From Enchytraeus crypticus (taxonomy: Eukaryota > Annelida > Clitellata > Enchytraeida > Enchytraeidae), in NCBI GenBank assembly GCA_905160935.1, contig CAJHZI010000710.1, positions 1 to 64,000 on the forward strand: a stretch of DNA of 64,000 nucleotides, read 5' to 3'. The translations under genes were made by a program, and so were the position numbers. The notes beneath the pieces were generated by a model, which saw only the letters and a program-made list of their open reading frames with translations, had not been told where the DNA came from and did not search any database. Shown piece after piece: positions 1-64,000 of the stretch. The stretch's first letter is position 1. Each line of letters opens with the position of its first letter.

Positions 1-1195
1 CCCTTTGAGACTTTTCCACTTGATCACAATACATAACTAGTTTAACTTCTCAATCCTCTGCTGGAGTCAACCACAAAGAAATTTACTCATAATAAACGAC
101 TGAATTGAATATTAACTCTCAATAGACATTATTTTTCTCTACGGAATGAAAGCCAATATACTCACATATGAAATATTCAAACGGCCTCCATTTGACGAAC
201 TTGTACAGAGCTGAATAAAAATAGAAACAACATTTCACTGCAAGTATATTCTTTACAAAGCCATCTTGGCTAATAACTTATAAAATCTAGCTTTCTGAGG
301 TGGTTTTCCATTGATGGACATGTGGATTAGTCGGCTTCATTAAACGTGCAGTCTTTTGTTGATATATTCTAAAGATTATACGATTCAACACAGATTAGTA
401 CTAAATAAGTCAAGGCCTAACAAGCAGTTCCAGTACTACCTTAGAGTATATATAGGAAGAGACAAGGTACTATACTAAACGTCCTATTGCCTGCGAAGCC
501 GTTCGGCCATCTTTTGAACCCATCCCCTACATTTTTGGAAAATGTGAATGTTGCATTTCATTTGCAATAAACTATATTCTATTTAATTAAGAAAGTGTCC
601 ATATTATAATTTTATTTGTTAAGTAAATTTCTCGTAATATTATATACTATTACTCTTAACAGTACTACACTCTACTATATTAAACTACACATACCCTCTC
701 CTATGATATTAAAAGGATGTCTGAAGTTAACAGACCATATCTCTTCAATCTTGTGCCTCTACACAGCAAACAACAGAGATCAATTAAGTACAACAGTGAT
801 TAATTCATCCATGACAACAACAAGCACTGCAATACTACAATTACAATTAAATATATACATAGACCTACAAAAATTCAAGAAATCACACTCTAGATACTAA
901 ACAGTTTCATAGTTGAACTATAAGATGTAACTAATTAAACTAAGAAAGATAATCTCAAGCAGAATCTAACAAGAGTGATTCACCCATTGCAACAGCAATA
1001 TACTCAAAATAAGAAATACATCGCAATTCTTACAAGCATAATTTTACTCTCAGTTACATAGATGGTAGTAATTTTATTAGTCTGATTTGCTCTAATGAGA
1101 GAAATGAGAAGAGAGTCCCCATGCTAAGTTTAGTACAGATAACATGGTCATAGAGAATACTTTATAACTCAGAGAATGTTGTTACATGTCGTCAT
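1..1195. other. No gene seen; AT-rich
   Basis: AT-rich sequence presumably inside a TPC1 intron. Around 262-345 there is a fragment resembling the R4 repeat (CTTTCTGAGGTGGTTTTCC). No exon of TPC1 domain II was found. Confidence 0.5.
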
Positions 1196-1201
1196 GAAGG
1201 A

Positions 1202-1347
1202 TGGCTTGAGCCAGTGGCGATGTCGGTAAGATACTCAACCGCGAATCAGTATGAGCAGGGTTCGAATCCCGGGCTTTCCCGTCACTGACAGCGCTTTCGA
1301 GTGAGGAAACTCACGTTATCATTAGCCTTTTTAGCTTAGCTTTTTTT
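1202..1347 (+). mobile_element. SINE-A
   Basis: tRNA-derived SINE: head GCCAGTGGCGATGTCGGTAA, pol III B-box AGGGTTCGAATCCC, and the family tail CGCTTTCGAGTGAGGAAACT. Confidence 0.85.
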
Positions 1348-1349
1348 AA

Positions 1350-2720
1350 ACTGTAAGTTAGCTTGAAATAACAACCTGCCACTTGAGCGCTACAGCATCG
1401 TACACAGACATAAATTCCTGTTCAGACAGTTTTCCTGTACGACTCACGTTGAGTGCTTTGAACGCCAGATACACGTCTCTCTTAGCTACGTGCAAGCATT
1501 TAACACAAAGTTTTATGTGTAAATTAAGTGAGGACCTACAGTAGTATGTTTAATTGTCATTGTGTGCAGATATTTATGCTTGCATATTGTTAATTGTCTC
1601 AGTAATTATACTACATGTTCTGCTAAATTTATCTTGACGCATAATTATGGCCTATACTAAGGATTTTATTGAATCTAATTAATAATAATTAATGCAAATG
1701 TTCGCATTTTTTAACTTCGAAATATAAATGTAAATGTAATAATAATAATATAAATGTAAGTGCCACTTGTGGGCCCTTATTTACGTTCATGCGCTCTAAC
1801 TGCTTATTGTGTATGCCAATTGTGATATGAGTATGATAAATGAATAATAATAATAATAACATACAATATATCTTTAGACTTAAACAAAGAGTCTACTGAC
1901 AGTTGAGTTCAATACAATGTACATAGAAGATAATTTTAGCTCATGCATCTGAATCATATCTCGTTTCTCTTCAAAGTGTTTAGACTAAACTCAGTTGAAT
2001 ATCAATCATATTATAAATAAGAATATGAATGCAGTAGCATCTAGATATTGACGTAGAAAAAGTAAGTTTCACCCAAGAGTGTTTCTAATAGGCGTCAGCA
2101 AAATTGGTAGTGACAGCACTCTAAACTAAATCTCTTTAACTCTTTCCATTGTGATTACATTATTCTTTCTTTAATCTTTAAAGACTATACAGTACAAGTA
2201 TACAGTATAGTCTTTAAAGACCCAACAGATCTGTAAGATACTAGTTGAGGCAGAGAGTTTGACTTTGAGTTTAATACATCTAGGAAACTACAAGCTAAAT
2301 GAAATACATAATAAGAACACATATGAACTGGTTATAATTTGAGCCTTTCATTTATCTACAATACTCATGCCTCAGACTTAAGAAACTCTCTTAGGTGAGA
2401 CTTTTACAAACACGTGTTCAACGGTTCCATGCTAAGCTTAGATAATCAGCAGTAGTCTAAATAAGAAAATATTCAATTGTGAGTCAAGACTCATTTGCCT
2501 GTATCAGGTATAAATTTTGAAATTATTTTAAAAAGTTATTGCCATAACTAATACTAATGATGTTTGAGAAGGTACTTTAGGAAATAATTGGTACTTTAGT
2601 TATATATGCTTACTTTATTTTCTTTATGTTGATTTATGTTGTGTTTTATTTTTATTGTGTTTCTTACTGCCATGTATTTGGTGAACTAAAGATTACATTA
2701 ACCAGTAAGATAAATGTCAA
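1350..2720. other. No gene seen; AT-rich, probably TPC1 intron
   Basis: Short AATAATAAT runs and one hairpin; no open frame with family resemblance on either strand. Confidence 0.5.
2175..2220. repeat. 16-bp inverted repeat
   Basis: TCTTTAAAGACTATAC at 2175 pairs exactly with GTATAGTCTTTAAAGA at 2205; 14-base loop. Confidence 0.9.
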
Positions 2721-2727
2721 TACATAC

Positions 2728-2791
2728 ATAGCCTGGGTCTGAAGAACTTCATACAGCCAGCAAAGTTTCTTGCAGAGACTCTATCAGGATG
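2728..2791 (-). CDS. TPCN1: TPC1 exon 11 (last exon of this gene in the window)
   Basis: 64-base exon, phase 0 in and phase 1 out, encoding residues 365-385 (HPDRVSARNFAGCMKFFRPR then L). It aligns with the inter-domain linker of animal TPC1 (ISYRQFEGLMRFYKPR in vertebrates). The acceptor reads TTGACGCAG and the donor GTATGT. It carries on directly from exon 10. Domain II of the channel must lie beyond the left edge; I found no further exon in 1-2727. Confidence 0.75.
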
Positions 2792-2819
2792 CTGCGTCAA
2801 CAATGCAGTCATGCTAAAC

Positions 2820-3065
2820 ATCATCATTATCATCATCTTCCCATAAATCCAGTTTAACCAGGGTCGGGATATGAATAGACTTTCTCCAATCACGTTTATC
2901 CATTCGTTTAAGTTTTAGTAGCAATTTCTGAAGCCTAGGCGCTCACCAATCGAATGCCCTTTCTGACGTTGGTTAGGATCTAGTTTTTACGTCGCCTCTA
3001 CGACACATGCATATTTACACTGTTGGTCTATTCTTCAAGCAACATGAACACAACATGGGGAAATC
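2820..3065 (-). mobile_element. R5 dispersed repeat
   Basis: About 240 bp shared with 27555-27845, 39110-39245 and 48885-49120 (CTAGGCGCTCACCAA, CCAGTTTAACCAGGGTCGGG). A GATGATGAT microsatellite marks one end. Confidence 0.8.
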
Positions 3066-3362
3066 ATATTAAACATCATAACTTAGGGTAAAACTAATTC
3101 CTCCCTACTGGTACAGATAAGCTAAGAATCGACCATTCTAAAACGGCATTGGCTCATAAAAGTTGACTAAGACGATAAATACATAGCACATATTTAGAAT
3201 GTCCGTAAACAGTCATCAGAAATGATGTAATGTGACAATAAAACGATTGTTTATAGTTTCTCAAATGATATGCACAACTATAAGAATAGCAACAAAGTCC
3301 GAGCTCTAGTTAGCACTTGATGCATATGTCCTTCTGCAGAAGTATTAATGAAAACAAAACAC

Positions 3363-3716
3363 TTACCTAGGCACTAACACACATACAGGCCCACACACAC
3401 ACACGCACCTGTGCACTGACAAGCAGCTGGAAGGCCGATGCACACACACATACACACACACACACACATGCACACACACCTGTGCACTGACAAGCAGCTG
3501 GAAGGAAGATGCACACACACACACACACACAAGCACACACACACACAAGCACACACACACACAAGCACACACACACACAAGCACACACACACACGCACAC
3601 TTGGGCACTGAGAAGCAGCTGGAAGGCCGATGCACACACACGCATATACTCACACACACACACATACACACGCGCACACACCTGTGCACTGACAAGCAGC
3701 TGGAAGGCCGATGCAC
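3363..3716. repeat. CA-rich array carrying copies of TPC1 exon 10 end
   Basis: (CA)n-type repeat with four copies of a 33-35 base block: the last codons of TPC1 exon 10 plus its donor. The extra copies are near 3408-3444, 3480-3513 and 3602-3634. Confidence 0.9.
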
Positions 3717-3798
3717 AAGCTCTACGACGGTGCAGCCAAAGTTTGCGCAGCTTTTGCTTCTCATATTTCATGAACGCACTGTACACCACCGCCAGAAA
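3682..3798 (-). CDS. TPCN1: TPC1 exon 10: end of IS6 and start of cytosolic linker
   Basis: 39 whole codons (residues 326-364), opening FLAVVYSAFMKYEKQKLRKL and ending AFQLLVSAQ, matching the LLLAVVFDTFNDIEKRKFKSL...LLHKRT region of vertebrate TPC1. The acceptor is a TTG-rich tract ending GCAG; the donor is CAG|GTGTGTG. The last 33 or so exon bases and the donor are copied three more times in the CA/GT-rich array immediately downstream (3406-3640), so the true donor is one of four look-alikes. I chose the one contiguous with the exon. Confidence 0.85.
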
Positions 3799-4030
3799 CT
3801 GCAACAACAACAACACGAGTGCTACCATCGTCAATGACAACATAGAGAATCATAGTCAAAAATTGTCATGTACAGACTAAAGCTTTGTCAAGTCATAGAA
3901 AGTCTTTGTCAAAGAAAAGAGATCTCTCGCTTATCTCCGGTTTGTTCAGTAATAAGTCTGCCTATAACTTTAATGAAGGCAACTCTAAAATTATTACTAT
4001 TATTTTAAATTTTACAGCGAACAGTTAACT

Positions 4031-4160
4031 AGTAAAAAAGCTAATATTAACGTCTGTTTTCTCACTCAAAAGCGATGTCAGTGACGGGCGAGCCCAAGAT
4101 TTGAACAACGCACATACTGATAAGCAGTCGAATATAATACCGACATAGCCACTGGCTTCC
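4031..4160 (-). mobile_element. SINE-A
   Basis: Minus-strand copy with AGCGATGTCAGTGACGGGCG and a degraded B-box (CAAGATTTGAACAA). Confidence 0.85.
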
Positions 4161-4179
4161 AATCGTTACATATAGACTA

Positions 4180-4440
4180 ATATAGTTGCATATACTGGGA
4201 ACTGTATTAAGAAATAGGAAGAAGAGTTGGATAGGACACATCCTAAGGTGGGAAGGTCTATTAAAAGAGGTCATAGAAGGTAGAATGGAAGGAAAAAGAG
4301 GCAGGGGCAGGCCGAGATTAGGTATGTTAGATGATTTAAAGACCCACGCATATGTGGAAATGAGGAGGAAAGCGGAAGACAGAGAAGAGTGGCGGTGTTC
4401 TATACCATAAACCTGCCAGTAGGCAGTACATTGCATTTCA
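4180..4440 (+). mobile_element. LINE-C 3' end (ORF2 C-terminus)
   Basis: Encodes WIGHILRWEGLLKEVIEGRM then GKRGRGRPRLGMLDDLK and VEMRRKAEDREEW, a C-terminal block common to animal non-LTR retrotransposon ORF2 proteins. The 3' tail is CCTGCCAGTAGGCAGT. Confidence 0.85.
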
Positions 4441-4479
4441 TTGTATAACATGGTAATGTATTATGCTGCATTCACTGTA

Positions 4480-5022
4480 CTGTAAATACAATGAAGAGTC
4501 ACGCAAAAGATTCATCATTTTATTGTATTGTATTGTATTGCAAATTGTGTTGTAAATACAATGATGCACAATATTCATCATTGTATTATACTGTATTGTA
4601 GTGTATTGCATTATGTTGTACGGTATTGGATTGTATTGTATTGTATGGTATTGTACTGTATTGTAATCTATTGTATTGTGTTATACTCTATTGTACGGTA
4701 CTGTATTGTACTGTACAGTACTGTACTCTACTGTACTGTACTGTGTTGTAAGTACAAAGGTGAGCACGCATAAGATTCATCATTGTACTGTACTGTACTG
4801 AGTTGTAGATACAAAGGTGAGGACGCACAAGGTTCATCATTGTACTCTATTGTACTGTACTGTACTGTACTGAACTGTGTTGTAGATACAAAGATGAGCA
4901 CGCACAAGGTTCATCATTGTACGCTATTGTACTGTACTGTACTCTACTCTACTCTATTGTACTGTACAGTACTGTACTGTGTTGTAGATACAAAGAAGCA
5001 GCACACACAAGGTTCATCATGA
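4480..5022. repeat. Array copying TPC1 exon 9 donor end
   Basis: TATTGTACTG-rich repeat interrupted about every 60-100 bases by GTTGTA-x-ACAAAG...CACAAGGTTCATCAT blocks. On the minus strand that block is the end of exon 9 (ATGATGAAC) and its donor. Copies lie near 4490, 4545, 4750, 4805 and 4885, plus the exon. Confidence 0.85.
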
Positions 5023-5108
5023 GGAAGAGCTCAATGCAGATGTAGACTATGAAGAAGATGGCGATCCATCTGTTCTTAGCATAGGCTGGCATCATCACGT
5101 CAGGAAAA
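5009..5108 (-). CDS. TPCN1: TPC1 exon 9: pore helix, filter I and IS6
   Basis: Encodes residues 293-325: FPDVMMPAYAKNRW then a hydrophobic IS6 ending LFLMMNL. Together with exon 8 it forms TSANFPDVMMPAY, the domain I filter and pore signature of TPC channels (TTANFPDVMMPSY in vertebrates). The acceptor is TTTGTGTAG. The donor GTGTGTGC follows the CTT codon, and this choice restores the family spacing MNL-x-LAVV across to exon 10. The donor end is amplified in the array at 4480-5022. Confidence 0.9.
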
Positions 5109-5129
5109 CTACACAAACAGGTCCATCAA

Positions 5130-5245
5130 CGATTAATAGCCAATTAACGATCAATTAACAGTCATTTAACGATCAATTAACGATCAATTAACAGTCAATC
5201 AACGATCAATTAACAGTCAATTAACGATCAATTAAATGTCAATAT
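5130..5245. repeat. ATCAATTAACAGTCA array
   Basis: About eight short units (AACGATCAATT / AACAGTCAATT) just upstream of the TPC1 exon 9 acceptor. Confidence 0.85.
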
Positions 5246-5346
5246 GATCCCATATCTCAGAACAATATATTGATATATTCAGGCTACTCAATGCTCCGTT
5301 ATTTGCCAAAATTTGTACTTTATATTGATCCTAAGGACTACTAGGG

Positions 5347-5530
5347 CATAACTCATTGGCAAAGTGGTTAGCAAGACGAATATTGTCACAACAGATTGAG
5401 GAGTTTTGGTTTCTAACCCCAGACTAGATCATTATTTAAATAACACCAGCACAACTTAAGGTTGACGTAAGATCATGGACAAAGAACTTGAATTAACACA
5501 AGTTAGGATCTATAGCTCAAGATAACATTA
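5347..5530 (+). mobile_element. SINE-C
   Basis: Good A-box (TGGCAAAGTGGTTAGCA) and B-box (GGTTTCTAACCCC) 55 bases apart; different body from SINE-A and SINE-B. One copy only here. Confidence 0.65.
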
Positions 5531-5553
5531 ATAGCTTCATAGGCTCCACTTAC

Positions 5554-5612
5554 TTTGCACTGGTCATGAGTATAAACATGTTGACAAAACTCATCGTCAA
5601 GTCTTTGAAAAA
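5554..5612 (-). CDS. TPCN1: TPC1 exon 8: pre-pore segment of domain I
   Basis: 59 bases, phase 0 in and 2 out, residues 273-291 plus a split Asn: FFKDLTMSFVNMFILMTSA. It corresponds to YFSTLENSIVSLFVLLTTA of vertebrate TPC1. Acceptor TTGTTGCAG and donor GTAAGT are both strong. Too short for an ordinary ORF search; found by walking the family alignment. Confidence 0.88.
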
Positions 5613-5640
5613 CTGCAACAAAAATACAACAGAAACAAAA

Positions 5641-5768
5641 TTAATATCACAAGATTAATATCACAAGATTAATATCACAAGATTAATATCACAAGATTAA
5701 TATCACAAGATTAATATCGCAGATTAATATCACAAGATTAATATCACAAGATTAATATCACAAGATTA
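5641..5768. repeat. 15-bp array
   Basis: Nine copies of AGATTAATATCACAA, 30 bases upstream of the TPC1 exon 8 acceptor. Confidence 0.95.
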
Positions 5769-5944
5769 GGCAGAAATTCAAATTACATAAAATAAGATAT
5801 ACAAGCTAAATTAGGAGGAGCTGCATATATTTATTTTATTTAGTTATTATTAAATCAATTCAGACATGTTCGACGAATTTAATGAATTTAAAAAATATAA
5901 AAGTCCTAGCGAATAAAAGTAATTAATGAAAAAATGAATTGAGT

Positions 5945-5976
<32 letters not shown>

Positions 5977-6134
5977 ACTATGTTTATTTTTTTAAACACT
6001 CAAATATGAAATAATACACACTAGGCCGTCAAAGAGGTTATAAAAGCCTATCTAGTTGATCACCCATCATGCATACAAAAAAATTCATAATAAAAAAATT
6101 TGCAAACTAAAAATGAAAAATGAACATCTATCTT

Positions 6135-6406
6135 GGTGAAATGAATTCACATTACGTTTCAGTGAATAAAAGTATGAATGAAATGAATTCACATTACGTT
6201 TCAGTGAATAAAAGTATGAATGAAATGAATTCACATTACGTTTCAGTGAATAAAAGTATGAATGAAATGAATTCACTTTACGTTTCAGTGAATAAAAGTA
6301 TGAATGAAATGAATTCACATTACGTTTCAGTGAATAAAAGTATGAATGAAATGAATTCACATTACGTTTCAGTGAATAAAAGTATGAATGAAATGAATTC
6401 ACTTAC
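6135..6406. repeat. 42-bp array starting at TPC1 exon 7 donor
   Basis: About six and a half units containing AATGAATTCACATTACGTTT. On the minus strand each unit carries GTAATGTGAATTCA, a copy of the exon 7 donor region GTAAGTGAATTCA. The 42-bp unit keeps frames open on both strands; I regard these ORFs as by-products. Confidence 0.95.
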
Positions 6407-6441
6407 TAAATTGTCTGGGTCACCAGAGAACAAATAGAAAC
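6407..6441 (-). CDS. TPCN1: TPC1 exon 7: 35-base exon after IS5
   Basis: Micro-sized exon encoding GFYLFSGDPDNL (residues 261-272, first codon shared with exon 6). It aligns with GFYLFSPNPSDP of vertebrate TPC1. The acceptor is GTGTTGTAG and the donor GTAAGTG, and the phase fits both neighbours. The array at 6120-6406 starts exactly at this donor. Confidence 0.85.
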
Positions 6442-6734
6442 CTACAACACAAGCACAAGTGATCTATTAGCTAACTACTCAATCAATACACAGAAGGATA
6501 AAATTTCTGTAAAACTCAGAACAGAAACAATTTCATTTAACTAGAAATCTACAGGACTGTTGTGATCTACAACACGTAGGCTGAAAACATCATCTGTCAG
6601 AAGGTCTTTCACTCCGCAAATGTTCTGTAGTAGTCAACCGATCAAGGAAGGAATGGAATATTTAATTAATACGAGTTACGCTAGTTAGATAGGAGTTAAG
6701 AGACTCTGGCAGGCATTGACAGGCTGTAGGAGAA

Positions 6735-6975
6735 TGTCTAAATAGTGTAAGGGTAAATGTCAGGAAGTTTTAAATGACAAATCCTGAGGTGAATTGAACC
6801 CTCGTGGGTTCGAATCCCGGTCGCGTTGATCTGAGAGTAAAATCTCGGACATTCACTGGACTGATTACACGGAAAATGGTCTAAATTGCCTAACGGATTA
6901 AACATATGGTTTTAAAAGTGATAAATATCAACATAGTTGATCATTCACTATAATGCGTGTTTACTTTTACTATTT
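6735..6975 (+). mobile_element. SINE-B, 5' degraded
   Basis: Shares the body with 14762 and 17168 (GTGGGTTCGAATCCC B-box; GAGTAAAATCTCGGACATTC; GTTGATCATT...CACTATAATG). Confidence 0.85.
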
Positions 6976-7327
6976 TAGGAGTTACAGACTTGGTTCTGAT
7001 TGACTTGACAGAACATCAAATCAAAATCTATCAGTTGCTTTGTTTCAAAACCCTAATTAGAGAGATGATTTCTTTCTCAGTCAATTGTTCAATCGATCAA
7101 TAACTAAAATCAATCAATCAGGGTTTTCAGACAGATCTTTTAACAATGACTCAGAAGTAATATATATACTGGACAGAATTGTCACGTAATCGACATCTGA
7201 CGTGCTAAATAGCAAATATTACTATGATTGCTATCAAAGCTGTTATTACTAATAATAGTTTTGATAGTTGACACGTTTATGATCTATAGATTATTATAAG
7301 CAGTCAAAGAAGAGAAACAACAGATAC

Positions 7328-7416
7328 CTAGCATGGAGAAGAGTAGAATAAAGAACATGAGTAGCACCAGCATGTCTAGCATAGGAGGAAGAGACTGTAT
7401 CATCTGTCGTATAAAC
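7328..7416 (-). CDS. TPCN1: TPC1 exon 6: IS4-S5 linker and IS5
   Basis: Residues 232-260, reading FIRQMIQSLPPMLDMLVLLM then FFILLFSML. It matches [20 protein letters not shown] of vertebrate TPC1. Acceptor GTGTAG|G completes the split Arg of exon 5; the donor is CTAG|GTATCT. The first 58 or so bases are duplicated upstream at 7503-7559 within CA-rich repeats; the duplicate has lost the frame, so I treat it as a decayed copy. Confidence 0.88.
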
Positions 7417-7680
7417 CTACACATGCAAACACACATACATGCACATATACACATAAACATACACATACACATACATACACACACATACATGCACACACAC
7501 ATGAGTAGCACCAGCATGTCTAGCATTGGCGGCAGTGACTATCATCTGTCGTATAAAACTACTCATACAAACACACATACATACACAGACACACATACAC
7601 ACACACATACATATCACACACACACACAGATATACATGCACACACATACATACACATACAAACACACACACACAAACATA
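7417..7680. repeat. CA-rich array with decayed TPC1 exon 6 copy
   Basis: ACACAT/ACATAC-type repeats on both sides of a second copy (7503-7559) of the first 58 or so bases of exon 6. The copy differs by several substitutions and short indels that shift the frame. Confidence 0.9.
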
Positions 7681-7897
7681 CTAAAGAGCTCATATTAATG
7701 CACACAATAAATCTTTAAATATTAATATTTTGCAAACATCACTCAATTCATAATCAACAGAGAATACCTACATAATGTCTTCAATAAGAAATTGCTTAGT
7801 ACATATTCTAAACTGACCTCATGTACTATTTACATATCAACCAGTGCTGACCCAGTTTAGCTTAACCACGTTTAGAATCAATCAATTAATAGCCAAC

Positions 7898-8028
7898 CTT
7901 CTTGCCCCACGACAGTAGTATGTGTCGAGAACAAAGAACGGTCGTAGAGCCCTCGTTATCCTGATGTGATTGGTCTGCCGACTAATAACCACTATGGCTT
8001 CCACGAACATTATCACCAGGATCATAAG
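7898..8028 (-). CDS. TPCN1: TPC1 exon 5: IS3 and the voltage-sensor helix IS4
   Basis: Residues 188-230: LMILVIMFVEAIVVISRQTN, then HIRITRALRPFFVLDTYYC with the spaced arginines of S4. Vertebrate TPC1 has FVEAIVVLVRQMSHVRVTRALR at this place. The acceptor is TTGTTGTTACAG. The first 40 or so exon bases plus the acceptor are tandemly copied about 12 times between 8029 and 8830. The donor is AAG|GTTGGC, somewhat weak. Confidence 0.88.
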
Positions 8029-8830
8029 CTGTAACAACAACAACATATCAAGTGTTACCACTATGACTTCTATGAACATTATCACCAGGATCATAAGCTG
8101 TGACAACAACATATCAAGTGTTACCACTATGACTTCTATGAACATTATCACCAGGATCATAAGCTGTGACAACAACAACATATCAAGCGTTACCACTATG
8201 CCTTCTATGAACATTATCACCAGGCTCATAAGCTGTGACAACAACAACATATCAAGCGTTACACCTAGGATCATAAGCTGTGACAACAACAAATATCAAG
8301 TGTTACCACTATGACTTCTATGAACATTATCACACAGGAGCTGTGACAACAAAACATATCAAGGTTACCACTAGGACTTCTATGAACATTATCACCAGGA
8401 TCATAACATATCAGGTTACCACTTATGCTTCTACAAATCACCACGAATAAGCACAACACAACATATCAAGTGTTACCACTATGACTTCTATGAACATTAT
8501 CACCAGGATCATAAGCTGTGACAACAACAACAGATCAAGTGTTACCACTATGACTTCTATGAACATTATCACCAGGATCATAAGCTGTGACAACAACATA
8601 TCAAGTGTTACCACTATGACTTCTATGAACATTATCACCAGGATCATAAGCTGTGACAACAACAACATATCAAGTGTTACCACTATGACTTCTATGAACA
8701 TTATCACTAGTATCATACGCTACAACAACAACAACAACAACATATCTATAGTTTTCACTGTGACTTCTAGGAACATTATCACTAGAATCATAAGCTACAA
8801 CAACAACAACGAATCGATTGTTACCATTAT
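8029..8830. repeat. 69/66-bp array of TPC1 exon 5 acceptor plus exon start
   Basis: About 12 units, each carrying on the minus strand a TTGTTGTCACAG acceptor and about 40 bases of exon 5 (LMILVIMFIEVIVV), then a short intron-like spacer. Units of 69 or 66 bases keep the frame. A degenerate segment at 8255-8460 interrupts the open stretch. Confidence 0.95.
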
Positions 8831-9149
8831 ATGATCTTTATTCACCAGAATACATGGCAGTATGAACAGAACAGAAATAATTCAGAATAGAAATATAGGC
8901 TTATAGTAAATAATTTATAGATTTGTTCGGAGAGTAATATTAATAATTACTATTATTATTATTTTAGAAATATATAAAAATGCATGCATAATATTACATG
9001 TGCAATAAAATCAATATGATCTTTATTCAACAGAATACATGGCAGTATAAACAGAACAAGAAGTGCAGAATAATGAGCGAACCGAATAACAGAAACTACA
9101 GATTAACTATGACTATGGCTAAAGTTCTATGAACATAAAGTTTATATCA

Positions 9150-9250
9150 GGCAGTTCCATGTTATATAACGCCTCCACTCATCTCTGTCAACCACTTTCC
9201 TCTTCTTGTCCACATACGAGTGGGACTTTAAATCAGTTGGTAAAACTTTT
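9150..9250 (-). mobile_element. LINE-C 3' fragment
   Basis: Short reverse-strand fragment matching the 3' coding end of LINE-C (ATATAACGCCTCCACTC, ATACGAGTGGGACTTTAAAT). Confidence 0.7.
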
Positions 9251-9364
9251 CATGTAACTTATATAGTAGAAACAGGTGCATATTCTTCACATTTAAACAG
9301 CAGCACGTCATCACACTTAGTGGTATTAATGCAAATATCTTGAAATAGAATAATTAAATTTAAT

Positions 9365-9560
9365 TCAACAAAAATTAATGAACAATATTATTATTAATAT
9401 AATAATAATAAATAATAATAATATTATTAATATTATTATAATAATTAATAATAATAATATTATTAATATTATTATAATAATAAATAATAATATTATTAAT
9501 ATTATTGTAAAAATAAATAATAATAATATTATTAATATTATTATTACATAATATTATTGA
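9365..9560. repeat. AATAATATTATT palindromic array
   Basis: Pure A/T repeat whose units are themselves palindromic; lies in TPC1 intron 4. Confidence 0.9.
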
Positions 9561-9600
9561 AATAGCAGCTTATTGGAATCGTCAGTAACTTCTTACACAC

Positions 9601-9714
9601 CTTAATCATGGTTCTAATGTGTCGTAGGAATAGTCTCACACCCAGCCATCGTAGCCTCAGCATCAGCTCTATAGCTATCGTTGTGAGAAATAGTAACTCC
9701 AACGAAGCATGCAC
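9601..9714 (-). CDS. TPCN1: TPC1 exon 4: IS2 segment
   Basis: 38 whole codons (residues 150-187) containing VHASLELLFLTTIAIELMLR and LRWLGVRLFLRHIRTMIK. It aligns without gaps to vertebrate TPC1 (YVHATLELF ... LRWLGLHTFIRHKRTMVK). Acceptor TTTGACGCAG, donor AAG|GTGTGTAAG. The exon is unusually clean: no array touches either end, although an AT-palindromic repeat lies 40 bases past the donor. Confidence 0.9.
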
Positions 9715-9821
9715 CTGCGTCAAACAAATTACGTCGTCCATGATGACATAGATCTATGAAATATGTCCACAGTTCAATGCCAATAGTTCAGTTCCACTAC
9801 AGCAATAATAGTAATAATAAT

Positions 9822-9885
9822 ACTAAAGGTTTAACGTCCGTTTCCTCATCCAGGGATGGTGTCAGTGACATTTGGGTACAATATA
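9822..9885 (-). mobile_element. LINE-A 3' tail fragment
   Basis: AACGTCCGTTTCCTCATCCA then GGATGGTGTCAGTGAC, reverse of the LINE-A terminus seen intact at 58500-58555. Confidence 0.65.
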
Positions 9886-9902
9886 CCCATTATATGACTA
9901 AA

Positions 9903-10020
9903 AGCTGGTAAAGCTAAGATTAGTGTCAGTTTCCATACTCAAAAGTGATATCAGTTACAGGCAAGCCCAGGATTTGAACCCTGCACCATCTGATCCGTGG
10001 TTGAATATCTTACTAGATGT
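9903..10020 (-). mobile_element. SINE-A
   Basis: Minus-strand copy (GCCCAGGATTTGAACCCTGC). Confidence 0.85.
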
Positions 10021-10104
10021 ACTGATTTACTATACATCTCACTGATCAGGTTGTTAGACCGGCTCATCAGTAGAAAAGTGGAGTTGTAAGGCCAATGTTA
10101 ATTT

Positions 10105-10280
10105 AGTCAATTAGTTAGTTAATTAGTTAGTTAGTTATTTAGTTAGTTAATTAGTTAGTTAGTTATTTAATTAGTTAGTTAGTTAGTTAGTTAATTAGTT
10201 AGTTAATTAGTTAGTTAGTTATTTAATTAGTTAGTTAGTTAGTTAATTAGTTAGTTAGTTAGTTAATTAGTTAGTTAGTT
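10105..10280. repeat. TTAG array
   Basis: (TTAGTTAGTTAA)n, next to the exon 3 donor array. Confidence 0.95.
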
Positions 10281-10469
10281 TCAAGAACAGATATAGGGAG
10301 AGGGACACATACCTATATAGAGAGAGAGAGAGAGAAACATACAGGTATGAGAAGAGAGACAAACAGATACAGAGAGAGACACATACAGATATGCAAGAGA
10401 GACAAAAAGATACAGGGAGAGACACATAGATATAGACAGAGACACATACAGATACAGAGAGAGACATAC
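10281..10469. repeat. About 22-bp array of TPC1 exon 3 donor
   Basis: On the minus strand the units read CTCTCTGTATCTGTATGTGT, copying the exon 3 junction CCTATATCT|GTATGT about eight times. Confidence 0.9.
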
Positions 10470-10646
10470 AGATATAGGGAGAGAGAGATGATTGACGGAG
10501 GGCTCTTCAAACAGCGCCAGACAGAGCAAGGCTAGTGAGGCGAGGAATGTGAAGATGTAGAACCACACGTTATGTGTTATGAGATACGCCGGCACGTCTA
10601 ACTGACTCCTGGGATGTGTGCTAAACTTGTCGTTGTTCTCTCCTTC
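10470..10646 (-). CDS. TPCN1: TPC1 exon 3: N-terminal cytosolic end and IS1
   Basis: 59 codons (residues 91-149): EGENNDKFSTHPRSQ, then AYLITHNVWFYIFTFLASL, then LFEEPSVNHLSLPIS. Vertebrate TPC1 reads EGENNDKFFTHPKDAKAL...AYLFAHNHLFYLM, and this exon-3/exon-4 join keeps the spacing exactly. Acceptor ATGCTAG|GAAGG, donor TCT|GTATGT. Both ends are flanked by arrays that copy the splice site. Confidence 0.9.
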
Positions 10647-10835
10647 CTAGCATCACATAACATCACATCACATAAAATCACATAGCAACACATAACATCA
10701 CATACCATCACCTAGCATAATATCACATAGCATCACATAGCATCACATAGCAGAATATCACATAAAATATTACGACATAGCATTACAGCATAATAACACA
10801 GCATAATATCTCACGGCACCACATAGCATAATATA
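10647..10835. repeat. CATCACATAG array at TPC1 exon 3 acceptor
   Basis: Minus-strand units ATGTGATGCTATG repeat the exon 3 acceptor ATGTGATGCTAG. Confidence 0.85.
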
Positions 10836-11478
10836 ACAGCGTCTGACATATTCAGAAGCTGTTTCAAGACAGAAGCTTCCGCTTGATAAATTCTACAGTG
10901 GGTTTGCTTCAAGTGTTATATGCTCTGCTATTGGGTAGCAGCATCGGATTGAGCAAAATTTCCGTAAGAAAATTTCCCTGAGCCATTAGACTTTTGTGCG
11001 TAGGTGGTAAGCTTGTTTAATTCACATGTGCCTAACTTCAAACAGACCTCCCCCACTGCTAGCTCAGGTAGCAAGCTTAAATGAGGACAATGAGACGGCC
11101 AAATTTAACCAGACAATAGAAAGAGAGACATATGCTTATTTGTTGACATATCACACAGCACTGCAGTCAATAGAGTTCGAATAACATAAAGGTACATAGA
11201 GATAGAATGCAAAGACAGGCACTCTAATACATGCAAAACCAGACCATCAATGAGGGAGCATAACATTCTATCTAGTTGAAGATATGGCTTTTATGATATA
11301 AAAGTTTAACTGGTTGAAATAGAAATGATAACGCAGATGGTAAATCAGTGGACCTTAGCAGTCAAAAGGGTTGATAAAATGCACAAGTTGCTATCCACTT
11401 GATGCGCGAGTCGACTACTGTTGGTGATAAAATCGTGTATTAGACGTCAAGCGATTGACGCAGACTATTACTTCACAC

Positions 11479-11633
11479 CTGCAGAAAGATGGCCGCCTCG
11501 CGGTGATTCAGCTCCCATCTCTTTTGATTTATAATCTCCTCGTCCTCAAATCCTTCCATCTCAGGCAGTGATGAGTCATGTAGGTAGTAGTTCTCCAGGT
11601 TACCCACCCGGTGAACCACTTCTGCCTCTGAGC
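11479..11633 (-). CDS. TPCN1: TPC1 exon 2: acidic N-terminal cytosolic segment
   Basis: Residues 40-90, including SSLPEMEGFEDEEIINQKRW and ELNHREAAIFLQ. The last part is the WEMNYQEAAIYLQ motif that precedes EGENNDKF in TPC1 proteins. Acceptor AACGTCAG, donor CTGCAG|GTGTGA. GC content is higher than in the flanking introns. No array touches it. Confidence 0.9.
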
Positions 11634-11889
11634 CTGACGTTAAGCACAAAGTTATATACAACAAATTCATAGGATCATCAATGGATGTTGTTCAAAAGTG
11701 CTTGATGTTGTCATTGACGACAGTGGCACTCTAAAAGCTGCTGTTGTTGTGTATTTAGTAGGGACATTGTTTAGAAGATTTGTAGTTATAATTTTGAATT
11801 CTTTATTTCTGCTTCAGTTTCGATTTTTAGAAAATGCGCATTGAAATCAAAATCATATTACGTTGCAGAAATAGTAATATTAAAGACAC

Positions 11890-12112
11890 CAGTCACTAGT
11901 GACTAGACCCTACTGGCTAATGACTAGTCAATAGTCAATAGTCACTAGTGATTATGACTAGTGCCTTTACTGATGTAGTGACTATTTAGGAGCAAGACAC
12001 TAGTCACTAGGGACTAGTCACTAAGCACTAGAGGATAGTCACTAGTTACTAGGGGCTAGTCACTTGTTACTAGGAGCTAGTCACTAGGGGCTAGTCACTA
12101 GTGGCTGTAGAA
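11890..12112. repeat. ACTAGTCACTAGTGACTAG array
   Basis: Short palindromic CTAGT-based units in TPC1 intron 1, about 250 bases from exon 2. Confidence 0.9.
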
Positions 12113-12515
12113 TGGTATCTGAATCAACAACCGCTCTGCGACTTCCTCAAAGCAAGCAGTGTTAAGTTCTGCAGCTCTTTATATCATTTCACAATCCTAC
12201 CATGCTTCTGAGAATAACAGTAAATAATCACTAAGATGAAAACAAATATTTTTCAGTTTTTAGATATAAATTTACACAGATACTACGAAAAAGTCAGTGC
12301 TTCTGTTTTTAGTTCAGTTTAATCCAAAACTTAGTGGAACACCCACAATCCCACATTTGAAAGTGTTTATTTTATCAATAAAATAGACAGTAAGGTGATA
12401 ATCACACAGTCCGGATTAAATTAATTAAATAATTAATCATAAATTAATCTTACTATTCAATGTTCCAAATTTAGAGAAACAAAAAATGTAAGTAAAATGT
12501 ACAAAAGTTGTAGAG

Positions 12516-12625
12516 AAAATGTTAACGTCAGTTTCATCTCTCGAAATAAGTGACAGGCAAGTCCAGGATTTGAATCCACTCAATGTCACACTGATCTGCG
12601 GTCAGATATCCACAGTAAGATTATT
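12516..12625 (-). mobile_element. SINE-A, diverged
   Basis: AATGTTAACGTCAGTTTC tail and TCCAGGATTTGAATCC B-box. Confidence 0.8.
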
Positions 12626-12639
12626 TCCTTCTTCTTCAG

Positions 12640-13005
12640 TGCACTGCCAAGTGGCAGGTTCAAGGTACATATTCACACTCAAAGTCTATTTTCTCGCTTC
12701 ATAAGAGCACTCCTTAGATCAACAAGTTAATCCCTTCGCAAAGTCTTTTGCCTTATTCATTCCTTATGTAGTCTATTAGCTTTGGAAAAGTATGCTTTCT
12801 GAGGTGGTTTCCCGTTGCCTTCCTCAGTTAGATGAATTAAATACCATTTAATCCTGGGGGAAAAAATTTCAGGTGAGGTGGGTCCCCTCTTGCCATCCTC
12901 AGCTCCTACTTTAGTCGCCTCTTACGTACACGCAGCAGATTGTTTACGGTTGCCCTAGTCTGCAGTGGTCCAACCATACCCGAGCACAACACGGGGAGTA
13001 ATATG
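12640..13005 (-). mobile_element. R4 dispersed repeat, longest copy
   Basis: About 365 bp shared with 31065-31330, 38930-39100 and 53945-54095. Its 3' end (ACCTGCCACTTGGCAGTGCA on the minus strand) resembles the LINE-C tail, suggesting it was mobilised by LINE-C. Confidence 0.75.
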
Positions 13006-13060
13006 TATACGTTATCAAGTTAATAAATATACTTCTAAGAGAATTTGACAAAGAGCACAC

Positions 13061-13175
13061 CTCTCCTGAAGGCATTCGGCACACGCTGCTCATTTGGCAA
13101 GCATTGCACCCGAGGCACCGACGACTCTATGTCAGGGAGCTCTTCTGCTTCAACCAGTGTTGTCACATCAGACAT
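13061..13175 (-). CDS. TPCN1: Two-pore channel 1, start exon; gene continues leftwards
   Basis: Start exon of a TPC1-type channel. These are endolysosomal cation channels with two six-helix domains, gated by PI(3,5)P2 and linked to NAADP-evoked calcium release. The exon encodes MSDVTTLVEAEELPDIESSV and PNAFRR, then a split Gly shared with exon 2 through donor AG|GTGTGC. The N-terminus is not conserved in the family, so identity rests on the later exons. ATG choice: MSDV at 13175, or an in-frame ATG six bases upstream (13181) that directly follows a TTTTTAG acceptor. The acceptor-plus-ATG block is repeated to 13404, so a 5' UTR exon probably lies further right. Eleven exons give 385 residues, covering domain I and the beginning of the linker; the gene is cut by the window edge, not visibly broken. 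Confidence 0.75.
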
Positions 13176-13405
13176 TTTCATCTAAAAACAGCCAGTGTTG
13201 TCACATCAGACATTTTCATCTAAACAACAACCAGTGTTGTCACATCAGATATTTTCATCTAAACAACAACCAGTGTTGTCACATCAGACATTTTCATCTA
13301 AAAAACAACCAGTGTTGTCACATCAGACATTTTTATCTAAGCAACAACCAGTGTTGTCATATCAGACATTTTCATCGAAACAGCAACCAGTGTTGTCACG
13401 ATAAC
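13173..13405. repeat. 39-bp array of TPC1 start-exon acceptor and ATG
   Basis: Six to seven units. On the minus strand each reads a TTGTTGTTTAG acceptor, ATGAAAATGTCTGATGTGAC and ACACTGGTTG, copying the 5' end of the start exon. Confidence 0.95.
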
Positions 13406-13429
13406 ACTGGTTTTTGGTAAGATGAAATT

Positions 13430-14585
13430 CAGATGTATAGATGTGTTGTTTAGTGTTTTACAGAACTGCATATTGCACTACAATAATTTGATTCAGCCAA
13501 GTAAATCAAACAATAATTTACAGACAGTGCTACTGTGGTCAACGAAAATATCGAGCCCTATGAAATAAAAGTTGCGAGCAAAAACAACTGGTACAACAAC
13601 TGGTGCAAATCCAACATCTAGTGAATCAGTCCAAAGAAAGTGAATTAAATGCAAGAAGGTTTACATACTGGTTGAACTCATGCAGAACAAATGAAAGAGA
13701 TAGGTATTAAAGGTTGATAAAACTTCCTGTGAAACAGCTATAAGGAAGAAACCATTTAAATTTCCTAAAGTTTAATTGTCACAAAACTTCAACTTATAAA
13801 CCAACAATGACATCGTATTGGCTACACTCAAATGAACTGTAAAATAATTAAATAATTAATTAATTAGCTGAACGATCCAAATGACAATAGAATTAAAACT
13901 AAATAATACCACAAAATAAGTTTTGAACAAGTTTGTTTTTGTTTATGTTTTACAGGAACATGGACATGAATTGAATACAATGATCATCCGGCTTTAGTCC
14001 TTTTATTATGTATAATTCATTCACTTCAAATCTCTTTCAAAATAGTCTCAATCTTTCATTATAAATACTATTTGCAGAAATTTGATAACTATCAAAGTTC
14101 ATTCTTCATAAAATTTACCTATTTAAACCGTTGAGATTATTATTGCAGTGGAAGAAGGTGCATCAGTTTACAATATTTTAAATCTATGTTTATTATTTTT
14201 GTTATCGTTATCTATGTCACGTGCCCCCCGTCACATGAGGGCTACCCCTTTAAATCCTCTAACCTTTGATCAAACTTTTTAATTTTTGTTGGTAAAAATT
14301 TTAAATAGTCACTTTCGTCAGTAAGTTATTGAATTGGTTAAGACCCACATTCTTAGAAGAAATTATTTTATCTTTTGAGCAAGCAAATTTTTAGATATAG
14401 GATAACAAAATATAGTATTTACAGTACGAATGTCATCCAAGACAACTGCGAGCACTATCGAGACAAATCTAACTTATGAATTTTATTAAAGTTTATATCA
14501 CAACTCGCATTTAATTTAACTTCTCTATACGGGTACTGGAAGTTATAACGTTCTGTAGATTAAAGAAATACCTTAATATCATGGT
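13430..14585. other. Intergenic spacer between TPC1 and Fringe
   Basis: AT-rich; any promoters of the two divergent genes would lie here or in 15080-15470. I see no CpG island and no clear core element. GCCCCCCGTCACATGAGGGC at 14225 is the only GC-rich patch. Confidence 0.4.
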
Positions 14586-14589
14586 CGTC

Positions 14590-14757
14590 TTCAATTCCGT
14601 TTACTTAGGACTGATTTTCTGGAATTTGGAATTTGCACCATTTTTGTACCTTCTTTTTGCTCGCTGGCTTGATTTTGTCTCAATATTGCTCGATGTTGTC
14701 ATTGATGACTGTAGCACTCTAATTGTTGTTGTTATTATTATAATTTTATTATTATTA
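14590..14757 (+). mobile_element. LINE-B 3' UTR fragment
   Basis: Matches 55955-56140 (TTGGAATTTGCACC, CGATGTTGTCATTGATGACT, AGCACTCTAATTGTTGTT). Confidence 0.8.
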
Positions 14758-14761
14758 TAAC

Positions 14762-15003
14762 GAATGTCTCAATAGCGCAATGGTTAGAGGTGTAGATAAC
14801 GTCATGAAATTTTAAATGACAGATCCTGAGGTGAATTGAACTCTCGTGGTTTTGAATCCCAGCCGCGCTGATCTGAGAGTAAAATCTCGGACATTCACTG
14901 GACTGGTTACACGAAAAATGGACAAAATTGCCTAACGGTTTAAACATGTGGTATTAGAAGTGATAGATATCAACGTAGTTGATCATTTCACTATAATGTG
15001 TGT
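14762..15003 (+). mobile_element. SINE-B
   Basis: tRNA-like head ATGTCTCAATAGCGCAATGG with A-box-like GCGCAATGGTTAG, B-box TTTTGAATCCC, body AAATTGCCTAACGG. Ends in (ATT)n at 15003-15080. Confidence 0.9.
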
Positions 15004-15011
15004 TATTATTA

Positions 15012-15079
<68 letters not shown>

Positions 15080-15473
15080 ATTGACAATGATAAAACTAAA
15101 ACTTTTGTGCAAAATAAAGATTTATTTTAAAAAACTAGCTACGGTACCGCTGTAGATATTATGAGCGGTGGTAGGGGTTTTTAATTTTTGATAAACAAAA
15201 GGATCTAAAACTAAGCTAACATATTAAAAAAACATGGATCAAATTAGTAAATAAAGATGTCAAAGTTATAAATCAAGATTTGAATATATTAGATGAGAGC
15301 ATCTGTGATCTGGCTGAGGATAGAGCGAAGTGGAGTCAATTAACCTTGAAATCTACTGCAGGATCCAAATAGGACGTAGTGCAGTAGTAGTAGTAGTTAA
15401 CTGATTAAACTCTATATGAAATTAGTAGTCTAGCATGTTTAATGCCTAGTTTAAGATCAGAAGATCTTTCATA

Positions 15474-15776
15474 ATGAGGTTACTAGGCAGGACAAGATTA
15501 AAATTACTGGCAGTCCCACTTATTGCGCTATCTGCTTTTGCAATATTATTTGACGTTTATGCTGGACGCTTCAATGATGTTGATACCACTGAATCAGAAA
15601 TTATAACGAATCCGATAACTTCTCGAAGTGCAGAAGTAAGAAATAATGTTGTTCCTATAACGGATATTCAAGAAATAGAAAATAATCTAGTCATATGCAT
15701 AAAAACAACTGCCAAATATCATCAAACAAGGGTTAATTTGATATTACAGACATGGTTTCAACAGGCGACCGATCAA
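15474..15776 (+). CDS. fng: Fringe glycosyltransferase, exon 1 (complete 10-exon gene)
   Basis: Fringe is a Golgi beta-1,3-N-acetylglucosaminyltransferase that extends O-fucose on Notch EGF repeats and thereby tunes ligand choice. The assembled CDS (10 exons, 1026 bases) encodes 341 residues, a normal Fringe length. Exon 1 gives residues 1-101: a short basic cytosolic tail (MRLLGRTRLK), a signal-anchor (LLAVPLIALSAFAILF, about 11-27), a stem, and the start of the catalytic domain (LVICIKTTAKYHQTRVNLIL, matching VFIAVKTTKKFHRSRLDLLL in vertebrates). The donor is CAA|GTAAGT. The ATG is the first in the frame. The gene lies head to head with TPC1 about 2.3 kb away. The only oddity in the core is Ser after the DDD motif, where Asn is usual. 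Confidence 0.9.
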
Positions 15777-16344
15777 GTAAGTTATACTCAGTTTTATGCA
15801 ATTGATGATCTTTTATTATTTTTCATTGGTATGTTTATCAAATATAACTGTGGAGAAAATACTTTTTGCTATATAGGCATTTACTTTTTGTTATTTTGAA
15901 CCTTTAAATTACTACAACTAACTATTGATTTGACCTTTCTCAACAAAATAATTCAATTCTACAGGATTCACATTGATTTTTTGTCTGGCATATCTTCAAA
16001 GATGGTGGAAAGCTTTTGTTGGAGAAGAAAACTGAACCATCCAAAGAGTGATGGTTGCTATTTATGTTTAATAGATTATATCGTGCTAACACATCTATAC
16101 CTACCAACAGTTACAGCGAAACAAGCAATATACCAGAGAATACACACAATTACAGGCATCACAGAACCAAAAATTGGTTTTGGTATATGAGAACTATAAG
16201 AGCTTATCTACCTTGGTGGCAAGTTATTGATTTCTGCAGTCAACTACTAGCAGTGCTTTTTACTTTGAAGATATTTATTTCATTTTGGTAGATTCAAATA
16301 TCTGAAAGTTATAAAATTTCTGTATTAATAATAATAATAATAAT

Positions 16345-16405
16345 AATAACAATAAAGGTTTAACATCCATTTTCTCCTCCAAGGATGATGTCAGGGACGT
16401 CATGA
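16345..16405 (-). mobile_element. LINE-A 3' tail fragment
   Basis: AACATCCATTTTCTCCTCCA and GATGATGTCAGGGACGTC. Confidence 0.7.
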
Positions 16406-16556
16406 GATATGTCGTATTAAACGTAAGCCTAAAGCAAAATATGACCTTTTTTGAAGAACTTAGTTCTAAGTATATATGACATAGAATACACCATTGATGA
16501 TATCTACATGATGTGTTAAATACTAAACATTTCTATGTTCAACTTGGTTATTGTAG

Positions 16557-16605
16557 ACCTGGTTCTTCACAGATTCTGAGGACGCAGAGTTACGGAATAA
16601 AACAG
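16557..16605 (+). CDS. fng: Fringe exon 2
   Basis: 49 bases encoding TWFFTDSEDAELRNKT plus a split Gly. It matches FIFTDGEDEALARHTG of Fringe proteins. Acceptor TTATTGTAG, donor CAG|GTTCG. Phase 0 in, 1 out. Confidence 0.9.
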
Positions 16606-17167
16606 GTTCGTTTCAATTCATTTTTAATTCATTGTATTCATTTTTCGTCGTTTATACTGACTTGCTATGCCCACTGAGATGTTTGAACACATCATAAATC
16701 ATAGTTTTTATAATAAAAGTGAGAAAATGGAGTTGCAATGGCAACGAATCAATGTTTGGCACATTTTTGATGCTGAATGTTTAAAAACTTGAATGTTCAT
16801 TGTTGCCATTTATTTTAAATCCCTGAAGTTCTGCATGGACAGCAGTGTGTGAATTAATATTTGAAAGTTTTTAACATTTAAACTAAAATAAACCCTGAAT
16901 ATTAAAACTGATTGTATGGTCTAAGATCCTTGGAAGATCAGCTCTTCATATCTGAGGGATCTTCTTTTTTATTGTAAAGTCTGAAAGCTAATTAAATCTA
17001 ATTAATAATAGCTATTTAAAAATATTATTAATTAAAGCTAAGTAAATTAAAAATCTTTTCCATACCAGAGTTGTACTATCAGAGATGACTTGATGAAATG
17101 GTGATATCATGGCCTCTAACTTATCATGCAGACAGGCTACCTGCTCATTCGCTATATGTCTCAATTT

Positions 17168-17412
17168 CTGAATGTCTCAATAGTGCAATGGTTAGAGGTG
17201 TAGATAACGTCATAAAGTTTTAAATGACTGGTCCTGAGGTGAATTGAACCCACGTGGGTTCGAATCCCAGCCGCGCTGATCTGAGAGTAAAATCTCGGAC
17301 ATTCGCTGGACTGGCTACACGGAAAATGGACAAAATTGCCTAACGGTTTAACCTTGTAGTATTAAAAGTGATTGATATCAACGTAGTTGGTCATTTCACT
17401 ATTATGTGTGTT
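17168..17412 (+). mobile_element. SINE-B in Fringe intron 2
   Basis: Well preserved copy with A-box-like GTGCAATGGTTAG and B-box GGGTTCGAATCCC. Confidence 0.9.
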
Positions 17413-17473
17413 ATTATTATTATTAGTATATTGTTGAGTTGATTATACAAATAAATTTGTTTGAATATTTCAG

Positions 17474-17516
17474 GAGGTCAGGTCATTAACACGCACTGCT
17501 CGGCCTCTCACAATAG
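17474..17516 (+). CDS. fng: Fringe exon 3
   Basis: 43 bases encoding GGQVINTHCSASHN plus a split Arg; matches NVVITNCSAAHSR, with its conserved Cys. The acceptor is the tandem CAGGAG, so a version starting at 17477 and lacking one Gly is equally possible. The donor is AG|GTTTGAA. Confidence 0.88.
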
Positions 17517-17575
17517 GTTTGAATAACTAGTTGTTTAATTATTTGTGTACACATAGTATTGCTAATTGCTATAGT

Positions 17576-17578
17576 ATG

Positions 17579-17635
<57 letters not shown>

Positions 17636-17680
17636 ATATATATATACATATTTTTATTATATATATATATATATATTGCT
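17576..17680. repeat. TA-rich microsatellite
   Basis: (TA)n with ATATACAT interruptions, in Fringe intron 3. Confidence 0.95.
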
Positions 17681-17930
17681 AAATGAAAAGCATTGCTACT
17701 GCTAACATACCACCAGCTGTAGTACATATATATATTGCTGATGGAAAAGAATTTTTACCACTAGCATAGCATCGGCTGCCTTTCTGTTGATGCATTGTCG
17801 ATGTGCTTTACCAGCTTTTTTGCTTCAATTTCCTCGTGAATATTTAATAAATGTTTATTAATTATGGAATTTTGTGGTGGGATTTTGTTTGAGTATTCGG
17901 TGGCTCATTGACTTTGTATGGTTGTTTTAG

Positions 17931-17990
17931 AATGGACCTCTGCTGCAAAATGTCTGCAGAGTTTGATGCCTTTATGAAATCAGGAAAAGG
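17931..17990 (+). CDS. fng: Fringe exon 4
   Basis: 60 bases encoding RMDLCCKMSAEFDAFMKSGK plus a split Gly; vertebrate Fringe has LSCKMAVEYDRFIESGRK. Acceptor GTTGTTTTAG, donor AGG|GTTTGT (weak but fixed by phase). Confidence 0.9.
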
Positions 17991-18039
17991 GTTTGTTGTC
18001 TTTCCATTTTGATAAAAATATATATATATAGAATTTTCT

Positions 18040-18583
18040 ATATAAACACTACTTCAGTAAACATTCATATGTTATGCCCCATTGTGTTTGTATTTATTTT
18101 ATAAACACTACTACAGTATTCATATATTGTGCCCCATTGTGCTGTAATTGTTCATTGTTCATTGTTGTGTCATTGTTCATTATATAAACACTACTACAAT
18201 ATTCATATGTTGTGCCTCATTGTGTTTATATTTATTAAATAAACACTACTACAGTATTCATATGTTGTGCCTCATTGTGTTTATATGTATCATATAAACA
18301 CCACTACAGTATTCATATGTTGTGCCTCATTGTGTTTATACTTATCATATAAACACTACTTCAGTATTCATATGCTAGCATAAAAAAGTTTATATTTGTT
18401 ATATAAACACTACTTCAGTATTCATATGCTGAGCCTCATTATGTTTATATTTGTTATATAAACACTACTTCAGTATTCATATGCTGAGCCTCATTATGTT
18501 TATATTTGTTATATAAACACTACTACAGTATTAATATCTCGTGCCACACTGTGTTTATATTGATATTATAAATGCTGCTTCAG
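18040..18583. repeat. Array copying the Fringe exon 5 acceptor
   Basis: About nine units of 52-62 bp. Each holds ATATAAACACTACTTCAG then TATTCATATG and a TGTTTATATTTGT stretch. The last unit ends in the real acceptor TAAATGCTGCTTCAG. Confidence 0.9.
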
Positions 18584-18731
18584 CTGGTTCTGCCACTTTG
18601 ACGACGACAGTTACGTCAATGTAGAGAAGCTGAAGTCACTGCTGAGGCAGCACTCACCTCATGATGACTGGTACCTCGGCAAACCAAGCCTGGATCATAT
18701 GATGAATGCTAGAGATGTTGAGAGACCTGGA
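18584..18731 (+). CDS. fng: Fringe exon 5 with the DDD metal-binding motif
   Basis: Encodes residues 153-201: WFCHFDDDSYVNVEKLKSLL, then DDWYLGKPSLDHM. The Mn-binding DDD motif is at residues 158-160. Vertebrate Fringe has WFCHVDDDNYVN...VYVGKPSL. Acceptor TGCTGCTTCAG, donor GGA|GTAAGT. The acceptor is the right end of an array whose units repeat an ACTAC(T)TCAG acceptor (18040-18583). Confidence 0.95.
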
Positions 18732-18779
18732 GTAAGTCACGTGCTGATGTTATATAGCCTGACTCTGTGATATATAGAT

Positions 18780-18852
18780 CCTCTCTCTCTCTATCTCTCT
18801 ATCACTCACTCTCTCTCTATCACTCACTCTAGCTATCTCTCTATCTGTCTCT

Positions 18853-18900
<48 letters not shown>

Positions 18901-19000
18901 ATCTGTCTCTCTATATCTGTCTCTCTCCCTCCGTCTTTCTCTCTATCTCTCACACTCTCACTTTCTCTCACTATCTCTCTCACTCTCTCTCTATCCTTAC
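18780..19000. repeat. TC-rich microsatellite
   Basis: (TCTC)n with TATC and ACTC interruptions, just after the Fringe exon 5 donor. Confidence 0.95.
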
Positions 19001-19540
19001 TAATGTTCTGCCAAATTTTATGTCCATTTTCACTCTGCTGTGTCGCTCATGTGTGAGCACTCTGGCTGACCTAGGCAGAAATTCATTTAACCTCTTGCTC
19101 TGGCTAACTATACTTGAAAAACATTAATTTACTGATAAATTGTTTAATGTAGAATTTATATTTTCCCTTAAATTCTAAGTTCATTTATAATTTATAAATA
19201 AATTACTCAGAAGATTAATTGATAATTATTCCAGATCATAAGGAGTGTGTGAAATTTCGCATAGTCAGTATTGACATATTTAATATAGTCCTATAAAGAA
19301 CTGCCTTTCTTGGGCATAAACGCATATACTTGGCAAGGAAATGAAATTTTATGTGAGATCTTTGTTTTACTAAAGCAATGACATCACTTAGTTTTGTTAA
19401 TGGCAGAGCCTTAGTACTAGGAGTAATTTTTGATTGATCAATTGCATGCTCATTGAAAAGAGTAAGACATAACTGACTGTTTGGAGCTGTCAGCGTCCAA
19501 TGATGTAGCATTTATAATTGTACTGTTTATGTGTCACTAG

Positions 19541-19626
19541 ATGAGCCACCAGTTCTGGTTTGCCACTGGAGGGGCGGGGCTTTGTCTCAGTCGTAGCCTG
19601 GCTCTCAAGATGTCTCCTTATGTGGG
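19541..19626 (+). CDS. fng: Fringe exon 6
   Basis: Encodes residues 202-229: [20 protein letters not shown] then ALKMSPYV, plus a split Gly. Matches [20 protein letters not shown]. The donor used here is GTGG|GGTGGG, read as G|GT at 19627; it is weak but is the only one giving phase 2 into exon 7. The last 30 or so bases and the donor are duplicated at 19736-19795. Confidence 0.93.
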
Positions 19627-19800
19627 GTGGGTTTAGCTGTCAATCAAACATCATTTAGCTGTCAATCAAGCGTCATTTAGCTGTCAATCAAAAGTCATTT
19701 AGCTGTCAATCAAATGTCATTCATTATTAACATAGCCTGGCTTTCAAGATGTCTCATTGTATTGGTTGGATTTAACTGTCAATCAAACATCTTTCGAAAT
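19627..19800. repeat. Fringe exon 6 donor-side duplication
   Basis: Four TTTAGCTGTCAATCAAA units follow the donor. Then a diverged copy of the exon end plus donor region (TAGCCTGGCTTTCAAGATGT at 19735) is followed again by GTCAATCAAACAT. Confidence 0.9.
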
Positions 19801-20046
19801 AAACGTGAGTACTTATTTTTTATTGTAATTAATTTAAATATTCTAATGTAGCTCTCATTTGATGAATTTTGGTTTATCATTCTTTTAATAATATTTAATA
19901 GAACGTATGCTTTAACGTATGTAATTCATTAGTTAAAGGGACATTCTATTAGAATTCACATTTCAGTTTAAAATCTCAATTAACTTACTTAATTATTATT
20001 ATTGCTAACTTACTTATTATTGTCTTTTGCATTTTTTATTTTTTAG

Positions 20047-20117
20047 GAATGGTAATCTTAGCACAGTCTGCAGTATGACACGCCTGCCAGATGACTGCTC
20101 CATTGGATATATTGTGT
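20047..20117 (+). CDS. fng: Fringe exon 7 with the LPDDC motif
   Basis: Residues 231-253: NGNLSTVCSMTR then LPDDCSIGYIV. Vertebrate Fringe has RLPDDCTIGYIV, which carries the catalytic-base Asp region. Acceptor TTTTTTAG, donor GTGT|GTAAGT. The donor and last 12-15 exon bases are reiterated in a 39-bp array that starts here and keeps the frame open to 20483. Confidence 0.95.
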
Positions 20118-20445
20118 GTAAGTGTCACGTCACACGTCTCATAGGATTTGTTGTGTTTAAGTGTCATGACACACCTCTCATAGGATATATTGTGGTTAAG
20201 TGTCATGTCATGCCTCTCGTAGGATATGTTGTGATTAAATGTCATGTCGCACCTCACATAGGATTTGTTGTGTGTAAGTGTCATGTCACACCTCTCATAG
20301 GATATATTTTGTTTAAGTGTCATGTCACACCTCTCATAGGATATATTTTGTTTAAGTGTCATGTCACACCTCTCATAGGATATATTGTGTGTAAGTGTCA
20401 TGTCATACCTCTCATAGGATTTGTTGTGTGTAAGTGTCATGTCAC
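20102..20445. repeat. 39-bp array of Fringe exon 7 donor end
   Basis: About nine units, GTAAGTGTCATGTCACACCT then CTCATAGGATATATTGTGT. Each has an acceptor-like CTCATAG|G and a donor-like GTGT|GTAAGT. Confidence 0.95.
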
Positions 20446-20525
20446 TTGTGCAGCCTATTTATGTATATACATTGCAGGGTATTGATTGTATTGTATTTTA
20501 ATTGTATTGTATTTTCACTATCTCC

Positions 20526-20665
20526 GGCTGGAGCCAGTGGTGATGACGGCAAGACACTCGACCAGGGATCAGTATGTGCAGGGTTCAAATCCTGAGCTTT
20601 CCCATCACTGACATTGCTTTCGAGTGAGAAAACTGACGTTAACATTAGCTTTGCCAGCTTTAAAG
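20526..20665 (+). mobile_element. SINE-A in Fringe intron 7
   Basis: CTGGAGCCAGTGGTGATGAC head; CAGGGTTCAAATCCTG B-box. Confidence 0.9.
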
Positions 20666-20705
20666 TATTGCATATTGTATTTATTACTTATGTTGCATAT
20701 TTCAG

Positions 20706-20800
20706 CGTATTATCTGAAGAAAGAACTCACTGTTGTGCCCTCCATGCACTCACATCTCGAGTTTCTTGAGGGAATTCCCTCCCATGCTCTCCGTGATCAG
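20706..20800 (+). CDS. fng: Fringe exon 8
   Basis: Residues 254-285: SYYLKKELTVVPSMHSHLEF then LEGIPSHALRDQ. It aligns with [20 protein letters not shown]...LHEQ. The acceptor is CATATTTCAG; the donor CAG|GTTGTTG passes straight into a GTT-rich array. Confidence 0.92.
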
Positions 20801-20983
20801 GTTGTTGTTGTTGTTTATGACATACTGTTGTTGTTTCATGACATACGGTTGTTTCATGACATACTGTTGTTGTTTCATGGCATACTGTTGTTGTTTCATG
20901 ACATACTGTTGTTGTTTCATGGCATACTGTTGTAGTTTCATGGCATACTGTTGTTGTTTCATGACATACTGTTGTTGTTTCAT
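20801..20983. repeat. About 21-bp array at Fringe exon 8 donor
   Basis: GTTGTTGTTTCATGACATACT repeated about eight times directly from the donor GTTGTTG. Confidence 0.92.
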
Positions 20984-21125
20984 GGCTGGAGCCAGTGGTG
21001 ATGTCGGTAAGACACTCGACCGCGGATCAGTTTGTGCGGGGTTCAAATCCTGGGCTTTCCCGTCGCTGACATCGCTTTTGGGTGAAGAAACTGACGTTGA
21101 CATTAGCTTTACCAGCCTTTTTTGT
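20984..21125 (+). mobile_element. SINE-A in Fringe intron 8
   Basis: Close to consensus: GATGTCGGTAAGACACTCGA, GCGGGGTTCAAATCCTGGGC. Confidence 0.92.
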
Positions 21126-21504
21126 TGTTTTGCATTTGAACAGCGATTCAACTATAATTCTACTGTTGTACATGACAACATTGAGCACTATGGAACCAAA
21201 TCCAACCGATGTGCTGAATGTGGGGACAATGAATGGAGCGGACCAAAAGTTAATTTATAAGAAGTTGGTATTCAGCCCAAGGAAGGTACTAGCTTGATAG
21301 AGGCTTGCGTGTTGAATGCTGTTACTGAACATTTGGTGGATAGGAAAGATCAGAGAGAAAGGAATTGAACCGCCTATGAAGCTGTTCATAATGACCTGGA
21401 GACATAGTTTTATGCTGAGCTCTTTTTTCTATTTAATTAATTATTTGTTTATTGAATTATTCAATTATTAATTTGTTTATTTTTCTTGATTTGCTTTTCT
21501 ACAG

Positions 21505-21590
21505 ATATCTGTCAGCTATTCTACTTTCTCCAGTGGCAGACAAAATCTTATCAGAATTGATGGGTTTAATAAGACATATGATCCAACGAG
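21505..21590 (+). CDS. fng: Fringe exon 9
   Basis: Residues 286-313 plus a split Arg: ISVSYSTFSSGRQNLIRIDG then FNKTYDPTR. Vertebrate Fringe has VTLSYGMFENKRNAVHVKG...ADPSR. Acceptor TTTTCTACAG, donor GAG|GTCATT, followed by a TC-rich run. Confidence 0.92.
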
Positions 21591-21599
21591 GTCATTGTC

Positions 21600-21624
21600 T
21601 ATTCTCTTTATCTCTCTCTCTTTG

Positions 21625-21663
<39 letters not shown>

Positions 21664-21800
21664 TTGTCTCTCTCTCATTATTTCTCTCTCCCCCTCTCTC
21701 TTTATCTCTCTTGCTCTCTTTCTCTTAATCTCTGTCTTTCTCTCTCTCTCTCTCTTGCTCTCGCTCTCTTTCTCTCTCTCTCTCCCTCTCATTGTCTCTG
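21600..21800. repeat. TC-rich microsatellite after Fringe exon 9
   Basis: (TCTC)n beginning 20 bases past the donor. Confidence 0.95.
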
Positions 21801-22320
21801 CAATATATCTGCTGTCTGTAATACAGCGGTTTTTACCTCATTTTTATCTTTTACTCTTGAAGTATGTTAGCTGAGTGGTATGCCTAGCTGATGTTTAGAT
21901 ATTCAAGTAGATTTACAACAGCAGTCGACATTTCTGACATTCCTCAGCTGTATAGTTTAGAACTATACAAGATTTCTTGGGGTTTTTCTTTTGTACTGTA
22001 AATACAAACAACCGTGCATAGTGATATTATAGTGTGTTGGGCTTGGATTCAATGCAGTGTAAACGAGGAAAGCTTGTTATATTCAAATAGTTACAATAGA
22101 TATGTTATCACAGTGTGTATAAGTAATTCTGTTTTGAAGCAAATTGACGATTTCTAGCTACCGTCACCACAGACGTATAGGTGTATTGCAACTTTTGCTC
22201 ATGATTGTAATCTTGGTTAGGTTCTTTTGTAGCGTAGCATATGATAGTTCTTATGGTATTGATTATTGATATATGATAGATTTTATAAAACTTCTGAATA
22301 TTTTCTTACCGACATTGCCA

Positions 22321-22460
22321 CTGGCTGGAGCTAGTGGCGATGTCGGTAGATACTCGACCGCGGATCAGTATATGAGGGTTCAAATCCTGGTCTAGCCCGT
22401 CACTGACATCGCTTTCGAGTGAGGAAACTGATGTTAACATTATCTTTATTATCTCTTTTT
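22321..22460 (+). mobile_element. SINE-A in Fringe intron 9
   Basis: CTGGAGCTAGTGGCGATGTC head; GAGGGTTCAAATCCTGG. Confidence 0.9.
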
Positions 22461-22489
22461 ATTAACAGCCAGTTTTTCTTATATTTCAG

Positions 22490-22574
22490 ATTTCTCTCAC
22501 TGCACTGTCACCTATATCCACATATTGATTACTGCAGTGTACTGAAGACTTCACCTGTCAATGTTGACACATAG
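22490..22574 (+). CDS. fng: Fringe exon 10, C-terminus and stop
   Basis: Encodes FLSLHCHLYPHIDYCS then a short tail to TAG at 22572. It matches FRSIHCHLYPDTPWC, the conserved C-terminal cysteine pair of Fringe. Acceptor ATATTTCAG. An AATAAA lies at 22732. Confidence 0.93.
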
Positions 22575-22731
22575 AATTCTGCAGTGGAACACGTTGTTAA
22601 GTTAGGTTAGACAAGCTGTTGAATGGTTTAAGTTCCTGCATTGCTGCATATGCTGAACTTCCTTGCTGATTTCAATTCCATCATTATAATTATAAATATT
22701 TATATTTATAGTATTATATTTACGTCTGTGC

Positions 22732-22737
22732 AATAAA
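22732..22737 (+). terminator. Candidate polyadenylation signal of Fringe
   Basis: AATAAA, 158 bases after the Fringe stop codon and followed by TG-rich sequence. It is the first canonical hexamer after the stop. Confidence 0.5.
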
Positions 22738-23239
22738 TCTGTTGAATGACTCAGCTTTTTGTAATGATTATAATTATTGATTGATTGTGTGATTGGCAAT
22801 TGATGCTAATTTATAATTAATTTTTATTTATTTTTTGTCATTGAATTGATTGATTAATTGCTAAGATAATTACTCGACTGATAGATATTTTTCTTCTTTA
22901 ATCAATTATTTACAAGCTGTGGTACGATTGATTGATTGATTTATTAGATGATTAATATTCGCTGATTTACTTTTACTTGTTCCTGTATGGACCATAGATC
23001 ATGTTACTGTTGTATACTGAGATTTGTTGTCTAAACTTGCTTTATATTTACCACTGTTTTGCAATTCCAATAATTTTTGTTGATTTTGTTGAATCTACTT
23101 GACAGTGTTGCAGTTCATTTGTAGTTCAATCATTTGTCGTTTTATTTCTGTCTCTCTTTTTAGCTCTCTACGTATTTCTTTTTATCTGTCTATGGCTCTC
23201 TTTATATCTATCTGTCTCTTTGTATCCGTGTCTCTCTCT

Positions 23240-23410
<171 letters not shown>

Positions 23411-23607
23411 TCTCTCTCTCTATCTGTCAATGTCTCTCTTTGTAACTGTCTATGTCTCTCTCTGTATCTGTCAATGTCTCTCTTTGTATCTCTCTAGATC
23501 TACCAGGCTGTTTTTACGTCGTCTGCTGCTGATCCAGTTTATAAGTTTTATTTGACTTGGTAGTACCTACTGTGTTTAATATATACTATGAGTTGAATCG
23601 GGTCAGA

Positions 23608-23730
23608 CTTGTGGCTTAGTGACACAATCGTTCGACAGCGGATCAGCAGTTGCAGGGTTCAAATCCAGAGCTCTCTCCGTCACTGACATGCTATCAAACA
23701 AGAGATTGACGTTAAACTTGACTAGTACTC
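23608..23730 (+). mobile_element. SINE-A variant
   Basis: Different head (TTGTGGCTTAGTGACACAAT) with the SINE-A B-box region and CGTCACTGACATGCT body; same subfamily as 49775-49920. Confidence 0.8.
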
Positions 23731-23764
23731 TATCATAATTCAGTAGTTATTTTAAGTTCGTTTT

Positions 23765-24070
23765 TCTACATTCACACTGATCAAGTGTTTCCTACATTCA
23801 CGTTGATCAAGTATTTTCTACATTCACGTTGATCAAATGTTTCCTACATTCAATTGATCAAGTGTTTTCTACATTCACACTGATCAAGTGTTTCCTACAT
23901 TCACGTTGATCAAGTGTTTCCTACATTCAATTGATCAAGTGTTTCCTATATTCACATTGATGAAGTTTTTTCAACATTCACATTGATCAAGTGTTTTCCA
24001 CATTCACATTGATCAAGTGTTTTCCACATTCACATTGATCAAGTGTTTTCCACATTCACATTGAAAACTT
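23765..24070. repeat. About 26-bp array
   Basis: About 11 units of CTACATTCACATTGATCAAG with TGTTTTC. A stray AATAAA follows at 24102. Confidence 0.92.
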
Positions 24071-24424
24071 GCACTTCACTTGCTACCACGTCTTGATGGT
24101 GTAATAAAGATACATATATATTGATCAAGTGCTTGTAACATTCACAATGGTTTCAATTGCTAATTTTGTGCTTCTATAGAGATCAATTTTATCTCTGTGC
24201 CTTATAGTGACTGACAGAATACATTAATCTTTGTTTTTTCTAATTGTGTATATGATTTATTTGTACATAAATTATTCCACAATTAATCTGTGTAGTATAA
24301 TATTTATTGTACGATAGAATGTGTTTTCTTTTTCCTATGTTATATATGTTGCTACTGTTTTCTATATTTTTTCGTTTTTTCTATCTTTTGAAATCTACAA
24401 TAAATGTCAGGATTTATTAATAAT

Positions 24425-24500
24425 AGTAAATGGTTTAACGTTCGTTTTCTCACCCAGAGGGATCAGATCAGGACGTCCCCCCATCGCAAGTCACCACTAA
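24425..24500 (-). mobile_element. LINE-A 3' tail fragment
   Basis: TTTAACGTTCGTTTTCTCAC then GGACGTCCCCCCATCGC. Confidence 0.6.
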
Positions 24501-25350
24501 TCGGTTCAATCAAAAGAACTAAGAAAAATCATGTGAGGATAACATCTTATCAGTAAAAATTATGAGCTGATATCAGCTTATCAGGATAAAATCATGTGCT
24601 GATAACAGCTTATCAGGATAACATTATGTGCTATTTATTTCAGCATCTTTTCCATACATTGTATAGTGCAAAGAGTTCACTACTTGGTTGATTGTCAATG
24701 TTGTGTAAATCCTTAACAACAGTGTATCAGCTAGAATCATGTGCAATCTATTTATTTGTTTATTTTCTTGTTCTATCTTTGCATTTGTTCATTTCTTGCC
24801 TATCATTCCTCTGTAATATACCAGGGTGCGTATTTTAATTGTACAATAGAGACGTTCAGTAGTATAGGAAGCGCATTGATACTATGACTCTGTCATATGA
24901 GTAAGTCCGTAAGTTTCTAACTTATCGTTTACTATAGTCACAGAGTATGCGTGTACCTTTGTAAATTTAGTTTCGATTTTATGAAAATTGGCGTACTTAT
25001 GTTGAGTTGTACATGAATTTTAGACTTAGTAATTATGAACGGTATCTTTGTGCTATGTGTAATCATGTGTATATCTGTTTCACAAATATTATTTTTATGA
25101 CAAACTTTGTAATAAATACAGTATATACTTGTACACGTGAATGTATTTTAAACAGCAATTAGGCCTATGTAATTTTCTATGTATTTTATTTAATTGTAAA
25201 TATATTCTTAATGTATTTAATATATAAATGTACTTAACATATTCTTAATGTATTATGTACAACTTCACGTGTCGTTGAGGACGCTTGCGCAAAAACTGAG
25301 GAAGGTAACGGGAAACTTCCCCAGAATCAATATTTTCCCAAGCTCGATGC
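24500..25350. other. No gene seen
   Basis: AT-rich, a few TATCAGGATAA repeats at 24555-24620; no supported frame. Confidence 0.5.
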
Positions 25351-25356
25351 AAATAT

Positions 25357-25389
25357 ACATGTATGTATGTATGTATGTATGTATGTATG

Positions 25390-25466
<77 letters not shown>

Positions 25467-25525
25467 ATATGCAGAGAGTGAGAGTGCGCTAGGCAGAGAG
25501 TGAGAGAGAGAGAGAGAGAGAAGGG
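25357..25525. repeat. ATGT / TA / GA microsatellite
   Basis: (ATGT)n, then a long (TA)n, then GAGAGA. Confidence 0.95.
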
Positions 25526-25834
25526 AAATGTCATCTTTTGTTTAATTGGTATTATATTATTGATGATGTGTTAAAATTATTACCAATAATGACTAGTATG
25601 TAATTTCTCAGATGTTAAATAGAGAGTAAATATTCTACCAAATGAAAGCTGTTTTGTGCTTGTCGATGACTTTAAACAGTTTCTCTTATTGTAAGAAGAC
25701 AGACGCACAAAATTACTCGTTGTTTAAACAACAGAGGTGCTTCATCAAGTTCTCTGTCAAATGTAAATGCAAATAACACTGAAGGAAGATATGAATGTTG
25801 AATCTTGTTTCAATATTATGTAGGCCTATCTGAA

Positions 25835-25956
25835 TTATTTATTACTAAATTTTGAAATAATTAAATCGTAACTTCTCCGTAATTTTACTCTGATTGTTTT
25901 TAAACTCTCATTCCTTTCACACGATCCCGTGAGATCATTTGTGTTCATAGGCTCAG
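25835..25956 (-). CDS. Orphan terminal exon, unrecognised protein
   Basis: After acceptor TCACTGCACAG it encodes EPMNTNDLTGSCERNESLKT and IRVKLRRSYDLIISKFSNK, then TAA overlapping an AATAAA. That is a typical C-terminal exon in AT-rich DNA. The exon starts two bases into a codon, which fits the phase of the candidate exon at 27339-27398. The array at 25949-26240 repeats its acceptor (AGCTGTCACTGCACAG). I do not recognise the protein. Confidence 0.4.
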
Positions 25957-26240
25957 CTGTGCAGTGACAGCAGCTGTGCAGTGACAGCAGCTGTGCATTA
26001 GCAGCAGCTGTGCAGTGACAGCAGCTGTGCATTAGCAGCAGCTGTGCAGTGACAGCAGCTGTGCATTAGCAGCAGCTGTGCATTAGCAGCAGCTGTGCAT
26101 TAGCAGCAGCTGTGCAGTGACAGCAGCTGTGCAGTGACAGCAGCTGTGCAGTGACAGCAGCTGTGTAGTGACAGCAGCTGTGCAGTGACAGCAGCTGTGC
26201 AATGACATCAGCTGTACAGTGACAGCAGGTGTGCAGTGAT
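25949..26240. repeat. 17-bp array CAGCAGCTGTGCAGTGA
   Basis: About 17 units. On the minus strand each is an acceptor-like CTGTCACTGCACAG matching the acceptor of the orphan exon ending at 25956. Confidence 0.95.
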
Positions 26241-26289
26241 AGTTCGTAATAAATTAAATTATAACAAATATAGGCCTTAGGGATTGTTT

Positions 26290-26495
26290 GGTGTTTTGTA
26301 GGTAGTTGATTTGTGTATGTGTTTTAGTGCGTGTGTGTGTAGGTATGTGTGTAGGTAGGTGTGTAGGTATGTGTGTAGGTATGTGTGTAGGTGTGTGTGT
26401 AGCTATGTGTGTAGGTGTGTGTGTAAGTATGTGTGTAGGTATGTGTGTAGGTATGTGTGTAGGTGTGTGTGTAAGTATGTGTGTAGGTATGTGCT
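26290..26495. repeat. GTGTGTAGGTAT array
   Basis: GT-rich 10-12 bp units; frames across it are low-complexity. Confidence 0.95.
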
Positions 26496-26524
26496 GAAGT
26501 ACTTAGATATTCTCTCGCCACATT

Positions 26525-26681
26525 TTCTCTATCTCTCTCTCACACACACACACACTCTCACACGCTGTCTCTCTCTTTCTCACACTCTCAATCTCTCTCT
26601 CTCTCTCTCTCGCTGTCTCTCTCTCTTTCTCACTGTATCTTTTTCTCTCTCTCTCTCACATACACACTCTCATACACACTA

Positions 26682-26732
<51 letters not shown>

Positions 26733-26735
26733 TTG

Positions 26736-26787
<52 letters not shown>

Positions 26788-26795
26788 CTGCTCTG
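26525..26795. repeat. TC/CA-rich microsatellite
   Basis: (CTCT)n with CACACA blocks, ending in CTGCTCTGTAG. Confidence 0.95.
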
Positions 26796-26800
26796 TAGGA

Positions 26801-26925
26801 GTTCATTTCTATTCCAGTGTAAGACCGGATATTATATCTCGAGTGATGGATGCAAATGAATCCACGGTTCAGGATTTATCGACGACTGTTGATATAACAA
26901 AACCAGAAGCTATTTCACATTAGTT
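26801..26925 (+). other. Possible exon fragment before the TACATTAGCTG array
   Basis: After CTGCTCTGTAG one frame reads VHFYSSVRPDIISRVMDANE then STVQDLSTTVDITKPEAISH and a TAG that is also the first unit of the next array. It could be a terminal exon; no family recognised and no partner exon found. Confidence 0.25.
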
Positions 26926-27312
26926 GTACTACATTAGTTGTACTGAATTAGTTGTACTACATTAGCTGTACTACATTAGCTGTACTACATTAGCTGTACT
27001 ACATTAGCTGTACTACATTAGCTGTACTACATTAGCTGTACTACATTATCTGTACTACATTAGCTGTACTACATTAGCTGTACTACATTAGCTGCACTAC
27101 ATTAGCTGTACTACATTAGCTGTACTACATTAGTTGTACTACATTAGTTGTACTACATTAGCTGTACTACATTAGCTGTACTACATTAGCTGTACTACAT
27201 TAGCTGTACTACATTAGCTGTACTACATTAGCTGTACTACATTAGCTGTACTACATTAGCTATACTACATTAGATATACTACATTAGCTGTACTACATTA
27301 GCTGTACTAATA
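26926..27312. repeat. 15-bp array CTACATTAGCTGTA
   Basis: About 26 units of ACTACATTAGCTGT. Confidence 0.97.
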
Positions 27313-27338
27313 TGGTAATTGAATCCGGTGACTCTTAC

Positions 27339-27398
27339 CTGTCAGTGTCAAGTGTTCTATCAACTCTGCCATTGATGAGTCACTTGCTGTCTGATCCC
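27339..27398 (-). CDS. Orphan internal exon, unrecognised protein
   Basis: 60 bases between TTATGATGCAG and the strong donor ACAG|GTAAGA. Only one phase is open, reading DQTASDSSMAELIEHLTLT. Joined to 25956 it stays in frame. The plus strand across the same bases is also open in one frame (SSVLSTLPLMSHLLSDPL), so the strand is not certain. Confidence 0.3.
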
Positions 27399-27554
27399 CT
27401 GCATCATAACTGTCTCAGTATGAACACAGCTAATCTATCAATCAATCGATAAGTAAAGCAGTTGGTAAAGCTCTCCGAGTGGATTTCAGAGGCGCGATTA
27501 CTCGTGTGATGAGAATTACACCTCTTAGAACTTGAAACAAGCGCTAGAGTAACA

Positions 27555-27845
27555 GCAACAACAATATCATCGTCATCTTCTTCCTTTGAATCCAGTTTAA
27601 CTAGGGTCAGGATAAGAATAGACCTCCACTCGTATCTGTCCCATATCATATCATCAGTCAATCCCCCAATTCCCATTCGTTTAAGAAAATTTTGTAACGG
27701 TTTCTAGAGGCCAGGCGCTCAACAATTGAATGTTCTGACGCTGGTTTGGATCATAGTGAACTGTCACTTTTTACGACACGTGCAGTCCACGGTTAGTCTA
27801 TTCTTCAGCAACCCGGGCGCAACGCGGGTATTGAATAAGTAGCAT
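27555..27845 (-). mobile_element. R5 dispersed repeat
   Basis: Longest R5 copy: CATCATCTTC-like start, CCAGTTTAACTAGGGTCAGG, GCCAGGCGCTCAACAA, GGTTAGTCTATTCTTCAGCA. Confidence 0.8.
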
Positions 27846-28244
27846 CAACACGGTGAAATACTGCTATAGCTAATGACAACATCAAGCACTATAGAGCAAA
27901 TCTCAATTCGATAATAAATGCAACGTCCAAGCTTCAGATGTTTTTGTTGCATCCTGAAAATAGATAGTAGACTAACTGTCACTAACCGATAACTGCATGA
28001 ATTCGAATGAGTCAGCTAACGCGGGAAAGCTTTTATAAACCTCATACAGTGTACATGTACATCTGACTAAATTCTGCATTATCTCAAGGTAAAAATTGAC
28101 GTGTTCTAACCAACATGTTAGTCCATGGGGTGTTTGTAAGTATGCTACACAGAAAACAATTAATAGGAATTTGTTTCTTGAACTTTGCAATACGACAAAA
28201 TATTCTTAAAGTGGCAATAGCGCTTAATTACTCTCGGTTTCTGT

Positions 28245-28414
28245 TGCTGCTTCAGCTGTTTTACTACTGCCTTAGCTGCTCTACTGCTGCATTAGCTGCT
28301 TCCTCAGCTGCTCTACTGCTGCATCAGTTGCTGCCTAAGCTTCTCCACTGCTGCTTTAGTAGCTGCCTCAACTACTCTACTGCTGCTCTAGCTGCTGCCT
28401 CAGCTGCTTTTCAG
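28245..28414. repeat. CTGCTGCCTCAG array
   Basis: Irregular units of GCTGCCTCAGCTGCTCTACT ending in the acceptor-like CAGCTGCTTTTCAG. Confidence 0.9.
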
Positions 28415-28520
28415 TTCTGTTGTCACGTGACGCGGCTCTGGAATGAGATTCAGAGGTTGAACTCGTTGAGGTGGAAGACTTTCAGGATTCCTCAGTCTCT
28501 CCAGTACTATGCCGCTCTTA
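28415..28520 (+). CDS. Orphan exon candidate, open on both strands
   Basis: GC-richer island after a pyrimidine-rich acceptor (CAGCTGCTTTTCAG). Plus frame: FCCHVTRLWNEIQRLNSLRW then KTFRIPQSLQYY. The minus frame is also open and protein-like (LRNPESLPPQRVQPLNLIPE). Good polypyrimidine on the plus strand favours plus. It contains GTCACGTGAC at 28422. Function unknown. Confidence 0.3.
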
Positions 28521-28569
28521 CTCCTTCTTCTCTTTCTCTCTCTCTCTCTCTCTCTTTCCCCCTCCTCAC

Positions 28570-28868
28570 TGCCTGTATGCCTGTATCAGCGTTGTCTCAC
28601 TGCCTGTTCGGTGTTGTCTCACTGCTTGTATGCCTGTGTCAGCATTGCCTCTCTACATGTATGCCTGTGTCAGCATTGCCTCTCTACTTGTATGCCTGTG
28701 TCAGCGTTGTCTCTCTACTTCTATGCCTGTGTCAGTGTTGTCTCTCTCTACTTGTATGCCTGTGTCAGTGTTGTTTCTCTACTTGTATGCCTGTGTCAGT
28801 GTTGTATCTCTGCTTGTATGCCTGTGTCAGTGTTGTCTCTCTACTTGTATTCCTGTGTCAGTCTGTAC
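28570..28868. repeat. About 31-bp array
   Basis: About ten units of CTACTTGTATGCCTGTGTCAG with TGTTGTCTCT. Confidence 0.95.
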
Positions 28869-28965
28869 TGGATTGGGATGCCGGTAGGATGCAGTGACGC
28901 GTTACATCGCATCAAGTGATTCATCCAGTCAGGTGGAAAAGATGGCAGAGTCCGGCACTGCTGGA
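28845..28965 (-). CDS. Orphan exon candidate, open on both strands
   Basis: On the minus strand, between TTCCCCCAG and TACAA|GTAGAG, it reads QQCRTLPSFPPDWMNHLMRC then NASLHPTGIPIQYRLTQEY. The array at 28570-28860 repeats that donor with 18 exon bases. On the plus strand the same junction is an acceptor (CCTGTGTCAG) opening LYWIGMPVGCSDALHRIK and a stop. A short exon exists here in one orientation or the other; I cannot decide which, and I do not recognise either product. Confidence 0.3.
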
Positions 28966-29124
28966 CTGGGGGAACATCTCCAGAGGTGGGGGGTCAGTGT
29001 CTGAGGGAGTATATGCTGGGAGGGGAAATCTGAAAGTGTTCGGAAAAATTTGCTTACTAATTTTACAAATTGGATCTTTAACTATATTTACTGATATCCA
29101 TATTGGTATATACTATTTATCTAG

Positions 29125-29425
29125 TGATAGGTAGTGTAAACAGGATTGTTTTCTCAGGGAATGACGCCCAGTCCAGTAAATTTTAACCGAAGCTGAGGAA
29201 GGCATAAGGGGCCCGCCTCGTCATAAGCAGAATCCCCAAGATAATTTTATATAATAGCAAGAATGAGTAGCCTACATGTATTTGCTAGAGGATTTAAAGT
29301 TCCACTCATATGTAGACATGAAGAGAATAACGGAAGACAGAAAAGGGTAGAGGCGTTATTTATCATGGACCTGCCAGTAGGCAGTGCACTAAGAGAGAAA
29401 GAGCTAAGAGGTCTCTTGACATTGT
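29125..29425 (+). mobile_element. R6 repeat ending in a LINE-C tail
   Basis: ACAGGATTGTTTTCTCAGGG start, CTGAGGAAGGCATAAGGGGC, then LINE-C-like AACGGAAGACAGAAAAGGGT and CCTGCCAGTAGGCAGTGCAC. The same order is found in reverse at 47205-47445. Confidence 0.75.
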
Positions 29426-29446
29426 GACTGAGTGTATCAAGTCGTT

Positions 29447-29600
29447 AGGTGACTGATATCATCATGGACGATGAGATAGGTGACTGATATCATCATGGAC
29501 GATGAGTTAGGTGACTGATATCATTATGGATGATGAGATAGGTGATTGGTATCATCATGGATGATGAGTTAGGTTATTGATATCATCATGGATGATAAAT
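29447..29600. repeat. 31-bp array
   Basis: Five units of GTGACTGATATCATCATGGA with CGATGAGATAG. Confidence 0.95.
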
Positions 29601-29679
29601 TTCTAGTAGTTTCATCCACAGCCACACTGACATTAGAACCACGAACCTATGGGTCTCAGACTGGAGTCTTAAGCGATAG

Positions 29680-29860
29680 TCTAACAAATTAGAGCAAGAA
29701 ATGTCTGGAATTGTGCTGGGCTTATGCAGCAGCGGAAGTCCAGGAGTTGTGGACGCCATGACGTAGGACTCTGGTCCCCGAGGTTCCAGTAGGAAGGGTT
29801 CCGCATGATTTGCAGCTCCGTGACAGTCGATCAGAACTCAAAGGGCGAAAAGTTAATATC
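29680..29860. other. GC-rich island with several open frames
   Basis: About 180 bases of GC-rich, CpG-containing sequence in an AT-rich setting. The minus strand is open in two frames (one reads MRNPSYWNLGDQSPTSWRPQ, another SYVMASTTPGLPLLHKPSTI). No good splice sites of matching phase were found. It may be an exon or a first exon of the same orphan gene as 27339-28965. Confidence 0.25.
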
Positions 29861-30044
29861 TTCAATTATCCTGCAGTCCAATACACTGTGTGTGATTTAT
29901 GCGCAACATTCACTTTCTCGACACTCTGTCAGTCTACTTGTGTCCTATCACGTGTGCTAGAGATACGAAAGTGAATTCAACGACAACTTGCTGTGTTCAG
30001 AGGAGACGACTAGCACACATTAAGCGAGGATATAAAGAAATAAT

Positions 30045-30105
30045 AGATAATAAAATGTTCACGTCCGTTTCCTCATACAAGGATGATGTCCTGGACGTCT
30101 ACTAA
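30045..30105 (-). mobile_element. LINE-A 3' tail fragment
   Basis: TTCACGTCCGTTTCCTCATA and GATGATGTCCTGGACGTC. Confidence 0.7.
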
Positions 30106-30299
30106 TAAATAATACACATAATGTTTAGAATATTATAATATAATATTATATTATAATATTATATTATAATTGATATAAAACGATTATGAACAATGTGTAT
30201 AATTATCCTTAAAAGTCTATCAAACGAAATTCAGATTTAGTGATTTAGGAAAACATTTAGCGCGATTCGAATACTAGAATAAGTAATAGTAGGCTTATT

Positions 30300-30805
30300 T
30301 AAGCCTACTATTACAGCACCAGGTACTGCTGTTGAAGCACCAGGTACTACTATTGAAGCACCAGGTACTACTATTGAAGCACCAGGTATTACTGTCGAAG
30401 CACCAGGTATTACTGTTGACGCATCAGGTACTGCTGTAACACACCAGGTATTACCTTTAAAGTACCAGGCACTATTGTTAAAGCACCAGTTACTATTGTT
30501 AGAGCACCAGGTACTACTGTTGAAGCACCAGGTACTACTGTTGAAGCACCAGGCAGTACTGATGAGGCACCAGAGCACCAGGTACTACTGATGAAGCACC
30601 AGGCACTATTGTTGAAGCACCAGACACTACTGATGAGGCACCAAAGCACCATGTACTACTGATGAAGCACCAGGCACTATTGTTGAAGCACCAGGCACTA
30701 CTGATGAGGCACCAGAGCACCAGGTACTACTGATGAAGAACCAGAAACTACTGTTGAACCACCAGGCACTACTGATGAGGCACCAGACCACCAGACACTA
30801 CAGCT
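30300..30805. repeat. About 27-bp array GAAGCACCAGGTACTACTGT
   Basis: About 18 irregular units; frames are open on the minus strand but repetitive, and no flanking exon was recognised. Confidence 0.92.
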
Positions 30806-31064
30806 GGAGCAGCAGAACTATGGATAGATGAGTTTGGCTGGAGAGCAGTGAAGCATTAATGAGATAACGTAATCTGCGAGCCCGGCATACAACTAATATC
30901 ACTCGTGTATACATACCGAGTCCTGTCTCATTACAAACAGTGTCCAGTTTCAATGTACATACAGATGTATCAACATTTCAATCGTACCTCTCTAAACTGA
31001 AGGTTCAAAGCACACATTTCTGCTAAATTGCTCATATGGAAATATTCAGCCCTTATACTCGGTT

Positions 31065-31330
31065 TAAGGGCTGAATATTTTCCCCCAGGATTAAATGGTA
31101 ATTAATCCATCTAATTGAGGAAGGCAATGGGAAACCACCTCAGAAGCATTACTTTTCGCAAGCTATAGACTACATAAGGCATGTATAAGGCATAGATTTT
31201 GTGAAGAGATTAACTTATTGATCTAAGAAGTGCTCTTATGGAGCGAGAAAGCAGAATTGGAGTATGAATATGTACATTGAACCTGCCACTTGGCAGTGCA
31301 TTGAAGAGAGAGAGAGAGGGAGAGAGAGAG
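31065..31330 (+). mobile_element. R4 dispersed repeat
   Basis: CCCCAGGATTAAATGGTAAT start, GAGGAAGGCAATGGGAAACC, end CCTGCCACTTGGCAGTGCAT then GAGAGA. Confidence 0.8.
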
Positions 31331-31364
31331 AGATCACCACTGGCTCCAGCCAGTGATCCACAGG

Positions 31365-31462
31365 CTCACACTGTTTCATACAGTCTCATACTGTCTCATA
31401 CTGTCTCATACTGTCTCATATCGTCTCATACTGTCTCATACTGTCTCATACTGTCTCATACT
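31365..31462. repeat. 10-bp array TGTCTCATAC
   Basis: About ten units. A 23-base SINE-A head fragment (ACTGGCTCCAGCC) abuts it at 31335. Confidence 0.95.
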
Positions 31463-31765
31463 TAAAAGATCCACTCATCTCAAACTTTCGCTCATCTCTA
31501 CGATTTGTCGTCAATTTCAATTTCCGGTATTTGACCGGCGCAGTTTTAACAATTAACAAGAATTTCTGAGTCTTTTCTGTGCGCAGTTGACAGTTACAGT
31601 ACAAGCCTACCAAAGACGTCAGCTTTCGTTGTTCTTTCTAATTAATTACGTCTTCTGACATCCTGTAGGCTTACATGTAATTGTTAAGAAATAGGTGCAG
31701 ACCAGTATTGTAAGATGTTTTGTGCAAGCCGTATAAATCAGAGAAAAGTTAAAAGTTGAAGCTAG

Positions 31766-31862
31766 TAAAGCTAAGGTATAACGTCAGTTTCCTCACTCGA
31801 AAGCCATATCAGTGACAGGTGAGCCCAGGATTTGGACCCGCACATACTGATCCGCACATTAC
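31766..31862 (-). mobile_element. SINE-A, 5' truncated
   Basis: AACGTCAGTTTCCTCACTCG; GAGCCCAGGATTTGGACCCG. Confidence 0.85.
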
Positions 31863-31984
31863 CATTATTAATCTCTTAATATCATTTTAGTAGACTTTAC
31901 AATGTGCTGTTATTTTCATAATGTCCTTGCCTGGTGGCAAAATTTATGCAAAACTCAAACGCGATAAAAAATGATAAAAATGAA

Positions 31985-32400
31985 ATCTGATAGTTGATAA
32001 TTGCTAACTGAAAGCTGATAGCTGATAACATCTGATAACACTTGATAGCTGATAACTGATACCAGTTATTGCTGAGAGCTGATAATTGATACCAAAGATA
32101 GCTGATATATGATACCAATGCTAGCTAATAACTGATAACTAGCCTAATGGCTGTTACCAATGAAAGCTGATAGCTGAAAACTGATAGCTGATAACTAATA
32201 GTTGATAGCTGTTATCACTGATAGGCTGTAACGCATAACTAATTACTGATAGCTGATAACTAATAACTCAAAACTGATAACAACAGATATAATTGATAGC
32301 TGATAACTAATAACTCAAAACTGATAACAACAGATATAACTGATACCTGATAACTGATAGGAGTGATAGCTGATAGGACTTTACTGATAACTGATATGCG
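31985..32400. repeat. GATAGCTGATAACT array
   Basis: Irregular short units of TGATAGCTGATAACTAATA type. Confidence 0.92.
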
Positions 32401-32593
32401 AAATACGAGCATTTGCTCTATTATCTAGATACTTTGATAGTCTTCCCTATATCAGTCTACTCTTGCTGATCATATAATATGAAAAGTAACTCTGATATGC
32501 ACATTAATCTATAATTTTAAACATCCAAGTAATTTCTTATTTTCTAGAGAGCAAGTAAAAAATGTTAACGTCATCTACCTTATCTTTAACTGC

Positions 32594-32735
32594 CTAATGT
32601 TAACGTCAGTTTCCTCACTCGAAAGAGATGTCAGTGACGGGCGAGCGCAGGATGTGAACCCTGCACATACTGATCCGCGGATCAGTATGTGCAGTGTTAT
32701 CAGCTTACCGACATCGCCACTGGCTCCAGCTGATA
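32594..32735 (-). mobile_element. SINE-A with internal palindrome
   Basis: Otherwise normal copy; bases 32661-32694 form a perfect 34-bp palindrome centred on CCGCGG. Confidence 0.9.
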
Positions 32736-32808
32736 TTGTTAACTTTCATGGATTTGCTTCTGTCTTTATTTCTTTGCTTTCCATAAGAATTATCATTCAT
32801 TTCTAAAC

Positions 32809-32848
32809 TTTTGTAAATGAGGACATGTACATGTCCTCATTTACAAAA
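32809..32848. repeat. 40-bp perfect palindrome
   Basis: Arm TTTTGTAAATGAGGACATGT followed by its exact reverse complement; a third half-copy follows at 32849-32885. Confidence 0.95.
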
Positions 32849-32984
32849 TGAGGACATGTACATTGTACATATCCTCATGTCCTCATTGTATTAAATTTCC
32901 ATTTTAGTTGTTTTATAATTTTTGTCATTAACAGGTGACAGAATCTTCTGCCAGGAAAAATCTCTCAAGAAGTTGCATTTATTC

Positions 32985-33150
32985 GTGGATTGGTTGAGCT
33001 CTCGTCCAATCACATCAAGCCGTTTGCTTGATTGATCATGCGGACGTAATATCCGCAATCACGTGACTCAACATTGATTACACGCTCATTGGTCGCCGCA
33101 TCAGTGGTCATGTGACATCAGAATCAACTGACTCCGCCTTTCTCGCTTAG
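32985..33150. promoter_or_regulatory. Candidate promoter-like patch
   Basis: GC-richer patch in AT-rich DNA with CCAATCA, ATTGG, TCACGTGAC, GTCATGTGAC and GACTCCGCC. It shares the E-box-plus-GGCGGAGTC pair with 35700-35760, with the second motif in reverse orientation. No exon could be attached. Confidence 0.3.
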
Positions 33151-33361
33151 AATATCATTTTAATAATTTTGTATTTTATTTTGAGACATCCTTAGCAAAG
33201 CTGGTCACGTATGTTATTTGTTAACCCATATACTATATCCCATAGGCGCAACCTGTTTGCATAATTGAGACCTATAGTAAAGAATTACAGGCAACAAGTG
33301 CCAACAACAACAGCAACAATAACATCGTGTTGTCAGGACTCAGTAAAAACAACATAGTATC

Positions 33362-33400
33362 TCTGCACTGCCTACTGGCAGGTCTATGGCATATAAAACA
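33362..33400 (-). mobile_element. LINE-C 3' tail fragment
   Basis: GCACTGCCTACTGGCAGG. Confidence 0.6.
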
Positions 33401-33429
33401 ACATGACTCTTATACTGAAAATATAATTC

Positions 33430-33485
33430 AGTGAAAAGTTAACGTCCGGTTTCTCACCCATATGCATGGTCAGGGACGTCTGACA
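33430..33485 (-). mobile_element. LINE-A 3' tail fragment
   Basis: TTAACGTCCGGTTTCTCACC, CAGGGACGTCTGACATC. Confidence 0.6.
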
Positions 33486-33489
33486 TCAC

Positions 33490-34355
33490 CTTGTTACTTA
33501 ATTATACCCTTTCTTTACTGCTGGTACTTTGAAGTCCTCTTCCTATTACAAGTTATGTCTATGACTTTCATTAACTATCTCTTATTTTACCAGCGGTACT
33601 TGAAAGTCCATATACGCAACTAAGACGTTCTTGTAATCTGGATGAGAGAGAGATAAAAATATTACCCAGAATGCTTAGCATAGAAACTGACCAATAGCAT
33701 CGTTTTATTCTAGTTTCGAAAACAATAATGGTAAAGAAAGGGTTACTATTCTATATTAACAAATGGTTGGCTAATGTTATATTTATTCAACTACTAAACT
33801 CATATCGGTTTTTATACCTGAATTAATCGTTCCCTTGCTCAGTTGAAGCTATATATGTGGTTATTCCTCAATACTTAACTAGTTCTACGACCTATAGATG
33901 TTGTCATTGACTACTGTAGCACTCTAATTGTTGTTATGTTGTATATGTATATAGCTTAATAGCATATTCATTGATATGCTGTAGGCTGATAATTAAAACA
34001 GCCAATCAAAAGGATCAAGCTTTCAAGCTCGTTCGGGTCAATCTAAGCAGCTTCCAATACCGTGAAAATAATCCGACAGTAAATGTAACGAGAATTAATA
34101 TTATTTAATTGAAGCATCCAGATAAATAGTCATTCACAATTGATAATGCTAACAAAATAACAACATCTAATTTTAGAAATAATCATAATTATTATATATT
34201 ATTGGTCCAAATAAAAGCATTAAGTAAATTTTAAGAATTATATAGGCCTACTCTTATGCTCTTATAAACGTTTAAACTGAATTGAAATAGTCGGTAGAAT
34301 TTGGTCTCTATGGATAAATGATATTATATTACTAATAATTTTAAATGCTATAGGC
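33490..34355. other. No gene seen
   Basis: AT-rich; includes a LINE-B tail scrap at 33895-33935 (GATGTTGTCATTGACTACTG). Confidence 0.5.
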
Positions 34356-34364
34356 CTGCAATAG

Positions 34365-35280
34365 CAGTGGCGGATCCAGAGGGAGAGGCCCAGGGTGCCC
34401 GGGCCCCCCCCTTAGGTCCGACGATAAAAATTTTTAAACTATATTTTCATTGTTTCCATGGCAGTTTCGATGTTTAAATATGTTAGTAATGGCAGTGGTT
34501 GGGGGGGGGGGGGGCCGGGGGAGGGAAAGACATGGTATATTTTCATTGTTTCTATGGCAATTTCGATGTGGAAACATGTTAGTAATGGCAGTGGTAAGGG
34601 GGGGGGGCCGGGGGGAAGGTAAGACAGGGTATATTTTCATTGTTGCTATGGCAATTTCGATGTTTAAATATGTTAGTAATGACAGTGCTAAGGGGGGAGG
34701 GGGCCGGGGGATGGTAAGACAGGGAATATTTTCATTGTTTCTATGGCAATTTCGATGTGTAAATATGTTAATAATGACAGTGGTAAGGGGGGGGCCCGGG
34801 GGATGGTAATACAGGGTATATTTTCATTGTTTCTGTTGCAATTTTGATGTGTAAACATGTTAGTAATGGCAGTGGTTAGGGGGGCCGGGGAGGGGGTGAG
34901 TACGACAGGGTACGCAGTTCCAATAGCTCGATTTTTCTAGGATATACTAGGAGCCCTGTATAATGGAAGGGGCCCGAAAAATGTTGACCTTTTCACTAGC
35001 TCTCAATTTTCACTTTAACCAATGCATAACCAATGCATTGGAGGACAACATTTTCCCCTGACTTTAGTACGGGTATGAGCGGGGGGGGGGGTAAGGTACG
35101 GAAATGCACTCACTCTACACTCTATGAGCCGAAAGCTGTAGTGAACAAATTTTGAGCCCCCCCACAGAAATTTGTCTGGTTGCGTCACATGTCCCGAAGA
35201 AGGCGGGGCGTAAGCAAAAAATGTATACTCTCAAAAAAAATATCGGGCCCCCCCTTAAAATATTCCTGGATCCGCCCCTG
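34365..35280. mobile_element. hAT-type MITE, complete with TIRs and 8-bp TSD
   Basis: 916 bp bounded by terminal inverted repeats CAGTGGCGGATCCAG and its partner CTGGATCCGCCCCTG, flanked on both sides by the exact 8-bp direct repeat TGCAATAG (34357-34364 and 35281-35288). The 8-bp duplication and the CAGnGGCGGATCCAG ends are typical of hAT elements. No transposase frame. The interior holds five units of about 95 bp with poly-G runs (34440-34880). Confidence 0.92.
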
Positions 35281-35288
35281 TGCAATAG

Positions 35289-35685
35289 CCTACTTAAAAA
35301 CTTTTGTCTGTAATTAATTTTAAGAGCTGAATTTACACTAGCATACGGTTGAGGTCACACTATGGGCCTCTATCCCTCACATTTTTAAATGTAATGGGAC
35401 GCCCGTAAAAAATTCTCCCCTCTAGATCTGGCACTCCGATTTTTCAATGATCATGCTCCTCCTTAATTGCTTAACAATTTAATGTAGACAATTTTAAAAA
35501 AATGATTCACCACCATTTTTGGTTTTAATTGATTTAAAGTAGTAATAGCCTTGATTTTGCCTCATATTTCTATTATGGTGATATCAATACTTTTACACTA
35601 GGAATAATCACGAATTAAGATATTTGTAAAAAGAAAACTGACACAAACAGACGGATAAAGTGCAGTCTCCATGTAACGGACTGTC
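35289..35685. other. No gene seen
   Basis: Unassigned AT-rich sequence upstream of the promoter-like patch. Confidence 0.4.
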
Positions 35686-35890
35686 AATCAAACCTCAAAG
35701 CCACACCCTTGTGACGGTTCGTTGGTCACATGACCGTGTTGGAGGCGGAGTCAGAAATGCGCTGATTCCGGTTGAGTTCTGAAGCGAGAGAAGGGAATCA
35801 ATCGAAGCGTAGAGTTAAGTCAGGACTAGTCGCTAGCTCTCCGGTGACTCCACTGGACCGGCAAACAGTCTTAGCTAAGCCCCAGGTAAG
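35685..35890 (+). promoter_or_regulatory. Candidate promoter and non-coding first exon
   Basis: CpG-richer stretch containing CCACACCC, GTCACATGAC and GGCGGAGTCAG, then sequence ending CCCCAG|GTAAGT at 35886. There is no ATG in the open frame, so a 5' UTR exon (about 35776-35885) is likely. It may serve Pax6 (13 kb downstream) or the orphan gene ending at 43481. Confidence 0.4.
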
Positions 35891-36064
35891 TCCCTATCAA
35901 CTATTCGTGTGTTCTGGGGGCATGTGTGCGCTAAATCCGTTTCAGCCATGCATAAAACCAGCATCGGTTCTCTCGTCATCAGCGAACCGTGATGGTGATA
36001 ATCCGATGGATATATATGGAAGCCAGCGCGTCAGTCGCATGATTGTGGTGTTTTACATCTGACG

Positions 36065-36480
36065 AGTTTTTTCAAAAAAATAAACCCATCTCTTGAGATA
36101 CTATTGGCAAACAAGACGAACTGAAAATGTTTCATATGATAATGATGTCCACTATAGAAATTGGAATTGAGAATTAAACTAGACTTGCATCTTATACAGT
36201 AAAATATTCATACCCTGAAATTTAATTAAATAAAGGATTGATTCATGGATTCTCATCGAATGCTTCAAATTTAAATTTTTAATAAACCATGGTTCAGAAA
36301 GTTTATAACCCAATTGTGGCTGATCTAAATGTATACATAGAGCAATTAGGATACTTTGTGTAGCGTACAAGACAGACAGCTGTTAAAAGTGTAATGCGGT
36401 ACTATAACTTAAATTTGTGAAACTAAATTCCTATTATACTTTGGTTAAGTGGATTTATAAATTTGGATTAATTTTCCAGT
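36065..36480. other. No gene seen
   Basis: AT-rich; short frames only. Confidence 0.5.
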
Positions 36481-36484
36481 CTGA

Positions 36485-36650
36485 ATTAGGAAATGATAAT
36501 GATTGGCCCGGGGCCGAATAATCAAATAGAGAAATTGATAGTGATTGGTCCGCACTATCAATCAGATAATTGATAGTGATTGGTGCGCACTATCAATTAG
36601 ATAATTGATTGTGATTGGTCCGAATTATCAATTAGATAATTGATAATGAA
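36485..36650. repeat. 34-bp array of hairpin units
   Basis: Four to five units; each contains ATTGATAGTG ... CACTATCAAT arms around ATTGGTCCG. Confidence 0.92.
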
Positions 36651-36899
36651 GACCCTTGGCGAGGACTAGGGGAAGAAGAAGTTGTGATCGGATACATAAA
36701 CCGCATAGCAAAGCAAATCTAACGAATGATAAATCTCGTTCTAATCATCTTCACTTCGAATGAGGAATCACATTCGAATAATCTTGAAATGACTTGAATT
36801 CTATAATTGAAGTTATTTAAAGATAAAGTATCCACGAAACCCAATTTCTTTTTAAGTTGATGTCCATGACAAAAAAGATTTATTAAGCCTATTACTGCA

Positions 36900-36902
<3 letters not shown>

Positions 36903-36979
<77 letters not shown>

Positions 36980-36980
36980 G
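36903..36980. repeat. (TA)n
   Basis: Pure TA run of about 75 bases. Confidence 0.97.
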
Positions 36981-37518
36981 TGTAGAGGTAAATATCGGCC
37001 CCAATTTTGCTCTCATGGAATGGTTATTTCTTGTAGAAAATTGAAACAGCTAGTATTATGTACAGTGATATTTCCCTGTATTTTCACAAACTTGAATACA
37101 GACGATGGAGTTATCTACTTAAAGGCTTAAAGTCGCTATTGGTTCTATTTCGATTGTTTATTAGGTTTCAGCTTGTTGATTTTATTAAAACTGTAAAGAT
37201 TAATGTTTAATTTATAGCGTATAAGTCACTCGAATGGATATAAGTGATTTCTAAGTGTTGGATTAATACAACTATTAGTACAGTTTATTGTACCACAGTG
37301 TAGTATACAAGTAATGCACATTTTAAAATCGTAAATCGGGATGTTTGAGGCAAATTCTGAAGTTTCTGATTATTTCTAAAGCATCATATTGTTAGAACTC
37401 TAATTTTAGTTCAACACATCAGGGAAATTTTTTATGATTCAAGCGCCATGACTCTATAGAGAAATTCTAAATAGTTTGACAAGGAAAGATTTTGGCTCTA
37501 TTATTATATACATGTATA

Positions 37519-37590
<72 letters not shown>
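37519..37590. repeat. (TA)n
   Basis: Pure TA run. Confidence 0.97.
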
Positions 37591-38055
37591 GTAGGCCTAT
37601 ACTGTACATATACTGCCCGAGTAGGTCCAAGAAAATTGAGAATTAAACCTACCGACAACTGCACATGCTCGTAAGAGGCGACCGGCGCAGATATGCAAGT
37701 GAAGAGACTTGTAACCATGTGGTGATAATTTCTGTGTCTTAAACCAAATGGTCGCTCATACTCCAGACCTGCAGAGTTCTAGTCGCTACACCGATTGTGG
37801 CATTATATCACCAGACTACTTGACCTTTACTGTCCATTCAGCGCTACTGTGGCTTTAACCTAGAGCGACGCTTTATAAATATACTTATAATAATATATAT
37901 TTAGAGATATTTTTCTTTAATTATGCATGAATAGCCTATACATAATACATGTAAATATATGTAAATTATACACTGCATATTTAAAATGCTGTATATATAT
38001 AAACAACTATCTATATAATTTAGCATGTGCAATTGTGCATATATAATGAATATAG

Positions 38056-38058
38056 CGG

Positions 38059-38096
<38 letters not shown>
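38056..38096. repeat. (TA)n
   Basis: Pure TA run. Confidence 0.95.
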
Positions 38097-38101
<5 letters not shown>

Positions 38102-38146
38102 TATATAATATTACATATTAGATGTTATATATTATTTATTTTCATC

Positions 38147-38325
38147 TTGCCTGACTGCTTTTTATCACCGGACCGGCCCCGTTTAGGATATTTCCTTTCT
38201 CTTCAGCACATGTTTTTTCAATCGATTTGTAGTGACATGTGGTGGGGGACGTCCCTGACGCCGCCATTATATGAGAAACGGACGTTAAGCATTTATTATT
38301 ATTATTATTATTATTGGTATTATTA
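38147..38325 (+). mobile_element. LINE-A 3' end
   Basis: TCTTCAGCACATG, GTGGGGGACGTCCCTGACGC, ATGAGAAACGGACGTTAAGC and a terminal (ATT)n. Confidence 0.8.
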
Positions 38326-38437
38326 TATAGTATGCATTATATATTATACATTATTATATATTAAATATATATTATATATTATAATATATTAAATATTATA
38401 TGTTATATGTTATACATGATAATATATTATATATGAT

Positions 38438-38439
<2 letters not shown>

Positions 38440-38518
<79 letters not shown>

Positions 38519-38524
38519 ATATAT

Positions 38525-38560
<36 letters not shown>

Positions 38561-38663
38561 TGATATGCATGTATGTATATAAGGTCCATATTATTTATAA
38601 GCCCCAATGCAGGCCTATACGCAATATTCACGTGTATAGATATTGTATATATATGTTTATAAT

Positions 38664-38696
<33 letters not shown>

Positions 38697-38720
38697 GTAT
38701 ATATATATATATATACTATA
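38440..38720. repeat. (TA)n cluster
   Basis: Two long TA blocks, 38440-38560 and 38670-38720. Confidence 0.95.
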
Positions 38721-38929
38721 TAATCTTTACATGTTCATATTCATTAATATATTTTACTTAATATATTTTTATATTTGTTAATATTAGAAATTATTAAATA
38801 ATATTAATCTTAATACGAGCAGTCTACATTATTTACTGTTTTCATATTCATATTCATATTTCATAATCATATAATAATTCAGCAAAAGGCTCGTTATCGA
38901 AATGCTATCAATATCGCAAGTATTCTGTG

Positions 38930-39100
38930 CCCGTGCTGTGCTCGGGTGTGGTTGGACCACTGCAGAATAGGGCAACCGTAAACAATCTGCTGCCTGTACG
39001 TAAAAGATATTTGGCGACCGAGGCAGGAGCTGAGGAAGGCAGATGGGATCCACCTCACCATGAAATTTGACCCAGGATTAAATTACGATTAAGTCATGTA
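38930..39100 (+). mobile_element. R4 dispersed repeat
   Basis: CGGGTGTGGTTGGACCACTG, GGGCAACCGTAAACAATCTG, CTGAGGAAGGCAGATGGGAT. Confidence 0.8.
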
Positions 39101-39109
39101 AGATCAAAA

Positions 39110-39245
39110 TCAACGACAGTACGGCATTCTTTGGTGAGCGCCTAGGCTCCAGAAATTGTTACTAAATTTTCTAAAAGGAATTCAAGAGTTTATTCTGAGC
39201 TAGTTAAACTGATATTCAAGGGAAGTTGATGATGATGATAATTTA
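39110..39245 (+). mobile_element. R5 dispersed repeat, partial
   Basis: GGTGAGCGCCTAGGCTCCAG, then TAGTTAAACTGATATTCAAG and GATGATGATGA; directly follows an R4 copy. Confidence 0.78.
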
Positions 39246-39374
39246 TATAGTCATATTCATATGGAATTATTAATCATTTAATCAATGCTCTCAATTCAAG
39301 TGAATGCTTATAATTTTGGATCATTTCCTTTCATCTTGAAGTATTTCAACAGACAGATAAGATACAGCATTTTT

Positions 39375-39435
39375 GTCTTAGACGTCCCTGATATCATCAT
39401 AAGATGCTGAAATATAATGAACGTTAAACTCTTAT
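39375..39435 (+). mobile_element. LINE-A 3' tail fragment
   Basis: TAGACGTCCCTGATATCATC and GAACGTTAAACT. Confidence 0.6.
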
Positions 39436-40117
39436 CTTGTTTAAAAGTTATATTGCTCAATTGATTAACCAGACTAGCATGATAGATTGGCTGAGCGGAC
39501 TCGCTAACAATGCTTGTTCTGCAGCGTAAGAACAATACTCGAGTCAATTAACTACAAGTGGAAAGCTGAGAAGGTAAACCAACGTCTGGAAAGCCTTCCA
39601 GCTATTTTCCGTTCATCACCTTTCCAGTTTAAACATGCATAAACTGCGACCTAACGAAGCAAATAACTCACCACGAGGCGCAAAAGCTTGTACTAATGGC
39701 AACACTAATTATATGAGCTTCTGGAGTGAAGAGAGGCGTGAAATTTCCCTCTAAATTCTCTGTAATTCGATAAAGTAATAGGCTGTAATTTGATAAAGTA
39801 ATTCTCCGTAATTTTATAAAGTTATTCACCGTACTTTTAAAAAGTTATTTATTGTAATTTGATAAAAATTATCTCAGATATCCAAATAACTGTAGGGCCA
39901 CGATGTAGCTTATGTGCACAATCAAGCATCAGTTTATCACTTTATCACCAAGTGTCACTTTCGGGTATGAACAAGACTTTGAATATTGATTGATTGAATG
40001 CTTGATTGATTGATCGAGTGTTTGATTGATCGAATTATTTGATTGGATTGATTAATTGTATGGAACTTGATTCCTTTCATCTCTTGTAATCTTGCACTGA
40101 TTCAAAATATGCTTTTT

Positions 40118-40240
40118 CGCGGCTCCTTAAAACGCAAAGTATGTGCGAGGTTCAAATCCTGGGCTCGCTTGTCACTGACATCGCTTTCGAGTGAGGAAAC
40201 TGCCGTTAACCTTAGCTTTATCAGCTTTTTCCAAAGATCC
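40118..40240 (+). mobile_element. SINE-A, rearranged head
   Basis: GCGAGGTTCAAATCCTGGGC, GACATCGCTTTCGAGTGAGG; the 5' tRNA-like part is replaced. Confidence 0.85.
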
Positions 40241-40534
40241 CGAGTAGCTTGGAAGTGATTTACCATTCTCATTTAACTCTTCCAATCCAGAATAGTTTCT
40301 AATGCATTTTAAACAATATTATCACAGCTATGTGTCTGTTTTCTTTTGCAAGAAGATTTTAGGGACTTCCTAAGAATTACCTCAATAGGTCACCAATGAT
40401 GACCACTTTCTGACTGATTGTATAATTAGGCAGCAAACCATGTCGCTTCTTAATCGTAACTTTTCAATTCTGACTGGAGTGACGCCTTCTGCTTGAACAG
40501 GTTTTCTCTTATTTATTCCGACATCGAGACTCAC

Positions 40535-40667
40535 GTCAGTCTAATGTCGATACGATGGACTGCCGCGTCGTCTAAAGTCGATTGTCGTAGCCAGAGTTTG
40601 TCGTAAGTCCGCGTCAGTATTTCCGGTCGAGCATGACGGCTAATGGCTTGACCATAGATCGCCGGTA
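40535..40667 (-). CDS. Orphan internal exon, unrecognised protein
   Basis: CpG-rich 133-base block. After acceptor TATCAG|TA it reads PAIYGQAISRHARPEILTRT then YDKLWLRQSTLDDAAVHRID, and ends at donor GAC|GTGAGT. The adjacent (CAGTAC/CAGTAT)n array to the right repeats the acceptor hexamer. A second open minus-strand segment, MSWRFTEYEVTVRQTKRTIN, lies on the far side of the array (41249 to about 41175). They might belong together. No family recognised. Confidence 0.35.
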
Positions 40668-41185
40668 CTGATACTGGTACTGATACTGATAATGGTACTG
40701 ATACTGATAATGGTACTGATACTAGTACTGGTACTGATAGGCTTACTGGTACTGATACTGATAGTGATACTGGTACTGATACTGATACTGGTACTGATAC
40801 TGGTACTGATACTGATAGTGATACTGGTACTGATACTGGTACTGATACTGATAGTGATACTGGTACTGATACTGGTACTGGTACTGATACTGGTACTGAT
40901 ACTGATACTGGTACTGTACTGATATTGATACTGATACTTATACTGGTACTGATACTGGTACTGATACTGGTACTGATACTGGTACTGGTACTGGTACTGA
41001 CACTGATACTGATACTGAAATTGGTATTGATACTGGTACTGGTACTGGTACTGGTACTGATATTGATGCTGATACCGGTGCTGAAACTGATAGTGATACT
41101 GGCACTGATAATGGTACTGGTACTGATAAATACTGATATTGATGCTGATACTGACACAGATACTGGTACTGGTACTGATAGTCCT
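40668..41185. repeat. 6-bp-based array (GATACT/GGTACT)n
   Basis: Over 80 hexamers of TGATAC or TGGTAC. On the minus strand they read CAGTATCAG, repeating the acceptor of the orphan exon at 40667. Confidence 0.97.
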
Positions 41186-41249
41186 GCCCATTTATCGTCC
41201 GCTTTGTCTGTCTCACAGTCACTTCATACTCAGTAAATCTCCAGGACAT

Positions 41250-42320
41250 AGTTGATCTAACTGTATGTATAGAGTATTTGAAAGCGTGATGTTATAATAA
41301 CGTATGATATATTTCATTAGTTCATTTTTAGAAAAAATAGATATTGTGACAATCAATTGCTAATTTACATTGACGGGAGATGCTGGAATGCTGTGGCTTT
41401 GAAACTTATAACCTATCTTTAGACGTTAAATTAATACAACTTTTAATTTAAGATCCAGTTTTTATGCGTGAGGTGCTAATTCGTTATGACACAATTACAG
41501 AACAAAGTGAATAAATTGTATTATGTAAATACATTATCATATTGACTATATTGCTATATGGAACCGACCTATACAGTTTACAATTAAATTATATTATATA
41601 ACTGCATTTTATTAAATAACTACATTATCGTACATAAGTACATTATGCCATGTAATTACATTGTACTTTATAATTACGTTGTAATATCTAACTGCATTAG
41701 GCCTATAGTATATAACTGCAATACAGTACTTTACCACATTATAATTTTTAACTATGTTGCAGTAAATAACAGTATTATATTATATAGCTACATTAGAATA
41801 GGTTCCATATGACATAGCTAGCTGAAGGTCTAAAAACTAAGAAATAAAAAAACTACTCGTATACGGTGGCAGCTTAACTAACAAATTTGACGTCCTCACA
41901 TAGTTTATCGGCGTAATTTCCCACAGTTTCACTTTCACTTTTAATCTGCTACTAAATGACAGCGTATGCCAATTCCAGAGCTGCTCGGTAATGTTATTCT
42001 ATTTTGTCATTGAGTTGATCAATGCATAATCTGTGACACATTCTGCATGAAAGCGAACGTTAATTATCGAATGATTGAGTATTACTGATCAATTCGCTGC
42101 CAGTTTACCGTTCATTTCTCCGGCCACACCCTGCAACAGAGGATTAGGCTACGTGTAGTCCACGCATGGCCAGTTCCATGTTTACTTGACGATGATTTGC
42201 AAGTGACCCTTAACCCGACACACTTCTAGATTGGGGTCAAGTGACTGCGGCAGACGTGGGTTGGGTAAGATGGCACTAGACTTCAGCCACTGACACCACT
42301 CGCCTCAATGCATTTCTTCA
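41250..42320. other. No gene seen
   Basis: AT-rich with irregular TATATAACTACATTA repeats (41530-41800). A moderately GC-rich stretch at 42110-42290 shows no usable frame. Confidence 0.4.
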
Positions 42321-42329
42321 TTTCTCTAA

Positions 42330-42600
42330 TTAACAACCAGACACACACACATACACACACGCGCGCGCACATACACACGCACACATACACACACACATAG
42401 GCCTACATGTACACACATATACATACACATATACACATACACACACATACACATACAAACATATGCATAGACATACACACATACACATATACACATACAT
42501 ATACATAGACACACACATACACTCATATACGCAAATACAAGCACATACTTAAGCATAAACATACATACACACATACATACACGCCTACAGACACATACAA
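42330..42600. repeat. CA-rich microsatellite
   Basis: ACACAT/ACATAC units; frames are low-complexity. Confidence 0.95.
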
Positions 42601-42699
42601 AAGAATATCACTTGCTGATAATGTTTAAAACAGCTAGAGCGCTAAGCAGATACAAGAAGCTGCGTCAGTTTCTAATTGCTTCAGAGTGCAGTCTAGGTA

Positions 42700-43315
42700 T
42701 TAAATTGAAAGGAATCCATGGATCATAATTATGTGCAGATCTTCGTATTAAAGTAAAGGGAATCCATGGATCATAATTATGTGCAGATCTTCGTATTAAA
42801 GTAAAGGGAATCCATGGATCATAATTATGTGCAGATATTCGTATTAAAGTAAAGGGAATCCATGGATCATAATTATGTGCAGATATTCGTATTAAAGTAA
42901 AGGGAATCCATGGATCATAATTATGTGCAGATATTCGTATTAAAGTAAAGGGAATCCATGGATCATAATTATGTGCAGATATTCGTATTAAAGTAAAGGG
43001 AATCCATGGATCATAATTATGTGCAGATATTCGTATTAAAGTAAAGGGAATCCATGGATCATAATTATGTGCAGATATTCGTATTAAAGTAAAGGGAATC
43101 CATGGAACATAATTATGTGCAGATATTCGTATTAAAGTAAAGGGAATCCATGGAATATAATTGTGTGCAGATCTTCGTATTAAAGTAGAGGGAATCCATG
43201 GATTATAATTTGTGTGCAGATCTTGGTACTAGAGGGAAGGAAAGCCCTAAATCACGATTGTGTGCAGTTCTTAGTATTAAAGTAAAGGGAAGCTCTAGAT
43301 CACAATTATGTGCAG
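42700..43315. repeat. 48-bp array ending at orphan exon acceptor
   Basis: About 12 units including GTATTAAAGTAAAGGGAATC and AATTATGTGCAG; the rightmost units diverge towards the exon sequence. Confidence 0.95.
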
Positions 43316-43481
43316 ATCATGGTACTACACTAAAGAGAAGCCTAGGCTCATGCTAGTGGCAAGCTTGTGGCAGGGACTAATGAGAGATGGAAAGAGAAGC
43401 GTGGAGAGCATCATTGCGAGCACATCATATCTGAGACACTGGAAAAACTGGAACCAAACTCTGCGATTAAATCAGAAATGA
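43316..43481 (+). CDS. Orphan terminal exon, unrecognised protein
   Basis: After acceptor ATTATGTGCAG it encodes 54 residues, SWYYTKEKPRLMLVASLWQG then LMRDGKRSVESIIASTSYLR and HWKNWNQTLRLNQK, then TGA. The 48-bp array at 42700-43315 ends at this acceptor, and its units contain the acceptor plus a diverged copy of the first 25 or so exon bases. The family is unknown to me. The upstream exon at 35776-35885 could belong to the same transcript. Confidence 0.4.
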
Positions 43482-43489
43482 CAAACTCT

Positions 43490-44635
43490 GTCATTGTTCT
43501 TGCAGAGAAGCAACAAAGCGAGAGATAAATCTCAAATCAAGCGTCAGTTAAGAGCTGCATGCTTTAGTGGACCAGCCTAATGATCATTATTAATAAAAAC
43601 GAGGCATTTTATCTTAAATCTTGCAGGAAAATTTAAGCTTTGCACTTGAGTGATTCCATTACGGTATATCGTGGCAGAGAAATTTTAATTAGCGCATAAG
43701 TTATTACACAGATATTATAAATTAATTGTTGCGATTTGATCGAGACAATTTTGTCGGAAATAAACTGCATCGGTATTCATTCAAACGTTGCCTAAGATGA
43801 ACAAGTTAATTGCGCTAAACTAGCAAAGCTAAACTGATTTAACTTTTAAAATTAAGTGGAAAGACGAAAAATGATTCTTTGAACGGATATATCACACAGC
43901 GCTCTAATCAGCAACAGAACTGAAGAACTTAGACATATCTTGAAGGAATTAAATATATTTGAGACACTAAATTTGCGATTCCCTGTCAAAAACATACTTT
44001 TAATGAAGATTATATATTTTGAGAACCGTTAAATTTCTCTTATGATATCACCAGTCGGTAGCAACTGGTTAACTTTTCTGAATATTATTCTGTAATTTCT
44101 ATTATATTTCTGTAATTTATACCAAAAAATTGCCGGTAATCTGATACTATCATAGGTCCACAGAACTAAGCTTGATAGTCAAGGAGTTGGTAATCTTCGT
44201 TGACGGTATACTAAGTGAAATATGAAGAACATTTAGGCAAATGGTCGTAATAAAATATAACCTTAAATCACGGATTCCTTCTTAGTTCTTACCTTTTCAG
44301 AGTTATCACGCATAATAGTGGATACCTCAAACAGTTTGAAAAGTTATAACAGATATTCTTGTTATTCTCAGATATTGGTAGAATTTAAGAGAAAAGAATA
44401 GTTTTGATATAAACCATCACGTTCTGACGATCAGAGAGCGAGCGAAATAAGAACCTTTGAAATATTACGAAGCGTGACAATGTCCGCTCAAATCCGCCGT
44501 TGTTTAAATGTAAGCGTAAGAAGTGACATGCTGGAGAATAGAGTAACATTTGTATAATTCTGGAAACTGATTAAGCTGCTGTTTGATGAATAAAAATGTC
44601 AGATGTAAAAATTCGCTTTAAATATTTCATTCTGG
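43490..44635. other. No gene seen
   Basis: AT-rich, low repeat content; no supported frame. Confidence 0.5.
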
Positions 44636-44644
44636 AGAAAAAAT

Positions 44645-44946
44645 CTCTGAAATAACTCTGAAATAACTCTGAAATAACTCTGAAATAACTCTGAAATAAC
44701 TCTGAAATAACTCTGAAATAACTCTGAAATAACTCTGAAATAACTCTGAAATAACTCTGAAATAACTCTGAAATAACTCTGAAATAACTCTGAAATATCT
44801 CTGAAATAACTCTGAAATAACTCTGAAATAACTCTGAAATAACTCTGAAATAACTCTGAAATAACTCTGAAATAACTCTGAAATAACTCTGAAATAACTC
44901 TGAAATAACTCTGAAATAACTCTGAAATAACTCTGAAATAACTCTG
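44645..44946. repeat. 11-bp array CTCTGAAATAA
   Basis: About 27 almost perfect units; one unit has a single change (GAAATATCT). Confidence 0.98.
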
Positions 44947-45134
44947 GCCGTTGTTCTAATTTATAAAAACCCTCTGATACCCTGAATTACTAAGATGCTT
45001 TCCTGTTTCTAATTGTATTGTATATGGTGTCAGGGCATTTTGAGTCGAGTTGATGATGAAATAAACATATATCTCTCTATCCATTTATCCTATGCGCATC
45101 CGTTTCCTCTCAGATACCAGGTTAATACGTTATT

Positions 45135-45245
45135 ACAAAGCTGGTAAAGCTAATGTTAACGTCAGTTTCCTTGCTCGAAAGCGATGTCAGTGACGGGCGA
45201 GCCCAGGATTTGAACCCCGCACATACTGATCCGCGATCGAATATC
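45135..45245 (-). mobile_element. SINE-A
   Basis: Near-consensus: AATGTTAACGTCAGTTTCCT, GCCCAGGATTTGAACCCCGC. Confidence 0.92.
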
Positions 45246-45589
45246 TTATTCTAAGCTATCTTGCCAATGCGAGTGATTAATAAAAGTGATTGCTAAGAGA
45301 GAGAGAGAGAAAGAGAGAGAGAGAATGCGAGTGATTTATCATTGAGTTATTTTGTCTTGTAAATGCGAGTGATTGATCTGCGAGGAATTAATCAGAGCTA
45401 AAAGAGGAAAGTGACGAGAGATGCAGCAGTGAGAACATTACAATGGCTGAGCATCGGCGCGTGATTTTATAGAAAAACCTCTTGTCACCAGCCTTCAACG
45501 CCCCCTACCGTCGTAATCATCTCCATATCATCGCTAAACTAAACTAATTAAATACATCGCGCCTAAACTGCAAGTGTGCGGTCTCGTGG

Positions 45590-45765
45590 AGGCGTCATCT
45601 GGTGGAAGACTGGTGGAAGAGTGGAGGAAGAGTGGTGGAAGAGTGGTGGAAGAGTGGTGGAAGAGTGGTGGAAGACTGGTGGAAGAGTGGTGGAAGAGTG
45701 GTGGAAGATTGGTGGAAGAGTGGTGGAAGAGTGGTGGAAGAGAGGTGGAAGAGTGGTGGAAGATA
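45590..45765. repeat. 12/15-bp array GTGGTGGAAGA
   Basis: About 13 units; the long frames here are by-products. Confidence 0.95.
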
Positions 45766-46149
45766 AAGAGAATTAGATCGAATGGAAGAGATATTCAAGA
45801 GCTTACTCATATTCTAGAGGATGACATGAAATTGTTTTCAAGAGTTAACGTAAAATGTTGCATACATTAAAACTCAATAATTAAATTCATTAAAAGTTTA
45901 TCAGAATAATGACGATATAGCGATAAAGAAACAAAAAATATCAGATCCCAATGAGATCGCAATGTATATGGGAAATTAACAAATGTTTTGGCATCAAATA
46001 AAAAATAGTTAATATAACTAGAAACCAAACACTAAAACAAGCGGTTCATATTAAATTCATAGCCAGTAAATTTACTATTCATTTCTTTATTCGTCAAAAA
46101 CAGACAGGATCAAGATGCATCACATATAAATATATACACACACATACAC

Positions 46150-46870
46150 ACAAAAACATAGGATCAAAAAACAATCAAAAATGAAATACTAGAAACTTAA
46201 CTTGAATTCTTGCTAATACCAGCACTAGCATTAAAAGCTTCGTAAATTAAATACACGCTTCTACCATAAGACATTCTATTGTCTAGAACCATCGAAAAAT
46301 TTATAGGCAATCTAAAACAATGACACATTTTATCTAAATCCCTCAACAAATATCTAATTGCAAAATGCTTTAAAATTATATTTATACTGAATCTACATGT
46401 ATTTAGGCTGCTTCTAAAGAAATTAAACAGAAGTTTAACTCTAATGTGCTTTAAAATCCAATCTACCCAATCCTATCATAATTGGCTTAACAGATTCCCT
46501 TTTATGATAGTTAAATAGCTTTCTATAAACACTGTTCCAGGCAACATTTAAATCATGAATTTGATCGTTTCTAAGTGAAATACTAACAGTGGCATAGGTT
46601 GAAATGGGCAAGCAGTAGGACTCAGTAGGACGCAGTAGTAGATGCAATCTTGTCAGCTCAGTTAAATAAGCTGGTTTACTCAATATATTATTGCAACTAG
46701 AGTAAAATTTTCTAATAATCAAATTGGTATCAACCATTAGATTTTTACTTGCTATAAAAGTAATACCTCAGTATTTAAAACGTTTTACCCAGTTTAATGG
46801 TTTTTTCATTAGAGACATTTAATAATGAGCTAGGTTGTATAAGTTTCTAAGGGATGTCACAGACAGATAG
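46150..46870 (-). mobile_element. LINE-D ORF2 C-terminal remnant
   Basis: Minus-strand frame has KRFKY-stop-GITFIASKNLMVD, then KFYSSCNNILS, ESYCLPISTYAT, and LNVAWNSVYRKLFNYHKRES then GLGRLDFKAH. These are blocks typical of the region after the reverse transcriptase in animal LINEs. An in-frame stop near 46770 shows it is dead. Confidence 0.85.
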
Positions 46871-46924
46871 ATAATTCTTCAATTGTCTCTTTCATACATA
46901 GACTCAGTTATAATCAATTATAAG

Positions 46925-47145
46925 TTTCTCTTGTTTCGTGATCTCTTGTTTCTTGTTCTCTTGTTTCTTGTTCTCTTGTTTCGTGTTCTCTTGTTTCTTG
47001 TTCTCTTGTTTCTTGTTCTCTTGTTTCGTGATCTCTTGTTTCTTGTTCTCTTGTTTCTTGTTCTCTTGTTTTGTGTTCTCTTGTTTCGTGTTCTCTTGTT
47101 TCTTGTTCTCTTGTTTCGTGTTCTCTTGTTTCTTGTTCTATTAAC
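46925..47145. repeat. 14/15-bp array CTCTTGTTTCTTGTT
   Basis: About 15 units alternating TTTCTTGTT and TTTCGTGTT; abuts the LINE-D remnant. Confidence 0.97.
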
Positions 47146-47204
47146 GAAATTTATTTGTGTGTGCACTAAGATCTGCCTAGCTCTGGCTGCAAAACCATAT
47201 CTCA

Positions 47205-47445
47205 CTCATAGTGCACTGCCTACTGGCAGGGCCTCTCCTCTTCTCTGTTTTCCGCCTTCCTCTTCATTTCCACATGCGAGTGGATCTCCAAATGATCTGT
47301 AACATTCTTTTGATGTGCAATTATTCTTGGGGGATTCTGCTTATGATAAGGTGGGCCCCTATGCCTTCCTCAACTTTGACTGACATTTACTGGGCAGGGG
47401 CGTAATTCTCTGAGAAAACAATCCTGTTTACCATATCCTGTGTAA
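47205..47445 (-). mobile_element. R6 repeat with LINE-C tail
   Basis: GCACTGCCTACTGGCAGG, CCGCCTTCCTCTTCATTTCC, GGGGGATTCTGCTTATGATA; reverse of 29125-29425. Confidence 0.78.
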
Positions 47446-47449
47446 TAAA

Positions 47450-48475
47450 AACATGTAAGTAAATGAAACTTCGCAAATTTTATAAATATATATATTTATT
47501 GCTAACATATTTTATATGTTGTAACACATTTGTGTCCTGATCTACAACGCCATCGTTCAAAAGTTGTTGTTGTTGTTGTTCATATTTGTATGTATTTCAG
47601 GTCTCACTTCAGATCGGTAACTTCTAAAGTTCTGCATTCCTCCAAAGTTCTAAGTTTTAAACCTGCTACGCAGCAGCTGATTTAAGATATTCACACTTCA
47701 CCTCTAAGTATATACAAGAACTTTACCAGAAGAAAGGATACTTGCGATAGGACATAACCTCTATTGGAATTGTATATGTGGGCCTTAGGGTCTTCTAAAT
47801 TCTCTTTAGGATATATACGAGAACTGGCGTAGAAAGATACGAAGACTTAAAGAACTGATTGAAGAACATTTGAGCGATGCCCACTAAAGGTATTTCTTCA
47901 TCAGAGTTCATTTTTACGCTTTTGGTATTAATAATACAAAGTTTTTTTAATTCCATGCCATTAGCATTTCTTATTGCTATATTCGTGTTAATTTATTTGT
48001 GTTAATCTTAAATTAATTAATTCAGTAAATTAAATTTATTTCTAATTAATTTAGTTTAGTAAATTTTTCCGGCTTTGAACACTACCGTTCGCAAATCTTC
48101 TTCATAATTTCTCGCAACAGTCGATATTCATTTCGTCAATGTTTTCACGCTTAATAAATTGCAACCATTAATTCCGTACAATTTTTACCTAGATAGAAAT
48201 CGGTTAAAACTGAGTGGGTGGTTTTCCTGAAATTTTCCGGAGAAGTGATAAGTGATTGGGCACAAGATATGTGAGCGCAAGTGAATCAGTTGTCAACAGC
48301 TCAGAGTAACAGCTGTACAGTTACTCCACTGCTTCGACACGAGGAGTTCTTGTATAGGCGGCTGATCGAAAATCCAAATTACCCACTTTACCTTAAATTC
48401 AAACTGTCAAATATAAAAGACTAACTACTATGTAAAATTTCTTCCTCTAATACAAAACATTAATTATTAAAATAT
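47450..48475. other. No gene seen
   Basis: AT-rich; the mildly GC-richer stretch 48220-48370 could be regulatory or a 5' UTR for Pax6 but has no diagnostic feature. Confidence 0.35.
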
Positions 48476-48479
48476 CATT

Positions 48480-48735
48480 AATATGCCAATACTATGACAC
48501 ACCATACCACTGCATACTATGCTATTTCATAGAACACGGTATCGCTGTATACTATGTTGTACTTTGACACACCATACCACTGCATACTATGCTATACTAT
48601 GGCATACCGTACCGCTGCATACTATGTTGTACTATGGCATACCGTACCGTTGCATACTATGCTATACTATGGAATAACGTACCGCGGTATACTATGATGT
48701 ACAATGATATACGTACCGCTGAATACTAATTGTAT
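48480..48735. repeat. About 46-bp array
   Basis: Five diverged units of CTATGGCATACCGTACCGCT and GCATACTATG. Confidence 0.88.
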
Positions 48736-48884
48736 GTTGAACAGCATACAATTAATTAATAATAATTACAAGCAGCAGAAAACTTAGTTGAAGAAATTCC
48801 TCGTTAAAAAATTCTAATTTTAAGTTGTTTTCTTTGCTAGCTTCTGGATACCCTCAATACGATTAATTGATTTTATTGTTTGAT

Positions 48885-49120
48885 TGATTGTGTCCCCGTG
48901 TTCTGTTCGGGTTGTTTGAAGAATAGACCAACCGTGTATGCTCGTGTCGTAGAAGGCGACATTAAAACTAGATCCAAACCAACGTCAGAAAGGCATTCGG
49001 TTGGTGAGCGCCTAGGTTCCAGAAATTGCTACAAAAACTAAAACGAATGGATCAAGTCTATTCGTATCCCGATCCTAGTTAAACTGGAATTTAAGGAAAT
49101 ATGATGATGATGATGATTAT
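48885..49120 (+). mobile_element. R5 dispersed repeat
   Basis: CGTGTTCTGTTCGGGTTG, GAATAGACCAACCGTGTATG, GGTGAGCGCCTAGGTTCCAG, GATGATGATGATGAT end. Confidence 0.82.
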
Positions 49121-49325
49121 GATGATGATTGTTTGATTGACTGATCGATTAATCAATTCATTAAATTTGGATTGATTAATAAATTGATTAGTAGATTGAT
49201 TGATTTGAAGGATTGATTTGATTGGTTGAATGATTTATTGAATGAATAATTGATTTATTGAAGGATTGATTGATTGATTGTTTAATTGATTGACAGACTG
49301 ATTGATTGATTGATTGATTGATGAC
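49121..49325. repeat. (GATT)n-like array
   Basis: Imperfect TTGATTGATTGA units ending 18 bases before the Pax6 start codon. Confidence 0.95.
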
Positions 49326-49343
49326 TCAGACGACGACTGCCAC

Positions 49344-49476
49344 ATGACGTCACGAGGCTCTTGCTCGGCAGTGGGTGGGATGTCAGCAGGTGGGGGCCTG
49401 GGGGCGGATAACAACAACACAGACAAGAGCAAGGCCCGGCCTAAACGAGGTGAGGGGCGCGCTGATAGCGATCCAG
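49344..49476 (+). CDS. Pax6: Pax6 leader exon with two in-frame donors
   Basis: First coding exon of the Pax6 model. From ATG 49344 it reads MTSRGSCSAVGGMSAGGGLG, then NNNTDKSKARPKR. An in-frame TGA (49311) lies upstream, and this is the first ATG of the frame. There are two phase-1 donors: CGAG|GTGAGG after 49449 and CCAG|GTGAGA after 49476. Both join in frame to the paired-box exon (R/P-Gly-HSGVNQ); the longer form adds nine residues. N-terminal leaders of Pax6 are poorly conserved, so the link rests on phase, position and GC content. The (GATT)n array at 49090-49325 runs up to its 5' side. Confidence 0.65.
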
Positions 49477-49636
49477 GTGAGACTGGCCTGGAGACCCTGG
49501 ATAGTAGATCCAGGCACCTAGGGGTCTAGGCCCTTTAGTTAAGTCTTAGGGGGCCTATGCCCTAAGTAATAAATTATACTAATTCTAGTTTAGAATAAGA
49601 AGGGTCCATAATCAATATCAATCAATTAATAAGAAT

Positions 49637-49760
49637 TTAACCAACGGTTCCTCGCCATAAAGCAATGTCAGGGACGTCCCTTGCAGACTCTACCCAAACA
49701 GGCACCAAAGCACCACATGATGACGACTGAGTACACAGAGACCACAAGAGAATGCGAGAT
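49637..49760 (-). mobile_element. LINE-A 3' end
   Basis: Reverse of 58440-58555: CAATGTCAGGGACGTCCCTT, CACATGATGACGACTGAGTA. Confidence 0.85.
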
Positions 49761-49774
49761 AAAGAAATAATGTG

Positions 49775-49920
49775 ACCTTCACTTATCTTGGGTTGAGTCC
49801 GGATCTTGTTAGCATGTTGTTCGACAGTGGATCAGTAGGTGCAGGGTTCAAATCCAGAGCTCTCCCCGTCACTGACTTGCTGTTCGAGCAGGAAACAGAC
49901 GTTATACTTGGCTTTTGCCC
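49775..49920 (+). mobile_element. SINE-A variant
   Basis: GTTCGACAGTGGATCAGTAG, GCAGGGTTCAAATCCAGAGC; same subfamily as 23608. Confidence 0.82.
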
Positions 49921-50261
49921 TTGTAATTTTCGACGTATGTATAACAGATTCGGAATTTTGGTGACCTTTTGATACGTTCTGCCGAATTTCAAAGTTTGTA
50001 CTTCAGTTCTTATTTCCTATTGTACAAGTTCTGAGAAACTGATGTACACAAACACTTTAAAAAGTTATCTCAAAAAGATTTTCTATTGTTCAGCTTTCTA
50101 CTTACTGTTGTTTTATGTCGGTTATTTTATTTTATGTTATTTTATATCATCTAAAACTCATTTATGTGTTATTTTATGTTTTCTTAAACTCTTTGATGTT
50201 GTTTTTTGTTTTACAGTGTTATTTTAATTGCTATTTTTTACTATTTTATGTAAAAAGCAAA

Positions 50262-50405
50262 TAAAGCTAAAACTAAGCTTAATGTCAGTTTCTTCCCTCA
50301 CTCTAAAACGATGTCAGTGACGGGAGAGCCCATGATTTGAACCCCGCACATACTGATCCGCGATCGAGCGATCGAGTATTTTGCCGACGTCGCCACTAGC
50401 TCCAG
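50262..50405 (-). mobile_element. SINE-A
   Basis: Full-length copy with a small GATCGAGC duplication in the head. Confidence 0.9.
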
Positions 50406-50880
50406 CCATTCCTTTATTAATTTGGCCACAGCATTCGATTAATTTTAATAGCATTCAAAAAAGTCTCTTTTTAAATGAGAGATGATTAACTTAGATGAAG
50501 CAAAGCATGATATTAACAATATTGCTTCAATCAGTTTATGTACTTTGAGAAATTTAAAAGCAATTGGAATTTCAATTTCAACTAATATCGTACTACATAG
50601 AAATTTTGATGGAGCATAATTTAGATATTTAAATTGTTTCAATTGATTTACGTCACATAAATTAATTAATATCTTTAATTCTAACAAAGCATCACAATTA
50701 TTACAAAATGTATCGCTATTTAAGAAGTAATTCTAATTTTCCATACGAAGATTATTTCAGTGATAAATACACTACTTTATGAAAATTATGAGCTAATATT
50801 GTAACTTATCAAATACGTCTTACCATTACTTCTGTATAATTTAGCATATTTGATTTAGCATATGTGACTTCTTATTTTTA

Positions 50881-50990
50881 GATCACAGTGGGGTGAACCA
50901 GTTATCACTTATCATTTTCTCTTATCGCACAGGTCACAGTGGAGTGAATCAGTTATCACTTATCATTTTTTCTTATCGCACAGGTCACAG
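50881..50990 (+). repeat. 51-bp tandem duplication of Pax6 paired-box acceptor
   Basis: Three starts of the sequence ATCACAGTGG/GTCACAGTGG (50882, 50933, 50984), each immediately after an acceptor (TTATTTTTAG or TTATCGCACAG). Unit of 51 bases is in frame. Confidence 0.95.
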
Positions 50991-51330
50991 TGGAGTGAAT
51001 CAGCTGGGAGGGGTGTTTGTGAACGGACGTCCCCTGCCTGACTCCACTCGTCAGAGGATAGTCGAGCTCGCCCATAGCGGGGCTCGACCCTGCGACATCT
51101 CGCGCATTCTCCAAGTCTCTAACGGCTGCGTCAGCAAAATCCTCGGCCGTTACTACGAGACCGGGTCCATCCGCCCACGAGCCATTGGGGGGAGTAAGCC
51201 CCGGGTAGCGACCCCCGATGTGGTGGGTAAGATAGCTCAGTACAAGAGAGAGTGCCCCTCGATATTCGCCTGGGAGATCAGAGATCGGCTGATCTCAGAG
51301 GGGTTGTGCACCCATGACAACATCCCCAGC
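50984..51330 (+). CDS. Pax6: Pax6 paired-domain exon
   Basis: 347 bases encoding 115 residues of the paired domain: [20 protein letters not shown] at the N-terminal beta hairpin, then [20 protein letters not shown]. The I-Q-N triplet in that recognition helix is the Pax4/6 specificity signature (Pax2/5/8 have Q-R-H). It then runs to LCTHDNIPS. Pax6 is the transcription factor at the head of eye and anterior neural programmes. The acceptor ATCGCACAG|GT is the last of three near-identical acceptors 51 bases apart. The donor AGC|GTAAGTACTG is the first of about nine copies in an array. GC content and codon use stand out sharply from the introns. Confidence 0.97.
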
Positions 51331-51700
51331 GTAAGTACTGTTTTCTGAGTATTTGTGATGGCATGCACAGTGTAAGTACTGTGCTCTGAGTATTTGTGAC
51401 AACATGCACAGTGTAAGTACTGTGCTCTAAGTATTTGTGATGACATCCCCAGTGTAAGTACTGTGTTCTAAGTATTTGTGATAACATCCTCAGTGTAAGT
51501 ACTGTGCTCCAAGTATTTGTGATAACATCCTCAGTGTAAGTACTGTGCTCTAAGTAATTGTGATGACATCCCCACTGTAAGTACTGTGCTCTAAGTATTT
51601 GTGATAACATCGTCACTGTAAGTACTGTGCTCTAAGTATTTGTGATAACATCCTCACTGTAAGTACTGTGTTCTAAATACTTGTGACGATATTCACAGTA
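51315..51700 (+). repeat. 41-bp array of Pax6 paired-box donor
   Basis: About nine units of CATCCCCAGTGTAAGTACTG with TGTGCTCTAAGTATTTGTGA. The first unit is the true exon end (ACAACATCCCCAGC|GTAAGT). Confidence 0.95.
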
Positions 51701-51884
51701 CTACATTCTGAGTACTTATGATTAGCAAGTTAAGAGTGAACTGAACACTCAGTATTCTCATATTCTCATTTACTAGTTACTTTAGAAAATCGCCTGCTGA
51801 AGCTTTGGATAAATTATGTTAAATTGTCAGCATATTCTAATGATTTAAGTAATATTAGTGATAGATATTTAAAAATTTCTGACT

Positions 51885-52245
51885 GTTCTCACACGACCTG
51901 GTTATGGTTGTGATGGTTGGTAGATTGTATGTTCTCACACGACCTGGTTATGGTCGTGATGGTTAACGGGTTGTATGTTCTCACACGACCTGGTTATGGT
52001 CGTGATGGTCGATGGGTTGTATGTTTTCACACGACCTGGTTATGGTCGTGATGGTCGATGGGTTGTATATTCTCACACGACCTGGTTATGGTTGTGATGG
52101 TTGACGGGTTGTATGATGTCACACGACCTGGTTATGGTCGTGATGGTTGACGGGTTGTATGTTGTCACACGACCTGGTTATGGTCGTGATGGTTGACGGG
52201 TTGTATGATGTCACACGACCTGGTTATGGTCGTGATGGTTGGGGT
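51885..52245. repeat. 45-bp array with hairpin core
   Basis: Eight units; each has CACACGACCTGGTTATGGTCGTG, an ACGACC/GGTCGT stem with a seven-base loop. Confidence 0.95.
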
Positions 52246-52794
52246 GGGATTGAGATGAGATAGGGGAGAGGGATGCTAGATGTAGCAGTGGGGGTGGATG
52301 CTGAAGAGAATTATTTGTTCATTAGTTGTCCATCTGTTTGTATCTCCTCTCATCCGTGAACTTCTGATAAATTACTCCCTCCTTTCTCTCCTCTCACTCT
52401 CTCACTTCATCCGCTCACTGAGTGCAGAGTGCAAGCCTTGTTATAGCGGTAGGTCATTCCTACGTTACATCCACCCTAGATATTGAAACAGACGTTAAAG
52501 TCGTATTACTATTATTGAGTATAAGTATTATAGACAGTTATCGTTTGATATTTTAATTTGGCTTTTAAGTTTTCTTTTTTCTTTACGCCTTGGAGAATGT
52601 AATATTACGGTTATCAGCTTGATAGAAGATAGGAAGAGATAGAACAGCATTTCTTGTAGTGCATCACGTTTGACAAATCTGTCATTCTATAATACAGCAC
52701 AGCATTCATATCACATATATAATTATTCTATATATGTGATATACATGCGTATCACATATATATTCTATATACTTGATATGCATGTATACATTCT

Positions 52795-52925
52795 TTATTT
52801 TACATTCTCTCTCTTCAGCGCATGTTTTTCAGGTCGTTTGAGGTGAATCGATTTGTGGTAACATGTGATAGGAGACGTTCCTGACATCATCCTTTTATGA
52901 GGAAACGGACTATCGTCCGTTTAAA
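52795..52925 (+). mobile_element. LINE-A 3' end
   Basis: TCTTCAGCGCATGTTTTTCA, GGAGACGTTCCTGACATCAT, ATGAGGAAACGGAC. Confidence 0.8.
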
Positions 52926-53205
52926 AAATGCATATCACATATACTTACATATCACGTAGTTATCATATACACATCACATACACGTACCTATCACATAGTT
53001 ATGACGTACACATTATTAGTTATCACATACACATCATATACACGTATCTATCACATAGTTATGACGTACACATCACATACATATCACACATACGTATATA
53101 TAACATAGTTATCATGTACATATCACATGCATATCGCATACATAGGCATTCACATAACATATCACATCACGTTACAAACATATCACTTATATAACACATA
53201 CATAT

Positions 53206-53244
<39 letters not shown>

Positions 53245-53465
53245 TATTACTATTATATATATATGTACATATCACTTATAGAACACATACATTTCACATA
53301 CATATCACTTATATAACGCATACATATCACAAACATACCACATGTATTGTGTACATAGCACATACACATCACATACACATCACGTACACATCGCATACAC
53401 TTCACATAAATATCACATACAAATCACATACACTTCACATACACATCACATACACATCACGAGCC
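52926..53465. repeat. ATCACATACAC array with central (TA)n
   Basis: Irregular CATATCACATACA units; (TA)n at 53205-53245. Confidence 0.93.
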
Positions 53466-53605
53466 GGTCTAACGACATACCCTGACTTACACACAGGATA
53501 TGGTTATGGTAGCAGGAAGTCCCAATCATTACTTCCTATCCCTGTGAGAGACCCGGACGTTACCCGGGGCGTGTGCTGTATAAACGAAGAACTCTTGATA
53601 TAGTT
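53466..53605 (+). other. CpG-rich patch with an open frame, unexplained
   Basis: Frame TTYPDLHTGYGYGSRKSQSL then LPIPVRDPDVTRGVCCINEE to a TAG. It lies in Pax6 intron 2 but its phase does not fit the flanking exons (phase 0 needed). Possibly a transposon scrap or an exon of another transcript. Confidence 0.25.
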
Positions 53606-53944
53606 CTCTATCAACTCTTTGTAACTCTTTGCTCTATTTACCCATCAACTGATGATAGAACGCTGCCTCAGGTTGTGCTTAATTGAATCTTCCCTCCTCT
53701 GGAATAATTTATATCAATAAGTCAACACTAGTGGTGACAATTCAGAACCCGTAAAGGACTATTGCAGCAAAATAAAGCACTACTTAAATAAATACATTTC
53801 TTGTAACAAGTTGTTGTAGTATAATTTCTTGTCGTATATCTTGACGTAGGCCTATGTTGTAGTTTTTAAGCTCAGAAGACCTCGGAAAACTACTTTATAA
53901 AATATGTTTTTCTCTAAGCTGGCCTACTAAGCTGGTTTTCTTAG

Positions 53945-54095
53945 TGCGGGCCTTCGAAAGGTCTGTGTAAGGCAAAAACTTTCGCGAAGGGATTAACTTG
54001 TTGATCTATGGAGGTCTTTTATGGAGCGAAAAGCAGAGGCTGAGTATGAAGATGTACCTTGGACCTGCCACTTGGCAGAACACTAGAGAGAGAGA
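53945..54095 (+). mobile_element. R4 dispersed repeat, 3' part
   Basis: GCGAAGGGATTAACTTGTTG, GACCTGCCACTTGGCAGAAC then GAGAGA. Confidence 0.8.
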
Positions 54096-54294
54096 GAGAG
54101 AGAAAAATAAGCGAAGAATATTTCTCTTGTCTCACAGCTGCTTCCTATAACAGTAAACTCTCTTACTGAACTTGTTACTTGATCATCTTGACTTGTCTCC
54201 ATGACGTTCTGGACATTTCAACAGTCTTGAAGTAATATGATATGTAATTTATATGCGCGGTTTCTAATGTTCTCCACACAATACGGAACCTTTC

Positions 54295-54560
54295 ATTGCG
54301 GGATTTTTAGTGCGAGGTTTTAGTGCGGGATTTTTAGTGCGAGGTTTTAGTGCGGGATTTTTAGTGTTTTTGGTGCGAAGTTTTTAGTGCGGGATTTAGT
54401 GCGGGGTTTCAGTGAGGGATTTTTAGTGCGGGGTTTTAGTGCGGGGTTTGTAGTGCGAGGTTTTAGTGCGGGATTTTTAGTGCGGGGTTTAGTGCGGGGT
54501 TTCAGTGAGGGATTTTTAGAGCGGGGTTTTTAGAGCGGGGTTTTTAGTGCAGGGTTTTTA
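54295..54560. repeat. 13/14-bp array TTTTTAGTGCGGGG
   Basis: About 18 units of GGGATTTTTAGTGC and variants. Confidence 0.95.
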
Positions 54561-54895
54561 ATGTTCTCCACACAACACATAATTCTTCAGTCCTTTGCTT
54601 TTCATTTTGGTGTTTTGCTCTGACTGGATATTGATCACGTGATTGATGGACCCGGCATGTTAACAGATGTTACATTGCATCTCATTGACTTCTAGCGGCG
54701 TAACAACAACAACAACTGCTCAGTGGAAATAGCGTAGACTAAGAGAGATCTATGTGGTCCAGTCCTCTATCAATCAATCCTACAGAAATCTTTATAAAGC
54801 GCAGTCTTAACAATAGCTCAGATGCGCTTTGTGGAGAACCAGTAGAAAGTAGGCCTAGTCCTGTAAATAAATAGATAAATAAAGAGCATACGAGG

Positions 54896-55037
54896 TGGCA
54901 AAAACTGGTAATATTAAAGTTTGCGTATTTTCCTCACTCGAAAGCGATGTCAGTGACGGGGAGCCGAGGATTTGAACCCCGCACATACTGATCCGCGGTC
55001 GAATATATTACCGACATAGCCACTGGATACAGCCACC
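54896..55037 (-). mobile_element. SINE-A
   Basis: TCCTCACTCGAAAGCGATGT, GGATTTGAACCCCGC, GACATAGCCACTGG. Confidence 0.9.
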
Positions 55038-55182
55038 ACTTCTCTGTTGGGCCTGAGTGTTCCCAGTGTTCCAGAAATCAATTGGATGAGTCCACAAAGA
55101 TCAGTGAGAAGCAAACCTTCACCCTACGGGAACAAGGTTTCTGATGCAGTTTCCTGGAAAGCATCTAGTCACAGTTAATAGT

Positions 55183-55400
55183 CTATATGATTAGATGTGC
55201 TATAAGTGGACTAAAGATAGGACTTAGATGTGCTATAAGTGGACTAAAGATAGGACTTAGATGTGCTATAAGTGGACTAAAGACAGGACTTAGATGTGCT
55301 ATAAGTGGAATAAAGATAGGACTTAGATGTGTTATAAGTGGAATAAAGATAGGACTTAGATGTGTTATAAGTGGAATAAAGATAGGACTTAGTTGTGCTG
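55183..55400. repeat. 33-bp array
   Basis: Six to seven units of AGATGTGCTATAAGTGGACT with AAAGATAGGACTT; an in-frame unit length of 33 keeps a frame open. Confidence 0.95.
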
Positions 55401-55540
55401 TAGATGTAAATAGACATGATGGGCTCTAAATATATATACATGTAGATTAAATGTGATTTAATACTACTTTACTACTTAATGACAAACACGGCACCTGTCG
55501 ACATTAAATTCTAATCTACCGCTTGGTTGCCATTTCTCAG

Positions 55541-55799
55541 GTTTCTTCAATCAACCGAGTATTGCGCAACCTGACGACAGAAACCCACAAGGGGCACCTC
55601 GGTCAGCCTCAGATGTACGACAAATTTGGATTATTTGGGGGTCAGGCTTGGCACAGGGCTGCGACGAACCCCTGGTACTCCACGCCCGGGCACGGGGCGG
55701 CGGCCGCTGCGGCGATGGCGGCGGGGCTGGGCATGACAGGACAGGCTCAGATACCTCATCACCCCTCAAGCCTGCATCACGTGGCCGTAGAGAAAAAGG
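55541..55799 (+). CDS. Pax6: Pax6 exon: end of paired domain and start of linker
   Basis: Residues VSSINRVLRNLTTETHKGHL complete the third helix of the RED subdomain. MYDKFGLFGGQAW and NPWY follow, the MYDKLGLLNGQAW...NPWY linker block known from lophotrochozoan Pax6. An Ala/Gly-rich stretch and VAVEKK come next. Acceptor ATTTCTCAG; the donor AAAAAG|GTTTGT is inferred from phase. A poly-Ala run (seven Ala broken by one Met) is encoded by GCG/GCC-rich codons. Confidence 0.93.
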
Positions 55800-55904
55800 G
55801 TTTGTTGATTAAGAGTATTGTTAATTAAGACTATTGTTAATTAGACTAAGGGTTAGTTAATTAAGACTATTTTTAATTAAGACTATTGTTTCCTATGAGC
55901 AGTT
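55800..55904. repeat. TTAATTAAGACTATT array, left part
   Basis: Begins at the donor of the Pax6 linker exon; interrupted by a LINE-B insertion and resumed at 56141-56385. Confidence 0.9.
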
Positions 55905-56140
55905 CCATAGGCAGTTGAAGACCCACCTTTTCCATCTCTCTTTTCCATCCAGTGTCCATGAGCAGCGATCTGCGCCTAAACCTCCTTTTCTTTAATTCCC
56001 TTCACTTTGGACTGATTATCTGGATTTTGGAATTTGCACCGTTTTTGGACCTTCTTTATGCTGGCCGGCTGGATTTTGTCTCAATAGTGTTCGATGTTGT
56101 CACTGATGACTCTAGCACTCTAATTGTTGTTATGTTATGT
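55905..56140 (+). mobile_element. LINE-B 3' end inserted in an array
   Basis: ORF2 end RQLKTHLFHLSFPSSVHEQ to TAA at 55995, then a 145-base 3' UTR ending TCTAGCACTCTAATTGTTG. Part of a CR1/L2-like class by its LKTHLF terminus. Confidence 0.82.
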
Positions 56141-56385
56141 TACTTAAGACTATTTTTAATTAAGATTTCATTAAATAAGACTATTTTTAATTAAGATTTC
56201 ATTAAATAAGACTATTTTTAATTAAGATTTCATTAAATAAGACTATTTTTAATTAAGACTCTTTTTAATTTAGACTATTTTTAACAAGGACAATGTTAAT
56301 TAAGATTAGATTTATTAAAATTAGATTAATTAAGACTATGTTAATTAAGACTATGTTAATTAAGACTATTGTTTGGTAATTATAC
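56141..56385. repeat. TTAATTAAGACTATT array, right part
   Basis: AAGACTATTTTTAATTAAGA and ATTTCATTAAAT units; same unit as 55800-55904. Confidence 0.9.
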
Positions 56386-56421
56386 CTATTTCAATGCAGT
56401 TGTGTTTCTTTCCTAAATGCA

Positions 56422-56426
<5 letters not shown>

Positions 56427-56515
<89 letters not shown>
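56427..56515. repeat. (TA)n(GA)n
   Basis: TA run passing into GA run. Confidence 0.97.
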
Positions 56516-56614
56516 AGAATGAGATAGAGAGTTGAGAAATAGAAAGAGAGAGAGAGAGATGAAAGGAGAGAGAGTGTGAATGAGAAGGAAAGAGCTGAGG
56601 ATAGATTACATTAG

Positions 56615-57130
56615 ACTTTGAAATGTATCTCTGATGTAACGCCAGTATCTATCCAGCGAGTGACAGCACTAGAGTTGTTGTTGTTGTATCCAGTCTGCAG
56701 CATCCTCGTTCCACTAGTCACATGACCCCCTCCCCTCTCCCACTCCTGCTCGTTATCAAGCCAGGTGATATTAGGACGGCACGGATTAGCCTGGATTTGA
56801 TCCGGGGTTATTTGCGCTAACTTAACGCTCCACTGCGCTCCTTGATTCCTCCTCGACAAGACGTCCAGATCTCAGTGTCACCCGGTGTGGCTCGTCATAC
56901 TTCCCGGCTCGCGAGCAGTCTCGCGAGCAGGCTTGGCTCGTGATCAGGCTTGGCTGGTGATCAGGCTTGGCTCGTGATCAGGCTTGGCTCGTGATCAGGC
57001 TTGGCTTGTGATCAGGCTTGCCTTGTTGTTTGGCTCGTGTCGCTTATATCCGGTTTGTAAACTGAAGTGACGTTTTCGCTGCGGTGTTGTCTTGGATGAC
57101 GAGAGTGATTGAGGAGCATAGGGAGCGGGT
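56615..57130. other. GC-richer, CpG-containing region in Pax6 intron 3
   Basis: No coding match on either strand; includes a 17-bp array GGCTCGTGATCAGGCTT (56930-57030). It could be a regulatory element or an alternative promoter. Confidence 0.3.
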
Positions 57131-57517
57131 ATTTTATTGATTTTATTCAGAGATGATCTGAACTGTATCAATCAATCAATCAATCATTCCACTCATCTTT
57201 CCTCTATCTCTCTTAATTCTTCTTCTCATCGCTATCATCGACTGAACTAAGTGCTTCGTCGACTAAAATATAGTTGAGCCATTAGAATTTCAGTTAATCC
57301 CGACGCTGATATTGCCTCTAGAAATAACACTGATTCTTAACCAGGGATTGACTTCCAGGTTAAATTTAAACCTCTTAAAGAAGAAGCTTAGATATAATTT
57401 CTACACAGTTGATCTCAGCACATCTGGTCCAAATTCTTCTTGCTGAGTTGTATAATTGCTTAAGTAGACAGAACTGGATAACTGGACTCACTGGAAGCAC
57501 TGAAGCACAGGAAGCAC

Positions 57518-57835
57518 TGGTTTGACTAGAGTTCTGCTGGTTTGACTAGAGTTCTGCTGGTTTGACTAGAGTTCTGCTGGTTTGACTAGAGTTCTGCTGG
57601 TTTGACTAGAGTTCTGCTGGTTTGACTAGAGTTCTGCTGGTTTGACTAGAGTTCTGCTGGTTTGACTAGAGTTCTGCTGGTTTGACTAGAGCTCTGCTGG
57701 TTTGACTAGAGCTCTGCTGGTTTGACTAGAGTTCTGCTGGTTTGACTAGAGTTCTGCTGGTTTGACTAGAATTCTGCTGGTTTGACTAGAGTTCTGCTGG
57801 TTTCACTAGAGTTCTGCTGGTTTCACTTGAGAATG
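57518..57835. repeat. 20-bp array CTGGTTTGACTAGAGTTCTG
   Basis: Sixteen nearly perfect units. Confidence 0.98.
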
Positions 57836-57997
57836 CTCGACACTAAGCCGCTAATAACTCAACGCTTCCCGACTACCCGCGTGACATTGATAGCCTGTGT
57901 GCGCGAATGTCTGTCTGTCTGTATGTGTGCGTGTTTATGTACGATTGATCTTTGATATCTTGAGAGCTTATTTTTATTTAAAAGTTGATTCTCCTTG

Positions 57998-58100
57998 AGT
58001 CATGTGTACACAGTGCAATAGAGTGTACACAGTGCAATAGAGTGTACACAGTGCAATAGAGTGTACACAGTGCAATAGAGTGTACGCAGTTCAATAGACG
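57998..58100. repeat. 20-bp array GTGTACACAGTGCAATAGA
   Basis: Five units, the last diverged. Confidence 0.95.
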
Positions 58101-58254
58101 AGTGTATTGTATATTAACAGCATTGTAAAAACCTGACCTATACTCGCAATTCAGCAGCAATTTTGTAATCAAATGAGGTAGGGGTCTAGGAACGTGCACC
58201 TCTGTGGTAGCTATTGTAGGATGAGAATATTAGGTGTTTTAATCGATCATAATC

Positions 58255-58575
58255 GTGGGCAGACGCTCCTTTATGTTTTCTGCACCGACAATAGGGAACT
58301 CTCTGCCACAAGATTTTCGATCTTGTAATTGTATTGGTACCATCCTGGGCAAGCTAAAAACTCATCTCTTTATGCCATTGGTCTAAAATTTGACCCGTTT
58401 GCCTTGGATCTTGGATTTGCACTGTTTTGATCTCGCTTTCTCTTGTGGTTTCTGTGTACTCAGTCGTCATCATGTGGTGCTTTGTCGCCTGTTTGTGTAG
58501 AGTCTGCAAGAGACGTCTCTGACATTGCCTTATGGCGAGGAACCGGACGATAAATTCTTATTGATTGTTTGTTTA
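58255..58575 (+). mobile_element. LINE-A 3' end (CR1/L2-like ORF2 terminus)
   Basis: Frame GRRSFMFSAPTIGNSLPQDF then LGKLKTHLFMPLV to TAA (58384). GRRSF...AP..WNSLP...LKTHLF is the classic C-terminus of CR1/L2-type LINEs. The 3' UTR ends GGCGAGGAACCGGACG and a TTATTG tail. Confidence 0.88.
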
Positions 58576-58889
58576 AGATTCAATTAATTTCGTTTATGCT
58601 TTAAAATCATAATAAGAAACATAGCGCTGTGCACAGAACGCTGGTTCAGTTAATATTATAAATCAATAGACTGATGAGCACGCATTTGATCATCTTAAGG
58701 AAGAGGAAGAGCGAGATTTCGAGGTAACTGTCTTGTTACCAAACAAACGCATAAACTACCAGCATAAAGTCTTTTGCTGGTAGTTTTTAGTTTTATCTAT
58801 ATGTATATTTTTATTATCATCTTATTTCAAATGCATTTCATTCTAGTTAGTGCTATATCAGCTGGTATATTGTAGAGCTAATTTAGCTA

Positions 58890-59575
58890 GTATAGCCCGT
58901 GTAACTGGTATAACTAGTTAGCTAGTATAGCCCGTGTAACTGGTATAACTAGTTAGCTAGTATAGCCCGTGTAACTGGTATAACTAGTTAGCTAGTATAG
59001 CCCGTGTAACCGGTATAACTAGTTAGCTAGTATAGCCCGTGTAACCGGTATAACTAGTTAGCTAGTATAGCCCGTGTAACCGGTATAACTAGTTAGCTAG
59101 TATAGCCCGTGTAACCGGTATAACTAGTTAGCTAGTATAGCCCGTGTAACCGGTATAACTAGTTAGCTAGTATAGCCCGTGTAACCGGTATAACTAGTTA
59201 GCTAGTATAGCCCGTGTAACCGGTATAACTAGTTAGCTAGTATAGCCCGTGTAACCGGTATAACTAGTTAGCTAGTATAGCCCGTGTAACCGGTATAACT
59301 AGGTATAACTAGTTAGCTAGTATAGCCCGTGTAACCGGTATAACTAGTTAGCTAGTATAGCCCGTGTAACCGGTATAACTAGTTAGCTAGTATAGCCCGT
59401 GTAACTGGTATAACTAGTTAGCTAGTATAGCCCGTGTAACTGGTATAACTAGTTAGCTAGTATAGCCCGTGTAACTGGTATAACTAGTTAGCTAGTATAG
59501 CCCGTGTAGCTGGTATAACTAGTTAGCTAGTATAGCCCGTGTAGCTGGTATAACTAGTTAGCTAGTATAGCCGTA
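58890..59575. repeat. 35-bp array
   Basis: Nineteen units of CCCGTGTAACCGGTATAACT with AGTTAGCTAGTATAG. C/T at the CGG position splits the array into blocks: TGG copies at both ends, CGG in the middle. Confidence 0.98.
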
Positions 59576-59864
59576 TGATTAGTACAGATGGTCTGCTAAT
59601 GATAATACGTATTAGCCCACAGCGTGAAAACATGACCAAATGTTAGCGAGTTTGACAAATCCAGTGAAATAATCCCGAAGACTTAAAACTCGCTTAGGGC
59701 AAAGTAGCTTACTACGTATTTCCAACTTCTGCTATCAGTGTGGAGAGTTAATACTATAAGGTTAAATTTAACGTCAGTTATCGTATCTCATAATGACTGG
59801 TAGGCACGCAGCCTCTTATTAAACGATATAGTCCCAGGGTTAGACACACTGCCTCATATAGGTT

Positions 59865-60065
59865 ACACTATCTCTTTTTCTCTCTCTTAGTGCACTGCCT
59901 TCTGGCAGGTCCATGGTATATAATGCCTCCACTCTATCTTCCGCCTTCCTCTTCATTTCCACATATGAGTGGGTCTTTAAATCATCTAGCATACCTAACC
60001 TCGGCCTGCCTCTGCCTCTATTTCCTTCCATTCTACCTTCTATGACCACTTTTAACAGGTTGGAG
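59865..60065 (-). mobile_element. LINE-C 3' end (ORF2 C-terminus)
   Basis: Minus frame VIEGRMEGNRGRGRPRLGML then SYVEMKRKAEDRVEA; 3' tail CCTGCCAGAAGGCAGTGCAC. Confidence 0.85.
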
Positions 60066-60069
60066 TCCG

Positions 60070-60885
60070 TTGGACTATCTAAGACTTAACAGTGCTAAAT
60101 GCGTAAATAACAATTATCGCTTTCTAAAGAAAAACTATGAATGCTTGGACATCATTCTTTACTAGACCAGTATTTTAATTATTTCTCAGGACAATTAATT
60201 TAGTTATACATGTATATTTACATATCTTGCATAAACTTTGTTCTAAATCTTATTATAGAATGCACCAACAAATTACTCTGAGAGCATTTGCTTAAATATT
60301 CAAATGATTTATACATGTAGGTTTGATTGATGCCTTCGATTTCAGACTGCTTCATCTATGCTGAATCAAAAATTTTAGTAATAATCTGTTTAACTTTTAA
60401 TAAGAGAATAGCTTTTCCTCTCCGAAATTCAACGCTATTTATCATCCATCTTTCAGTACAGTCTTATACCCTCTGCTAGATATTGACCAAACTATTTATT
60501 CATAGCTCGAGGATATAAATGCGTCATCTATACATTGACATCGTCGCTAAAACATCGCGTAATTTCGAGCAATCTACGAAATGGAAGTCCGTGAAGTGAG
60601 GCTGTAATTATGAGATTAGAGTTCTGTTACATACAACTGTACACAATGCTATTTAGACTTGACTGCGCAAATCCTTGGATTTAATGTAGGAATTAACTGT
60701 GCACATAGAGTGACGGTTCATTGACGGCCTGTCACCATGCAGTGGGTATATTGGGTATATTGGGATATTCTTCATTGCGGATTAGACGCTATCGACGTCG
60801 TTGTGCTGACGTAGAGTCAACATTTAAACTCGCACACTTCATTTGACGTTACTTAAGAAAAGCAAGATCTTAAGCTTACTAAGTA
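60070..60885. other. No gene seen; unique-looking intronic DNA
   Basis: One of the longest array-free stretches in the Pax6 region; contains TAATTA-type sites such as CTGTAATTATGAGATTAG. Could hold Pax6 regulatory sequence; inference only. Confidence 0.3.
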
Positions 60886-60889
60886 TCTA

Positions 60890-61110
60890 ACTTTTGCGTC
60901 TTGGAATCAGATGACCTGAGTTCAAAACCCAAGTCTGGTAGAGAATGATAAAAACAACCCATGACCAACTAAACTGAGAGTCTGGAAAATGCTGGAGAAA
61001 GATTTTTTCCCAGCAATCCACTGGATTAAGATCTATTGGTCCACTGCAGAGTAATAGCAATAATAAAGACTTTAAGTTAGTGTCCTCGTACAAGGATGGA
61101 TACCATTACC
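60890..61110. mobile_element. Possible SINE with LINE-A tail
   Basis: GAGTTCAAAACCC resembles a B-box; ends in TTAGTGTCCTCGTACAAGG similar to LINE-A tails. Confidence 0.4.
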
Positions 61111-61134
61111 TTATACAATGAGCTATGCTATTCA

Positions 61135-62610
61135 AGAACATGTTTTAATGATTGCTATACTGTACTTGAAAAGTACTGCTACATTACTCTTACTGCTTCT
61201 TTATACTTTATTAGTACTGCTTCATTACTAGTACTGCTTCTTTATACTTGATCAGTACTCTTTTTTTCCTTTTTTTATTCAAAGCTGTCGACATTCGCTG
61301 CTAAACTCTAGGTGCTGATTTCAGTTTAACGCTTCAGCACCATCGAGTTTTTATTATTTATTTTTAAATATTCGCTGCGAAATCGTGGATGCTGATTTCA
61401 GATTAACGTTTCAACACCCTCGAGAGTTGCTTTTTTCTTTTTTTATTCAAAACTGTTAACACTCGATGCTAAACTGTTGGTGTTGATTAAAGTTTAACGT
61501 TTCAACACCATTGAGATTTAGCATCATCGAGATTTAGAGAAGCAGTTTAACTTCGAACTTTGTATCTGCGCTCTAAGTTGTTACTAGTACTGCTCCTCTA
61601 TACTTGATCAGTACTGTTACATTACTAGTACTACTTCTTTATAATTGGTCAGTACTGTTACATTACTAGTACTACTTCTTTATAATTGGTCAGTACTGTT
61701 ACATTACTAGTACTACTTCTTTATAATTGTTCAGTACTGTTACATTACTAATATACTTCTTTACACTTGATCAGTACTGTTACATTACTAATACACTTCT
61801 TTACACTTGATCAGTACTGTTACATTACTAGTACTACTTCTTTATAATTGGTCAGTACTGTTACATTACTAGTACTACTTCTTTATAATTGGTCAGTACT
61901 GTTACATTACTAATATACTTCTTTACACTTGATCAGTACTGTTACATTACTAATATACTTCTTTATACTTGATCAGTACTGTTACATTACTAGTACTGCT
62001 TCTCTATACTTGATCAGTACTGTTACATTACTAGTATACTTCTGTATACTTGATCAATACTGTTACATTACTAGTATACTTCTGTATACTTGATCAATAC
62101 TGTTACATTACTAGTATACTTCTGTATACTTGATCAGTACTGGTACATTACTAATACACTTCTTTACACTTGATCAGTACTGTTACATTACTAGTACTGC
62201 TTCTTTATACTTGATCAGTACTGTTACATTACTAGTATACTTCTGTATACTTGATCAATACTGTTACATTACTAGTATACTTCTGTATACTTGATCAGTA
62301 CTGTTACATTACTAATATACTTCTTTACACTTGATCAGTACTGTTACATTACTAGTATACTTCTATATACTTGATCAGTACTGTACATTTCTAGTACTGC
62401 TTCTCTATACTTGATCAGTACTGTTACATTACTAGTACTACTTCTTTATAATTGGTCAGTACTGTTACATTACTAGTACTACTTCTTTATAATTGGTCAG
62501 TACTGTTACATTACTAGTACTACTTCTCTATAATTGGTCAGTAGAGTTACATTACTAGTACTACTTCTCTATAATTGGTCAGTAGAGTTACATTACTAGT
62601 ACTTACTGAC
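61135..62610. repeat. 41-bp array with nested insertion
   Basis: About 28 units of CAGTACTGTTACATTACTAG with TACTACTTCTTTATAATTGGT. At 61262-61560 the array is split by three copies of a different unit of about 90 bp (TTCAACACC...GCTGATTTCAG). Confidence 0.95.
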
Positions 62611-62614
62611 AACC

Positions 62615-63030
62615 TAATATTGTGCGAATGCTAAGTTTCAACATAACACCTATAGACATGTATTTGGTTGACGCATAATACACTGACAGTCTGACAATAT
62701 TTTTTGAATAGAGAAATGTCACTATTTTATCTAAACGTTATTTGTGACATCCTTCTGTAACTACATCAAGTATCATGTCAGCGTCTTTCATGACAGTATC
62801 GAGAATTAGAAACCAATTAGAGTTACGCAATCAGTTGACGTTGTAGTTAGGGACGTATGCTTTAATTCCAGGCAGCATTTACTTTCAACTAATCCTCGGA
62901 TTTAGAGCATTGCGACTGGCCAATTGTAAATTGGTTAGACTTGGTTAGAATTGTTACATAGAGATGTCAATTTTGTGCATTGACTCTGGTCAAATATTTT
63001 AAACTACAATCTCTTATTAATTACATTATT
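62615..63030. other. No gene seen
   Basis: Array-free sequence just upstream of the candidate Pax6 micro-exon. Confidence 0.4.
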
Positions 63031-63035
63031 TGCAG

Positions 63036-63068
63036 CTCCCGTTTCAATAAAAAGAAGAAGCGATGAAG
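63036..63068 (+). CDS. Pax6: Candidate Pax6 micro-exon
   Basis: 33-base candidate between acceptor ATTATTTGCAG and donor GAAG|GTATGT. Starting in the phase left by the exon ending at 55799 it reads A-PVSIKRRSDE-G with no stop. Length divisible by three would make it a skippable cassette in the linker before the homeodomain. I cannot confirm it by family match; the support is phase and two good splice sites. Confidence 0.4.
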
Positions 63069-63121
63069 GTATGTCTATTAAATACATTTATATATACTTG
63101 CATAAGCATATGTAGTGTATG

Positions 63122-63127
<6 letters not shown>

Positions 63128-63186
<59 letters not shown>

Positions 63187-63248
63187 ATACATGTATACAT
63201 ATACATGTATATACATGTATATACATGTATATATATATACATGTATAT
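63128..63248. repeat. (TA)n and ATACATGTAT array
   Basis: TA run passing into ATACATGTATAT units. Confidence 0.96.
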
Positions 63249-63250
63249 AC

Positions 63251-63385
63251 TGGCTGAAGCCAGTGGCGAAGTCGATAAGATACTCGACCGCGGATCAGTA
63301 TGTGCGGGGCTCAAATCCTGGGCTCACCCGTCACTGACATCGCTTTTGAGTGAGGAAACTGACGGTAACTTTAGCTGTTTTTGTC
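63251..63385 (+). mobile_element. SINE-A
   Basis: CGAAGTCGATAAGATACTCG, GGGGCTCAAATCCTGGGC. Confidence 0.92.
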
Positions 63386-63817
63386 TTCAGTGAATTAGCG
63401 GAGATAATGGTAATATTGAGAATGACAAATGTAATAAGTCAGCGGGACGTCTAGAAGTGAGTCTGATATGAGTTAGTAGACTTGATGGAGGTAAAGAGGA
63501 GGAAATACAGGAAGTGACTTGGGTTTAGTTCCATTAGAATTCATAAACGTAAAAGCTTTATGCAGCTCTCAACTGAGCATATCAATTAATAAAATGAAAT
63601 AGTGGAAACAATAGTGAAATCTTGTAAAAATTAGTGAAATAAATAAGCCAGTACCTGTTTATGCTCTTCTACTTATAAATATCTTTTTAATGGTTCTGTG
63701 GGTAACATATTCATCCACAAAACAGATTGTCTCCTGTACAAATTTCAGATGATTTGTTCTCTCATACAGTAATTCGCTGATGGCGTAACGTGATGATGCC
63801 CTATATGTATGTAGTAA

Positions 63818-63953
63818 AAGCTGGTAAAGCTAAGGTTAACGTTAGTTTCCTCACTCGAAAGAGATATCAGTGGCGGGCGAGCCCAGGATTTGAACACCGC
63901 ACAAACTGATCCGCGGTCGAGTATCTTACCGACTTCGCCACTGGCTCCAGCGA
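63818..63953 (-). mobile_element. SINE-A
   Basis: Near-consensus minus copy: AGCTAAGGTTAACGTTAGTT, GCCCAGGATTTGAACACCGC. Confidence 0.92.
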
Positions 63954-64000
63954 ATAATGTAGTACTTCGCTAAGCACTCGTTCAGCTTATTGTACGATAA

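Follow-up and report, generated by a model that had tools for sequence, protein, structure and literature searches.

Tandem arrays that repeat splice sites at exon-intron borders in Enchytraeus crypticus

Mirages and related systems

The closest described arrays are the "mirages" of amphioxus. These are tandem copies across the exon-intron boundary, at 5' or 3' exon ends, with units of 10-160 bp that keep AG or GT in many copies, and they are found in Adh3, the globin genes BflGb6 and BflGb9, troponin C and PGBD5 (PMC3087553, PMC3902484). In amphioxus RT-PCR, such arrays are reported to leave splicing undisturbed (PMC3087553). Within the literature searched, mirages are reported for lancelets.

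In Enchytraeus crypticus, many short repeat arrays lie on exon-intron borders, with part of the exon and its splice site inside the repeated unit. As in amphioxus, units span the boundary, here at 8/46 junctions in the window (the whole stretch of 64,000 nucleotides that was analysed) and at 23/124 junctions outside it, donors and acceptors are both affected, and AG or GT is kept in most copies. The arrays are mirage-type minisatellites, a known kind of array, here in a lineage other than the lancelets. The initial annotation knew of no described family with this placement; that claim is incorrect, since the amphioxus arrays cited above show the same placement. The present analysis differs in that the share of affected junctions was measured (31/170), and it adds a strand-specific (TGAT)n pattern at acceptors.

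Three other systems are comparable. Earthworm metallothionein genes also have annelid intronic minisatellite arrays, and extra exon-4 copies that are absent from the transcript, but units across splice junctions are not mentioned in the portion of that report available (PMC12783039). Ordinary intronic micro- and minisatellites are of the same array types that fill the introns here, but array edges predict fewer junction-spanning arrays than there are. The third system is the Rogers model, in which introns are gained by tandem genomic duplication, with a case in the potato RdRp gene (PMC4974935). Both there and in the present arrays the tandem duplication includes splice signals, but here decoy copies are added to introns that already exist. 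The introns of the Pax6 paired box are at what we take to be the same places as the human ones, and are therefore probably not new. The mitochondrial contig (C802) uses code 5 and has nad3, a nad2-type gene, cox1 and cox2 in a row, an order that is presumably unlike that of amphioxus and that points to a spiralian rather than a chordate host.

Arrays in TPC1, Fringe and Pax6

At a TRF score of 40 the window contains 97 merged arrays that make up 17,333 of the 64,000 bp, and at a score of 50 it contains 81 arrays (16,764 bp). Coverage is thus 26-27%, so that chance overlap with junctions is not rare; at one and the same score, TRF arrays take up 13% of a 200-kb sample around other Pax loci, compared with 26% in the window.

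The arrays at junctions are listed in Table 1, where the exon bases in a unit were counted by TRF edge or by extension. The initial annotation saw exon bases in most units. Of the 13 arrays found to touch or span a junction, 8 have them; the remaining five touch it only, with a gap of 0 to 5 bp. Three further arrays are merely near, at 12 bp from Fringe donor 21590 and at 22 bp and 23 bp from TPC1 acceptors 5612 and 5108 respectively. At Fringe acceptor 18584 a degenerate resemblance to the array is visible by eye, and this junction was never positive in the TRF-edge or straddling tests described below. The suggestion that arrays arose by duplication of the junction itself holds for several of them.

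Table 1. Arrays that span or touch splice junctions in the window.
Gene	Junction	Array	Strand	Unit and copies	Exon bases in unit	Remarks
TPC1	donor, exon 3682-3798	3377..3717	-	71-81 bp	~36	unit also has donor and TG repeats
TPC1	donor, exon 5009-5108	4580..5020	-		last 12	TRF range 4580-4980; exon-side copy added by reading the sequence
TPC1	donor, exon 6407-6441	6137..6406	-	42 bp	none	begins at donor GT
TPC1	acceptor, exon 7328-7416	7355..7646	-	142 bp, 2 copies	62 by TRF, 19 by extension	spans
TPC1	acceptor, exon 7898-8028	7988..8830	-	69 bp, ~12 copies	~41	spans
TPC1	donor, exon 10470-10646	10326..10486	-	~20-22 bp	~15 end bases	aligner-based donor
TPC1	acceptor 10646, exon 10470-10646	10651..10768	-		none	ends 4 bp from acceptor
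Fringe	donor 19626	19632..19721	+	22 bp	none	starts 5 bp after donor
Fringe	donor, exon 20047-20117	20105..20445	+	39 bp, 8.7 copies	13 by TRF, 6 by extension	spans
Fringe	donor 20800	20806..20984	+	21 bp	none	starts 5 bp after donor
Pax6	acceptor, paired-box exon 50984-51330	50883..51003	+	51 bp, 2.4 copies	20	spans
Pax6	donor, paired-box exon 50984-51330	51320..51686	+	41 bp	~11 end bases (TRF 11; extension 0, owing to a difference in the last base)	spans
Pax6	donor 55799, linker exon 55541-55799	55802..55890	+	16 bp	none	starts 2 bp after donor

The 142-bp TPC1 array is joined to a TG-rich repeat, and a weaker alternative donor for TPC1 exon 10470-10646 is present at 10496. The genome holds no near-identical second copy of the paired-box exon of Pax6, or of one exon of Fringe, that could serve for a haplotype comparison.

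Across 24 junctions, GT or AG is kept in 72 of 85 decoy copies, as had been proposed from the window. The eight decoy donors at the Pax6 paired-box exon all have GT, while it is kept in 3/8 at Fringe exon 20047-20117 and in 2/6 at one donor of the GNB1 locus C580. The splice dinucleotide is slightly better conserved in the copies (0.918) than the exon bases (0.85) or other intron bases (0.873), a small difference among copies that were chosen by similarity and are not independent. Frame keeping was absent: decoy offsets modulo 3 are 32/26/27, as expected for DNA that is spliced out. The copies consist of exon joined to neighbouring intron DNA, and hence originate in genomic DNA rather than in spliced RNA.

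Frequency of junction arrays

A junction was scored as positive in the straddling test if it recurs in tandem on the intron side, exon bases included. Array edges within one unit were tested; rotation of the arrays over the junctions was set aside because arrays cannot run through exons. At 152 junctions, arrays called by TRF take up 12-33% of the intron bases in the bins within 160 bp, against about 1% of the exon bases that lie 40-80 bp away.

The final window list of 46 junctions in TPC1, Fringe and Pax6 mixes hand-set and aligner-set positions. A hand-placed list of 43, without the TPC1 donor near 5554 and the Fringe micro-exon 17477-17516, gave 11/43 against 3.1 expected using TRF edges (P 1.9e-4) and 7/43 against 2.4 in the strict straddling test (P 0.009). 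With the final list and a per-gene null, the TRF edge test gave 11/46 against 4.4 (P 0.0035) and the straddling test 8/46 against 3.05 (P 0.0098). Only the straddling test was corrected for DNA added by the arrays, which raised its expectation to 3.94 (P 0.039). The view that such placement would rarely occur by chance was thus overstated, as 3 to 4 of the 46 window junctions are expected.

The sample outside the window consisted of 15 gene stretches with 124 junctions. The straddling test gave 23/124 against 7.7 expected, or 10.3 after correction for array-added DNA (P 1.9e-4). An unstratified null for the same test (P 3.6e-6) was replaced by per-gene rates and the array-DNA correction, with a weaker result. 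Small or ambiguous aligner exons were excluded by hand when only the array coverage per locus (L009-L028) was known, and VCP, which has no high-identity match in the genome, was left out. Two GSK3 genes (C122 and C158) joined the sample after the result of an earlier test had been seen, and without them the outside TRF test gave 13/106 against 7.5 (P 0.034). When one gene, of the analyst's choice, was kept from each of the beta-catenin, GNB1 and GSK3 sets, the outside result was 11/82 against 5.6 (P 0.022).

Pooled, 31/170 junctions (20 acceptors and 11 donors) were positive against 10.7 expected, a number reached in 0 of 400,000 simulations. The expectation is 9.7 with GC matching and 8.6 with complexity matching, both without the correction for array-added DNA, and 14.25 with that correction (P 3.3e-5). 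Junction overlap therefore exceeds that at matched intronic positions, and the proposal of non-random placement stands in outline, at the 124 junctions outside the window as well. Over matched intronic positions the excess is about two- to threefold, and within the window it is of the same size. It is uneven, with positives at 0/17 junctions in EEF2, 1/18 in Fringe and 0/16 at four other Pax loci.

A second pattern occurs at acceptors. Sense-strand (TGAT)n lies at most 72 bp upstream of 18/86 acceptors, against 4.3 expected, and antisense (TGAT)n upstream of 0/86. A single gene accounts for five of these 18 acceptors, none is among the counted acceptors of the window, and EEF2 has neither mirages nor the (TGAT)n pattern. 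Genome-wide, GATTGATTGATTG is followed by CAG 664 times, by GCA 174 times and by AGC 343 times, although the AGC count is an imperfect control, since the repeat runs on into its A.

Origin and retention of the arrays

The most probable explanation is that tandem duplication is frequent in this genome and is tolerated at junctions as the exon-side copy stays functional. Among the many tandem duplications, some duplicated segments span a splice junction. The copy adjoining the rest of the exon would remain a working splice site, so that the duplication is tolerated, and the other copies would turn into intron; further expansion would give a ladder of decoy sites. Splicing presumably keeps using the exon-side copy. 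The excess probably comes mostly from retention, since deletion of a whole array would take the exon edge too, and from the repetitive nature of some splice signals, and not from a mechanism that cuts specifically at splice sites. We estimate that retention by itself would account for no more than an approximately twofold excess, so some bias in where duplications are born may be needed.

A rival explanation is a mutational hot spot, in which transcription or splicing (through R-loops, nucleosome edges or replication conflict) would start breaks or slippage at exon borders, and duplications would arise there more often. We regard this as fairly unlikely. In its favour, matching for GC and complexity does not abolish the excess, array coverage at 20-160 bp from junctions is 1.0-1.4 times the mean of the gene, and the mirages at some GSK3 and beta-catenin junctions differ in unit from one paralog to another. 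However, the excess is only two- to threefold, and mirage junctions common to paralogs are not above chance (6 against 4.3 expected, P 0.16; positives were entered by hand, and one TRF-only beta-catenin junction was set negative).

Copy-number instability between haplotypes is a further trait of mirages; the comparison here is between paralogs. A 42-bp mirage at one acceptor of the GNB1 locus C580 is absent from C465; the shared exons encode identical protein and differ by 6-15% per exon, and the two loci were therefore treated as paralogs and not haplotypes. GSK3 paralogs have different arrays, and all blastn alignments between C575 and C122 that include at least 20 non-exonic bases are in or beside a mirage array.

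Selection for redundant splice signals, in which the arrays would be kept because exons are recognised better when branch points or splice sites are repeated, is unlikely. It would fit the strand bias of (TGAT)n, the preference for CAG after GATTGATTGATTG and the slightly better kept dinucleotides, but the first has 5 of its 18 acceptors in one gene and none among the window's counted acceptors, the second has the unclean AGC control, and the third is small. The copies keep no frame, EEF2 lacks both patterns, and GT is poorly kept in the Fringe and GNB1 decoys. Chance placement in an array-rich genome is highly improbable: it draws on the window expectation and the corrected window P of just 0.039, and is opposed by the excess outside the window. 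An assembly artefact from misjoined or duplicated reads is more improbable still, as copies differ within arrays, junction arrays with different units lie on several contigs, and paralogs differ.

Frequent duplication with a tolerated exon-side copy is the preferred reading. A broader one, which we put forward only tentatively, is that in this spiralian genome tandem repetition creates splice sites and replaces them over time, with sense-strand (TTGA)n at about one-fifth of the sampled acceptors as possible branch-point runs, and ladders of duplicated sites at nearly one-fifth of the sampled junctions; splice signals would then evolve like satellites. If this is true, the mirages here and in amphioxus would have arisen convergently from rapid tandem duplication, and they would actively supply new introns and displaced exon edges. 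With mirages at 31/170 sampled junctions, where chance would give 11 to 14, and in a host apparently unrelated to lancelets, the system would allow competition between near-identical splice sites to be measured genome-wide, along with how tandem duplications at exon edges originate and how introns are gained under the mirage model.

Genes and junction arrays in the window

The window is animal DNA that contains parts of three genes: TPC1, which lies on the minus strand and matches PDB entry 6c96, Fringe (PDB match 2j0a) and, by comparison with the human sequence, Pax6. Junctions were placed first by eye and then with a custom spliced protein-to-DNA aligner, from which a few tiny doubtful exons were left out. 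The two sets of exon ends in the window were concordant at most junctions; the differences are listed in the Table. Tandem arrays (TRF score 50) cover 16,764 of the 64,000 bp (26%), compared with 25,192 bp, or 13% of the non-N bases, in 200 kb (5,000 N) drawn from the remainder of this contig and from other Pax loci, and with 21% (11,803 of 56,900 bp) in other gene loci.

Because arrays are so common, the test used was how often an array edge falls within one unit of a junction. This was the case for 11 of 46 window junctions, against 4.4 expected (P 0.0035). A second, straddling test took 20 bases over each junction (12 exon and 8 intron), and scored it positive when a copy with at least 15 of the 20 bases alike occurred in the 600 bp of adjoining intron and no such copy lay on the exon side. 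Eight of the 46 were positive (3.05 expected, P 0.0098), the clearest being listed in the Table, and five further junctions are in contact with an array that includes no exon bases. Earlier counts on 43 hand-set junctions gave 11 against 3.1 expected by array edges (P 1.9e-4) and 7 against 2.4 by a straddling test (P 0.009). The initial annotation had described arrays sitting on splice sites in all three genes. They are real and the enrichment is moderate (8/46 against 3.94, P 0.039, once the straddling expectation is corrected for DNA added by the arrays), and the window by itself gives moderate evidence for it.

Features discussed, with positions in the window unless a locus (L) or contig (C) of our genome assembly is named
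Feature	Position	Strand	Description
TPC1 acceptor array		minus	69-bp unit, 41 exon bases; among the clearest
TPC1 donor array		minus	TG-rich unit with 36 exon bases; among the clearest
Fringe donor array			39-bp unit; among the clearest
Pax6 paired-box exon, acceptor end			51-bp array; among the clearest
Pax6 paired-box exon, donor end			41-bp array, eight decoy (intron-side) GT sites; among the clearest
Fringe micro-exon	17477-17516		added by aligner
Donor	near 5554		placed by aligner
TPC1 exon	10470-10646		aligner donor differs from eye-set one
Open frame	4186-4410	+	contains GRGRPRLGMLDDLKTH
Open frame	59840-60085	-	contains GRGRPRLGMLDDLKTH; similar to 4186-4410
GNB1-like stretch	L033 (C465) 892-985		94 bp, 90% like a GNB1 exon segment; intronic, just past the donor (837) of that exon
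(TGAT)n acceptors	L030, L031, L032, L033, L035, L037, L038, L028, L009		loci concerned
Nuclear COX1 matches	C796, C361, C424, C435, C373, C166, C637, C205, C121		partial, stop-containing

From their sequence, the two open frames resemble the terminal part of a retrotransposon ORF.

Junction arrays elsewhere in the genome

The genome assembly (524,188,772 bp, 802 contigs) was sampled in 15 stretches, with genes picked for conservation rather than for arrays: the 3′ part of the window's Pax6, one Pax6-like paralog, four other Pax loci, EEF2, two beta-catenins, two GNB1, one GNB5-like gene and three GSK3. The fetched loci L010-L017, L020-L023 and L027 contributed no counted junctions. The first 106 outside junctions gave 17 straddling positives against 6.5 expected (P 2e-4) and 13 array edges against 7.5 (P 0.034). 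With two GSK3 genes added later, these became 23/124 against 7.7 (P 2.5e-6; 10.3 and P 1.9e-4 with the corrected expectation) and 19 against 8.9 (P 0.001). The excess persisted on dropping the array-rich beta-catenin on C416 (18/108 against 7.7, P 5e-4) and on keeping a single gene per paralog set (11/82 against 5.6, P 0.022). Over all strata, 31 of 170 junctions were positive (14.25 expected, corrected, P 3.3e-5), as were 30 by array edges (13.3 expected, P 1.5e-5). A stricter threshold of 17/20 bases gave 26 against 8.7 (uncorrected), and matching for GC (9.7 expected) or complexity (8.6) left the pooled, uncorrected excess in place. None of the 17 junctions of EEF2, which has hardly any arrays, was positive, nor were any of the 16 in the four other Pax loci. 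A query with VCP, normally a highly conserved protein, found nothing above 60% identity among 32 scored of 394 candidates, and a match was possibly overlooked.

Several signalling genes are multi-copy (beta-catenin on C330 and C416; GSK3 on C575, C122 and C158; GNB1 on C580 and C465), and there are three Pax6-type paired domains (C614, C421, C343). The two or three copies of such developmental and signalling genes perhaps reflect large-scale duplication. The GNB1 copies encode identical protein across the four exons compared and differ at 6-15% of nucleotides; at one acceptor, C580 carries a 42-bp array (5.1 copies, 19 exon bases) and C465 none. Between GSK3 on C575 and C122, every plus-strand blastn alignment (E 1e-4) that includes 20 or more non-exonic bases lies in or beside an array whose unit spans a junction, suggesting that this array outlasted the rest of the introns or was exchanged. 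The exon-2 acceptor has such an array on both C122 and C158, with different units. Sharing of positive junctions between paralogs was not above chance (6 against 4.3, P 0.16).

Anatomy of the copies and upstream repeats

Before C122 and C158 were included, 24 junctions had 28 straddling bases recurring (at least 20/28 alike), giving 85 decoy copies, of which 72 retain a full GT or AG. Base by base, identity of the decoys with the true junction was 0.918 for the dinucleotide, 0.85 for exon and 0.873 for other intron bases, a small advantage that proves little since copies were chosen by similarity and are not independent. Decoy offsets modulo 3 were 32/26/27. Relative to the gene mean, intron-side array coverage near acceptors was 0.71 in the first 10 bp and 1.35-1.37 between 20 and 80 bp; the corresponding values near donors were 0.49 and 1.0-1.23. 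On the exon side, arrays covered 11% and 7% of the first 10 bases and about 1% at a depth of 40-80 bases. Arrays thus strongly avoid exon bodies, and avoid splice sites only in part.

Runs of (TGAT)n of at least 10 bases occur on the sense strand within 72 bp upstream of 18 of 86 acceptors, and on the antisense strand at 0/86. The introns of these genes predict 4.3 on the sense strand, and none of 200,000 simulations reached 18; an earlier count gave 15/76. Donors had 2/84 on each strand (3.8 expected, sense). Five of the 18 fall in a single beta-catenin gene, and none belongs to the acceptors counted in the window's three gene parts. Genome-wide, GATTGATTGATTG is followed by CAG 664 times, by GCA 174 times and by AGC 343 times, the last being generous as a control, since the A of AGC extends the repeat. 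The branch-point consensus is YURAY, which TTGAT matches, so the repeats may serve as branch points.

Relation to amphioxus mirages

The initial annotation knew of no array family with this placement. However, tandem duplications of exon-intron boundaries are known in amphioxus as ‘mirages’ (Adh3, globins, troponin C, PGBD5), and these reports describe units of 10-160 bp, AG/GT in the copies, length variation between haplotypes and somatically, splicing that is not disturbed, and a model in which introns are gained from mirages (PMC3087553, PMC3902484). Among the literature matches listed, with subscription journals mostly outside reach, no report of mirages in another lineage was seen. An earthworm report describes intronic minisatellites and exon copies missing from the transcript; the text covered makes no statement on units spanning junctions (PMC12783039).

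The mitochondrial contig (15,205 bp), on which cox1 reads with code 5, carries on one strand, in order, nad3, a nad2-type gene (Pfam Proton_antipo_M; called nad2 from size and place), cox1, cox2 and an open frame without Pfam match, taken for atp8. This order occurs in chitons and phoronids and is not known from amphioxus. L023 holds what we take to be a Pox-neuro-like paired domain, which also counts against a chordate. The nine nuclear COX1 matches, which are 42-62% identical with the human sequence used as query, are perhaps old mitochondrial insertions.

It is concluded that the junction arrays are real, that they show a moderate enrichment which recurs at other places in the genome, and that they belong to a known kind. 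They would most likely arise from frequent tandem duplication in this genome, which junctions are proposed to tolerate since the copy on the exon side remains in use; retention and repeat-like splice signals would add to the excess. There may also be a mutational bias towards splice sites. The mirage-type arrays found here probably represent a new lineage for mirages.
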